DNA of 64,000 bases from Taeniopygia guttata (Eukaryota > Chordata > Aves > Passeriformes > Estrildidae): assembly GCF_048771995.1 (NCBI RefSeq), contig NC_133026.1, forward strand, positions 151,055,001 through 151,119,000, given 5' to 3'. The first letter of the stretch is position 1; each line of letters starts with the position of its first letter. Shown in pieces: positions 1 through 64,000 of the stretch. The position numbers and the translations under genes are program-made. The notes beneath the pieces were generated by a model. The model saw nothing but the letters and a program-made list of their open reading frames with translations. It was not told where the DNA came from and did not search any database.

Positions 1-367
1 TTTTAGGGGGGTTTTGGGGGCTTCTGGGGCTTTTTTTGGGATTTTATTTTGATTTTTTGGGATTTTATTCAGATTTTTTTGCATTTTTGGGGATTTTATT
101 GGGGATTTTTGGTGGATTTTATTTGGATTTTTTGGGGGGATTTTTTGGGGATTTTATTCTTATTTTTTGGGGATTTTTTGGGCGGTTTTTGGGTATTTTC
201 CGGGGATTTTTGGGGTTTTTTTGGGATTTATTTGGGATTTTAGAGGGATTTTTTCTGGATTTTTTGGGATTTTTTTTGGGATTTTATTCCGATTTTTTTG
301 GTTTTTATTGGGATTTTTGGGGGATTTTATTGGAATTTTTGGGAGATTTTTTGGGAATTTATTGGGA

Positions 368-406
368 GTGCGCCACAACCTCTCCTCCAACCCCTGCTTC
401 GCCAAG
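368..406 (+). repeat. FOXH1: partial copy 1 of FOXH1 forkhead exon end with 5' splice site
   Basis: These 39 bases encode VRHNLSSNPCFAK, the forkhead helix-3 signature (compare SVRHNLSSNRCFRK of human FOXH1), and are followed at once by a GT donor at 407. The preceding residues of the domain are replaced by the G/T array, so this is a truncated exon end and not a complete exon. It joins in phase with the exon starting at 2831, which begins VLKDPSK. The intact forkhead exon should lie upstream of the window. Confidence 0.85.
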
Positions 407-904
407 GTCGGAAAATTGGGAATTTTCGGGAATTTTGGGAATTTTTGGGGAATTTTGGGATCTGGGAAAAAATTGGAATTTCTTTGGGGGGTTTTGGGGC
501 TTTTTTTGGGATTTTATTTTGATTTTTTGGGGATTTTATTTTGATTTTTTGGGATTTTATTTTGATTTTTTTAGGATTTTTGGGGGATTTTTTTGAGGAT
601 GTTTTTGGGAATTTTTTGGGGGAATTTTTTGGGGATTTTATTCTAAATTTTTGGGGATTTTTTTAGAATTTATTCTGATTTTTTGGGGGTTTTTTTGGGA
701 TTTTTTATGGATTTTATTGGGAATTTTGGGGATTTGGGGGGGATTTTTTTATTTTATTGGGTTTTTTGAGGATTTTATTCTGATTTTTTGGGGGATTTTT
801 TTGGATTTTTGGGTGATTTCATTGGGATTTTATTGGGGGTTTTTTTTGGGGATTTTATTCAGATTGTTTTGCTTTTTTTGGGATTTTTTGGGATTTTATT
901 GGGA

Positions 905-943
905 GTGCGCCACAACCTCTCCTCCAACCCCTGCTTCGCCAAG
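905..943 (+). repeat. FOXH1: partial copy 2 of FOXH1 forkhead exon end with 5' splice site
   Basis: This is identical to the fragment at 368-406 over its 39 bases and over the first bases of the intron, with the donor at 944. It lies 537 bp after copy 1. The identity points to a recent duplication or to homogenisation. Confidence 0.85.
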
Positions 944-1170
944 GTCGGAAAATTCGGGAATTTTTGGGAATTTTGGGAATTTTTGGGTCTGGGAAAAATT
1001 TGGGATTTTTTGGGGTTTTTTTTTGGGGCTTCTGGAGCTTTTTTGGGGATTTTATTCTGATTTTTTTGGGATTTTATTCAGATTTTTTTGCATTTTTGGG
1101 GATTTTATTGGGGATTTTTTGGGATTTTTTTGTGGATTTTATTGGGATATTTTTGGGGATTTTTTGGGGA

Positions 1171-2815
1171 TTTTTTTGTATTTTTCGCGTTTCTCACCCA
1201 ATTTTTGGGATTTTTTTTTCATTTTTTGCCTTCCTCACCCGATTTTTGGGATTTTTTTTTGCATTTTTTGCCTTTCTCACCCCATTTTTCTTGGTTTTTT
1301 TTCATTTTTTACCTTCCTCACCCAAATTTTGTGGTTTTTTTGCATTTTTTGCGTCTCTCAAAGTATTTTTTTGGTTTTTTTGCATTTTTTGCATCTCTCA
1401 AAGGATTTTTTTGTTTTTTTTGCATTTTTCGCGTTTCTCACCCGATTGTTTTGGGGTTTTTTGCATTTTTTGCCTTCCACACACGATTTTTTGGGGTTTT
1501 TTTGCATTTTTCACGTTTCTCACCCCATTTTTCTTGTTTTTTTTATTTTTCGCCTTTCTCACCCTATTTTTTCTTGTTTTTTTTCATTTTTTACCCTCCT
1601 CACCCAAATTTTGTGGGTTTTTTGCATTTTTTGCGTCTCTCAAAGTGTTTTTTTGGTTTTTTTGCATTTTGTGCATCTCTCACAGGATTTTTTTGGGGTT
1701 TTTTGCATTTGTCGCGTTTCTCACCTGATTTTTTTGGGTGTTTTTGCATTTTTCGCCTTCCTCAGCCAATTTTCAGGATTTTTTTGCATTTTTCGCATTT
1801 CTCACCCAATTTCTGTGGGTTTTTTGCATTTTTTGCATTTCTCACCCGATTTTCGTGGTTTTTTTTCATTTTTGGCATTTCTCACCCAATTTTTGTGTTT
1901 TTTTTGCATTTTTTGCCTTCCACACCCGATTTTTTTGCATTTTTTGTGTTCCTCACCTGATTTTTTGTGGTTTTTTTGCATTTTTTGCATTTCTCACCCA
2001 ATTTTTTTGCATTTTTCACGTTTCTCACCCCATTTTTCATGGTTTTTTTTGCATTTTGATGTTTCTCACCCAATTTTTTGGAGTTTTTTGCATTTCTCAG
2101 CTTTCTTACCCGATTTTTCATGGGTTTTTTTTGCATTTTTCACCTTTCTCACCCAATATTTTTGCATTTTTCGCACTTCTCACCCAATTTTTTTTGGTTT
2201 TTGCATTTTTCGCCTTTCTAACCCAATTTTTTGCATTTTTTGCGTTTCTCACCCCATTTCTAGTGGTTTTTTTACATTTTTCGCATTTCTCACCCAATTT
2301 TCGCGGGGTTTTTTTTTGCATTTTTTGCCATTCTTACTCAATTTTCATGGTTTTTTTTGCATTTTTCACCTTTCTCACCCATTTTTTTTTGCATTTTTCG
2401 CCTTTCTCACCCAATATTTTTGCATTTTTCGGGTTTCTCACCCAATTTTTTTTTCATTTTTCGCATTTCTCACCCCATTTTTCATGATTTTTTTACATTT
2501 TTCACCTTCCTCACCCAATTTTCATGGTTTTTTTTTCATTTTTGGCATTTCTCACCCAATTTTTGTGGTTTTTTTGCATTTTTTGCCTTCCACACCGGAT
2601 TTTTTTGCATTTTTCGTGTTCCTCACCCAATTTTCAGGATCTGTTTGCATTTTTCGCCTTCCTCACCCGATTTTTTGGGGTTTTTTTGCATTTTTCGCGT
2701 TTCTCACCCAATTTTTTTTGCATTTTTTGCATTTCTCACCCCATTTTTCATGATTTTTTCACCTTTCTCACCCAATTTTTTATATTTTTCTTTCATTTTT
2801 CTCATTTCTCACCGT
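1171..2815 (+). repeat. C/T-rich ~40-bp minisatellite, 3' half of FOXH1 intron
   Basis: This is a tandem array of roughly 40-bp units built from TTTTTGCATTTTTCGC, TTCTCACCCAATTTT and similar blocks, with variable T runs. It makes a very long pyrimidine-rich lead-in to the real acceptor at 2829-2830. All long open frames here are low-complexity Phe/Ser/His strings and are not genes. Confidence 0.9.
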
Positions 2816-2830
2816 ATTTTCCCCCCCCAG

Positions 2831-3814
2831 GTGCTGAAGGACCCCTCCAAGCCTCACTCCAAAGGCAACTTTTGGACGGTGGACGTGGCTCGGATCCCTC
2901 CGGCGGCGCTGCGGCTGCAGAACACGGCGGTGGCGCGCGCCAACAACGTCAACAACGTCAACAACAACGTCAACAACAACGTCAACAACAACGTCAACGC
3001 CAACAACGCCAACGCCGCCATCCCCTTCGTCCCCGACCTCTCCCCCTTCATCCTCTCGGGGTGCCCCTTCCCCCCGTCCCCTCCTGCCCCCCAAAATTCC
3101 AATTTCTCCATCGATTCCCTCCTCCGGCCGCCCCCCAATTGGGAGGGTCCCAAATTCGGGGCGCCCCCAAACCGCCCCCAAATTTGGGGTCAGCTGCCGA
3201 CGTCCTACAGCGCCGGGCCGGCGCCCAACGCGGTGGCGCCGGGGGTGGGGGCGGCGCCCCGAATTTTGGGGGGGGTTTGGGGGGGTGGGGGTGGATCTCA
3301 GGTGGATTTTGGGGGGTCTCGAGTGGATTTGGGGGGGTCCCGGGTGGATTTTGGGGGGTCCCCGAAGGGTTTGGGGGGGTCCTCGAAGGGTTTGGGGGGA
3401 GCCCAGAAGGATTTTGGGGGGTCCCAGAAGGATTTTGGGGGGTCCCGGGTGGATTTTGGGGGGTCCCCGAAGGGTTTGGGGGGATCCCAGAAGGATTTGG
3501 GGGGGTCCCGGGTGGATTTTGGGGGGTCCCAGAAGGATTTGAGGGGGTCCCAAGTGGATTTTGGGGGGTCCCAGAAGGATTTGAGGGGATCCCAGAAGGA
3601 TTTTGGGGGGTCCCAAGTGGATTTTGGGGGTTCCCGGGTAGATTTTGGGGGTTCCCGGGTGGATTTTGGGGGTTCCCGGGTGGATTTTGGGGGTTCCCGG
3701 GTGGATTTTGGGGGTTCCCGGGTGGATTTCGGGGGGTTCCTCCTCCCCCCCCCCAATAAAAGCATTTTCGACGTTTGGCTGAGCCACCCCGGGGACATCG
3801 TCATCAGGGGCTGA
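2831..3814 (+). CDS. FOXH1: FOXH1 last coding exon (forkhead wing to SMAD-interaction C-terminus)
   Basis: FOXH1 is the nuclear forkhead DNA-binding partner of SMAD2/3-SMAD4 in Nodal/activin signalling. The exon starts after a C-tract and AG at 2829-2830, in phase 0, and encodes 327 residues before TGA at 3812-3814. It opens with VLKDPSKPHSKGNFWTVDV and RIPPAALRLQNTA, the forkhead wing region typical of FOXH1. An Asn/Val-rich stretch and LSPFILSGCPFPPSPP follow; the latter matches GPYVLHGRPYRPPSPP of mammalian FOXH1. WGQLPTSY marks the FoxH1 (FAST) motif, but the rest of that motif is poorly kept. A 21-copy heptapeptide array (3295-3735) then separates it from the C-terminal SMAD-interaction motif PPNKSIFDVWLSHPGD. 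The heptad array is not part of the known family and keeps the frame. Identity is very secure; the 5' exons are outside the window. Confidence 0.95.
   Translation: MLKDPSKPHSKGNFWTVDVARIPPAALRLQNTAVARANNVNNVNNNVNNNVNNNVNANNANAAIPFVPDLSPFILSGCPFPPSPPAPQNSNFSIDSLLRPPPNWEGPKFGAPPNRPQIWGQLPTSYSAGPAPNAVAPGVGAAPRILGGVWGGGGGSQVDFGGSRVDLGGSRVDFGGSPKGLGGSSKGLGGAQKDFGGSQKDFGGSRVDFGGSPKGLGGSQKDLGGSRVDFGGSQKDLRGSQVDFGGSQKDLRGSQKDFGGSQVDFGGSRVDFGGSRVDFGGSRVDFGGSRVDFGGSRVDFGGFLLPPPNKSIFDVWLSHPGDIVIRG
3295..3735 (+). repeat. FOXH1: in-frame 21-bp minisatellite inside FOXH1 coding sequence
   Basis: There are 21 consecutive 21-bp units, each encoding a heptapeptide of the type GGSRVDF, GGSQKDF or GGSPKGL. 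The last five units are identical at protein level (GGSRVDF), which suggests recent growth at the 3' end. The period is a multiple of three and the SMAD motif is reached in frame. I see no credible splice pair that would remove the array and keep PPNKSIF, so it is probably translated. Confidence 0.9.
3755..3760 (+). terminator. FOXH1: AATAAA hexamer inside FOXH1 coding sequence
   Basis: The Asn-Lys codons of the SMAD motif PPNK are AAT AAA, which forms a perfect poly(A) signal 52-57 bases before the stop codon. I see no other AATAAA between the stop and 5230. ATTAAA variants occur only in the array at 5231-5856. Whether the in-CDS hexamer is used cannot be told from sequence. Confidence 0.5.
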
Positions 3815-5230
3815 TGACGTCATTGGGGCACCCCCAAATTTTTGGGGTCACCCCAAATCCCGGTGACCAAAATTTGGGGGTGTCACCTCCCAAACTGGCA
3901 AAATTTTTGGGTTTTTTGGCCCAAAATTGAGTCTGAGCACCCCAAAATTTGCATCAAAACCCACAAAATTTGGGAGGATGACGTCATAGGGGCACCCCCA
4001 AATTTTTTGGGGTCACCCCAAACCCCGGTGACCAAAATTTGGGTGTTTCACCTCCAAAAGTGCCAAATTTTGGGGGTTTTTGGCCCAAAAATGAGTCTGA
4101 ACACCCCAAAATTTGCATCAAAACCCAGAAAATTTGGGTTGATGACGTCATAGGGACACCCCCAAATTTTTGGGGTCACCCCAAATCCCGGTGACCAAAA
4201 TTTGGGGGTGTCACCCTCCCAAAATGGCCAAATTTTCGGGTTTTTTGACTCAAAATTGAGGCTGAACACCCCAAAATTTGTGTTCTAAGCCCCTGAAATT
4301 TGGGTTGATGACGTCATAGGGGCACCCCCAAATTTTTGGGGTCACCCCAAACCCCGATGACCAAAATTTGGGGTGTCACCCTCCCAAATGGCCAAATTTT
4401 GGGTTTTTTGGCCCAAAATTGATTCTGAACACCCCAAAATTTGCATCAAAACCCCCAAAATTTGGGGTGATGACGTCATAGGGACACCCCCAAATTTTTG
4501 GGGTCACCCCAAACCCCAATGACCCAAATTTGGGTGTTTCACCTTCAAAATGGCCAAATTTTGGAGTTTTTAGCCCAAAATTGAGTCCAAAAACCCCAAA
4601 ATTTGTGTTTAACCGCCCCAAACTTGGGGTGATGACGTCATAGGGACACCCCCAAATTTTGGGGTCACCCCAAATCTCGGTGACCAAAATTTGGGGGTGT
4701 CACCCCCAAAAGTGCCAAAATTTGGGGATTTTTGACACAAAATCGAGTCTGAACACCCCAAAATTTGCATGAAACCCCACAAAATTTGGGGTGATGACGT
4801 CATAGGGGCACCCCCAAATTTTTGGGGTCACCCCAAACCCCGGTGACCAAAATTTTGGGGTGCCACCTCCCAAAATGGCCAAATTTTGGAGTTTTTGGCC
4901 CAAAATTAAGGCTGAACACCCCAAAATTTGCATCAAAACCCCCCAAAATTTAGGTTGATGACGTCATAGGGACACCCCCAAATTTTTGGGGTCACCCCAA
5001 AACCCGGTGACCAAAATTTGGGTGTTTCACCCTCAAAAATGGCCAAATTTTGGAATTTTTGGCCCAAAATTGAGGCAAAACACCCCAAAATTTGTATCCG
5101 ACCCCCCTAAAATTTTGGGGTGATGACGTCATGAGGGGTGATGACGTCATGGGGTCACCCCAAAAAAATTTGGGGGTGCCACGCCCCCCCCCCCAAATTT
5201 GAGCCCGGCCACCCCAAAATTTTGGGGGGT
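3815..5230 (+). repeat. ~163-bp tandem array with ten CRE palindromes, downstream of FOXH1
   Basis: The array begins directly at the FOXH1 stop codon. Each unit holds one perfect TGACGTCA; the sites start at 3815, 3979, 4143, 4309, 4471, 4633, 4795, 4959, 5124 and 5142. They are followed by blocks of the type GGGGCACCCCCAAATTT, GGTGACCAAAATTTGGG and GCCAAATTTTGGG. About half of the units also contain the POU octamer ATTTGCAT (near 3947, 4110, 4438, 4762 and 4926). Spacing of the first nine sites is 162-166 bp, and the last unit has a doubled CRE. Confidence 0.9.
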
Positions 5231-5856
5231 GTGTCCCCGCCCTCATTTTTTGGAACCAGTTTAAACCAGTTTGGAACTGGTTTTAACCAGTTTGGAACCG
5301 TTTTAAACCAGTTTGGAACCAGTTTGAAACCAGTTTAAACCAGTTTGGAACCGGTTTAGAACCAGTTTAAACCAGTTTGGAACCAGTTTGGACCAGCTGA
5401 AATCAATTAGGACCAGTTTGGACCAGTTTGGAACCGGTTTAGACCAGTTTGGAACCAGTTTGAAACCAGCTTGGAACTGGATTAAAGCATTTTGAAACCA
5501 GTTTGAACCAGTTTGAACCAATTTGGAAACAGTTTGAACCAGTTTGAACCAGTTTGGAAACCTGAAAAAAGCATATTGAAACCAGTTTGAACCAGTTTGG
5601 GCCAGTTTGAACCAGTTTGGAACCAGATTAAAGCAATTTGAAACCAGTTTGGACCAGTTTGAACCAGTTTGGAAGCAGATTAAAGCATTTTGAAACCAGT
5701 TTGAACCAGTTTGAGCCAGTTTGGAATGAAATGAAACAAGTTTGGACCAGTTGGAACCAGTTTGAACAATATTAAAGCGTTTTGAAACCAGTTTGAACCA
5801 GTTTGGAACCAGATTAAAGCATTTTGAAACCAGTTTGAACCAGTTTGAACCAGTTC
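5231..5856 (+). repeat. CCAGTTTGAA-type ~10-11-bp minisatellite
   Basis: This is an intergenic array of AACCAGTTTGGAACCAGTTT-like units. It contains several ATTAAAGC blocks (near 5471, 5626, 5682, 5769 and 5813) that resemble a weak poly(A) variant. It has no coding signal. The reverse complement shares the ACTGG core seen in the arrays at 12736, 35950 and 43400. Confidence 0.9.
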
Positions 5857-5869
5857 CTCCCAGTTTGGG

Positions 5870-6145
5870 GTTTGGGATTTTGGGGTTTGAGAATCGCCGC
5901 CCTAATTACCATATTTAGCCCCGCCCACCATCAAACAGCCAATCCCCGCGCTCTAATTACCATAATTCCCCCGCCCGCAACAAACCACGCCCACCGCGCT
6001 GTAGCCCCGCCCACCGCGCGGCCCCGCCCACCTACACCCCCTTAGCCCCGCCCACAGCTCACGCAGCCAATCAGAGCGCTCGGATTCGCCTTTGGCCACG
6101 CCCCTTCCCTGGTTTCGGCCGCACCCGGAAGTGCCGGTACCGGGG
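5870..6145 (+). promoter_or_regulatory. TMEM276: CpG-rich promoter of TMEM276
   Basis: This is a non-repetitive GC-rich stretch with GC boxes CCCCGCCC (for example 5919, 6005, 6022 and 6046), CCAAT boxes at 5939 and 6067, and an ETS-type site CCGGAAGTG at 6125-6133. There is no TATA box. It lies ~1 kb before the TMEM276 start codon. A short non-coding first exon is possible here, since the coding exon has an acceptor-like CACAG at 7131-7135. Confidence 0.75.
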
Positions 6146-7130
6146 GGACATTGGGGACATTTGGGGGGATTTGGAGGGGGTTGGGGACATTGGGGGGATA
6201 TTGGGGACATCAGGGGGGCTTGGGGACACTCAGGAGGACATTGGGGACACTGAGGGGACATTGGGGGGGTTTGGGGACATTGGGGACATTGGGGACATTG
6301 GGGGGGACATTTGGGGGGGTTTGGGGACATCTGGGTGGCCTTGGTGACATTTGGGGACATCAGGGGGGCCTTGGGGACATTGGGGACATCGGGGACATTG
6401 GGGACATTGGGGGACATTGGGGTGTTTGGGGACATTGGGGACATTGGGGACATTGGGGGGGGTTGGGGACATTGGGGGGACATTGGGGACATTGAGGGGG
6501 ACATTGGGGGGACATTGGGGACATTGAGGGGACATTGGGGGGACATTGGGGACATTGAGGGGGACATTTGGGACATTGGGGACACTGGGGGGATATTGGG
6601 GGGGGTTGGGGACATTGTGGGGGGGACATTGGGGGGGTATGGGGACATCGGGGGGACATTGGGGGGGACATTGGGGACATCGGGGTGGCCTTAGGGACAC
6701 TGGGGACATTGGGGTGGACATTTGGGGGGGCTTGGGGACATTTGGGGACATTTGGGGGGGATTTGGGGACATTTGGGGGATATTGGGGGGACATTTGGGG
6801 GGCTTGGGGACATTGGGGGGACATTTGGGGACATTGGGGGATTGGGGATATCAGGGTGGCCTTGGGGACATTGGGGGGTCATTGGGGGGGACATTGGGGG
6901 GGTTTGGGGACATTTGGGGACATTGGGGGGACATTGGGGACATTTGGGGGGGTTTGGGGACATTGGGGACATTGGGGGGACATTGGGGACATTGGGGGGG
7001 TTTGGGGACATTGGGGGGACATCAGGGTGGCCTTGGGGACATCAGGGTGGCCTTGGGGACATTGGGGACATTGAGGGGGTTTGGGGACATGCTGGGGGGG
7101 GGAGGGGACACTGTGACATCTGGATGTCCC
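6146..7130 (+). repeat. GGGGACATT minisatellite upstream of TMEM276 coding exon 1
   Basis: The 9-bp motif GGGGACATT and close variants (GGGGACATCAGGGTGGCC) recur about every 9-20 bp. Regular runs of four G make the + strand a dense G-quadruplex candidate. It is either a 5'UTR intron or an untranslated leader of TMEM276. No gene is seen in it. Confidence 0.9.
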
Positions 7131-7148
7131 CACAGGTGTCCCCAAGCC

Positions 7149-10205
<3,057 letters not shown>

Positions 10206-10219
10206 TCTGTGTCCCACAG

Positions 10220-10693
10220 CTGACGGGTGGCCCGGCCGCCGGTTTCCTTCTCCAGGCCCTGGTGGCCGCCACCGACGCGATGTCCCCATTGATGTCCCCA
10301 TTGATGTCCCCAAGGCCACCCACCGCTGTCCCCAACGTCCCCGAGGCCCCATCCAGCTCCTGGATCTGCTCAGTGGTGGCCCAACCCTTGGTGGCCTTCG
10401 GGTGCCACCGCCTGAGCGGTGACAATGCCACCGCCAACGTCCTGTTGGTGACAAGCGCGGCGGTGGCATCGGTGGCACTGTGGTGGCCCGGCCGAGTGCC
10501 ACCGTGTCACTTTGTCACCGCGCTGACGGTCGCCTCGCTGCTGGCGCTGGCGGCGCTGACCGGAGGTGGCACCGCGGCGGTGGCGGCGGCGTTGGTGGCA
10601 CTCGGGGACGTGGTGGCACCCGCGGGTGTCCCCTGGGTCAGGGTGGCGGCCAGTGTGGCACTGCTGGGGACAATGAGGGACATGCGGCGCTGA
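10220..10693 (+). CDS. TMEM276: TMEM276 coding exon 2 (terminal)
   Basis: The acceptor AG is at 10218-10219, and the exon adds 157 residues to give a 193-residue protein. LTGGPAAGFLLQALVAAT aligns with RGAAAGFLLQVLAATTT of human TMEM276, and PLVAFGCHRLSGDNATANVLL aligns with LLAFDFHWVNGDRSSANLLL. Several hydrophobic spans follow (around ALWW, ALTVASLLALAAL, AAVAAALVAL and VAASVALLG), consistent with a polytopic membrane protein. Residues 57-67 (MSPLMSPLMSP, bases 10280-10312) are three units of the intron minisatellite inserted in frame into a loop. TGA is at 10691-10693 and a poly(A) signal follows at 10751. Confidence 0.9.
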   Translation: MTGGPAAGFLLQALVAATDAMSPLMSPLMSPRPPTAVPNVPEAPSSSWICSVVAQPLVAFGCHRLSGDNATANVLLVTSAAVASVALWWPGRVPPCHFVTALTVASLLALAALTGGGTAAVAAALVALGDVVAPAGVPWVRVAASVALLGTMRDMRR

Positions 10694-10699
10694 GGGGAC

Positions 10700-12735
10700 A
10701 GAGGGGTGGTGGCATTGGGGTGGCACTGATGGTGGCACTGTGGGGACACCAATAAAGGCACAGTGGCACTGGGGTGGTGGCACTGGGGTGGTCCTGGTGG
10801 CATTGATGGTGGCACTGGGGTGACACTGATGGTGGCACTGTGGGGACATCAATAAAGGCACGGTGACATTGATGGTGGCATTGGTGTGACACTGATGGTG
10901 GCACTGGGGTGGCACTGGTGGCACTGGGGTGGTCCTGGTGGCACTGGGGTGACATTCGGAGTGGCACTTCGGGGACACCAATAAAGGCACGGTGACACTT
11001 GGGTGGTGGCACTGGGATGGTCCTGGTGACACTGGGGTGACATTGGGGTGGTGGCACTGTGGGGACACCAATAAAAGCATGGTGGCACTTGGATGACATT
11101 GGTGGTGGCACTGATGGTGGCATCAGGTGGTGGCATTGGTGTGACACTGGGGTGGTGACATTGCAGGTGGCACTGTGGGGGCACCAATAAAGGCTCGGTG
11201 GCACTTGGGTGGTGGCACTGATGGTGGCACTGGTGACACTGGGGTGGTGGCACTATGGGGACACCAATAAAGGCACAGTGGCACTTGGATGACATTGGTG
11301 GTGGCACTGATGGTGGCACTGGGGTGGCACTATGGGGACATCAATAAAGGCACAGTGACATTGATGGTGGCATTGGTGTGACACTGATGGTGGCACTGGG
11401 GTGGTCCTGGTGGCACTTGGGTGGCACTGTGGTGGTGGCACTGTGGGGACATCAATAAAGGCATGGTGGCACTTGGGTGGTGGCACTGATGGTGGCACTC
11501 GGGTGGCACTGGGGTGGTACTGGGGTGACACTGATGGTGGCACTGGGGTGGTGGCACTGGGGTGACACTGATGGTGGCACTGGGGTGGCACTGGCATGAC
11601 ACTGGGTTGACACTGATGGTGGCACTGGGGTGGCACTGGGATGGTCCTGGTGCCATTAAGGTGACACTGATGGTGGCACTGGTGGCACTGGTGTGACACT
11701 GCAGGGACACCAATAAAGGCACAGTGGCACTTGGATGACATTGATGTGACACTGATGGTGACACTGATGGTGGCACTGGGGTGACACTGATGGTGGCACT
11801 GGTGGCACTGGGGTGGTGGCACTTCAGGGACACCAATAAAGACACGGTGGCACTTGGGTGGTGGCACTGGTGTGACACTGATGGTGGCACTGTGGGGACA
11901 CCAATAAAGGCACGGTGACACATGGGTGGTGACACTGATGGTGGCACTGGGATGGTCCTGGTGACATTGCGGTGGTGGCACTGAGGGGACACCAATAAAG
12001 GCACAGTGGCACTTGGGTGGCGGCACTGATGGTGGCACTGGGGTGACACTGATGGCACTGGGGTGGTGGCACTGGGGTGACACTGTTGGCACTGGGGTGG
12101 TGGCACTGGGGTGACACTGATGGTGGCACTGATGGTGACACTGATGGCACTGGGGTGGCACTGATGGTGGCACTGGGGTGGCACTGGGGTGGTCCTGGTG
12201 GCACTGGGGTGACATTTGGAGTGGCACTTCGGGGACACCAATAAAGGCACGGTGGCACTGGGGTGGTGACACTGGGGTGACATTGATGGTGGCACTGGGG
12301 TGGCACTGGTGACATTGGGGTGGTGGCACTGTGGGGACATCAATAAAGGCATGGTGGCAATTGGATGGTGGCACTGGGGTGGCACTGATGGTGGCACTGT
12401 GGTGGCACTGCTGTGACATTGATGGCACTGGGGTGGCACTGATGGTGGCACTGATGGTGACACCGGGGTGACATTGGGGTGGTGGCACTATGGGGACACC
12501 AATAAAGGAATGGTGGCACTTGGGTGGTGGCACTGGGGTGACATTGATGGTGACACTGATGGTGGCACTGGGGTGACACTGATGTGACACTGATGGTGGC
12601 ACTGATGGTGGCACTGGGGTGGTGGCACTGTGGGGACACCAATAAAGGCACAGTGGCACTTGGATGACATTGGTGGTGGCACTGATGGTGGCACTGATGG
12701 TGACACTGATGGTGGCACTGAGGTGGTGGCACTGG
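10700..12735 (+). repeat. minisatellite carrying 16 AATAAA poly(A) signals after TMEM276
   Basis: Units are GTGGCACTGGGGTGGTGGCA-like blocks joined to GGGGACACCAATAAAGGCAC. The AATAAA hexamers start at 10751, 10851, 10980, 11070, 11186, 11266, 11343, 11454, 11712, 11835, 11903, 11994, 12240, 12342, 12501 and 12641. The first copy sits in the natural 3'UTR of TMEM276, and the others look like tandem duplicates of that 3' end together with its G/T-rich downstream element. No gene lies within. Confidence 0.95.
10751..10756 (+). terminator. TMEM276: first poly(A) signal of TMEM276
   Basis: AATAAA lies 58 bases after the TGA and is followed by G/T-rich text (GGGGTGGTGGCACTGGGGTG) typical of a downstream element. 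It is the nearest of 16 such signals and therefore the most likely natural 3' end. Confidence 0.75.
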
Positions 12736-13283
12736 TCCATACTGGTTCAAACTGGATCAAACTGGTCCATACTGGTCCATACTGGTTTATACTGGTCCAT
12801 ACTGGTTTATACTGGTTTATACTGGTTTATACTGGTCCATACTGGTTTTACTGGTCCCATATCAGTCTATACTGGTGCATACTGGTCTATACTGGTCCAT
12901 ACTGGTCCCATACTGGTCTATAATGCTCCAAACTGGTTTATACCGGTTCATACTGGTTTTTACTGGTCCTCACTGTCCATGCTGGTCCCATACAGGTCTA
13001 TAGTGTTCCATACTGGTTTATACTGGTCCATACTGGTCTATAATGCTCCACACTGGTTTATACCGGTTCATACTGGTTTTTACTGGTCCTCTCTGCTCTA
13101 TACTGGTCCATACCGGTCCATACTGGTCTATACTGGTTTATACTGGTCCATACTGGTCCATACTGGTTTATACTGGTCTATACTGGTCCCATAGCACTCT
13201 ACACTGATTTATACTGATTTATACTGGTCTATACTGGTCCATACTGGTTTATACTGGTCCATACTGGTTTATACTGGTGCCCC
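12736..13283 (+). repeat. ACTGGTCCAT ~10-bp minisatellite
   Basis: This is an intergenic array of TACTGGTCCATACTGGTTTA-type units, decamer-phased, between the TMEM276 3' array and the ZFTRAF1 promoter. No gene is seen. Confidence 0.9.
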
Positions 13284-13284
13284 C

Positions 13285-13557
13285 CCGCGCTCCCCCCCCT
13301 CCTTCCCGTAGCCCCGCCCCCATCCCCTCCTCACCCTCCCATTGGCCCACCCCTTCCATGACATCACCAAACCACGCCCCCTCCATCACCTCCCCTCACC
13401 TCCCCTTCCCATTGGCCGCCTCACCCATCAATCCACTCTTCTCAGCCTCCTATTGGCTGTCGCATTTCCCGCCCCGCCCCTCGCGTCTTCCCATTGGCTA
13501 CACCGCTGAGGGGGAAAGCCGTGAGGGCGCCCAAGATGGCGGCGGGGTGAGGCGGCG
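13285..13557 (+). promoter_or_regulatory. ZFTRAF1: ZFTRAF1 promoter with four inverted CCAAT boxes
   Basis: This is a non-repetitive GC-rich block without a TATA box. Inverted CCAAT boxes (ATTGG) start at 13341, 13411, 13452 and 13493; the last three are spaced 41 bp apart. Several GC boxes (CCCCGCCC) and an E2F-like TTTCCCGCC at 13465-13473 are present. AAGATGGCGGC at 13534-13544 is a perfect YY1-type initiator-downstream motif. Confidence 0.75.
13536..13550 (+). other. minimal upstream ORF (MAAG stop) before ZFTRAF1
   Basis: ATG at 13536 has A at -3 and G at +4, and the frame closes after four codons at 13548-13550, eight bases before the main ATG. It coincides with the YY1-type motif AAGATGGCGGC, so the ATG may exist because of the DNA site. 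It matters only if transcription starts upstream of 13536. Confidence 0.4.
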
Positions 13558-13890
13558 ATGGCGGCGGCGATGTCGGGGCCGGAGGAGCGCGATGGCGGCG
13601 GCGGCCCCGCCGCTCCCTCCGCTCCTTCCGCGCCCGTTCCCGCGGCCTCAGCCGCCATCAGCGGAGGAGGAGGAGGGGAAAGCGGGGAAGAAGCGGCGGC
13701 GCTGCTGATGGAGGCGGGAGGAGATCCCGACGCGCCGCCCAAGAAGCGGCTGAGGGCGGCGGGGAGCGGCGGCGGCGGCGGCGGCGGCGGCGCTGAGGGG
13801 GCGGCGGGGAACGTGAAGTTGGAGGAGCGGCTGCACTCGGTGCTTTGCTGCACCGTGTGCCTCGATCTGCCCAAGGCCTCCGTCTACCAG
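13558..13890 (+). CDS. ZFTRAF1: ZFTRAF1 (CYHR1) coding exon 1: N-terminus and first half of RING
   Basis: ZFTRAF1/CYHR1 is a cytoplasmic cysteine- and histidine-rich protein with a RING-like finger, a TRAF-type zinc finger and a SINA/TRAF-like C-terminal domain. The exon encodes 111 residues. A low-complexity Gly/Ala/Pro N-terminus with a basic PPKKRLR patch (residues 61-67) is followed by [19 protein letters not shown] and KASVYQ, almost identical to the mammalian protein and holding the first RING cysteine pair. The donor GT is at 13891 in phase 0. ATG 13558 is preferred; a second in-frame ATG lies four codons on. The Gly/Ala stretch is a trinucleotide-rich run that may vary in length. Confidence 0.9.
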
Positions 13891-15480
13891 GTATGGGGGG
13901 GGGGGACGTGGGGACAGGGGGACAGGGGGTGGTGGCACTGGGACATCCCCCTTGGGGACATGGGGACAGAGATTTGGGGACATGGGGACAGGGGGACAGT
14001 GGTGGTGGCACTGGGACACCCCCCTTGGGGACATGGGGACGGGGGTTTGGGGATTTGGGGACATGGGGACAGTGGTGGTGGCACCAGGACACGCCTGTGG
14101 GGACATGGGGACAGGGATTGGGGACATGGGGACATGAGGACATGGGGACATGGGGACAGCAGTGGTGGCACAGGGACATCCTCAGGTGGCACCAGGACAT
14201 CTTCAGGGGACAGGGGCACCCCCCTTGGGGACATGGGGACAGGCGGTGGTGGCACTGGGACATGGGGACAGGGATTTGGGGACATGGGGACAGGGATTGG
14301 GGACATGGGGACATGGGACAGGGATTTGGGGACATGGGGACAGGGATTTGGGGACATGGGGACATGGGACAGGGATTTGGGGACATGGGGACAGGGATTT
14401 GGGGACATGTGATGGGGATTTGGGGACATGGGACAGGGATTTGGGGACATGGGACAGGGATTGGGGACATGGGACAGGGGTTTGGTGACACGGGGACAGC
14501 GGTGGTGGCACCAGGACATGGGACAGGGATTTGGGGACATGGGACAGGGATTGGGGACATGGGACAGGGGTTTGGTGACACGGGGACAGTGCTGTGGTGG
14601 CACCAGGACATGGGACAGGGATTTGGGGACAGAGATTTGGGGGTTTGGGGACATGGGGACAGGGATTTGGGGACATGGGGACAGGTGGTGGTGGCACCGG
14701 GACACGTCTGTAGGGACATGGGGACAGGATTTGGGGACATGGGGACAGTGGTGGTGGCATTTGGACATGGGGACAGTGATTTGGGGACATGGGGACAGTG
14801 GTGGTGGCACTGGGACACCCCTGTGGGGACATGGGGACAGGGATTTGGGGACATGGGGACAGCAGTGGTGGCACAGGGACATCCTCAGGTGGCACCAGGA
14901 CATCTTCAGGGGACAGGGACACCCCCCTTGGGGACATGGGGACAGGCCTGAGGTGGCACTGGGACATGGGGACAGGGATTTGGGGACATGGGGACAGGCC
15001 TGAGGTGGCACTGGGACATGGGGACAGGGACTGGGGACATGGGGACAGGGATTTGGGGACATGGGGACAGGGATTTGGGGACATGGGGACAGGGATTTGG
15101 GGACATGGGGACATGGAGACAGGGATTTGGGGACATGGGGACAGGCCTGAGGTGGCACTGGGACATGGGGACAGGGACTGGGGACATGGGGACAGGGATT
15201 TGGGGACATGGGGACAGGGATTTGGGGGTGTGGGGACATGGGGACAGGTGGTGGTGGCACCAGGACACACCCCTTGGGGACATGGGACAGGGATTTGGGG
15301 ACATGGGGACAGCAGTGGTGGCACCAGGACATCTTCAAGGGACAGGGACACCCCCCTTGGGGACATGGGGACAGTGGTGGTGGCATTCAGATACCCCTTG
15401 GGGACATGGGGACAGTGGTGGTGGCATTCAGATACCCCTTGGGGACATGGGGACAGGGCTGAGGTGGCACTGCCACACCC
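13891..15480 (+). repeat. GGGGACATGGGGACAGGG minisatellite, ZFTRAF1 intron 1
   Basis: This array starts at the donor of exon 1. Units combine GGGGACATGGGGACAGGGAT with GTGGTGGCACTGGGACA blocks. It has strong G-run periodicity on the coding strand. Long Met/Gly/Trp or Ser/Pro/Cys open frames on both strands are by-products of the repeat. Confidence 0.9.
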
Positions 15481-15950
15481 CCCTGGTGGCCATGTCACCC
15501 TTTGGTGGCCCTGTCACCCTTTGGTGGCCCTGTCACCCTCCTGGGCCACCAAAGTCCCTTTTGGGGCCACCAAAGTCCTTCAGGGCCACCAAAGTCCCCT
15601 CAGGGCCACCAAATTGTCCCTTCAGGGCCACCAAAGTCCCCTCAGGGCCACCAAAGTCCCCTCAGGGGCCACCAAAGTCCCCTCAGGGCCACCAAAGTCC
15701 CCTCAGGGGCCACCAAAGTCCCCTCAGGGGCCACCAAAGTCCCTTTTGGGGCCACCAAAGTCCCCTCAGGGGCCACCAAAGTCCCTTTTGGGGCCACCAA
15801 AGTCCCCTCAGGGCCACCAAAGTCCCCTCAGGGGCCACCAAAGTCCCCTCAGGGCCACCAAAGTCCCCTCAGGGGCCACCAAAGTCCCCCCAGGGGCCAC
15901 CAAAGTCCCCTCAGGGCCACCAAATTGTCCCAGGGGCCACCAAGACGAGG
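15481..15950 (+). repeat. CCACCAAAGTCCCCTCAGGGG ~21-bp array
   Basis: This is a compact array of 20-22-bp units in ZFTRAF1 intron 1. The core CCCCTCAGGGG is itself a near palindrome. No coding or splice signal was recognised. Confidence 0.9.
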
Positions 15951-15954
15951 CTGG

Positions 15955-18110
15955 AGGAGTTAATTGGGGATTAATTAATAACGGAGCCAATTAATCAATT
16001 GATTGGTTGGTTGGTTGGTTGGTTCGGGGATTGATTAGTTGGGTCTGGGGTGTGTTAGTCAAGAAATTTAATTAATTTAATTAATTAATTTAATTAATTT
16101 TATTAATTTAATTAATTTAATTAAATTAATTAAACTAATTCATTAAATTAAATTAATTAAATTAATTGAATTAATTGAATTAATTGAATTAATTAAATTA
16201 AAGCTGGGATCTGTTAGTTAATGCTGGGATTAATTAATCGCGAATTGGGATCTGATTAATTGATTGATTGGTTTAGGGATTGATTAGTTAGCTCTGGGGT
16301 TTGTTAATTAGTTAAATTAGTTAGTGTAATTAAATTAAAGCTGGGATTTGTTAATTAATCCTGGGTTTAATTAAAGATGGGAATAATTAATTCCAAATTG
16401 GGATCCAATTAATTGATTAATTGATTAAATGATTAGTTCAAGGATTGATTAGTTAGCTCTGGGATTCGTTAATTAATTAATTTAATTAAATAAAGTAATT
16501 AAGGAAATTAAATTAATTAAAACTGGGATTTGTTAATTAATCCTGGGATTAATTAAGGTTTGGATTAACGAATCTCAAATTGGGATCTGGTTAAGTGATT
16601 AATTGATTAAATGATTGGTTCAGGGATTGATTAGTTAGCTCTGGGGTTTGTTAATTAATTAATTAAATTAATTAAAATAAAACTGGGATTTCTTAATTAA
16701 TGCTGGGATTAATTACAGCTGGTGTTAATTAATCCCAAATTGGGATCCAGTTAATTAATTAATTAATTGGTTGGTTGATTCAGGGATTGATTAGTTAGGT
16801 CTGGGGTGTTCATTAATTAATTAAATTAATTAAATTAATTAAATTAATTAAAGCTGGGGTTTGTTGATTAATCCTGGGTTAATTAAATATGAGATTAATT
16901 AATCCCAAATCAAGATCCAATTAATTGATTGATTGGTTCAGGGATTGATTAGTTAGCTCTGGGAGTTGTTAATTAATTAATTTAATTTAATTAAAACTGG
17001 GATTTGTTAATTCTGCAGTTAATTAAAGTTGGGATTTAATTAATTAATTAATTAATAATCCCAAAATGGGATCAAATTAACTGATTAATTGATTGATTAA
17101 TTAATCAGTTTATTATTTCAGGGATGGATTATTAGTTCTGTAATTTATTGATTAATTCTGGGATTAATTAAAACTGCAATTAAGTGCAGGACTGGAGCCA
17201 ATTAATTGATTAATTGAGTGATTAATTATTCCAGGCATTGATTAATTAATTCCACAATTTATTTTTAATGGGATTAATTAATCCTAGGATGGGATCAAAT
17301 TGTTTGGTTAATTTAGATACTAATTAATTGATTAATTGATTAATTATGCGTGGATTAATTAATCCTGGGATTGATTAATGAGCTATGGGGTTTATTAATG
17401 AATTCTGAGATTAATCAATTCAGGGATTAATGAATTAACTCAAGAATTGATTGATTAGTTCTGGGATTTGATAATTAATTTTAGGATTTATTCAAATCGG
17501 GATTAATTAATTCTGACATTAATTTAAACGAGCATTAATTAATTCCAGGATGGGAACCAATTATTTGATTAATTGACTGATTAATCTAGGCATTGATTAA
17601 TTTATTCTGGAACTTGTTAAAGACAGGATTTAATTAATTCTGAGGTTAATTAATCCTAGGATGGAATTAAATCCAGGGATTAATTAAACCAGGGATTTAA
17701 TTAATTCTGGGATTAATTAAACATGGGATTTAATTAATTCTGGGGTTAATTAATGCCAGGATTAAATTAAATCCAGGAGATCATTTAACCTGGGATTAAT
17801 GAGATTCCAGAATTAATTAATCCCTGGATTAATTAATGGATTTAATCCCACCATGACATTAATTAAAGCTAGATTGAATTAAATCCCAGGATTAATTAAA
17901 TCCTGGGATTAATTAAACCCAGATTTAATTAAATCTCAATTTTAACTAAATCCTGGGATTAGTTAAAGACAGACTTAATTAAATCCTGATTTTATTTAAA
18001 TCCTGTAAATAATTAACACAGACTTAATTAAATCCTGATTTTAATTAAACACAGACTTAATTAAAAGCAGATTTTAATTAAATCCTGGGATTAATTCAAT
18101 CCCAGATCTG
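15955..18110. repeat. AT-rich TTAATTAA island in ZFTRAF1 intron 1
   Basis: About 2.15 kb are dominated by TTAATTAATTAA with short spacers such as CTGGGATTTGTTAATTAATC. It is the one clearly AT-rich block of this size in an otherwise GC-rich or G/C-skewed window. TTAATTAA is self-complementary, so cruciform or homeodomain-site (TAATTA) density is extreme. No gene is seen. Confidence 0.9.
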
Positions 18111-21100
18111 ATGCCAGCCTGGGATCAATGGAAATCAATGGGGATCAATGGGAATTGGGAATCAATGGGGATCAATGGGAAATTTGGGGATCAATGGGGA
18201 TCAATGGGAAATTTGGAATCAATGGGGATCAATGGCAATTGGGGATCAATGGGGATCAATGGGAAATTTGGGATCAGAGAGGAATTGGGGATCAATGGGA
18301 AATTGGGAATCAATGGGAAATTTGGAATCAAGGGGGATCAATGGAAAATCAATAGGGAATTGGGGATCAGAGGGGATCAATGGGGAATTGGGGATCAATG
18401 GGAATTGGGAATCAATGGGGATCAATGGGAAATTGGGAAGCAATGGCGATCATTGGGAAATTTGGAATCAATGGGGAATTAATGAGGAATTCCAATGGAG
18501 ATCAATGTGGAATTGGGAATTATTTGGGATCAATGGGAATTGGGCATCAGTGGGGATCAATGGGAAATTTGGGATCAATGGGGAATTGGGGATCAATGTG
18601 GAATTGGGAATTAATGGGGATCAATGGGAATTGGGCATCAAAGGGGAATCAATGGGGAATTAATGGGGATCAATGGGAATTGGGAATCAATGGGGAATTC
18701 CAATGGGAAATTGGGAATCAATGGGGAATTCCAATGGGAAATTCCAATGGGAGAATTAGGAATCAATGGGAAATTCCAATGGGAAGTTCCAGGGGGGAAT
18801 TCAAATGGGAAATTGGGAATCAATGGGGAATTCTAATGGGGAATTCCAATGGGGAATTGGGAATCAATGGGGAATTCCAATGGAAGAATTAGGAATCAAT
18901 GGGAAAATCCAATGGGGATTTTGGAATCAATGGGAAATTCCAATGGGAAATTCCAATGGGAAATTCCAATGGGGAATCAATGGGAATTCCAATGGGAAAT
19001 TGGGAATCAATGGGGAATCAATGGGAAATTCCAATGGGAAATTGGGAATCAATGGGAAATTCCAATGGGAAATTGGGAATCAATGGGAAATTCCAATGGG
19101 AAATTCCAATGGGGAATCAATGGCAATTCCATTGGGAAATTGGGAATCAATGGGAAATTCCAATGGGAAATTAGGAATCAATGGGGATCAATGGGGATCG
19201 ATGATAATTGGGAATCAATGGGAATCAATGGGAAATTTGGGATCAATGGGAAATTTGGGATCAGTGGGGATCAATGGGAAATTTGGAATCAATTGGGATC
19301 AATGGGGATCAATGGGAAATTTGGGATCAATGGGGATCAGTGGGGATCAATGGGAAATGGGGATCAATGGGAAATTGGGGATCAATGGGGATCAATGGGG
19401 ATCAATGGGAAATGGGGATCAATGGGAAATTGGGGATCAATGGGAATCAATAGGGAATTTGGGATCAATGGGGAATTTGGGATCAATGGGAATTGGGAAT
19501 CAATGGGGATCGATGGGAATTGGGGATCAATGGGAATTGGGAATCAATGGGGATCAATGGGAAATTTGGAATCAATGGGGAATTGATGAGGAATTCCAAT
19601 GGAGATCAATGTGGAATTGGGAATTAGTGGGGATCAATGGGAAATTGGGGATCAGAGAGGAATTGGGGATCAATGGGAAATTTGGAATCAATGGGGATCA
19701 ATGGGAATTGGGAATCAATGGGGATCAATGGGAAATTGGGGATCAGTGGGGATCAATGGGAAATTTGGCATCAAACAGGAATTGGGGATCAATGGGGATC
19801 AATGGGAAATCAATGGGAAATTTGGAATCAATGGGGAATTGATGAGGAATTCCAATGGAGATCAATGTGGAATTGGGAATTAGTGGAGATCAATGGGAAT
19901 TGGGCATCAAAGGGGATCAATGGGAAATTGGGGATCAGAGAGGAATTGGGGATCAATGGGAAATTCGGAATCAATGGGGATCAATGGGAAATTGGGAAGC
20001 AATGGCGATCATTGGGAAATTTGGAATCAATGGGGAATTAATGAGGAATTCCAATGGAGATCAATGTGGAATTGGGAATTAATGGAGATCAATGGGAAAT
20101 CGGAAATTAATGGGGAATTCCAATGGGAAATGCCAGTAGGGATCAATGGGGAATCAATGGGGAATTCCAATTGGGAATCAATGGGAAATTCCAATGGGAA
20201 ATTCCAATGGGAAATTCCAATGGGAAATTTGGAATCAATGGGAAATTCCAATGGGAAATTCCAATGGCGAATCAATGGGGAATTCCAATGGGAAATTGGG
20301 AATCAATGGGGAATTCCAATGGGAAATTCCAGTGGGAAATGGGGAATCAGTGGGGAATAAAGGGGGTTCAATGGGGATCAATGGGAAATTGGGAATCAAT
20401 GGGGAATCAATGGGAAATTCCAATGGGAAATTGGGAATCAATGGGGAATCAATGGGAAATTCCAACGGGAAATTGGAAATCAATGGGAAATGCCAATGGG
20501 AAATTCCAATGGGAAATTCCAGTGGGAAATTGGAAATCAATGGGAAATACCACTGGGAAATTCCAATGGGGAATTTGGAATCAATGGGGAATCACTGGGG
20601 AATTCCAATGGGAAATTTGGAATCAATGGGGAATTCCAATGGGAAATTGGGAATCAGTGCCAAATTCCAATGGGGAATCAATGGGAAATTGGGAATCAAT
20701 GGGGAATCAATGGAAAATTCCAATGGAGAAATAGGAATCAATGGGAAATTCCAATGGGGAATCAATGGGAAATTGGGAATCAATGGGGAATTCCAATGGG
20801 GAATTCCAATGGGAAATTCCAATGGGAAATTGGGAATCAATGGGGAATTTCGATGGGGAATTCCAATGGGGAATTTGGAATCAATGGGGAATCACTGGGG
20901 AATTGGAAATCCATGGAGAATCAATGGGGAATTGGGAATCAATGGGAAATTCCAATGGGGAATTGCAATGGGGAATTGCAATGGGAAATTCCAATGGGAA
21001 ATTGGGAATCAATGGGGAATCAATGGGGATCAAAGGGAAATGGGGATTCAATGGGGAATTCCAATGAGAAATTCCTGTGGAAAATTGGAAATCAATGGGA

Positions 21101-22060
21101 AATGCCAATGGGAATTTCCAATGGGGAATTCCAATGGGAAATTGGGAATCAATGGGGAATTCCAATGGGAAATTGGGAATCAATGGAGAATCAATGGGGA
21201 ATTCCAATGTGGAGTCAATGGGGATCAATGGGAAATGAGGAATCGATGGGGAATTCCAATGGAGAATTAGGAATCAGTGGGAAATTCCAATGGAGAATTA
21301 GGAATCAATGGGAAATTCTAATGGGGAATTGCAATGGGGAATTCCAATGGGGAATTGGGAATCAATGGGGAATGAATGGGGAATTCCAATGGGAAATTTA
21401 GAATCAATGGGAAATTCCAATGGGAAATTGGGAATCAATGGGAAATTCCGATGGAGAATTAGGAATAAATGGGTAATTCCAGTGGGGAATCAATGGGGAA
21501 TTCAAATGGGAAATTTGGAATCAATGGGAAATTCCAATGGGAAATTCCAATGGGAAATTGGGAATCAATGGAGAATCAATGGGGAATTCCAATGGGAAAT
21601 TGGGAATCAATGGAGAATCAATGGGGAATTCCAATGTGGAATCAATGGGGATCAATGGGAAATGGGAAATCAATGGGGAATTCCAATGGGAAATTCCAAT
21701 GGGAAATTGGGAATCAATGGAGAATCAATGGGGAATTCCAATGGGAAATTGGGAATCAATGGAGAATCAATGGGGAATTCCAATGGGAAACTGGGAATCA
21801 ATGGGGAATTCCAATGGGAAATTCCAATGGGAAATTGGGAATCAATGGGGAATCTATGGGAAATTCCAATGGAGAATTAGGAATCAATGGGAAATTCCAA
21901 TAAGGAATTCCAAGGGGGAATTCCAATGGGAAATTTGGAATCAATGGGGAATCAATGGGAAATTCCAATGGGAAATTGGGAATCAATGGGGAATTCCAAT
22001 GGGGAATTCCAATGGGAAATTGGGAATCAATGGGAAATTCCAATGGGAAATTGGGAATGA
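18111..22060 (+). repeat. GGGAATCAATGG / GGGAAATTCCAATGG minisatellite, ZFTRAF1 intron 1
   Basis: Nearly 4 kb of ~13-18-bp units. The first part (to about 18690, and again 19150-20110) is GGGGATCAATGGGAATTG-like. The remainder is dominated by CAATGGGAAATTCCAATGGG. The word GGGAAATTCC fits the NF-kB consensus GGGRNNYYCC and occurs dozens of times. Open frames of 100-370 codons on both strands are repeat artefacts. Confidence 0.9.
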
Positions 22061-22222
22061 GTAGTGAGGTCCAGTGGGAGATGTGGAACCAATGGGGAAT
22101 TAAATGACCGCCCCGTGCCTCAGTTTCCCTTCTCCTACTGCAACAACCCATTCCTTTAGCATTAAATTGCGAAAAATCCCTAAAAATCCCTAAAAATTCC
22201 GGATTTTTTTTGGAATTCCCAG

Positions 22223-22270
22223 TGCACCAACGGGCACCTGATGTGCGCGGGCTGCTTCATCCACCTGCTG
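22223..22270 (+). repeat. ZFTRAF1: partial copy 1 of ZFTRAF1 exon 2 start with 3' splice site
   Basis: It encodes [16 protein letters not shown], identical to the real exon 2 start, then breaks into the GGGAATGG array at CTGCTGG. A transcript using this acceptor would read on into repeat and end at an in-frame stop within about 40 codons, losing the rest of the RING. Confidence 0.85.
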
Positions 22271-23125
22271 GGAAATGGGAATGGATGGGGATCCATGGGG
22301 ATCAATGGGGATCAATGGGGAATATCAGTGGGGAATTGGGAATTAACGGGGAATTCCAATGGGAAATTGGGAATCAATGGGGAATTCCAATGGAGAATTA
22401 GGAATTAATGGGAAATTCCAATGGGGAATCAATGGGAAATGGGGAATCGATGGGGAATTCCAATGGGAAATTGGGAATCAATGGGGAATTCCAATGGGAA
22501 ATTGGGAATCAATGGGGAATCAATGGGAAATTGGGAATCAATGGGAAATTCCAATGGGAAATTGGGAATCAATAGGGAATCAATGGGGAATTCCAATGGG
22601 AAATTGGGAATCAATGGGGAATTACCAATGGGGAATCAATAGGAAATTCCAATGGGAAATTCCAATGGGGAATTTGGAATCAATAAGGAATTCCAATGGG
22701 AAATTGGGAATCAATGGAGAATCAATGGGAAATTCCAATGGGGAATTGGGAATCAATGGGGAATCAATGGGAAATTCCAATGGGGAATCAATGGGGAATT
22801 CAAATGGGAAATTTGGAGTCAATGGGGAATTCCAATGGGAAATTCCAATGGGAAATTGGGAATCAATGGGGAATTCCAATGGGAAATTGGGAATCAATGG
22901 GGAATCAATGGGAAATTCCGATGGAGAATTGGGAATCAATGGGAAATTCCAATGGGGAATCAATGGGGAATTCCAGTGGGAGATGCGGAACCAATGGGAA
23001 TCAAATGACCGCCCCGTGCCTCAGTTTCCCTTCTCGTACCCCAACAACACATTCCATCATCGCTAAAAATTGGTAAAAATTCCCAAAAATCCCTAAAAAT
23101 TCCCGGTTTTTTTTGGAATTGCCAG

Positions 23126-23173
23126 TGCACCAACGGGCACCTGATGTGCGCGGGCTGCTTCATCCACCTGCTG
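23126..23173 (+). repeat. ZFTRAF1: partial copy 2 of ZFTRAF1 exon 2 start with 3' splice site
   Basis: The coding text is the same as at 22223-22270, with a slightly altered acceptor context (GGAATTGCCAG). It lies 903 bp after copy 1 and 777 bp before the real exon 2. An in-frame stop follows within about 25 codons in the array. Confidence 0.85.
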
Positions 23174-23902
23174 GAAATGGGAATGGATGGGGATCCATGG
23201 GAATCAACGGGGATCAATGGGGAATGTCAGTGGGGAATTGGGAATTAATGGGAAATTCCAATGGGGAATTGCAATGGGGAATCAATGGGGAATCAATGGG
23301 AAATTCCAATGGGAAATTGGGAATCAATGGGAAATTCCAATGGGAAATTGGGAATCAATGGGAAATTCCAATGGGGAATCAATGGGAAATTGGGAATCAA
23401 TGGGAAATTCCAATGGGAGATTGGGAATCAATGGGAAATTCCAATGGGAAATTCCAATGGAGAATTATGAATCAATGGGAAATTCCAATGGGAATTAGGA
23501 ATCAATGGGAAATTCCAATGGGAGACTCCAATGGGAAATTCCAATAGGGAATCAATGGGAAATTGGGAATCAATGGGAAATTCCAATGGGGAATTCCAAT
23601 GGGAAATTGGGAATCAATGGGGAATTCCAATGGGAAATTGGGAATCAATGGGGAATCCAATGGGGAATCAATGGGAAATTGGGAATCAATGGGGAATCAA
23701 TGGGAAATTCCAATGGGAAATTGGGAATGAGTGGGGAATTACAATGGGAGATGCGGAACCAATGGGGAATCAAGTGACCGCCCCGTGCCTCAGTTTCCCT
23801 TCTCCTACTGCAACAACACAGTCCATCAAGATCACATTGCGAAAAATTCTTAAAAATTCCTAAAAATCTTCAAAAATTTCCAATTTTTTTTGGAATTCCC
23901 AG

Positions 23903-24141
23903 TGCACCAACGGGCACCTGATGTGCGCGGGCTGCTTCATCCACCTGCTGGCCGACTCGCGGCTGAAGGAGGAGCAGGCCACCTGCCCCAACTGCCGCTG
24001 CGAGATCTCCAAGAGCCTCTGCTGCCGCAACCTGGCCGTGGAGAAGGCGGTCAGCGAGCTGCCGGCCGAGTGCGGCTTCTGCGCCCGCCAGTTCCCCCGC
24101 TCCCTGCTCGAGCGGCACCAGAAGGAGGAGTGCCAGGACAG
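23903..24141 (+). CDS. ZFTRAF1: ZFTRAF1 coding exon 2: rest of RING and TRAF-type finger
   Basis: The 239-bp exon starts in phase 0 and ends in phase 2. It completes the RING (CTNGH, CAGC, CPNC and CRC ligands) and continues with [18 protein letters not shown] and the zinc-finger segment [17 protein letters not shown], then KEECQD. The match to mammalian CYHR1 is close to identity over the whole exon. Both edges of this exon have been copied into the neighbouring introns, its start twice upstream and its end nine times downstream, but this is the only complete copy. Confidence 0.95.
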
Positions 24142-27100
24142 GTCGGGAATTTCGGGAATTTTTTTGGGAATTTTTGGGGATTTTTGGTGATTTTTGGTGG
24201 TTTTTTGGTGGTTTTGGGGAGGTTTTAGGTGGTTTTGGGATGGTTTCCCACCTTAAAGTTCTTGAGATGTTCCTTGGAGCATCACCAGTTCCCCGCTCCC
24301 TGCTCGAGCGACACCAGAAGGAGGAGTGCCAGGACAGGTTGGGAATTTTTTGGTAATTTTTGTGGATTTTCGAGAAAATTTTGAAGTTTTGTGGCGATTT
24401 TTGGGGTTTTTTTGGTGGTTTTGGGGTTGATTTTGGTGGTTTCTTGATGGTTTCCCACCTTAAAGTTCTTGAGATGTTCCTTGGAGCATCACCAGTTCCC
24501 CGCTCCCTGCTCGAGCGCCACCAGAAGGAGGAGTGCCAGGACAGGTCGGGAATTTTTGGGAATATTTTTGGGAATTTTTGGGGATTTGTGGTGATTTTTG
24601 GTGATTTTTAGGGATTTTTCTGGGTTTTTTTGGTAGTTTTGGGGAGGTTTTTGGTGGTTTCGGGATGGTTTCCTACCTTAAAGTTCTTGAGATGTTCCTT
24701 GGAGTGCCACCAGAAGGAGCGTGAGGATGGTGAGGGATTGACAAGGGACTTTTTGGGAATTTTTTGGGGTTTTTTTGGGATTTTTCGGTATTTTTTAGGG
24801 ATTTTTGGTGGTTTTTAGATGGTTTCCTACCTTAAAGTTCTTGAGATGTTCCTTGGAGCAGCACCAGAGAAAGTGTTAGGTCGGGAATTTTTTAGGGATT
24901 TTTTGGGATTTTTGGGGATTTTTCTGTGTTTTTTTGGTGGTTTTGGGGAGGTTTTTGGTGGTTTCTTGATGGTTTCCCACCTAAAAGTTCTTGAGATGTT
25001 CCTTGGAGCGCCACCAGAAGGAGCGTGAGGATGGTCAGGGATTGACAAGGGAATTTTTTGGAGTTTTTTGGGGATTTTTTGGTATTTTTTAGGGATTTTT
25101 GGTGGTTTTGGGTGGTTTCCCACCTAAAAGTTCTTGAGATGTTCCTTGGAGCAGCACCAGTTCCCCCACTCCCTGCTCGAGCGCCACCAGAAGGAGGAGT
25201 GCCAGGACAGGTCGGGAATTTCGGGAATTTTTTGGGAATTTTTTGGGGATTTTCAGGGAAATTTTGGAGTTTTGTGCTGATTTTTGGTGGTTTTTGGTGG
25301 TTTTTGGATGGTTTCCCACCTTAAAGTTCTTGAGATGTTCCTTGGAGCACCAGCAAAGAGGGTTTGAGGATCGATGAGACATGGAGAATGATTTTTGCGA
25401 TTTTTTGGGGATTTTTTTGGGGATTTTTTTGGGATTTTTTGGGATTTTTGGTGGTTTTGGGGAGGTTTTTGGCGGTTTCTTGATGGTTTCCCATCTAAAA
25501 GTTCTTGAGATGTTCCTTGGAGCATCATCAGTTCCCCCGCTCCCTGCTCGAGCGCCACCAGAAGGAGGAGTGCCAGGACAGGTCGGGAATTTTGGGAATT
25601 TTTTGGGGATTTTTTGGGGATTTGTGGTGATTTTTGGGGTTTTTTTGGTGGTTTTGGGGCTGTTTTTGGCAGTTTCTTGATGGTTCCTCACCTAAAAGTT
25701 CTTGAGATGTTCCTTGGAGCGCCACCAGAAGGAGCATGAGGATGGTGAGGGATAGACAAGGGAATTTTTTGGAGTTTTTTGGGGATTTTTTGGTGTTTTT
25801 TAGGGGTTTTTGGTGGTTTCTTGATGGTTCCTCACCTAAAAGTTCTTGAGATGTTCCTTGGAGCATCACCAGTTCCCCACTCCCTGCTCGAGCGCCACCC
25901 GAAGGAGGAGTGCCAGGACAGGTCGGGAAATTTCGGGAATTTTTTGGGGAATTTTTGGGGATTTGTGGTGATTTTTGGTGGTTTTTTGGTGGTTTTGGGG
26001 TGGTTTTAGGTGGTTTCGGGATGGTTTCCCACCTAAAAGTTCTTGAGATGTTCCTTGGAGCATCACAAGTTCCCCCGCTCCCTGCTCGAGCGCCACCAGA
26101 AGGAGGAGTGCCAGGACAGGTCGGGAATTTCGGGAATTTTTTGGGAATTTTTTGGGGATTTTTGGGGATTTTCAGGGAAATTTTGGAGTTTTGTGGTGAT
26201 TTTTGGTGATTTTTTGGTGTTTTTGGGGAGGTTTTTGGTGGTTTCTTGATGGTTTCCCACCTTAAAGTTCTTGAGATGTTCCTTGGAGCAGCACCAGAGA
26301 AAGTGTTAGGACACGCCGGGAATTTTTTGGGAATTTTTTTGGGATTTTTTGGGATTTTTTGTGGTTTTGGGGAGATTTTTGGTGGTTTCTTGATGGTTTC
26401 CCACCTAAAAGTTCTTGAGATGTTCCTTAGAGCAGCACCAGTTCCCCGCTCCCTGCTCGAGTGCCACCAGAAGGAGGAGTGCCAGGACAGGTCGGGAATT
26501 TCGGGAATTTTTTGGGGATTTTTTGGGGATTTTTGGGGAAATTTTGGAGTTTTTTTGTGATTTTTGGTGGTTTTTTGGTGGTTTTGGGGTTGATTTTGGC
26601 GGTTTCTTGATGGTTTCCCACCTTAAAGTTCTTGAGATGTTCCTTGGAGCGCCACCAGAAGGAGCGTGAGGATGGTGAGGGATTGACAAGGGACTTTTTT
26701 GGAATTTTTTGGGTTTTTTTTGGGATTTTTCGGTATTTTTTAGGGATTTTTGGTGGTTTTGGGATGGTTCCTCACCTAAAAGTTCTTGAGATGTTCCTTG
26801 GAGCATCACCAGTTCCCCGCTCCCTGCTCGAGCGCCACCAGAAGGAGGAGTGCCAGGAGAGGTCGGGAATTTCGGGAATTTTTTGGGGATTTTTGGTGAT
26901 TTTTGGGGTTTTTTTGGTAGTTTTGGGGAGGTTTTTGGTGGTTTCTTGATGGTTTCCCACCTTAAAGTTCTTGAGATGTTCCTTGGAGCGCCACCAAAGA
27001 GAGTTTGAGGATAGATGAGACATGGAGAATGGGTTTTTGGGATTTTTTGGGGATTTTTTTGGGATTTTTTGGGATTTTTTTTGGGGATTTTTTTTTAGTA

Positions 27101-27215
27101 TTTTTTAGGGATTTTTAGGGTGGATTTTGGGGGTTTTGGGATGGTTTCCCACCTAAAAGTTCTTGAGATGTTCCTTGGAGCAGCACCAGAAGGAGGAGTG
27201 CCAGGACAGGTCAGG
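24142..27215 (+). repeat. array with nine copies of ZFTRAF1 exon 2 end and 5' splice site
   Basis: Units of ~200 or ~371 bp contain G/T-rich intron text, the conserved line CTTAAAGTTCTTGAGATG and TTCCTTGGAGCATCACCAG, then the end of exon 2 ([13 protein letters not shown]) and the donor GTCGGG. Copied exon ends fall at 24337, 24544, 25210, 25581, 25921, 26119, 26490, 26861 and 27209; the last copy is shorter. Between them lie further degenerate copies (near 24706, 24857, 25010, 25350, 25718, 26288, 26648 and 26990). Several copies have an AG just before the exon text, so they look like tiny cassette exons of 49-50 bases, which would not keep the frame. Confidence 0.9.
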
Positions 27216-29748
27216 AATTTCAGGAATTTTTGGGGGATTTTTTTGGATTTTGTACTCTGGTTTTCCGTTTTTATCCTGAATTTCCCACTTTGATTTTCCA
27301 TTTTTCTCCCAGATTTTCCATTTCTCTCCCAAATTTTCACATTTCTCTCCCAAATTTCCAACTCCGATTTTCCATTTCTCTCCCAAATTTCCCGCTCTGA
27401 TTTTCCATTTTTATCCCAAATTTCCCACTCTGATTTTCCATTTCATCCCAAATTTCCCACTCTGATTTTCCATTTTTATCCCAAATTTCCAACTCTGATT
27501 TTCCATTTCTCTCCCAAATTTCCAACTCTGATTTTCCATTTCTCTCCCAAATTTTCCCATTTCTCTCCCAAATTTCCAACTCCGATTTTCCATTTTTATC
27601 CCAAATTTCCCCCTCTGATTTTCCACTTTTATCCCAAATTTTCTCTCTTGATTTTCCATTTTTATCCCAAATTTCCCGCTCTGATTTTCCATTTTTATCC
27701 CAAATTTCCCAGTCTTGATTTTCCATTTTCATCCCAATTTTTCTATTTATCTCCCGAATTTCCATTCTGATTTTCCACATTCATCCCAAATTTCCAACTC
27801 TGATTTTCCATTTTTATCCCAAATTTCCCGCTCTGATTTTCCATTTCATCCCAAATTTCCCACTCTTGATTTTCCATTTTTCTCCCAGATTTTCTCATTT
27901 CTCTCCCAAATTTCCCAGCCTGGTTTTTCTGTTTTTCTCCCAAATTTTCCCATTTCTCTCCAAATTTCCAACTCCTATTTTCCATTTTTATCCCAAATTT
28001 CCCAATCTGATTTTCCAATTCTTTCCCCAAATTTTCCATTTCAATTTTCCATTTCTCTCCCAAATTTTCTCCTCCGATTTTCCATTTTCTCCCAAATTGT
28101 TCCATTTCTCTCCTGAATTCCCACTCTGATTTTCCACATTTATCCCAAATTTTCCCTCTTGATTTTCCATTTCTCTCCCGAATTTTCCACTCTGATTTTC
28201 CATTTCATCCCAAATTTTCCATTCTGATTTTCCACATTCATCCCAAATTTTCCAATCTGTTTTTTCCATTTTTATCCCAAATTTCCCACCCTGATTTTCC
28301 ATTTTTATCCCAAATTTTCCATTTTTCTCCCAAATTTTCCCATTTCTCTCCCAAATTTCCAACTCCATTTCCATTTTTATCCCAAATTTCCCACTCTGAT
28401 TTTCCATTTTTATCCCAAATTTCCCACTCCAAATTTTCCATTTTTTCCCAAATTTCCCACTCTGATTTTCCATTTTTGTCCCAACTTTTCCATTTCTTTC
28501 CCAAATTTCCCCCTCCGATTTTCCATTTCATCCCAAATTTTCCACTCTGATTTTCCATTTCTCTCCCAAATTTCCCAACTTGGTTTTTCTGTTTTTCTCC
28601 CAAATTTTCCCATTTCTCTCCCAAATTTCCCACCCTGATTTTCCGTTTTTATCCCAAATTTCCCCCTCTGGATTTTCCATTTTTATCCCAAATTTACCAC
28701 TCTGATTTTCCCATTTTCTCCCAAATTTCCCACTTCGATTTTCCATTTTTCTCCCAAATTTCCCATTTCTCTCCCAAATTTTCCCATTTCTCTCCCAAAT
28801 TTCCAACTCCGATTTTCCATTTTTATCCCAAATGTCCCACTTCGATTTTCCATTTTTCTCCCATATTTCCCATTTTTGTCCCAAATTTCCCACTTTTCTC
28901 CCAGATTTTCCATTTTTCTCCCAAATTTCCCAATTTTCTCCGATATTTTCCATTTTTCTCCCATATTTCCCATTTTTCTCCCAAATTTTCCCATTTCTCT
29001 CCCAAATTTCCCCCTCCGATTTTCCACATTCATCCCAAATTTTCCAATCTGGTTTTTCCATTTTTATCCCAAATTTCCTACTTCGATTTTCCATTTTTCT
29101 CCCAGATTTTCCATTTTTCTCCCAGATTTTCCCTTTCTCTCCTGAATTTCCACTCTGATTTTCCATATTTATCCCAAATTTCCCACTCTAGATTTTCCAT
29201 TTCTCTCCCAAATTTCCCACTCTGATTTTCCATTTTTATCCTAAATTTTCCCACTCTGATTTTCCATTTTTATCCCAAATTTCCCACTCTGATTTTCCAT
29301 TTCTCTCCCGAATTTTCCACTCTTGATTTTCCACATTCATCCCAAATTTTCCAATCTGGTTTTTCCATTTCATCCCAAATTTCCCACTCTGATTTTCCAC
29401 TTTCATCCCAAATTTTCCACTCTGATTTTCCACATTCATCCCAAATTTCCCCTCTGATTTTCCATTTCATCCCAATTTTTCTATTTATCTCCCAAATTTC
29501 CAACTCCGATTTTCCATTTTTATCCCAAATTTCCCACTCTGATTTTCCATTTTTATCCCAAATTTCCCACTCCGATTTTCCATTTTTATCCCAAATTTCC
29601 CACTCTTGATTTTCCATTTTTCTCCCAAATTTCCCATTTTTCTCCCAGATTTTCCATTTCTCTCCCAAGAACACCGTGAATATCCCCAAAATATCCCCGA
29701 AAATTCCCGAAAATTCCCGAAAATTCCGGAAATTCCGTGTTTCCTTAG

Positions 29749-29825
29749 GGTGCCGCAGTGCCAGTACAAGCGGCTCGGCTGCCCCTGGCAGGGCCCGTTC
29801 CACGAGCTCTCGGTGCACGAGGCCG
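29749..29825 (+). repeat. ZFTRAF1: partial copy 1 of ZFTRAF1 exon 3 start with 3' splice site
   Basis: After CCTTAG it encodes [20 protein letters not shown] and SVHEA before merging into CCCAAATTTCC repeats. It differs from the real exon at three residues (Pro for Thr, Gln for Lys, Leu for Ile), and all three partial copies share these changes. Confidence 0.85.
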
Positions 29826-30864
29826 AGCTCCCAAATTTCCCCAAATTTCCCCAAATTTCCCCAAATTTCCCCAAATTTTCCACTTTTCTCCCCAATTTCC
29901 CGCTCAGCTTTTCTGTGTTTCTCTGTTCCTGATTTTCCATTTTTCTCCCAAATTTCCCACTCCGATTTTCCACATTCATCCCAAATTTCCGACTTTGGTT
30001 TTCCATTTTTATCCCAAATTTCCCAGTCTGGATTTTCCATTTTTCTCCCAGATTTTCCTTTTCTCTCCCAAATTTCCAACTCCGATTTTCTACTTTTATC
30101 CCAAATTTCCAACTTTGGTTTTCCATTTCTCTCCCAAATTTCCCACGCCAATTTTCCGTATTCATCCCAGATTTTCCCTTTTTCTCCCAAATTTCCCACT
30201 CTTGATTTTCCATGTTTTTCCCAAATTTCCCACCCTGATTTTCCATTTCTCTCCTAAATTCCCACTTTGATTTTCCATTTTTATCCCAAATTTCCCAGTC
30301 TTGATTTTCCATTTCATCCCAATTTTTCCCTTTCTCTCCTGAATTCCCACTCTGATTTTCCCGTTTTTATCCCAAATTTCCCACTTTGATTTTCCATTTC
30401 TCTCCCAAATTTCCAATTCCGATTTTTCATTTCATCCCAAATTTCCCACTCTGATTTTCCATTTTTCTCCCAAATTTTCTCATTTCTCTCCCAAATTTCC
30501 CGCTCCGATTTTCCATTTTTATCCCAAATTTTCCCACCCTGATTTTCCATTTTTATCCCAAATTTTCCCACCCTGATTTTCCCTTTTTATCCCAAATTTC
30601 CCGCTCTGATTTTCCACTTTTATCCCAAATTTCCGACTTTGGTTTTCCATTTTTATCCCAAATTTTTCAATCTGGTTTTTCCATTTCATCCCAAATTTTC
30701 CACCCTGATTTTCCATTTTTATCCCAAATTTCCCACTCTGATTTTCCATTTTTCTCCCAAATTTCCCATTTTTCTCCCAAATTTTCCATTTTTATCTCCC
30801 AAGAACACCATGAATATTCCCAAAATATCCCCGAAAATTCCCGAAATTCCGTGTTTTTCCTTAG

Positions 30865-30941
30865 GGTGCCGCAGTGCCAGTACAAGCGGCTCGGCTGTCC
30901 CTGGCAGGGCCCGTTCCACGAGCTCTCGGTGCACGAGGCCG
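30865..30941 (+). repeat. ZFTRAF1: partial copy 2 of ZFTRAF1 exon 3 start with 3' splice site
   Basis: It has the same coding text and breakpoint as copy 1, 1116 bp further on, with acceptor CCTTAG. It shares the three copy-specific residues. Confidence 0.85.
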
Positions 30942-31971
30942 AGCTCCCAAATTTCCCCAAATTTCCCCAAATTTCCCCAAATTTCTCCCAAATTTCCCCA
31001 AATTTCCCACTTTTCTCCCCAATTTCCCGCTCAGCTTTTCCGTGTTTCTCTCTCCCAAATTTTCCCTTTCTCTCGCAAATTTCCCCCTCTGATTTTCCAT
31101 TTTTATCCCAAATTTCCCACTCTGATTTTCCATTTTTATCCCAAATTTCCCACTCTGATTTTCCATTTTTCTCCCAGATTTTCCATTTCTCTCCCAAATT
31201 TTCCCATTTTTCTCCCAAATTTCCCACTTTGATTTTCCATTTCTCTCCCAAATTTTCCCTTCCAATTTTCCATTTTTCATCCCAAATTTTCCTTTTCTCT
31301 CTTGGATTTCCCACTCTAATTTTCCACATTTATCCCAAATTTCCCACTCTTGATTTTCTGTTTCATCCCAAATTTCCCACTCTAGATTTTCCATTTTTAT
31401 CCCAAATTTCCCACCCTGATTTTCCCGTTTTCTCCCAAATTTCTCACTCCTGATTTTCCATTTCTCTCCCAAATTTCCCATGCCGATATTCCACATTTAT
31501 CCCAAATTTTCCATCTTGATTTTCCATTTCTCTCCCAAATTTCCCAACTTGGTTTTTCTGTTTTTCTCCCAAATTTTCCCATTTCTTTCCCAAATTTCCC
31601 GCTCTGATTTTCCCCTTTTCTCCCAAATTTCCCACTTTGATTTTCCATTTTATCCCAAATTTCCAACTCTGATTTTCCATTTTTATCCCAAATTTCCCAC
31701 TCTGATTTTCCACATTCATCCCAAATTTTCCAATCTGGTTTTTCCATTTTTATCCGACATTTCCCCCTCTAGATTTTCCAGTTTTATCCCAAATTTCCAA
31801 CTCCGATTTCCCATTTTTATCCGACATTTCCTCCTCCAGATTTTCCATTTCATCCCAAATTTCCCCCTCTGATTTTCCATTTTTCCCCCAAATTTCCCAT
31901 TTTTCTCCCAGATTTTCCGTTTCTCTCCCAAAATATCCCCGAAAATTCCGGAAATTCCGTGTTTTCCTCAG

Positions 31972-32048
31972 GGTGCCGCAGTGCCAGTACAAGCGGCTCG
32001 GCTGTCCCTGGCAGGGCCCGTTCCACGAGCTCTCGGTGCACGAGGCCG
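31972..32048 (+). repeat. ZFTRAF1: partial copy 3 of ZFTRAF1 exon 3 start with 3' splice site
   Basis: This copy lies 1107 bp after copy 2 and 1076 bp before the real exon 3. The acceptor reads CCTCAG. It has the same three residue changes as copies 1 and 2. Confidence 0.85.
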
Positions 32049-33047
32049 AGCTCCCAAATTTCCCCAAATTTCCCCAAATTTCCCCAAATTTTCCACTTTT
32101 CTCCCCAATTTCCCGCTCAGCTTTTCCGGGTTTCTCTCTCCCGGATTTTTCCATTTCTCTCCCAAATTTCCTGCTCTGATTTTCCTTTTTTATTCCAAAT
32201 TTCCCACTTCGATTTCCCATTTTTCTCCCAAATTTCCGACGCCGATTTTCCACATTTATCCTAAATTTTCCCTCTTGATTTTCCATTTTTATCCCAAATT
32301 TCCCAGTCTTGATTTCCCATTTTATCCCAGATTTTCCATTTTTCTCCCAAATTTTCCCATTTCTCTCCCAAATTTCCCCCTCTGATTTTCCATTTTCATC
32401 CCAAATTTTCCAATGTGGTTTTTCCATTTCTCTCCCAAATTTCCCACTCTAGATTTTCCATTTCATCCCAAATTTCCCACTCTTGATTTTCCATTTTCAT
32501 CCCAAATTTTCTATTTATCTCCTGAATTTCCATTCTGATTTTCCACATTCATCCCAAATTTTCCAATCTGATTTTCCACATTTTTATCCCAAATTTCCCA
32601 CTCTTGATTTTCCATTTCATCCCAAATTTCCCAGTCGTGCTTTTCCATTTTTCTCCCAGATTTTCCATTTTTATCCCAAATTTCCCAGCCTGATTTTCCA
32701 TTTTTATCCCAAATTTCCCACTCTTGATTTTCCATTTTTCTCCCAGATTTTCCCATTTCTCTCCCAAATTTCCAACTCCGATTTTCCATTTCATCCCAAA
32801 TTTCCCACTTTGATTTTCCATTTCTCTCCCAAATTTCCAACTCCGATTTTCCACTTTTATCCCAAATTTTCCCACACTCATTTTCCACATTTTTATCCCA
32901 AATTTCCCGCTCTGATTTTCCATTTTTCCCCCAAATTTCCCATTTTTCTCCCAGATTTCCCGTTTATCTCCCAAGAATATTCCCAAAATATCCCCGAAAA
33001 TTCCCAAAAATTCCCAAAAATTCCCGAAATTCCGTTTTTTTCCTTAG

Positions 33048-33259
33048 GGTGACGCAGTGCAAGTACAAGCGGATCGGGTGTCCCTGGCAGGGCCCGTTCC
33101 ACGAGCTCTCGGTGCACGAGGCCGCCTGTTCCCACCCCACCAAGACGGGCAACGAGCTGATGGAGATCCTGGACGAGATGGACCAAACGCGCAAGAAGGA
33201 GATGCAGCTCTACAACAGCATCTTCAGCCTGCTCAGCTTCGAGAAGATCGGCTACACCG
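33048..33259 (+). CDS. ZFTRAF1: ZFTRAF1 coding exon 3: TRAF-type zinc finger and linker helix
   Basis: The 212-bp exon follows acceptor CCTTAG, enters in phase 2 (completing an Arg codon) and leaves in phase 1 at ACCG before GT. It encodes [20 protein letters not shown] and [10 protein letters not shown] with zinc ligands of the second finger, then [19 protein letters not shown] and [17 protein letters not shown], a probable helical or coiled-coil linker. It is nearly identical to mammalian CYHR1. The upstream edge is copied three times and the downstream edge twice in the flanking introns. Confidence 0.95.
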
Positions 33260-34328
33260 GTACGAGAATCCTGAAAAATTCCCAAAATTCCCAAAATTCC
33301 ACAAAATTCATGGAAATTCCACAAAAATCTGGAGGTTTTTTGAAGGTTTTTTGGGTTCTCCAAGGGTTTTTCATGGTTTTCTGAAGGTTTTTTGGGGTTT
33401 TCCAAGGGTTTTCCATGGTTTTCCGAAGGTTTTTTGAGGTTTTCTGAAGGTTTTATGGGGTCTCCTGAAGGTTCTCCAAGGGTTTTCCATGGTTTTCTGA
33501 AGGTTTTATGGGGTCTTCTGAAGGTTCTCCAAAGGTTTTCCATGGTTTTCTGAAGGTCTTCCGAAGGATTTTCGAGGTTTTCTGAAGGTTTTATGGGGTC
33601 TCCTGGAGGTTCTCCGAGGGTTTTCCATGGTTTTCTGAAGGTTTGTCGAGTTTTTTTGAAGGTTTTATGAGGTCTCCTGGAGGTTCTCCAAGGGTTTTCC
33701 ATGATTTTCCAAAGGTTTTATGGGATCCTCCAAGAGTTTTCTGAAGGTTTTTTGGGGTCTCCTGGAGGTTCTCCAAGGGTTTTCCATGGTTTTCTGAAGG
33801 TTTTCCAAAGGATTTTCAAGGTTTTCTGGAGGTTTTTTGGGGTCTCCTGAAGGTTCTCCAAGGGTTTTCCATGGTTTTCTGAAGGTTTTCCAAAGGTTTT
33901 TTGAAGGTTTTATGAGGTCTCCTGGAGGTTCTCCAAGGGTTTTCCATGGTTTTCTGAAGGTTTTCCGAAGGTTTTTTGAGGTTTTATGGAGTTTTTATTG
34001 GGTTCTCCAAGGGTTTTCCATGGTTTTCTGAAGGTTTTCCAAAGGAATTTTGAGGTTTTATGGAGTTTTTATTGGGTTCCTCAAGGGTTTTCCATTGTTT
34101 TCCGAAGGTTTTCCAAGGTTTTCTGAAGGTTTTATGGGGTCTCCTGGAGGTTCTCCAAGGGTTTTCCATGGTTTTCTGAAGGTTTTCCAAAGAATTTTTG
34201 AGGTTTTCTGAAGGTTTTATGGGGTCTCCTGGAGGTTCTCCAAGGGTTTTCCATGGTTTTATGAAGGTTTTATGGGGTCTTCTGAAGGTTCTCCGAGGGT
34301 TTTCCATAGTTTTCCAAAGGTTTTATGG

Positions 34329-34394
34329 AAAAGGAGATGCAGCTCTACAACAGCATCTTCAGCCTGCTCAGCTTCGAGAAGATCGGCTACACCG
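34329..34394 (+). repeat. ZFTRAF1: partial copy 1 of ZFTRAF1 exon 3 end with 5' splice site
   Basis: It encodes [20 protein letters not shown] plus Thr and stops at ACCG before donor GTACGG at 34395. The exon part before KKEM is replaced by array text. It lies 1135 bp after the real donor. Confidence 0.85.
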
Positions 34395-35643
34395 GTACGG
34401 CAATCCCAAAAATTTCCCAAAATTCCACAAAATTCCCAAAATTCCACCAAATTCTGGTGGTTTTCTGGAGGTTTTTCGGGGTTTTTTGAAGGTTTTTTGA
34501 GGTTTTATGAAGTTTTTATTGGGTTCCTCAAGGGTTTTCCATGGTTTTCTGAAGGTTTTTTGAGGTTTTTTGAAGGTTTTTTGAGGTCTCCTGGAGGTTC
34601 TCCAAGGGTTTTCCATGGTTTTCAGACGGTTTTCCAAAGGTTTTTCGAGGTTTTCTGAAGGTTTTATGGGGTCTTCTGAAGGTCCTCCAAGGGTTTTCCA
34701 TGGTTTTCTGAAGGTTTTTCGAGGTTTTCTGAAGGTTTTCCAAAGGTTTTTTGAGGTTTTTTGAAGGTTTGTCGAGGTTTTCTGAAGGTTTTATGAGGTC
34801 TCCTGGAGGTTCTCCAAAGGTTTTCCATGGTTTTCTGAAATTTTCCGAAGGTTTTTCGAGGTTTTATGAAGTTTTTATTGGGTTCTCCAAGGGTTTTTGA
34901 TGGTTTTCTGAAGGTTTTCCAAAGGATTTCCGAGGTTTTCTGAAGGTTTTATAGGGTCTCCTGGAGGTTCTCCAAGGGTTTTCCATGGTTTTCTGAAGGT
35001 TTTCCAAAGGTTTTTTGAAGGTTTTCTGAAGGTTTTATGGGGTCTCCTGGAGGTTCTCCAAGGGTTTTCCATGGTTTTCTGAAGGTTTTTCGAGGTTTTT
35101 TGAAGGTTTTTTGAGGTCTCCTGGAGGTTCTCTAAGGGTTTTCCATGGTTTTCCAAAAATTTGGTGGGGTTCTCTGAGGGTTTTGTGAAGGTTTTTTGGG
35201 TTCTCCAAGGGTTTTCCATGGTTTTCTGAAGGTTTTCCGAAGGTTTGTCGAGGTTTTCTGAAGGTTTTTTGGGGTCTCCTGGAGGTTCTCCAAGGGTTTT
35301 CCATGGTTTTCCAAAGGTTTTCCAAAGGTTTTTTGAGGTCTTCTGGAGGTTCCCCAAGGGTTTTCCATGGTTTTCTGAAGGTTTTCCAAAGGAATTTTGA
35401 GGTTTTATGAAGGTTTTATGAGGTCTCCTGGAGGTTCTCCGAGGGTTTTCCATGGTTTTCCAAAGGTTTTATGGGGTTCTCTGAGGGTTTTGAGAAGGTT
35501 TTTTGGGGTTCTCCAAAGGATTTTTGAGGTTTTCTGAAGGTTTTATGGGGTCTCCTGGAGGTTCTCTGAGGGTTTTCCATTGTTTTCTGGAGGTTTTTTG
35601 GGATTTTCCAAGGGTTTTCCATGGTTTTCCAAAGGTTTTCTGA

Positions 35644-35709
35644 AAAAGGAGATGCAGCTCTACAACAGCATCTTCAGCCTGCTCAGCTTCGAGAAGATCG
35701 GCTACACCG
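35644..35709 (+). repeat. ZFTRAF1: partial copy 2 of ZFTRAF1 exon 3 end with 5' splice site
   Basis: It has the same text and breakpoint as copy 1, 1315 bp further on, with donor GTACGG at 35710. Confidence 0.85.
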
Positions 35710-35902
35710 GTACGGGAATCCAGAAAAAGTCCCAAAATTCCACAAAATTCCCAAAATTCCACAAAATTCTGGTGGTTTTCTGAAGGTTTCTCGGGGTTTT
35801 TTGAAGGTTTTTTGAGGTTTTATGGAGTTTTCATTGGGTTCCTCGACGGTTTTTTCCAACCTCTCATCCCAAATTTTTTTCCCCTTTTTTTTTTCCCCCC
35901 AG

Positions 35903-35949
35903 AGGTGCAATTCCGCCCGTACCGCACCGACGACTTCATCACGCGGCTG
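35903..35949 (+). repeat. ZFTRAF1: partial copy of ZFTRAF1 exon 4 start with 3' splice site
   Basis: It follows a C/T tract and CAG, encodes [16 protein letters not shown] and then breaks into a GGGATGGACT array. It lies 741 bp before the real exon 4, whose polypyrimidine tract and flank (ATCCCAAATTTTTTTCCC) it shares. Confidence 0.85.
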
Positions 35950-36135
35950 AGGGCTCTGGGTGGGACTGGGATGGACTGGGATGGACTGGGATGGACTGGG
36001 ATGGGACTGGGATGGACTGGGATGGACTGGGATGGACTGGGATGGACTGGGATGGACTGGGATGGACTGGGATGGACTGGGATGGACTGGGATGGACTGG
36101 GATGGGATTGGGATGGATTGGGATGGGTTGGGATC
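35950..36135 (+). repeat. ACTGGGATGG decamer array in ZFTRAF1 intron 3
   Basis: About 17 near-perfect 10-bp units lie directly against the truncated exon 4 copy. The unit is the same as in the large array at 43400-45960. Confidence 0.9.
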
Positions 36136-36643
36136 CCATTTTTGGAGCATCATGGAAAATCCAGTTTAGGATGTGGTGATAATTCTGGGAATTTTGTAGG
36201 ATCCTGGTGAATCCTTTTAGGATCTGATGATAATTTTGGGAATTCTGTAGGACAACAATGAGTCCTTTTGGATCCCATTATAATTCCAGGGATTTTGTAA
36301 AATCCTGGTGAATCCTTTTGGGATCCGGTGATAATTCCAAGAATTCTATAGGATAATGGTGAATCCTTTTGGATCCCATAATAATTCCAAGAATTTTTTG
36401 GAATCTTGTTGAATCCCATTTGGGATCTGGTGATAATTTTGGGAATTTTGTCAAATCCTGGTAAATCCTTTTAGGATTTGATGATGTTTTATGGGAATTC
36501 TGTAAGATAACGACAAATCCCCGTAGATTCTGTAGACGACTCCACCAACGACGAATCCGCAGGAACTCGGTGACAATTCCCACCCCATCCCAACCTTTTT
36601 CCGACCTTTTTCCAACCTCTCATCCCAAATTTTTTCCCCCCAG
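36136..36643 (+). repeat. ~60-bp degenerate repeat and unique lead-in to ZFTRAF1 exon 4
   Basis: Units of about 60 bp (GATCTGGTGATAATTTTGGG, AATCCTGGTGAATCCTTTT) run to about 36510. From there to 36643 the sequence is non-repetitive and ends in a polypyrimidine tract and CAG at 36641-36643. Confidence 0.75.
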
Positions 36644-37035
36644 AGGTGCAATTCCGCCCGTACCGCACCGACGACTTCATCACGCGCCTTTACTACGAGA
36701 CGCCGCGGCTGACGGTCCTCAACCAGACGTGGGTTCTGAAGGCGCGCGTCAACGACTCGGAACGCAACCCCAACCTGTCCTGCAAACGCACCTTGAGCTT
36801 CCAACTGATCCTCAAGAGCAAAGTCAACTCCCCCATGGAATGTTCCTTCCTTCTTCTGGAAGGTCCCTACGACGACGTCAAGATCAACCCGGTCATCTAC
36901 CACTTCGTCTTCAGCAACGAGAGCAACGAGACCGATTACATGGCGCTGCCCATCGTCGATTCCGTGGAGTGCAACAAACTCTTGGCGGCCAAAAACATCA
37001 ACCTGCGGCTTTTTATATTCCAGATCCAAAAATAA
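36644..37035 (+). CDS. ZFTRAF1: ZFTRAF1 coding exon 4: C-terminal TRAF/SINA-like domain
   Basis: This terminal exon enters in phase 1 and encodes 130 residues: [59 protein letters not shown] and so on to [12 protein letters not shown]. It closely matches the C-terminal beta-rich domain of mammalian CYHR1, including the invariant end LFIFQIQK. Stop TAA is at 37033-37035. With exons 1-3 this gives a 391-residue protein, longer than my recollection of mammalian forms only because of the N-terminal low-complexity region. Confidence 0.95.
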
Positions 37036-37036
37036 A
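37031..37036 (+). terminator. ZFTRAF1: poly(A) signal overlapping the ZFTRAF1 stop codon
   Basis: AATAAA overlaps the last codon and the TAA stop. G/T-rich text (TTTGAGGGGTTTGGTTTTTG) follows 15-40 bases later, as expected for a downstream element. If used, the 3'UTR would be only about 10-25 bases. No other AATAAA is seen in the next 500 bases. Confidence 0.7.
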
Positions 37037-37039
37037 ACG

Positions 37040-39300
37040 TGACTTTTTTTGAGGGGTTTGGTTTTTGGGGTGGGGTGGGAGGAGAAAAGAGGCGGCGGTG
37101 GTGGAGGAGTTGGGTGGTTGGTGGTGGTGTTGGGTTGTTGGTGGTGTTGGGTTGTTGTTGGTGGAGTTGGGTTGTTGTTGGTGTCGGAAATGGACAAAAT
37201 TTGGTGGTGAGCGGATGGAATTGGATTGGAACCATCAAAAAACGGCAAAAATGGGTTGAAATCACCAAAAAAATGGGTTAAAAGTGGTAAAAATGGGTGG
37301 AAACCAGAAAAAAATGGGTTGAAAGTGATAAAAATAGGTTAAAAGTGGTAAAAGTGGGTTGAAACCATCATAAAATGGGTTGAAAGTGGGTTGAAAGCAG
37401 CAAAAAATGGGTTTAAAGTGGCAGAAATGGGTTGAAACCACCAAAAAAATGGGTTAAAAGTGGAAAAAATGGGTTGAAATCACCAAAAAAATGGGTTGGA
37501 AGAGATGAAAGTTGGTGGGGAAGAGACAAAAATTGGTCATGAAGAGACGAAAGTTGATGTTGAGCAGATGGAATCGGATTGGAACCATCAAAAATGGGTT
37601 GAAATCACCAAAAAAATGGGTTAAAAGTGGTAAAAATGGGTGGAAACCAGAAAAAAATGGGTTGAAAGTGATAAAAATAGGTTAAAAGTGGTAAAAGTGG
37701 GTTGAAACCATCATAAAATGGGTTGAAAGTGGGTTGAAAGCAGCAAAAAATGGGTTTAAAGTGGCAGAAATGGGTTGAAACCACCAAAAAAATGGGTTAA
37801 AAGTGGAAAAAATGGGTTGAAATCACCAAAAAAATGGGTTGGAAGAGATGAAAGTTGGTGGGGAAGAGACAAAAATTGGTCATGAAGAGACGAAAGTTGA
37901 TGTTGAGCAGATGGAATCGGATTGGAACCATCAAAAATGGGTTGAAACCACCAAAAAAATGGGTTTAAAGTGGTAAAAATGGGTTGAAACCATCAAAAAT
38001 GGCTTTGAAGTCGCAAAAATGGGATGAAACCACCCAAAAAAATGGGTTGAAAGTGGTAAAAGTGGGTTGAAGCCATCAAAAATGGGTTAAAAGTGGTAGA
38101 AATGGGTTGAAACCATCAAAAAATGGGTTGGAAGTGGTAGAAGTGGGTTGGAGCCATGAAAAAATGGGTTAAAAGTAGTAGAAATGGGTTGAAGCCATCA
38201 AAAAATGGGTTTAAAGTGGTAAAAATGGGTTGAGGCCATGAGAAAATGGGTTGAAACCATCAAAAAATGGGTTGAAACCATTAAAAAACCATCAAAAAAT
38301 GGGTTGAAACCATCAAAAAATGGGTTAAAAGTGGTAAAAGTGGGTTGGAACCATCAAAAAATGGGTTGAAACCATCAAAAAATGGGTTAAAAGTGGTTAA
38401 AATGGCTTTAAACCTACAAAAATTGGTTGAAACCATCAAAAAATGGGTTAAAAGTGGTAAAAATGGGTTGAAACCTGGAAAAAATGGGTTGAAACCATCA
38501 AAAAATGGGTTGAAACTACCAAAAAATGGGTTAAAAGTGGTAAAATTGGGTTGAAACCATCAAAAAATGGGTTGAAAGTGGTAAAAATGGATTGAAAACG
38601 TTAAAATGGTTTGAAACTGTCCAAAAAATGGGTTGAAATTGGTAAAAATGGGTTAAAACCACAAAAAAATGGGTTAAAAATGAGAAATATCGGTGACAGA
38701 CGAAAATTGGTGGTGAGCGGATTGGAATCGGTTGAAACCATCAAAAAATGGGTTGAAAGTGGTAAAAATGGGTTGAAACCATCAAAAAATGGGTTGAAAC
38801 CATCAAAAAATGGAAGAGTGAAAAGTGGGTTTGGGGTAGTGAAAAGGAAGTGAAAGCAAAAAAATATTTCCTTTAAAAAATTGGCTTTAAAGTGGCAAAA
38901 ATTGGTGGAGAAGAGACAAAAATTGGTGGAGAAAAGACGAAAATTGGTGGAGAAGAGACGAAAGTTGGTGGAGAAGAGACAAAAATTGGTGGTGAGCGGA
39001 TGGAATCGGATTGGAACCATCAAAAACCGGCAAAAATGGGTTGAAACCACCAAAAAATGGGTTAAAAGTGGTAAAAATGGGATGAAACCACCCAAAAAAT
39101 GAGTTAAAAGTGGAAAAAATGGGTTGAAACCATCAAAAAATGGGTTGAAACCAGGAAAAAATGGGTTGAAACCATGAAAAATGGGTTGAAAATGGTAAAA
39201 ATGGGTTGAAACTGTCAAAAAATGGGTTGAAAACATCAAAAAATGGGTTGAAAGTGGTAAAAGTGGGTTGAAACCAGGAAAAAATGGGTTGAAACCATCA
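37040..39300 (+). repeat. AATGGGTTGAAACCATCAAA ~20-bp minisatellite
   Basis: After a short TTGGGTTGTTGGTGG stretch (37085-37190) the region is an array of 18-24-bp units of the type AAAATGGGTTGAAACCATC and TTAAAAGTGGTAAAAATGGG. It includes a 343-bp perfect tandem duplication (37246-37588 and 37589-37931). No gene is seen. Confidence 0.9.
37246..37931 (+). repeat. apparently identical 343-bp tandem duplication
   Basis: By eye, 37246-37588 and 37589-37931 are the same, while neighbouring units of the same array differ every few bases. This is either a very recent duplication or an assembly duplication. Confidence 0.8.
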
Positions 39301-40250
39301 AAATTTGGTCCAAACCCACCAGAAACATCTCAAAACCACCAAAATTTGGCGTAAACTCAATGGAAAAGTCTTGAAACCACCAAAAATTGGTTGAAATCAC
39401 CAAAATTTGGTCCAAACCCACCAGAAACTTCTTGAAACCACCAAAATTTGGCGTAAACTCAACAGAAATTCTCAAAATCACCAAAATTTGGTGTAAACTC
39501 AACGGAAAACTCTTGAAACCACCAAAAATTGACCTAAACCCACCAGAAACGTCTCAAAACCACCAAAATTTGGTCCAAACCCACCAGAAACGTCTTGAAA
39601 TCACCAAAAATTGGCGTAAACTCAACAGAAACGTCTTGAAACCACCAAAAATTGACCTAAACCCACCAAAAATGGTTGAAAACCACCAAAATTTGGTCCA
39701 AACCCAACGGAAACATCTTGAAACCACCAAAAATTGGTCGAAACCACCAAAATTTGGTCCAAACCCAATGGAAACGTCTTGAAACCGCCAAAAATTGACC
39801 TAAACCCACCAAAAATGGTTTAAAACCACCAAAATTTGGTCCAAACCCACCAGAAACGTCTTGAAACCACCAAAATTTGGTGTAAACTCAACGGAAACGT
39901 CTTGAAACCACCAAAAATGGACCTAAACCCACCAAAAATGGTTGAAAACCACCAAAAATTGGTCAAAACACACCAGAAACGTCTCAAAACCACCAAAAAT
40001 TGGCGTAAACTCAACGGAACAGTCTCAAAATCACCAAAATTTGGTCCAAACCCACCAGAAACGTCTTGAAACCACCAAAAATGGACCTAAACCCACCAAA
40101 AATTGGTTGAAATCACCAAAATTTGGTCCAAATCCACCAGAAACGTCTTGAAACCACCAAAATTTGGTCCAAACCCACCAGAAACGTCTCAAAACCACCA
40201 AAATTGACCAAAACCCACCAAAAATGGTTAAAACCCACCAAAATTTGGTT
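39301..40250 (+). repeat. CCAAAATTTGGTCCAAACCC ~55-bp array
   Basis: Units combine ACCACCAAAATTTGGTCCAA, ACCCACCAGAAACGTCTTG and AAACCACCAAAAATTGACC. It is intergenic and has no coding signal. Confidence 0.9.
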
Positions 40251-40536
40251 TGAATCCACCAAAACCGAGCGAAACCCACCCAAAACTTCTCCGACCCCAC
40301 CCAAAACCGCCTCGACCCGACCCAAAATCACCAAAAAACGACGAAAAACCGACGGCGAAACCTCGGAACCGACCCGGAAACGCCCGAAAACGACGGAATT
40401 CGGCAAAATCGGCGTCGCCGGGAGGATTTTGGGGGATTTTGGAGGATTTTGGAGGATTTTGGGGGATTTTGGAGGATTTTGGGGGATTTTGGAGGATTTT
40501 GGGGGATTTTGGGGGGAGGAGCGTCGGCCGCCGCTC
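40251..40536. other. CpG-enriched transition segment between two opposed arrays
   Basis: At 40258-40430 the text stays array-like but becomes CpG-rich (CGACCCGACC, AACGACGAAAAACCGACGG). It is followed by a short GGATTTTGGGGGATTTTGGA array (40431-40510) and the CpG-rich GGAGCGTCGGCCGCCGCTCG (40516-40535). No convincing gene is visible on either strand. Confidence 0.5.
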
Positions 40537-40554
40537 GTTTTATTAGAAAATAAA
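40537..40554. other. inverted repeat forming AATAAA on both strands
   Basis: TTTTATT and AATAAAA are perfect 7-bp inverted arms around a 4-base loop (AGAA), which places a poly(A) hexamer on each strand. No gene that would use either was recognised. Confidence 0.45.
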
Positions 40555-40639
40555 AATTTGGGGAGTTTTCCAAAAATTTGGGGAGTTTTCCAATTTTTTT
40601 TGGTTTTTTGGGGGCGATTTTGCCGAAATTACGACGGGT

Positions 40640-43385
40640 TTGGGTGAAAATTGGGGGGATTTGACCCAAAATTTGGAGGTTTTGGTGAAAATTTGGAAGT
40701 TTTGGGGTGATTTGGGTGAAAATTTGGAATTTTGGGGTGGTCTTGGTGAAAATTTGGGATTTTGGGGTGGTTTTGGTGAAAATTTGGACATTTTGGTGAT
40801 TTTGGTCAAAATTTGTAGGTTTTGGTGAAAAATTTGGGGTTTTGGGGTGATTTTGGTTAAAATTTGGAGATTTTGGGGTGATTTTGGTGAAATTTTGGAG
40901 GTTTTGGGGCAATTTTGGCTAAAATTTGGGAGTTTGGGGTGGTTTTGTTGAAAATTGGTGGATTTGGGGTGGTTTTGGTGAAAATTTGGGGGATTTTGGT
41001 GAAAATTTGGAGGTTTTGGGGTGATTTTGGTGAAAATTTGGATTTTTTTGGAGTGATTTTGGTGAAATTTTGGAGGTTTTGGGGTGATTTTGGTGAAAAT
41101 TTGGGATTTTGGGGTGATTTTGGTGAAAATTTGGAGGTTTTGGTTAAAATTTGGATTTTTGGGGTGATTTTCGTGAAAAATTGGATTTTTGGGATGATTT
41201 TGGTGAAAATTTGAGGTTTTGGGGTGGTTTTGGTGAAAATTTGGAGGTTTGGGATGGTTTTGGATGAAAATTTGGGATTTTGGGATTATTTTGGTGAAAA
41301 TTTGGAGGTTTTGGGGTGGTTTTGGTGAAAAAAATGGAGTTTTGGGGTGATTTTGGTGAAAATTTGGGATTTTGGGGTGGTTTTGGTGAAAATTTGAGGG
41401 TTTGGGGTTGTTTTCGTAAAAATTTGAAGGTTTTGGGGTGATTTTGGTGAAAATTTGGGGGTTTGAGGTGATTTTAGTGAAAATTTGGTGGTTTTGGGGT
41501 GATTTTGGTGAAAATTTGAGGTTTTGAGGTGATTTTAGTGAAAATTTGGAGGTTTTGGGGTGATTTTGGTTAAAATTTGGAGGTTTTGGGGTGATTTTGG
41601 TGAAAATTTGGGGGTTTTGGGGTGGTTTTGGTGAAAATTTGGAGGTTTTGTGAAACTTTTGAGGTTTTGGGGTGTTTTGGTGAAAATTTGGAGGTTTTGG
41701 TGAAAATTTGGAGGTTTTGGGGTGATTCTGGTGAAAATTTGGAGGTTTTGGGCGATTTTGGTGAAAATTTTGATTTTTTTGGGGTGGTTTTGGTGAAAAT
41801 TTGAAGGTTTTGGTGAAAATTTGGAAATTTTGGGGTGATTTTGGTGAAAATTTGGAGGTTTTGGTGAAAATTTGGAGGTTTTGGGGTGATTTTGGTGAAA
41901 ATTTGGAGGTTTTGGTGAAAATTTGGGATTTTGGGGCAATTTTGGTGAAAATTTGGAGGTTTTGAGGTGATTTTGGTGAAAATTTGGATTTTTGGGGTGG
42001 TTTTGGTGGAAATTTGGATTTTGGGGTGATTTTGGTGAAAATTTGGAAATTTTGGGGTGATTTTGGTGGAAATTCGGATTTTTGGGGTGATTTTGGTGAA
42101 AATTTGAAGGTTTTGGGGTGGTTTTGGTGAAAATTTGGGGTTTTTTTGGTGATTTTAGTGAAAATTTGGCGGTTTGGGGTGATTTTGGTGAAAATTTTGA
42201 GGTTTTGGTGAAAATTTGGAGGTTTTGGGGTGATTTTGGTTAAAATTTGGGGTTTTTTTTGGTGATTTTGGTGAAAATCTGGGGGTTTTGGGGTAATTTT
42301 GGTGAAAATTTGGAGGTTTTGGTGAAAATTTGGGGGTTTGGGGTGATTTTGGTGAAAATTTGGATTTTTGGGGTCGTTTTGGTGAAAATTTGGAGGTTTT
42401 GGGGTGATTTTGGTGAAAATTTGGGTGTTTGGGGTGATTTTGGTGAAAATTTGGGGGTTTTGGTGAAAATTTGGGATTTTGGGGGATTTTGGTGAAAATT
42501 TGGAGGTTTTTGGATGATTTTGGTGAAAATTTGGATTTTTGGGGTGATTTTGGTGAAAATTTGGAGGTTTTGGTGGAAATTTGGAGGTTTTGGGGTGATT
42601 TTGGTGAAAATTTGGGGGTTTGGGGTGGTTTTGGTGAAAATTTGGAGGTTTTGGTGCAAATTTGGGGGTTTGGGGTGATTTTGGTGAAAATTTGGATTTT
42701 TGGAGTGATCTTGGTGAAAAATTTGGGGTTTTTTTTGTGATTTTGGTGAAAATTTGGAGGTTTTGGGGTATTTTGGTGAAAATTTGGAGGTTTTGGGGTT
42801 ATTTTGGTGAAAATTTGGGGTTTTGGGGTGATTTTGTTGAAAATTTGTGGATTTGGGATGGTTTTGGTTAAAATTTGGGGTTTTGGTGAAAATTTGGGGG
42901 TTTTGGGGTGATTTTGGTGAAAATTTGGGGGTTTGGGGTGATTTTGGTGAAAATTTGGGATTTTGGGGTGGTTTTGGTGAAAATTTGGAGGTTTTGGGTG
43001 GTTTGGGTGAAAATTGGGGATTTTGGGGTGATTTTGGTGAAAATTTGGGATTTTGGGGTGGTTTTGATGAAAATTTGTAGGTTTTGGTGAAAATTTGGAG
43101 GTTTTGGGGGATTTTCGTGAAAATTTGGATTTTTGGGGGTGATTTTGGTGAAAATTTGGGATTTTCGGGTGATTTTGGTGAAAATTTGGGTTTTTTTGGC
43201 AATTTTAGTGAAAAGTTGGAGGTTTTGGGGTGATTTTGGAGAAAATTTGGAGGTTTTTGGGTGATTTTGGTGATTTTGGGGTTTTGAACCGAAATTTGAA
43301 TTTTTTTCAACCCAAATTTGGAGATTTTTGGGTTTTTTTTAACCAAAAGTTGAAGAATTTTGGTTAAAATTTGAGGGATTTGAAC
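40640..43385 (+). repeat. GGTGAAAATTTGGAGGTTTT ~33-bp minisatellite
   Basis: Units of ~33 bp (TTGGGGTGATTTTGGTGAAA, ATTTGGAGGTTT) run for 2.7 kb. The reverse complement shares ACCAAAA and CAAATTTT words with the array at 39301-40250, so the two face each other. It is intergenic and has no gene. Confidence 0.9.
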
Positions 43386-43399
43386 CCAAATTTTGGTGG

Positions 43400-45960
43400 G
43401 GTTGGGTCAAAGGGAGGAACTGGGATGGACTGGGATGGACTGGGATGGACTGGGAGGGACTGGGATGGACTGGGATGGACTGGGAATGAACTGGGATGGA
43501 CTGGGATGAACTGGGATGAACTGGGAGTTACTGGGACTGAACTGGGATGGACTGGGATGGACTGGGAATGGACTGGGATATACTGGGAGGGACTGGGATG
43601 AACTGGGAGTGAACTGGGATGAACTGGGATGGACTGGGAGCTACTGGGATGGACTGGGATGAACTGGGAGCAAACTGGGAGTGAACTGGGATGGACTGGG
43701 ATGGACTGGGATGAACTGGGATGGACTGGGATGAACTGGGATGGACTGGGATGAACTGGGAGTTACTGGGATTAACTGGGATGGACTGGGATGGACTGGG
43801 AAGGACTGGGATGGACTAGGAGTTACTGGGAGTTACTGGGAGTTATGAACTGGGAGTTACTGGGAGTAAACTGGGATGGACTGGGAGTTACTGGGATGGA
43901 CTGGGATGAACTGGGATAAACTGGGAGTTACTGGAAGTGGACTGGGAGTTGCTGGGAGTGAACCTGGATGAACTGGGATGAACTGGGATGAACTGGGATG
44001 AACTGGGAGCAAACTGGGATTTACTGGGATGAACTGGGAGTTACTGGGATGAACTGGGGCTGAACTGGGACTGAACTGGGATGAACTGGGATGGACTGGG
44101 ATGGACTGGGAGTGAACTGGGACTGAACTGGGATGAACTGGGATGAACTGGAATTGAACTGGGAATGAACTGGGAGGGACTGGGATAAACTGGGGCTGAA
44201 CTGGGATGAACTGGGGCTGAACTGGGATGAACTGGGATGGACTGGGATGAACTGGGATGGACTGGGATGGACTCGGAGGGAACTGGGATGAACTGGGATG
44301 AACTGGGGCTGAACTGGGATGAACTGGGATGAACTGGGATGAACTGGGATGAACTGGGATGGACTGGGATGGACTGGGAGTTACTGGGATGAACTGGAAT
44401 GGACTGGGATGAACTGGGAGTGAACTGGGATGGACTGGGAGTCACTGGGAGTTATGAACTGGGAGCTACTGGGAGTTACTGGGATGAACTGGGAGTTACT
44501 GGGAATGGACTGGGATGAATTCGGAGTTACTGGGATGAACTGGGATGGACTGGGAGTACACTGGGAGTGAACTGGGATGAACTGGGATTGAACTGGGAGT
44601 TACTGGGATGAACTGGGAGCAAACTGGGAGTGAACTGAGAGCTACTGGGACTGAACTGGGATGAACTGGGATGAACTGGGAGTCACTGGGAGTGAACTGG
44701 GATGAACTGGGAGTCACTGGGAGGCACTGGGAGTGAACTGGGATGGACTGGGATGGAACTGGGAGTTACTGGGAGGGACTGGGATGGACTGGGACTGAAC
44801 AGGGATGAACTGGGAGTTACTGGGATGAACTGGGATGAACTGGGATGGACTGGGAGGGACTGGGATGGTCTGGGATGAACTGGGATGGACTGGGATGGAC
44901 TGGGAGTGAACTGGGACTGAACTGGGATGAACTGGGATGGACTGGGATGGACTGGGATGGACTGGGATGGACTGGGAGTTACTGGGAGTTACTGGAAGTG
45001 AACTGGGAGTTACTGGCAGTTACTGGGATGAACTGGGATGAACTGGAATTGAACTGGGAGGAACTGGGATGAACTGGGAGTCACTGGGATGAACTGGAAT
45101 TGAACTGGGATGAACTGGGATGGACTGGGATGAACTGGGAGTTACTGGGAGTAAACTGGGAGTAAACTGGGAGTGAACTGGGATGAACTGGGATGGACTG
45201 GGATGAACTGGGATGAACTGGGATGAACTGGGACTGAACAGGGAGCCACTGGGATGAACTGGAATTGAACTGGGAGTTACTGGGAGTGAACTGGGATGGA
45301 CTGGGATGGACTGGGATGAACTGGGAGTCACTGGGATGGACTGGGATGGACTGGGATGGACTGGGATGGACTGGGATGGACTGGGATTGAACCGGGAGTC
45401 ACTGGGATGAACTGGGATGAACTGGGATGAACTGGGATGGACTGGGATGGACTGGGACTGAACTGGGAGTTACTGGAAATGAACTGGGATGGACTGGAAT
45501 TGAACTGGGAGTGAACTGGGAGTTACTGGGACTGAACTGGGAGCTACTGGGATGAACTGGGAGTTACTGGGACTGAACTGGAATGAACTGGGATGGACTG
45601 GGATGAACTGGGATGAACTGGGATGGACTGGGAATGGACTGGGATGAACTGGGATGAACTGGGGCTGAACTGGGATGAACTGGGATGGACTGGGATGAAC
45701 TGGGAGTGAACTGGGAGTCACTGGGAGTTACTGGAAGTGAACTGGGAGTTACTGGGATGAACTGGGAGTTACTGGGATGAACTGGGAGCAAACTGGGAGT
45801 GAACTGGGAGTAACTGGGATGAACTGGGACTCACTGGGAGTGAACTGGGATGGACTGGGAGGGACTGGGACTGAACTGGGAGTCACTGGGAGTCACTGGG
45901 AGTTACTGGGAGTCACTGGGACTGAACTGGGATGAACTGGGATGAACTGGGATGAACTGG
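43400..45960 (+). repeat. ACTGGGATGA decamer/undecamer minisatellite
   Basis: About 2.5 kb of 10-12-bp units: ACTGGGATGG, ACTGGGATGA, ACTGGGAGTT, ACTGGGAGTGA. It ends abruptly at the CTCF-like site preceding the TONSL promoter. Open frames on both strands are artefacts. Confidence 0.95.
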
Positions 45961-45963
45961 GAG

Positions 45964-45977
45964 CCGCCAGGGGGCGC
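45964..45977 (+). promoter_or_regulatory. CTCF-like site between minisatellite and TONSL promoter
   Basis: CCGCCAGGGGGCGC matches the CTCF core consensus (CCASYAGRKGGCRS form) at all positions but the third, where purine G replaces A. It sits exactly at the border of the 2.5-kb ACTGGGA array and the CpG-rich TONSL promoter, a position where an insulator would make sense. Occupancy cannot be judged from sequence. Confidence 0.6.
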
Positions 45978-46015
45978 CCCCTCCCCGCACCACCCCAGGG
46001 CCGGGCGGAAGCGCC

Positions 46016-46668
46016 TTTTCCCGCCTCACGAAAGGGGCGGGACTTTATCTATACCGACCAATAGGAACGTCCCGTTCCGCCTCTCCGGGTGCTGATTGGT
46101 TAACGCGGCCGCGCTCAGCCAATCAGCACGCGGGGGAGGCGTGGTCAGGGCGGAGGGGCTGATCGCGGAAGATCCGCCGTGATCTTTTCCCGCCTCACGA
46201 AAAGGGCGGGACTTCACCTTTATCAACCAATAGCAGCGTCGCTTTCGTCTCTACGGGCGCTGATTGGTTAACGCGGCGGCGCTCAGCCAATCAGCGCGCG
46301 GGGAAGGCGTGGTCAGGGCGGAGGCTCCGGTCGCGGAAGATCCGCCGTGATCTTTTCCCGCCTCACGAAAGGGGCGGGACTTCACCCGTACCGACCAATA
46401 GGAACGTCTCCTCCCGCCTCTCCGGGCGCTGATTGGTTAACACGGCGGCTCTCAGCCAATCAGCGCGCGGGGGAGGCGTGGTCAGGGCGGAGGCCCTGAG
46501 CGCGGAAGATCCGCCGCGATCTTTTCCCGCCTCACGAAAGGGGCGGGACTTCACCTTTATCAACCAATAGCAGCGTGCGCTTTCGTCTCTACGGGCGCTG
46601 ATTGGTTAACGCGGCGGCTCTCAGCCAATCAGCGCGCGGGGGAGGCGTGGTCTGGACGAGCGGCGGCA
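46016..46668 (+). promoter_or_regulatory. TONSL: fourfold tandem TONSL promoter with E2F and CCAAT boxes
   Basis: Four units of 168-169 bp start at CGCCTCACGAAA (46022, 46191, 46359 and 46528). Each begins with TTTTCCCGCC, a perfect E2F-type site, and holds three CCAAT boxes (ACCAATAG, GATTGGTTAA, AGCCAATCAG), CpG-rich text and then a degenerate copy of coding exon 1 ending at GATCCGCC. Units 1 and 3 share ACCGACCAATAGGAACGT, while units 2 and 4 share TTTATCAACCAATAGCAGCG, so the array is a duplicated dimer (ABAB). The fourth unit leads into the real ATG. E2F control fits the replication-repair role of TONSL. Confidence 0.85.
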
Positions 46669-46711
46669 ATGGCGGAGGCGCTGAGCGCGGAGGCGGCGCG
46701 GGAGATCCGCC
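46669..46711 (+). CDS. TONSL: TONSL coding exon 1
   Basis: TONSL (NFKBIL2) is the nuclear TPR/ankyrin/LRR scaffold that with MMS22L binds post-replicative chromatin (histone H4 unmethylated at K20) and promotes RAD51 loading at broken forks. This 43-bp exon encodes MAEALSAEAAREIR and one base of the next codon, with donor GTGAGT at 46712. Joined to the exon at 51795 it reads REIRQLEKSKEKSQ, matching RELRQLSKAKAKAQ of human TONSL. The three upstream promoter units carry degenerate copies that lack the ATG and have the poorer donor context GTGATC or GCGATC. Confidence 0.9.
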
Positions 46712-46930
46712 GTGAGTCGGGGCTGGAATGGCGCTGAGCGGGGGGAAAACGGCTCCGGAGGGGCGGGAGAGGGGCTGGAACGGGGCTGGGACGGGGAACG
46801 GGCACCCGCAAAGCTCCGGGAGTTCCTCCCGAGCCGGAGCCTCCACAGGCGGCCCCGCGCTGCCCTCGGGGTTTGCGTCCCTCAGGCAGCCGTGAGGTGC
46901 AAATGCCCTCAGGGGGGTTAAATCTTCAAT

Positions 46931-49900
46931 TTGGGGTTTTTCTGTCACTTAAACCCCTCCCAGGAGCTCAAAATCCCCTCACGAAAGTTTAAATTTCCAA
47001 TTTGGGGCTTTTCAATCCCTCAAACCCCTCCCAGGAGCTCCAAATTCCCTCATGAATGTTTAAAATTCCATCTCGGGGCTTTTCAGTCACTTAAACCCCT
47101 CCCAGGAGCTCCAAATCCCCTCACGAATATTTAAATTTTACCCCTGGGGCTTTTCAATCCTTCATATTTTTCCCAGGAGCTCCAATTCCCCTCACGAATG
47201 TTTAAATTTCCATCTCGGGGCTTTTCAATCCGTCAAACCCCTCCTAAAAACTCCAAATCCCCTCACGAATGTTTAAATTTCCATCTCGGGGCTTGTCAAT
47301 CCCTCAAACCCCTCCCAAAAACTCCAAATCCCCTCAGAAACGTTTACATTTTCACCTCGGGGCTTTTTAATCTCTCAAACCCCTCACGAATGTTTAAATT
47401 TTCAATTTGGGACATTTTAATCCCTCAAACCCCTCAGGAATGTTTAAATTTTCAATTTGGAGCTTTTTAATCCCTCAAACCCCTCACGAATATTTTAAAT
47501 TTTCACCTCGGGACTTTTCAGTCACTTAAACACCTCCTAAAAACTCCATATCCCCTCACGAATGTTTAAATTTTCAATTTGGGACATTTTAATCCCTCAA
47601 ATCCCCTCACGAATATTTAAATTTTACCCCCGGGGATTTTTCAATCCCTCAAATTTTTCCCGGGGCTCCAAATTCCCCTCAGGAATGTTTAAATTTTCAA
47701 TTTGGGGCTTTTTAATCCCTCAAACCCCTCAGAAATGTTTAAATTTTCAATTTGAGGCTTTTCAATCCCTCAAACCCCTCCCAAAAACTCCAAATCCCCT
47801 CACGAATGTTTAAATTTTTAATTTGGGGCTTTTTAATCCCTCAAACCCCTCACGAATGTTTAAATTTTCAATTTGGAGCTTTTTAATCCCTCAAACCCCT
47901 CACGAATATTTAAATTTTCAATTTGAGGCTTTTCAATCCCTCAAACCCTCCCAGGAGCTCAAATTCCCCTCACGAATATTTAAATTTTTAATTTGGGGCT
48001 TTTCAATCCCTCAAACCCCTCACGAATATTTTAAATTTTTACCTCAGGATTTTTCAAACCCTCAAACCCTCCCAGGAGCTCCAAATCCCCTCACGAATAT
48101 TTTAAATATTTTAAATTTTCACCTCGGGACTTTTCAATCCCTCAAATTTTTCCCAGGAGCTCCAAATCCCCTCACGAATGTTTAAATTTTAATTTGGAGC
48201 TTTTTAATCCCTCAAAACCCCTCATGAATATTTAAATTTTCAATTTGGGGCTTTTTAATCCCTCAAACCCCCTCAGGAATGTTTAAATTTTCAATTTGGG
48301 GCTTTTTAATCCCTCAAACCCCTCAGGAATGTTTAAATTTTTAATTTGGGGCTTTTTAATCCCTCAAATCCCCTCACAAATATTTAAATTTTTAATTTGG
48401 GGCTTTTTGATCCCTCAAATTCCCTCATGAATATTTAAATTTTTAATTTGGAGATTTTTAATCCCTCAAATCCCCTCACGAATATTTAAATTTTTAATTT
48501 AAGGCTTTTCAATCCCTCAAATTTTTCCCTGGAGCTCAAAATCCCCTCACGAATATTTAAATTTTCAATTTGAGACTTTTCAATCCCTCAAACCCCTCAG
48601 GAATGTTTAAATTTTCAATTTGGAGCTTTTCAATCCCTCAAACCCCTCACGAATGTTTAAATTTTCAATTTGGGGCTTTTCAATCCCTCAAACCCCTCCC
48701 AAAAACTCCAAATCCCCTCACGAATATTTTAAATATTTTAAATTTTCACCTCGGGACTTTTCAATCCCTCAAATTTTTTCCAGGAGCTCCAAATCCCCTC
48801 AGGAATGTTTAAATTTTCAATTTGGAGCTTTTTAATCCCTCAAATCCCCTCACAAATATTTAAATTTTTAATTTGGGGCTTTTTAATCCCTCAAACCCCT
48901 CAGGAATGTTTAAATTTTCAATTTGAGGCTTTTTAATCCCTCAAATCCCCTCATGAAAATTTCAATTTTACCCCCGGGGATTTTCAATTCCTCAAACCCC
49001 TCCAAAAAAATCCAAATCCCCTCACGAATATTTAAATATTAATTTGGGGCTTTTCAATCCCTCAAACCCCTCAGGAATGTTTAAATTTTCAATTTGGGAC
49101 ATTTTAATCCCTCAAATCCCTCACAAATATTTAAATTTTTTTACCTGGGAATTTTTCAATCCCTCAAACCCTCCCAAAAACTCCAAATCCCCTCACGAAT
49201 GTTGAAATTTTCAATTTGGAGCTTTTTAATCCCTGAAACCCCTCACAAATATTTAAATTTTCAATCTGGGGCTTTTTAATCCCTCAAACCCCTCACGAAT
49301 GTTTAAATTTTCAATTTGGGACATTTTAATCCCTCAAATCCCCTCACGAAAATTTCAATTTTACCCCCGGGGGTTTTCAATCCCTCAAACCCTCCCAAAA
49401 ACTCCAAATCCCCTCACGAATATTTAAAATATTTTAAATTTTTACTCCAGGATTTTTCAATCCCTCAAACCCCTCCCATGAGCTCCAAATTCCCCTCAGG
49501 AATGTTTAAATTTTCAATTTGGGGCTTTTTAATCCCTCAAACCCCTCAGGAATGTCTAAATTTTTAATTTTGGGTTTTTAATCCCTCAAACCCCTCAGGA
49601 ATGTTTAAATTTTTAATTTGGGGCTTTTTAATTCCTCAAACCCCTCAGGAATGTTTAAATTTTCAATTTGGGGCTTTTTAATTCCTCAAACCCCTCATGA
49701 ATATTTAAATTTTCAATTTGGGGCTTTTCAATCCTTTAAACCCCTCCCAAAAACTCCAAATCCCCTCAGGAATGTTTAAATTTTCAATTTGGGGCTTTTT
49801 AATCCCTCAAACCCCTCACGAATATTTTAAATTTTCACCTCGGGACTTTTCAATCCCTCAAACCCCTCCCAAAAAATCCAAATCCCCTCACGAATGTTTA

Positions 49901-51215
49901 AATTTTTTAATTTGGGGTTTTTTAATCCCTCAAACCCCTCACAAATGTTTAAATTTTCACCTCAGGACTTTTCAATTCCTCAAACACTCCCAGGAGCTCC
50001 AAATCCCCTCACGAATATTTAAAATATTTTAAATTTTTACTTCAGGATTTTTCAATCCCTCAAATTTTTCCCTGAAGCTCCAATTCCCCTCAGGAATGTT
50101 TAAATTTTCAATTTGGAGCTTTTTAATCCCTCAAACCCCTCACGAATGTTTAAATTTTTAATTTGGGACATTTTAATCCCTCAAACCCCTCAGGAATGTT
50201 TAAATTTTTAATTTGAGGCTTTTTAATCACTCAAACCCCTCACGAATATTTAAATTTTCAATTTGGGGCTTTTTAATCCCTCAAACCCCTCACGAATATT
50301 TAAATTTTTATCTCAGGGCTTTTCAATCCCTCAAACCCCTCCCAGCAACTCCAAATCCCCTCACGAATATTTTAAATATTTTAAATTTTCACCTCTGGAC
50401 TTTTCAATCCCTCAAATTTTTCCCAGGAGCTCCAATTCCCCTCAGGAATGTTTAAATTTTTAATTTGAGGCTTTTTAATCCCTCAAATCCCCTCACGAAT
50501 ATTTAAATTTTTAATTTGGGGGTTTTCAATGCTTCAAACCCCTCCCAAAAACTCCAAATCCCCTCACGAATATTTAAATTTTTAATTTGGGACATTTTAA
50601 TCCCTCAAACCCCTCACGAATGTTTAAATTTTCAATTTGGAGCTTTTTAATCCCTCAAATCCCCTCATGAATATTTAAATTTTACCTCCGGGGGTTTTCA
50701 ATCCCTCAAACCCCTCCCAAAAACTCCAAATCCCCTCACGAATATTTAAAATATTTTAAATTTTTACTCCAGGATTTTTCAATCCCTCAGATTTTTCCCA
50801 GGAGCTCCAAATCCCCTCACGAATGTTTAAATTTTCAATTTGGGGCTTTTTAATCCCTCAAACCCCTCACGAATGTTTAAATTTTTAATTTGGGGCTTTT
50901 TAATCCCTGAAATTCCTCACAAATATTTAAATTTTCAATTTGGGGCTTTTCAATCCCTCAAACCCCATCCAGGAGCTCCAAATCCCCTCACGAATATTTT
51001 AAATATTTTAAATTTTTACCTCGGGACTTTTCAATCCCTTAAATTTTTCCCAGGAGCTCCAAATCCCCTCACGAATGTTTAAATTTTTTAATTTGGAGCT
51101 TTTCAATCCCTCAAACCCCTCACGAATGTTTAAATTTTCAATTTGGAGCTTTTTAATCCCTCAAACCCCTCATGAATATTTAAATTTTTAATTTGTGGCA
51201 TTTTAATCCCTCAAT
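46931..51215 (+). repeat. ~45-bp AATCCCTCAAACCCCTCACG minisatellite, TONSL intron 1
   Basis: About 4.3 kb of units made of TTTTTAATCCCTCAAACCCC, TCACGAATATTTAAATTTTC and AATTTGGGGC. 46712-46930 before it is non-repetitive CpG-rich intron. No gene or exon copy was recognised in the array. Confidence 0.95.
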
Positions 51216-51794
51216 CCCCTTGGATTTTTATGGAATTCCCTGAGTTTTTTTTGGGAATTCCTTGGATTTTTTTTTTTTTATTTCCCTATATTTTTTGGGA
51301 ATTCCTTGGATTTTTTTATTTCCTGGATTTTTAGGGATTCCTTGAATTTTTATGGAATTTCCTGGATTTTCTTGGCAATTCCTTGGATTTTTTTGGGAAT
51401 TCCTTGGATCCTTTTAGGGATTTCTTAGATTTTAATGGGAATTTCCTGGATTTTTTTGGCAATTCCCTGGATTTTTTTTGGAATTTCCTGGATTTTTTTT
51501 TGGCAATTCCTTGGATTTTTTTTTTTTTAATTCCCTGGATATTTTTTTATTTCCTGACTTTTTTTTTGAAATTTCTTGGATTTTTTTAAGGATTCTCTGG
51601 ATTTTTTTTGAGAATTCCCTGGATTTTCTTTACAATTCCCTGATTTTTTTGACAACTCCCTGTGGATTTTCTTGGGAATTCCTTAGATTTTAATGGGAAT
51701 TTCCATAAATCCCTTAAAAACCCATCCCTTCCCAAATTCCCGATGGATTTTTCCCACATTAATTTAATTTTTTTTTGGGAATTGTGTCCGTCAG
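51216..51794 (+). repeat. TTCCTGGATTTTTTTGGGAA array and unique lead-in to TONSL exon 2
   Basis: A T-rich array of 20-25-bp units runs to about 51700. The last ~90 bases are non-repetitive and contain the T-tract and the acceptor GTCCGTCAG at 51786-51794. Confidence 0.85.
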
Positions 51795-51890
51795 AGCTGG
51801 AGAAATCCAAGGAAAAGTCGCAGCGGGACGGGAACGCGGCCGAGGAAGCGGCAGCCTGCAACCGGCTCGGGGAGATCCTGGCGGAGCACG
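51795..51890 (+). CDS. TONSL: TONSL coding exon 2 (start of TPR region)
   Basis: The 96-bp exon enters in phase 1 and leaves in phase 1. It encodes LEKSKEKSQRDGNAAEEAAA and CNRLGEILAEHG, aligned with [20 protein letters not shown] and CHQLGELLAGHG of human TONSL, the first TPR helix. The donor GTGAGAAC is at 51891. Its last ~25 bases plus donor are repeated twelve more times in the following intron. Confidence 0.92.
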
Positions 51891-54775
51891 GTGAGAACCG
51901 GAATTCGGGAATAAAAACCGGGAATTCCGGCCGGGAATGCGGGAATTCCAACTGGGAAACTGGGAATTCCAACTGGGAATGGGAATGGGAAACTGGGAAT
52001 GGGAAACTGGGAATGGGAAACTGGGAATGGGAATTTGGGAATGGGCTGGAGAGATCCTGGCGGAGCACGGTGAGAGAGACGGAAATTCGGGAATAAAATC
52101 CGGGAATTCCGGCCGGGAATCCGGGAATTCCTACTGGGAATCCGGGAATTCCTACTGGGAATGGGGCTGGGAAACTGGGAATTAACTGGGAATGGGAAAC
52201 TGGGAATGGGAAACTGGGAATGGGAATGGGAAACTGGGAATTTGGGAATGAACTGGAGAGACGGAATTCGGGAATAAAATCCGGGAATTCCGGCCGGGAA
52301 TGCGGGAATTCCTACTGGGAATGGGGCTGGGAAACTGGGAATGGGAAACTGGGAATGGGAAACTGGGAATGGGAAACTGGGAATGGGAAATTGGGAATGG
52401 GGAACTGGGAATGGGAATTTGGGAATGAACTGGAGAGATCCTGGCGGAGCACGGTGAGAGAGACGGAATTCGGGAATAAAAACCGGGAATTCCGGCCGGG
52501 AATCCGGGAATTCCAACTGGGAATGGGGATGGGAAACTGGGAATGGGAAACTGGGAATGGGAATGGGGAATTGGGAATGGGAAACTGGGAATGGGAATGG
52601 GGAACTGGGAATGGGAATTTGGGAATGAACTGGAGAGATCCTGGCAGAGCACGGTGAGAGAGGCGGAATTTGGGAATAAAATCCGGGAATTCCGGCCGGG
52701 AATGCGGGAATTCCTACTGGGAATGGGGCTGGGAAACTGGGAATGGGAAACTGGGAATGGGAATTTGGGAATTTGGGAATGAACTGGAGAGATCCTGGCA
52801 GAGCACGGTGAGAGAGGAGCTGGAAATTTGGGAATAAAAACTGGGAATTCCAGCCGGGAATTGGGAATTCCAACTGGGAATGGGAATGGGAAACTGGGAA
52901 TTAACTGGGAATGGGAATGGGGAACTGGGAATGGGAAACTGGGAATGGGAATGGGAAATTGGGAATGGGAATGAACTGGAGAGATCCTGGCGGAGCACGG
53001 TGAGAGAGGCGGAATTTGGGAATAAAATCCGGGAATTCCGGCCGGGAATCCGGGAATTCCAACTGGGAATGGGAATGGGAAACTGGGAATGGGAAACTGG
53101 GAATGGGAATGGGAATTTGGGAATGGGAATTTGGGAATGAACTGGAGAGATCCTGGCAGAGCACGGTGAGAGAGCCGGAATTTGGGAATAAAAACCGGGA
53201 ATTCCAGCCGGGAATGCGGGAATTCCAACTGGGAATGGGAATGGGAAACTGGGAATGGGAAACTGGGAATGGGAAACTGGGAATGGGAATTTGGGAATGA
53301 ACTGGAGAGATCCTGGTGGAGCACGGTGAGAGAGACGGAATTTGGGAATAAAATCCGGGAATTCCGGACGGGAATCCGGGAATTCCAACTGGGAATGCGG
53401 GAATTCCAACTGGGAATTAACTGGGAATTCCAACTGGGAATGGGGATGGGAAACTGGGAATGGGAAATTGGGAATGGGAATGGGAATGGGGAACTGGGAA
53501 TGGGAATTTGGGAATGAACTGGAGGGATCCTGGCGGAGCACGGTGAGAGAGGCGGAATTTGGGAATAAAATCCGGGAATTCCGGCCGGGAATCCGGGAAT
53601 TCCTACTGGGAATGGGAATGGGAAACTGGGAATGGGGATGGGGAACTGGGAATGGGAATGGGAAATTGGGAATGGGAATTTGGGAATGAACTGGAGAGAT
53701 CCTGGCGGAGCACGGTGAGAGAGGAGCCGAAATTTGGGAATAAAATCCGGGAATTCTGGCCGGGAATCCGGGAATTCCTACTGGGAATGGGAATGGGGAA
53801 CTGGGAATGGGAATGGGAAACTGGGAATGGGAATTTGGGAACTGGGAATGGGGAACTGGGAATGGGAATGGGCTGGAGAGGCGGAATTTGGGAATAAAAT
53901 CCAGGAATTCTGGCCGGGAATTGGGAATTCCAACTGGGAATGGGGATGGGAAAATGGGAATGGGAATGGGAATGGGAAACTGGGAATGGGAATGGGAAAC
54001 TCGGAATGGGAATTTGGGAATGAACTGGGGAGATCCTGGCGGAGCACGGTGAGAGAGCCGGAATTTGGGAATAAAATCCGGGAATTCCGGCCGGGAATCC
54101 GGGAATTCCTGCTGGGAATGGGAATGGGGAACTGGGAATGGGAATGGGGAACTGGGAATTAACTGGGAATGGGAAACTGGGAATGGGAATGGGAATCTGG
54201 GAATGGAAAACTGGGAATGGGGAACTGGGAATTTGGGAATGGGGAACTGGGAATGGGAATTTGGGAATGAACTGGGGAGATCCTGGCGGAGCACGGTGAG
54301 AATGGAGCTGGAAATTTGGGAATAAAAACCGGGAATTCCGGCCGGGAATCCGGGAATTCCAACTGGGAATGGGAATGGGAAACTGGGAATGGGAAACTGG
54401 GAATGGGAAACTGGGAATGGGGAACTGGAAATGGGAATGGGCTGGAGAGACGGAATTCGGGAATAAAATCCGGGAATTCCAGCTGGGAATGCGGGAATTC
54501 CAACTGGGAATGGGAATGGGAAACTGGGAATGGGAAACTGGGAATGGGAATGGGAAACTGGGAATGGGAAACTGGGAATGGGAAACTGGGAATGGGAAAC
54601 TGGGAATGGGAATGAACTGGAGAGATCCTGGCGGAGCACGGTGAGAGAGACGGAATTCGGGAATAAAATCCGGGAATTCCGGCCGGGAATGCGGGAATTC
54701 CAACTGGGAATGGGAATGGGGAACTGGGAATGGGAATGGGGAACTGGGAATGGGAATGGGGAACTGGGAATGGTG
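51891..54775 (+). repeat. minisatellite with twelve extra copies of the TONSL exon 2 donor
   Basis: Units of about 150-390 bp hold GGAATTCCGGCCGGGAAT, AACTGGGAATGGGAATGG runs and then GAGATCCTGGCGGAGCACG with donor GTGAGAGA. Extra donors start at 52070, 52454, 52654, 52808, 53000, 53166, 53326, 53543, 53715, 54049, 54296 and 54641. Some units have lost this segment (near 52259, 53877 and 54445). The copied coding text is EILAEHG, sometimes with Gln for Glu. Confidence 0.92.
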
Positions 54776-57700
54776 TTTGGGATCAGGCTGGAATTTTGGG
54801 ATCAGGGTTTGGGAATTCCGGGCTCAGGGTTGGGAATTCTGGGATCAAGGTTGGGAATTCCGGGATCAGGGTTGGAATTCTGGGCTCAGGGCTGGGATTT
54901 CTCCAATCAGGGCTGGGAATTCCGTGCTGAGGGTTGGGAATTCCGGGATCAGGGTTGGAATTTTGGGATCAGGGCTGGAACTTTGGGATCAGGGTTGGGA
55001 ATTTCAGGATCAGGGTTGGGAATTCGGGCTCAGGGTTGGGAATTCCATGCTGAGGGTTGGAAATTCCGGGCTGAGGGTCGGGAATTCCGGGCTCAAGGTT
55101 GGGAATTCCGGGCTCAGGGTTGGGATTTCTCCAATCAGGGCTGGAAATTTGGGATCAGGGTTTGGGAATTCTGGGCTCAGGGCTGGAACTTTGGGATCAG
55201 GGTTTGGAATTTCGGGCTCAGGGTTGGAATTTTGGGATCAGGGCTGGGATTTCTCCAATCAGGGTTGGGAACTTTGGGATCAGGTTTGGAATTTCAGACT
55301 CAGGGTTGGGAATTCCGGGATCAGGGTTGGGAATTCCAGACTCAGGATTGGGAATTGCAGGATCAGGGTTCAGAATTCCAGAATCAGGGTTCTGAATTCT
55401 GGGCTCAGGGTTGGAATTTTGGGATCAGGGCTGGGAATTCCGGGATCAGGGTTGGAATTTTGGGCTGAGGGTTGGAATTTTGGGATCAGGACTGGGATTT
55501 CTCCAATCAGGGTTGGGAATTTTGGGCTCAGGGTTGGGAATTCCGGGCTCAGGGTTGGAATTTCGGGATCTGGGCTGGGATTTCTCCAATCAGGCCTGGA
55601 AATTTGGGATCAGGGTTGGAATTCCGGGATCAGGGTTGGGAATTCTGGTTGCTGAGGGTCGGGAATTCCGTGCTGAGGGTTGGGAATTTCGGGCTCAGGG
55701 TTGGGAATTCTGGGATCAGGGCTGGAATTTTGGGATCAGGACTGGGATTTCTCCAATCAGGGTTGGGAACTTTGGGATCAGAGCTGGAATTTTGGGCTCA
55801 GGGTTGGGAATTCTGGGTTCAGGGTTGGAATTTCTCCAATCAGGGCTGGAATTTTGGGATCAGGGTTTGGAATTCCAGGATCAGGGTTGGGAATTCCGGG
55901 CTCAGGATTGGGAAATCTCCAATCAGGGTCGGGAATTTTGGGATCAGGGCTGGAATTCTGGGATCAGGGCTGGAATTCTGGGATCAGGGTTGGAATTCTG
56001 GGATCAGGGTTGGGAATTTTGGGTTCAGGGCTGGAATTTTGGGCTCAGGGTTTGGAATTCCGGGCTCAAGGTTGGGAATTTCGGGATCAGGGCTGGAATT
56101 TCTCCAATCAGGGCTGGAATTTTGGGATCAGGGTTGGAATTTTGGGATCAGGGTTGGGAATTTCGGGATCAAGGTTGGGAATTCCGGGATCAGGGTTTGG
56201 AATTCCATGATCAGGGCTGGAATTGAAGGATCGGGGTTTGGAGTTTTGGGCTCAGGGTTGGAATTCCGGGCTCAGGGCTGGAATTTCGGGATCAGGGCTG
56301 GAATTCTGGGATCAGGGTTTGGAATTCCAGGATCAGGGTTCTGAATTTCATGCTCAGTGTTGGAATTTGGGGATCAGGGTTGGGAATTTCAGGCTCAGAG
56401 TTTGGAATTTCGGGCTCAGGGTCTGGAATTTTGGGATCAAGGTTCTGAATTCTGGGATCAGGGCTGGAATTTCAGGATCAGGGTTCAGAATTCCAGGCTC
56501 AGAGTTGGAATTTCGGGATCAGGGCTGGAATTTTGGTATCAGGGCTGGAATTTCTCCAATCAGGGCTGGAATTTTGGGATCAGGGTTGGGAATTTCGGGA
56601 TCAGGGTTCTGAATTATGGAATCAGGGCTGGAATTTTGGGATCACGGTTGGGAATTCTGGGATCAGGGTTGGAATTTTGGGATCAGGGTTGGAATTTTGG
56701 TATCAGGACTGGGATTTCTCCAATCAGGGTTGGGAATTCCGGGCTCAGGGCTGGGATTTCAGGATCAGGGCTGGAATTTCGGGATCAGGGCTGGAATTTT
56801 GGGATCAGGGCTGGAATTTCAGGATCAGGGTTCAGAATTCCAGGCTCAGAGTTCGGAATTCCAGGATCAGGGTTCTGAATTTTGGGCTCAGAGTTGGGAA
56901 TTCCACTCTCAGGGTTGGGAATTCCAGGCTCAGAGTTGGAATTTTGGTATCAGGCCTGGGATTTCTCCAATCAGGGTTGGGAATTCCGGGATCAGGGTTG
57001 GAATTTTGGGCTCAGAGTTCGGAATTTTGGGCTCAGGGTTGGGAATTTTGTGATCAGGGTTGGGAATTCCGTGCTCAGGGTTGGGAATTCCGGGCTCAGG
57101 GTTGGAATTTTGGGATCAGGGTTGAGAATTCCGGGCTCAGGGTTGGGAATTTCAGGCTCAGGGTTGTGAATTCCGGGCTCAGGGTTGGGATTTCGGGATC
57201 TGGGCTGGGATTTCTCCAATCAGGGCTGGAACTTTGGGATCAGGGTTCGGAATTCTGGGATCAAGGCTGGAATTCCAGGCTCAGGGCTGGGAATTTTGGG
57301 ATCAGGGCTGGAATTTTGGTATCAGGACTGGGATTTCTCCAATCAGGGCTGGAAATTTGGGATCAGGGTTGGGAATTCTGTGCTGAGGGTTGGGAATTCC
57401 GGGCTCAGGGTTGGAATTTTGGGATCAGGGCTGGAATTCCGGGATCAGGGCTGGGAATTCCGGGCTCAGGGTTGGGAATTCTGGGCTCAGGGTTGGAATT
57501 TTGGTATCAAGGCTGGGATTTCTCCAATCAGGGCTGGAATTTTGGGATCAGGGTCGGGAATTCCGTGCTCAGGGTTGGGAATTCCGGGCTCAACGTTGGG
57601 AATTCCGTGCTGAGGATGGGAATTCCGTGCTGATTGTTGGGAATTCCAGGCTGAGGGTTGGGAATTCCAGGCTCAGAGTTCGGAATTCCGGGATCAGGGT

Positions 57701-60700
57701 TCTGATTTTGGGCTCAGGGTTGGGAATTCCAGGCTCAGGGTTGGGAATTCCGTGCTGAGGGTTGGGAATTTCGGGATCAGGACTGGGATTTCTCCAATCA
57801 GGGCTGGAATTTTGGGATCAGGGTTTGGAATTTTGGGATCAGGGTTTGGAATTCCATGATCAGGGCTGGAATTGAAGGATCAGGGTTGGAACTTTGGGAT
57901 CAGGGCTGGAATTTTGGGATCAGGGCTGGAACTTTGTGATCAGGGTTGGAATTCCGTGCTCAGGGTTGGGAATTCTCGGATCAGGTTTGGAATTCCATGA
58001 TCAGGGCTGGAATTTTGTGATCAGAGTTTGGAATTTTGGGATCAGGGCTGGAATTCCAGGCTCAGGGTTGGGATTTCTCCAATCAGGGCTGGAAATTCGG
58101 GGATCAGGGTTTGGAATTTTGGGATCAGAGTTTGGAATTTTGGGATCAGGCCTGGGAATTCTGGGATCAGGGTTGGGAATTCCGTGCTGAGGGTTGGGAA
58201 TTCCAGACTCAGGGTTGGGAATTCTGGGCTCAGGGTTGGAATTTTGGGATCAGGGTTGGAATTTGGGGATCAGGGCTGGAATTCCGGGCTCAGGGTTGGG
58301 AATTCCAGGCTCAGGGCTGGAATTTCAGGATCAGGGTTCAGAATTCCAGGATCAGGGTTCTGAATTTTGGGATCAGGGCTTGGAATTTCGGGCTCAGGGT
58401 TGGGAATTCTGGGATCAGGGTGGGAATTCCGGGATCAGGGCTGGAATTTCGGTATCAGGACTGGGATTTCTCCAATCAGGGCTGGAATTTTGGGATCAGG
58501 GTTCTGAATTCTTAGATCAGGGTTGGAATTTGGGGATCAGGGTTGGGAATTTCGGGATCAGGGTTCTGAATTCTGGGATCAGGGCTGGAATTTTGGGATC
58601 AGGGCTGGGAATTCCAGGCTCAGAGTTCGGAATTCCAGGATCAGGGTTCTGAATTTTGGGCTCAGAGTTGGGAATTCCACTCTCAGGGTTGGGAATTTCA
58701 GGCTGAGGGTTGGGAATTCCGGGATCAGGGTTGGAATTTGGGGATCAGGGTTGGGAATTTTGGGATCAGGGTTGGGAATTTTGGGATCAGGGTTCAGAAT
58801 TCCAGGCTCAGGGCTTGGAATTTGAGGATCAGGGCTTGGAATTTTGTGATCAGGCTTGGGAATCCTGGGCTCAGGGTTCTGAATTCTGGGATCAAGGTTG
58901 AAATTTCGGGATCAGGGCTGGAACTTTGGGATCAGGGTTCGGAATTTTGGGATCAGGGCTGGAATTCCGGGCTCAGAGTTGGAATTTCGGGATCAGGGCT
59001 GGGATTTCTCCAATCAGGGCTGGAATTCTGGGATCAGGGTTTGGAATTCTGGGCTGAGGCCATTCAATCCCTCTGGAATTCTGGGCTCAGGGTTGGAATT
59101 TCGGGCTCAGGGCTGGAATTTCAGGCTCAGGGCTGGAACTTTGGGATCAGGGTTTGGAATTTCGGGATCAGGGCTGGGATTTCTCCAATCAGGGCTGGAA
59201 TTTTGGGATCAGGGTTTGGAATTCCAGGATCAGGGTTCGAAATTCTGGGCTCAGGTCTGGAATTTCAGGATCAAGGTTGGAATTCCAGGCTCAGGGTTGG
59301 GAATTCTGGGATCAGGGTTGGGAATTCCGGGCTCAGGGCTTGGAATTTCAGGATCAGGGCTGGAATTTTGGGATCAGTTTTGGGAATTCTGGGCTCAGGC
59401 CATTCAATCCCTCTGGAATCCTGGGCTCAGGTCTTGGAATTTCAGGATCAGGGTTGGAATTCCTTGCTGAGGGTTCGAATTCCAGGATCAGGGTTGGGAA
59501 TTCTGGGATCAGGGTTGGGAATTCTGTGCTCAGGCCTTTCAATCTCTCTGGAATTCTTGGATCATGGCTTGGAATTCCAGGATCAGGGTTCTGAATTTTT
59601 GGATCAGGGTTGGAATTTCAGGCTCAGGGTTCTGAATTCCGGGATCAAGGCTGGAATTTCGGGATCAGGGCTGGAATTTTGAGATCAGGGCTGGAATTTT
59701 GGGATCAGGGCTGGGATTTCTCCAATCAGGGTTGGGAATTCCGGGCTCAGGGTTGGAATTTCAGGATCAGGGTTGGGAATTCTGGGATCAGGGTTCTGAA
59801 TTTTGGGATAAGGGTTGGGAATTCCGTGCTGAGGGTTGGGAATTTCAGGATCAGGGCTGGAATTTCAGGCTCAGGGTTGGGAATTCCGGGCTCAGGGTCA
59901 GGAATTCCGGGCTCAGGGTTGGGAATTTGGGGATCAGGGCTGGGAATTCCATGCTGAGGGTTGGAATTTCGGGATCAGGCCTGGGATTTCTGCAATCAGG
60001 GTTGGGAATTCCGGGCACAGGGTTGGAATTTTGGGATCAGGGCTGGGATTTCTCCAATCAGGGCTGGGAATTCTGTGCTCAGGGTTGGGAATTCCGGGAT
60101 CAGGGCTGGAACTTTGGGATCAGGGTTTGGAATTTTGGGATCAGGGTTGGGAATTCCGGGCTCAGGGTTCTGAATTCTGGGATCAAGGTTGGAATTTTGG
60201 GATCAGGGTTGGGAATTCCGGGATCAGGGTTGGAATTTGGGGATCATGGTTTGGAATTTCGGCATCAGGGTTGGGAATTCCGGGCTCAGGGCTGGAATTT
60301 GGGGATCAGGGTTTGGAATTTTGGGATCGGGGCTGGAATTTCGGGCTCAGTGTTGGGAATTCCGGGCTGAGGGTTGGGAATTCCGGACTCAGGGCTGGAA
60401 TTTTGGGCTCAGGGGCTGGAATTCCGGGCTCAGGGTTGGAATTTTGGTATCAGGGCTGGGATTTCTCCAATCAGGGCTGGAATTTCAGGCTCAGGGTTGG
60501 GAATTCCGGGCTCAGGGTTCTGAATTCTGGGATCAAGGTTGGAATTCCGGGCTGAGGGTTGGAATTTCAGGCTCAGGGTTGGGAATTCCAGACTCAGGAT
60601 TGGGAATTGCAGGATCAGGGTTGGGAATTCCGGGCTCAGAGTTCGGAATTCCAGGATCAGGGTTCTGAATTTTGGGATCAGGGTTTGGAATTCCAGACTC

Positions 60701-61800
60701 AGGGTTGGGAATTTCAGGATCAGGGTTGGAATTCCGGGCTCAGGGCTGGGATTTCTCCAATCAGGGCTGGAATTTTGGGATCAGGGTTGGAATTTTGGGC
60801 TCAGGGGTTGGAATTCCGCGCTGAGGGTTGGGAATTCCAGGCTCAGAGTTTGGAATTTCGGGCTCAGGGTTGGGAATTTCGGGATCAGGGCTGGGATTTC
60901 TCCAATCAGGGCTGGAATTTTGGGATCAGGGCTGGGAATTCCGGGCTCAGGGTTGGAATTTTGGTATCAGGACTGGGATTTCTCCAATCAGGGCTGGAAT
61001 TTCAGGATCAGGGTTCTGAATTCTGGGATTAGGGCTGGAATTATGGGCTCAGGGTTGGAATTTGGGGCTCAGGGTTTGGAATTTCGGGATCAGGGTTGGA
61101 ATTCCATGCTGAGGGTTGGGAATTCCAGACTCAGGGTTGGGAATTTTTGGATCAGGGTTGGAATTTCAGGCTCAGGGTTCTGAATTCCGGGATCAAGGCT
61201 GGAATTTTGGGCTCAGGGCTGGAATTTTGGGATCACGGTTGGAATTTTGGGATCAGGGTTTGGAATTCTGGGCTCAGGGTTGGAATTTTGGGATCAGGGA
61301 GGGCAAATGTCTTTGGAATTTTGGGTTCAGGTCTGGAATTCTGGGCTCAGGGTTGGGAATTCCGGGCTGAGGGTTGGGAAATTTGGGATCAGGGCTGGAA
61401 TTTCAGGCTCAGGGTTCTGAATTCTGGGATCAAGGTTGGAATTTCGGGCTCAACGTTGGGAATTCCGTGCTGACGGTTGGAATTTCGGGATAAGGGCTGG
61501 GATTTCTCCAATCAGGGTTGGGAATTCCGTGCTCAGGGTTGGAATTTCGGGATCCGGGTTGGAATTCCGTGCTGAGGGTTGGGAATTTTGGGATCAGGGC
61601 TGGGATTTCTCCAATCAGGGTTGGGAATTCTGGGATCAGGTTTGGGAATTCCGGGCTCAGGGTTGGGATTTTGGGCTCAGGGTTCTGAATTCTGGGATCA
61701 GGGCTGGAATTTCGGGATCAGGACTGTGATTTCTCCAAGCAGGGTTGGAATTTTAGGATCAGGGCTGGAATTTTGGGATCAGGGTTGGGAATTCCATGAT
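54776..61800 (+). repeat. ~25-bp GGGATCAGGGTTGGGAATTC minisatellite, TONSL intron 2
   Basis: Seven kilobases of units alternating GGGATCAGGG or GGGCTCAGGG with TTGGGAATTCC or CTGGAATTTT, and a recurrent block GGGATTTCTCCAATCAGG. A few units contain GGCCATTCAATCCCTCTGG (near 59058, 59398 and 59533). No exon copies were recognised. Open frames up to several hundred codons are repeat artefacts. Confidence 0.95.
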
Positions 61801-61846
61801 CTGGGTCGGGAATCCCCCACTGATCCCTCCCTCTCCGCACTCGCAG

Positions 61847-61989
61847 GCCGGTTCCCGGAGGCGCTGGAGCAGCACCGTCAGGAGCTGCGGCTGCTGCGCG
61901 GCGCCGGCGACGCCCTCGGCACGGCCGTGGCGCACCGCAAGGTGGGAGAGCGCCTGGCCGAGCTGCAGCGCTTCCCCGAGGCCCTGCAG
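61847..61989 (+). CDS. TONSL: TONSL coding exon 3 (TPR)
   Basis: The 143-bp exon enters in phase 1 (completing Gly) and ends in phase 0 at CTGCAG before GTCAGG. It encodes [39 protein letters not shown] and QRFPEALQ, aligned with [39 protein letters not shown] and EDYPAALQ of human TONSL. These are the first full TPR repeats. The acceptor CTCGCAG lies after a short non-repetitive tract (61801-61846). Confidence 0.95.
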
Positions 61990-62284
61990 GTCAGGAAAAC
62001 ACGGAATTCCGGGAATTCCCGGGAATTTCTGGGAATTCTGGGGGGTTTGGGAGTGTTAGAGGCGGTTTGGAGGGGATTCTCATTTTTTTACCCAAATTTT
62101 CCCCCAATTTTGCCCCAGTTTTCCCCCAATTTCCCCCGAATTCTCTCCCCATTTTCTCCCTATTTCCTCCCAATGTTTCGCAATTTTCTTGGAATTTTTT
62201 CCGAATTTCTCCCAATTTTCTCCCTTTTTTCCCCCATGTTCCCCATTTTTACCCAAAATCCCATTTTTTCTCCCCATTTCGCAG

Positions 62285-62324
62285 CACCAGCAGCAGCACC
62301 TGCTCAGGCCCCGGCGCCGGGGCC
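62285..62324 (+). repeat. TONSL: partial copy of TONSL exon 4 start, internally shortened
   Basis: After TTTCGCAG it encodes HQQQHL and then jumps to the CCCCGG-CGGGGCC end seen in the longer copy at 63651. It has no usable donor, so it is a copied acceptor edge. It corresponds to HQHQYL of human TONSL. Confidence 0.75.
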
Positions 62325-62986
62325 ATTTTCCATTTCCTCCCATTATTACCAATTCTCTCCCAATTTTTCCCCAATTTCTCCCCATTTTTTCCCATTTTCC
62401 CAATTTCTCCCAATTTTCCCCCAATTTTTCCCAGTTTTCTCCCAATTTTTCCCTGAATTCTCTCCCACTTTTTTCCCAATTCTCTCCCACATTTCCCTCA
62501 ATTCTCTCCCAATTTCCCCCCAAATTTCCCCGAATTTCTCCCAATTTTCTCCCAGTTTTTCCCAATTTCCCCCCAAATTTCCCCCAATTTTCCCCAATTT
62601 TCTCCCAAATTTTCCCCCAATTCTCTCCCAATTTCTCCCAATTTTTCCCCAATTTCCCCCCAAATTTCCCCCAATTTCTCCCAATTTTCCCTCATTTTTT
62701 CCCCATTTTCCCCCAATTCTCTCCCCCTTTTTTCCCAATTCTCTCCCAAATTTTTCCCAATTTTCCCCCAATTTTCCCCAATTTTACCTGAATTTCCCCC
62801 CAATTTTCCCCCAAATTTCCCCCAACTTTCCCGAATTCTCTCCCCATTTCCTCCCCATTTTTCTGAAATTTCTTCGAATTTCCTCCGAATTTCTCCCAAT
62901 TTTGTCCCGTTTTTTTTCCCATTCCCCCCAATTTTTCCTACTTTTTCCCATTTTTAACAAATTTCCCATTTTTTCTCCCCATTTTT

Positions 62987-62994
62987 CCAGCACC
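62987..62994 (+). repeat. TONSL: remnant acceptor of TONSL exon 4 copy
   Basis: TTTTCTCCCCATTTTTCCAG leads into only four exon bases (CACC) before array text resumes. It lies 706 bp after the previous acceptor and 660 bp before the next, fitting the higher-order period. Confidence 0.6.
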
Positions 62995-63650
62995 CAATTT
63001 TCCCCAAATTCTCTCCCCGTTTTCTCCCCATTTCCTCCTGATTTTTCTCAAATTTCTTCAAATTTTCTCAGATTTTCTCCCAGTTTTTTTCCAATTTCTC
63101 CCAATTTTCCCCCAATTTTTCCCCAATTTTCTCCCAAGTTTTCCCCGATTGCCCCCCAAATTTCCCCCAATTTCTCCCAATTTCTCCCCAATTTTCCCCC
63201 AATTTCCCCCAATCTCCCCCAATTTCTCCCGATTTTTGCCATTTTTTCCCAATTGTTTCCAAATTTTCCCCCAATTTTCCCCCAAATTTCCCCAAATTCT
63301 CTCCCTGTTTCTTCTCCATTTCCTCCCCATTTTTTCTCAATTTTCTTCGCATTTTCTCTGAATTTCTCCCAATTTCCTCCCATTTTTTCCATTTCCCCCC
63401 ATTCTTCCTATTTTTTCCCATTTTTAACCAATTTCTCCTTTTTTATACCCAATTTTTTCCCAAATTTCCCTGAATTCTCTCCCCATTTCCTCCCGATTTT
63501 TCTCAATTTTCTTCGAATTTTCTCCAAATTTCGCCCAATTTTCTTCCGTTTTTTTTCTAATTTCTCCCAATTTTCTCCCAATTTTCTCCCTTTTTTTCCC
63601 CCATTTATCCCCATTTTTACCAAAATCCCGTTTTTTCTCCCCATTTCCAG

Positions 63651-63720
63651 CACCAGCAGCAGCACCTGCAGGGCGCTCTCCGCCTGGGCTCGGCGGTGGA
63701 GCAGCAGCAGCCCCGGGGCC
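63651..63720 (+). repeat. TONSL: longest partial copy of TONSL exon 4 start
   Basis: After ATTTCCAG it encodes [19 protein letters not shown], aligned in phase 0 with HQHQYLELAHSLRNHTELQ of human TONSL, then turns into CAGCCCCGGGGCC and array text without a donor. RAWATIG should follow in an intact exon and is missing, so I read this as an upstream edge copy. The intact exon probably lies just past 64000. Confidence 0.75.
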
Positions 63721-64000
63721 ATTTTCCATTTTCTCCCATTTTTCCCAATTTTCCCCCAAATTTTTCACAATTTCTCCCAATTTTCTCCAATTTTTCCCAG
63801 TTTTCTCCCAATTTTCCCCTGATTCTCTCCCACTTTTCTCCCAATTCTCTCCCAATTTTTTCCCAAATTTTCTCCCAAATTTTGACATTTTTTCCCAATT
63901 TCTCCCCAATTTTTCCCCAATTTCTCTTAATCTCTCCCAATTTCTCCCAATTTTTGCCATTTTTTTCCCAATTTTTGCCATTTTTTCCCAAATTTTCCCC

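Follow-up and report, generated by a model that had tools for sequence, protein, structure and literature searches.

The introns of FOXH1, ZFTRAF1 and TONSL in a 64,000-nt songbird window (the whole stretch of DNA analyzed here) appeared to hold many partial exon copies, each with a splice site. How do such copies arise, and can they act in splicing? The sequence-only reading had counted about 37 of them. We found 29 to be solid, comprising all 17 counted in ZFTRAF1 and all 12 in TONSL exon 2; the two FOXH1 donors were dropped, and the candidates at TONSL exons 1 and 4 were retained in part. All 29 copies lie on the plus strand, with GT kept in 23/23 donor copies and AG in 6/6 acceptor copies. 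The host introns are largely tandem repeat, as judged from the 505 TRF rows obtained for the window and from 12-mer recurrence (71% of window positions start a 12-mer that recurs within 5 kb).

Exon-edge copies in ZFTRAF1

The ZFTRAF1 reading frame is open across four exons and shows 88-89% identity with the three best bird ZFTRAF1 matches. The copies agree with the earlier tally: two acceptor and nine donor copies of exon 2, three acceptor and two donor copies of exon 3, and one acceptor copy of exon 4.

13558..13890, +, exon 1 coding part
22221..22271, +, exon 2 acceptor + 49 nt copy (100% over 49 nt)
23124..23174, +, exon 2 acceptor + 49 nt copy (100%)
23903..24141, +, exon 2, intact source
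24291..24339, +, exon 2 tail + GT copy (97.9%)
24498..24546, +, exon 2 tail + GT copy (97.9%)
24693..26664, +, span of six decayed exon 2 tails in intron 2 (nhmmer E 3e-4 to 1e-7)
25157..25212, +, exon 2 tail + GT copy (96.3%)
25529..25583, +, exon 2 tail + GT copy (98.1%)
25875..25923, +, exon 2 tail + GT copy (93.6%)
26068..26121, +, exon 2 tail + GT copy (98.1%)
26444..26492, +, exon 2 tail + GT copy (95.7%)
26815..26863, +, exon 2 tail + GT copy (97.7% over 44 nt)
27178..27211, +, exon 2 tail + GT copy, shortened (96.9% over 32 nt)
29747..29825, +, exon 3 acceptor + 77 nt copy (93.5%)
30863..30941, +, exon 3 acceptor + 77 nt copy (94.8%)
31970..32048, +, exon 3 acceptor + 77 nt copy (94.8%)
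33048..33259, +, exon 3, intact source
34331..34396, +, exon 3 tail (64 nt) + GT copy (100%)
35646..35711, +, exon 3 tail (64 nt) + GT copy (100%)
35901..35945, +, exon 4 acceptor + 43 nt copy (100%)
36644..37034, +, exon 4 coding part, intact source

The six decayed exon 2 tails (starting at 24693, 24849, 24999, 25708, 26279 and 26638) come in addition to the copies counted earlier. One of the six is without GT at the aligned position and one reads TTAG/GTCGGG; in the other four the final exon bases are gone, yet GATG/GT is present.

The three exon 3 head copies have in common four changes that are absent from the real exon 3. They encode P, Q and L at sites where the aligned homologues have T (109/119), K (104/119) and I (117/119), the residues of the copies being found there in 0/119, 3/119 and 1/119 homologues, respectively; this set is 119 of the 120 matches listed, out of 575 found. 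The exon 3 copies thus likely descend from one already mutated copy.

Exon-edge copies in TONSL

TONSL exons 1-3 are open in frame. The exon 2 region matches TPR_12 and the Protein TONSOKU structure 7t7t (E=2e-6), which ranks behind other TPR proteins among the PDB matches.

46058..46668, +, promoter/exon 1 array, ~168-bp unit with three CCAAT-type boxes per unit
46179, 46347 and 46516, +, first base after each of three exon 1-like ends in the promoter array
46669..46711, +, exon 1 coding part
51795..51890, +, exon 2, intact source
52048..52071, +, exon 2 tail + GT copy
52432..52455, +, exon 2 tail + GT copy
52632..52655, +, exon 2 tail + GT copy
52786..52809, +, exon 2 tail + GT copy
52978..53001, +, exon 2 tail + GT copy
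53144..53167, +, exon 2 tail + GT copy
53304..53327, +, exon 2 tail + GT copy
53521..53544, +, exon 2 tail + GT copy
53693..53716, +, exon 2 tail + GT copy
54027..54050, +, exon 2 tail + GT copy, also in the exon-versus-intron screen
54274..54297, +, exon 2 tail + GT copy, also in the exon-versus-intron screen
54619..54642, +, exon 2 tail + GT copy
61847..61989, +, exon 3
62284..62330, +, inferred copy of exon 4 acceptor + exon head
62989..62994, +, truncated exon 4 acceptor, AG + ~4 exon bases
63649..63720, +, inferred copy of exon 4 acceptor + exon head

The tally of 12 exon 2 donors was correct, and all 12 have GT. Only two of them reach the 42.1-bit threshold of the screen described below; the other ten contain an 18-mer with at most one mismatch (expected 5e-5 per window), and nhmmer also recovers them at E 3e-12 or better when its model is made from the TONSL copies themselves. 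The three exon 1 donors proposed earlier do exist as upstream look-alikes, two of them with GT, but they are without ATG, have poor flanks and belong to the ~168-bp CCAAT-box array. Similarly, three exon 4 acceptors are seen as claimed, except that one has only ~4 exon bases and that their source exon is outside the window; the intact exon 4 must lie past position 64000.

Exon-versus-intron screen

Nine exons (FOXH1 left out) were compared with eight introns on the plus strand, using the program and the length and bit limits of the published exon-stuttering screen, as given in the available text of PMC12954441. The 24 matches of at least 42.1 bits comprise 19 exon-edge matches (44-127 bits) and five from inside TMEM276 exons, and all 24 fall in the adjacent intron; none of the 19 edge matches lies in another of the eight introns searched. 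Sixty dinucleotide shuffles of these introns gave no match of at least 42.1 bits (best 30.2 bits), which excludes a chance origin of the exon-edge matches.

Coding and 3' arrays in FOXH1 and TMEM276

2831..3814, +, last exon of FOXH1, open as far as its stop (7yzb, a forkhead box protein H1 chain, phmmer E=2.4e-15; songbird FOXH1 matches)
3302..3737, +, in-frame 21-bp coding minisatellite of FOXH1, ~20 units of VDFGGSR type
3808..5138, +, 164-bp array beginning at the FOXH1 stop codon (TRF)
7136..7256, +, TMEM276 exon, ATG at 7149 (TMEM276 matches)
10220..10693, +, TMEM276 last exon (TMEM276 matches)
10279-10312, +, in-frame 12-bp array MSPLMSPLMSP in the TMEM276 last exon
10694..12735, +, TMEM276 3' array with 16 AATAAA signals (shuffle mean 0.02)

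The two donors proposed in FOXH1 were misread: the region is an array, every unit in phase 0 and free of indels, within an open frame with NKSIFDVWLSHPGD at its end. Most simply, 3302-3737 is an in-frame coding minisatellite and no donor bank. We also tried CAG/GTGGAT as donors and rejected them: a single AG separates the array from the conserved motif, and joining to it does not restore the frame. The array after the FOXH1 stop has ten TGACGTCA motifs at 3815-5149 in the motif list. The in-frame coding repeat of TMEM276 is shared by a zebra finch protein (P0241).

Polarity and growth of the arrays

In 6/6 families with an intact source, copies of exon ends are found downstream of the intact exon and copies of exon starts upstream of it (0.5^6 = 0.016 under a coin-flip null), as the sequence-only reading had stated with TONSL exon 1 as the exception. 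This first exon does break the simple polarity, and its duplicated unit may contain the whole first-exon start. Units are spaced 1116, 1107 and 1076 bp apart before ZFTRAF1 exon 3 and 903/777 bp in the exon 2 acceptor family; in the donor families the spacing is 196-371 bp for ZFTRAF1 exon 2, with one gap of 666, and 154-384 bp for TONSL. Within families the exon breakpoints are common, lying 49, 77, 43, 64 and about 22 nt inside the exon border; in the ZFTRAF1 exon 2 donor family they range from 32 to 54 nt. Polarity, in-register spacing and common breakpoints are all explained by tandem duplication with a breakpoint inside the exon, so that the earlier proposal is supported in part; its FOXH1 portion is wrong.

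Each array likely began with a tandem duplication that had one breakpoint within the exon and the other within the intron. Such an exon-to-intron duplication leaves the intact exon at the array end, so that copied ends come to lie downstream and copied starts upstream. Later growth would likely duplicate array units and not the exon anew, since the exon 3 heads have their four changes in common; the ZFTRAF1 exon pieces suggest that an array's own copies feed its growth. The molecular step could be replication slippage, unequal exchange or break repair.

Two other origins were weighed, and both are very unlikely in our judgment. Dispersed templated insertion at break repair would suit the shortness of the exon pieces (22-77 nt), but side, orientation, breakpoints and unit spacing are alike within each family, and the restriction of 19/19 above-threshold edge matches to the adjacent intron, with 0 in the other introns searched, also speaks against it. 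Assembly artefact comes to mind for repetitive regions that are difficult to assemble; however, the copies have private as well as common differences and diverged flanks, the TMEM276 repeat recurs in P0241, and the same structure at chicken PHF8 was verified by nanopore reads according to the text available for PMC12954441.

Consequences for splicing

No copy contains a whole exon (0/29, the longest being 77 of 212 nt), and therefore none has both splice sites. When the 29 copied sites were compared with each other and with ten real ZFTRAF1/TONSL sites, a test that omits the six decayed tails, TMEM276, TONSL exons 1/4 and unrelated cryptic sites, only one copied site was within 400 nt of an exon-defining partner: the first copied TONSL donor (52048..52071), 275 nt from the exon 2 acceptor. 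The suggested banks of competing sites are supported as intact sequence only. Our prediction is that the copied sites are passengers for the most part and that most of the extra signals do no harm, since every copy falls short of a whole exon.

It is improbable, in our view, that the copied sites are instead a working bank, kept by selection or by conversion from the real exon and used in alternative splicing. Such a bank would accord with GT or AG being kept in 29/29 edge copies, with GT near the donor position in 5/6 decayed exon 2 tails, and with copied donors equal to the real 9-mer (12/12 in TONSL, 6/9 in ZFTRAF1 exon 2, 0/2 in exon 3). It would also accord with the fewer changes seen in exon pieces than in the intronic remainder of each unit, 0/77 versus 146/979 (p 9e-6), 0/64 versus 180/1048 (p 1e-5) and 0/49 versus 77/712 (p 0.007). 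However, the intron part is nearly all sub-repeat, and one unit pair is near scrambled order (0.172 in register versus 0.19-0.22 rotated). If the comparison is restricted to unique intron sequence, it becomes 0/49 versus 6/74 (p 0.08), and in TONSL the difference is small (mean 0.049 versus 0.072). Moreover, use of 28/29 copied sites would result in an in-frame stop, and the four differences retained by the exon 3 copies argue against recent conversion from the real exon 3. Overall, most exon pieces have been preserved far better than the array DNA on either side of them, which suggests for ZFTRAF1 that the array changes far faster than exon sequence within one and the same duplicated unit. 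We consider it highly probable that the 29 ZFTRAF1/TONSL partial copies are exon stuttering, produced by tandem duplication with one exonic and one intronic breakpoint, with the copied sites mostly passengers.

A possible common process at gene edges

More tentatively, and at somewhat short of an even chance, a single process of local duplication may, on the dot chromosomes of songbirds, multiply every kind of gene edge: splice sites, poly(A) signals (16 AATAAA in TMEM276), CCAAT boxes (TONSL), a stop-codon/CRE block (FOXH1) and in-frame codons (21-bp in FOXH1, 12-bp in TMEM276). Selection would permit only whole-codon units in coding exons and half exons in introns, and exon pieces would stay nearly unchanged while array turnover is much faster. 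The term dot chromosome is applied to this window by inference from its repeat density and from the text available for PMC12954441. Judging from the FOXH1 and TMEM276 in-frame arrays, this instability may extend to the encoded proteins, something that the chicken study did not observe. Exon pieces within arrays serve as single-copy markers, and their near-constancy against faster array turnover, if true, makes them usable for dating array growth.

Comparison with known systems

Tandem duplication of whole exons, as in mutually exclusive or duplicated exons, is likewise local tandem copying of exon sequence. It copies both splice sites, whereas 0/29 copies here have a whole exon.

Introns can also be gained when AGGT segments undergo tandem genomic duplication (reviewed in PMC3443670), a process that likewise multiplies splice-site-like sequence. 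There an exonic segment gives a new intron, whereas in this window an already existing border runs through the unit, which only lengthens an old intron. No new intron was seen inside an exon: the copies lie in existing introns, and the joined ZFTRAF1 exons and TONSL exons 1-3 give continuous proteins.

The closest system is exon stuttering, named for chicken dot chromosomes by Hron et al. 2026 (PMC12954441), and the earlier statement that no named system behaves in this way no longer holds, since splice-site copying is part of the phenomenon published there. According to that report, the adjacent donor or acceptor is copied along with the exon edge, the source is at the exon border, copies are 20-187 bp long and number 1-44 per expansion in adjacent introns, no repeat block was seen crossing into an exon, and intergenic repeats vary too. 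It also describes a preference for dot chromosomes and introns that differ in length among individuals. The window likewise has lateral exon parts with their adjacent splice site, tandemly repeated through an adjacent, repeat-filled intron. Copies are 22-77 nt long with 1-12 per family, the source is at the border in 6/6 families with GT/AG in 29/29 copies, and the sources are intact in repeat-rich introns, with ZFTRAF1 and TONSL exons 1-3 open. The main text of PMC12954441 mentions none of the genes FOXH1, TONSL and ZFTRAF1, nor do "polyadenyl", "promoter", "UTR", "in-frame" or "reading frame" occur there; unlike that report, the window arrays also contain poly(A) signals, promoter boxes, a stop-codon/CRE block and in-frame codons (FOXH1, TMEM276). 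The published description concerns chicken, whereas this window is from a songbird, apparently estrildid-like. It represents a fresh case of exon stuttering, providing clean examples in a non-chicken bird and 29 intact extra splice sites.

Gene content and repeat load

Four genes were identified in the window, all on the + strand, in the order FOXH1 (its end), TMEM276, ZFTRAF1 and TONSL (its start). TMEM276, which the sequence-only reading of this DNA had overlooked, best matches an uncharacterized protein of the zebra finch (94% over 87%) and takes its name from transmembrane protein 276, the label of most other named search matches. The best match of FOXH1 is a protein of Lonchura striata, which belongs to the Estrildidae, as does the zebra finch. 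A Pfam search matched neither FOXH1 nor TMEM276 to any family with an E-value of 0.1 or lower.

The TRF run that the same reading had proposed gives 505 rows of tandem repeats for the window, and 12-mers recurring within 5 kb begin at 71% of its positions. GC skew flips sharply between arrays over 1-64000. Measured by intron quarter, the skew passes from a G-rich donor side to a C-rich acceptor side in two of the nine introns (the FOXH1 intron and ZFTRAF1 intron 2) and keeps its sign throughout in the remaining seven.

Exon-edge copies in ZFTRAF1 and TONSL

We compared nine exons (FOXH1 left out) with eight introns by blastn-short, requiring at least 20 nt and at least 42.1 bits, thus adopting the program of the published chicken screen and its limits on length and bit score. 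The 24 matches, all located in the adjacent intron, comprise 19 exon-edge copies (44-127 bits) and five matches to the interior of TMEM276 exons. In 60 dinucleotide shuffles of every intron no match reached 42.1 bits, the top score being 30.2 bits. The TMEM276 exon interior (7136-7256) resembles the GGGGACATT array of the preceding intron (6144-7130) at 44-52 bits, and this likeness stops short of the exon edge. Ten more copies of TONSL exon 2, each 22 nt long, fall under the 42.1-bit threshold; they were matched by an 18-mer search that tolerated one mismatch (chance expectation 5e-5) and by nhmmer, where a model derived from the same family gave E-values of 3e-12 or lower.

The resulting set contains 29 copies, 17 from ZFTRAF1 and 12 from TONSL, and the splice dinucleotide is kept in every one (GT in 23/23 donor copies, AG in 6/6 acceptor copies). 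In addition, six decayed tails, which are weaker copies of the ZFTRAF1 exon 2 end, were found, and a seventh, still weaker, lies below the limit near 26960. GT stands at about the donor place in five of the six: four have changed final exon bases yet read GATG/GT (the slash marks the exon end), one reads TTAG/GTCGGG, and the sixth has no GT at the aligned place. Within ZFTRAF1 intron 3, a donor copy of exon 3 at 35710 is followed 193 nt on by an acceptor copy of exon 4 (35903), forming a miniature exon 3-exon 4 junction. The TONSL exon 4 acceptor copies proposed from sequence alone are plausible, with a source exon that lies beyond the window.

Origin of the copies

The 29 copies are very probably of the kind known as exon stuttering, the published name for copied exon edges in chicken dot-chromosome introns, and would have arisen by tandem duplications with one breakpoint in the exon and the other in the intron. 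Such a duplication would leave copied ends downstream and copied starts upstream of the exon, so that copy polarity would be its geometric outcome. This polarity, noted in the sequence-only reading, holds in all six families whose source exon is inside the window. The intron ends at the presumed breakpoints are themselves repeats.

The units before ZFTRAF1 exon 3 keep register and are spaced 1116, 1107 and 1076 bp apart. All three copied starts of this exon (29749, 30865 and 31972) share four changes, three from A to C and one from G to C. They encode P, Q and L at positions where T occurs in 109, K in 104 and I in 117 of the 119 aligned homologues. Because the three carry the same four changes, their sequences demonstrate growth of this array from copies rather than from the real exon. 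Every one of the four common changes goes to C.

Conservation and predicted use of the copied splice sites

In the closest comparisons the exon pieces do not differ (0/77, 0/64 and 0/49), whereas across the intronic portion of these units 146/979, 180/1048 and 77/712 positions differ. The remaining pairs of exon 3 starts differ at 1/77 between copies and at 4-5/77 from the real exon. Divergence in the ZFTRAF1 exon 2 donor family is 0.041 in the exon part versus 0.221 in the first 60 nt of intron; the contrast in TONSL is smaller (0.049 versus 0.072). Rotating one exon 3 donor unit raises the intron difference only slightly, from 0.172 to 0.19-0.22, and this array is therefore close to scrambled. 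In the other two families the true register beats two of three rotations, the third giving a similar value with more than 550 gap columns. When only unique intron sequence is used, the contrast is 0/49 versus 6/74, which is not significant (p 0.08, sites treated as independent). The simplest reading is fast turnover of sub-repeats rather than selection on splice sites, and, apart from the overall preservation of the exon pieces, nothing supports selection on the copied sites.

The copies had been suggested to form banks of competing splice sites, and the GT or AG is indeed intact in 29/29. The copied donor 9-mer is identical to the real one in 12/12 TONSL copies, in 6/9 of ZFTRAF1 exon 2 and in 0/2 of exon 3. 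Recognition of an exon usually requires an acceptor with a donor not far from it. When the 10 real and 29 copied sites of ZFTRAF1 and TONSL are compared, acceptor-donor pairs within 400 nt are limited to four real exons and one mixed pair, in which the first copied donor lies 275 nt from the acceptor of TONSL exon 2. Use of this donor would extend the exon by 179 nt to 275 nt, with no in-frame stop and a shifted frame; each of the other 28 sites would bring an in-frame stop. The copied acceptors of ZFTRAF1 exons 2 and 4 would add multiples of 3 (1680, 777 and 741 nt), but contain stops, and their length was treated as chance. Since a single copied site has a partner within 400 nt and 28 would lead to in-frame stops, we predict that most copies are inert, which leaves the mixed pair at TONSL exon 2 as the one clear candidate. 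A kept, working bank of splice sites is improbable; the GT in five of six decayed tails gives it slightly more weight, and the exon-stuttering reading slightly less.

Arrays in coding exons and at gene ends

Arrays in and beside FOXH1, TMEM276 and TONSL
2941-3016, + strand: second in-frame FOXH1 coding repeat, 12 bp, Asn-rich (NNVNNNVNNNV)
3302-3737, + strand: 21-bp coding minisatellite of the FOXH1 last exon, ~20 units, phase 0, no indels
3808-5149, + strand: 164-bp array starting at the FOXH1 stop codon, with TGACGTCA (CRE-like) ten times
10279-10312, + strand: in-frame 12-bp TMEM276 repeat (MSPLMSPLMSP), resembling the array of the adjacent intron
10694-12735, + strand: 3' array after the TMEM276 stop, 16 AATAAA versus a shuffle mean of 0.02
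46058-46668, + strand: promoter-like array upstream of TONSL, four ~168-bp units with three CCAAT/ATTGG boxes each

Two FOXH1 donor copies had been counted. The phase-0, indel-free 21-bp units of 3302-3737, in an open frame which continues into NKSIFDVWLSHPGD, lead us to reject an intron with copied donors here. The array adjoins the conserved NKSIFDVW end. Sixteen GT sites are frame-compatible with the only AG between array and conserved motif, 13 of them within the array (all GGG/GT) and three before it; the CAG/GTGGAT sites are absent from this set, a second reason for the rejection. Given these 13 sites and the 112 frame-preserving GT-AG pairs in 3258-3775, 15 of which have a consensus-like donor, partial splicing inside the array is possible. 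Internal repeats were flagged in five of 240 proteins. Two are relevant, both database models: FOXH1 of Melospiza (P0118) has a different coding array, and that of Lonchura (P0001) has its own exon head twice. The repeats of P0003, P0194 and P0204 were judged unrelated.

The TMEM276 coding repeat is shared with the zebra finch protein and missing in 10 other bird proteins (11 of 23 matches aligned). The 3' array of this gene may constitute a bank of competing 3' ends. Upstream of TONSL, the exon 1 copies previously regarded as an exception to the polarity do exist as three exon-like ends, but these belong to the promoter-like array, whose last unit contains the real exon 1. All three lack the ATG and one lacks the GT; the two with GT score poorly as donors.

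Comparison with exon stuttering in chicken

The sequence-only reading knew of no named system with this behavior. Hron et al. 2026 (PMC12954441) describe the same phenomenon in chicken as exon stuttering, in which exon edges recur throughout introns together with the neighboring donor or acceptor, and the exon-edge copies of the window therefore belong to it. They report 236 affected introns in 115 genes. Dot chromosomes account for 190 of these introns, length polymorphism is strong, and the authors leave the mechanism open. A narrow literature search on dot chromosomes, polyadenylation signals and tandem repeats gave nothing on topic among the matches listed. According to the same paper (PMC12954441), no repeat blocks were seen crossing into exons in chicken, whereas the window has in-frame coding arrays inside exons (21 bp in FOXH1, 12 bp in TMEM276). 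It also goes beyond that paper in the 16 AATAAA of the TMEM276 3' array and the 10 TGACGTCA of the FOXH1 stop array. The coding, poly(A) and FOXH1-stop arrays may share one process with exon stuttering.
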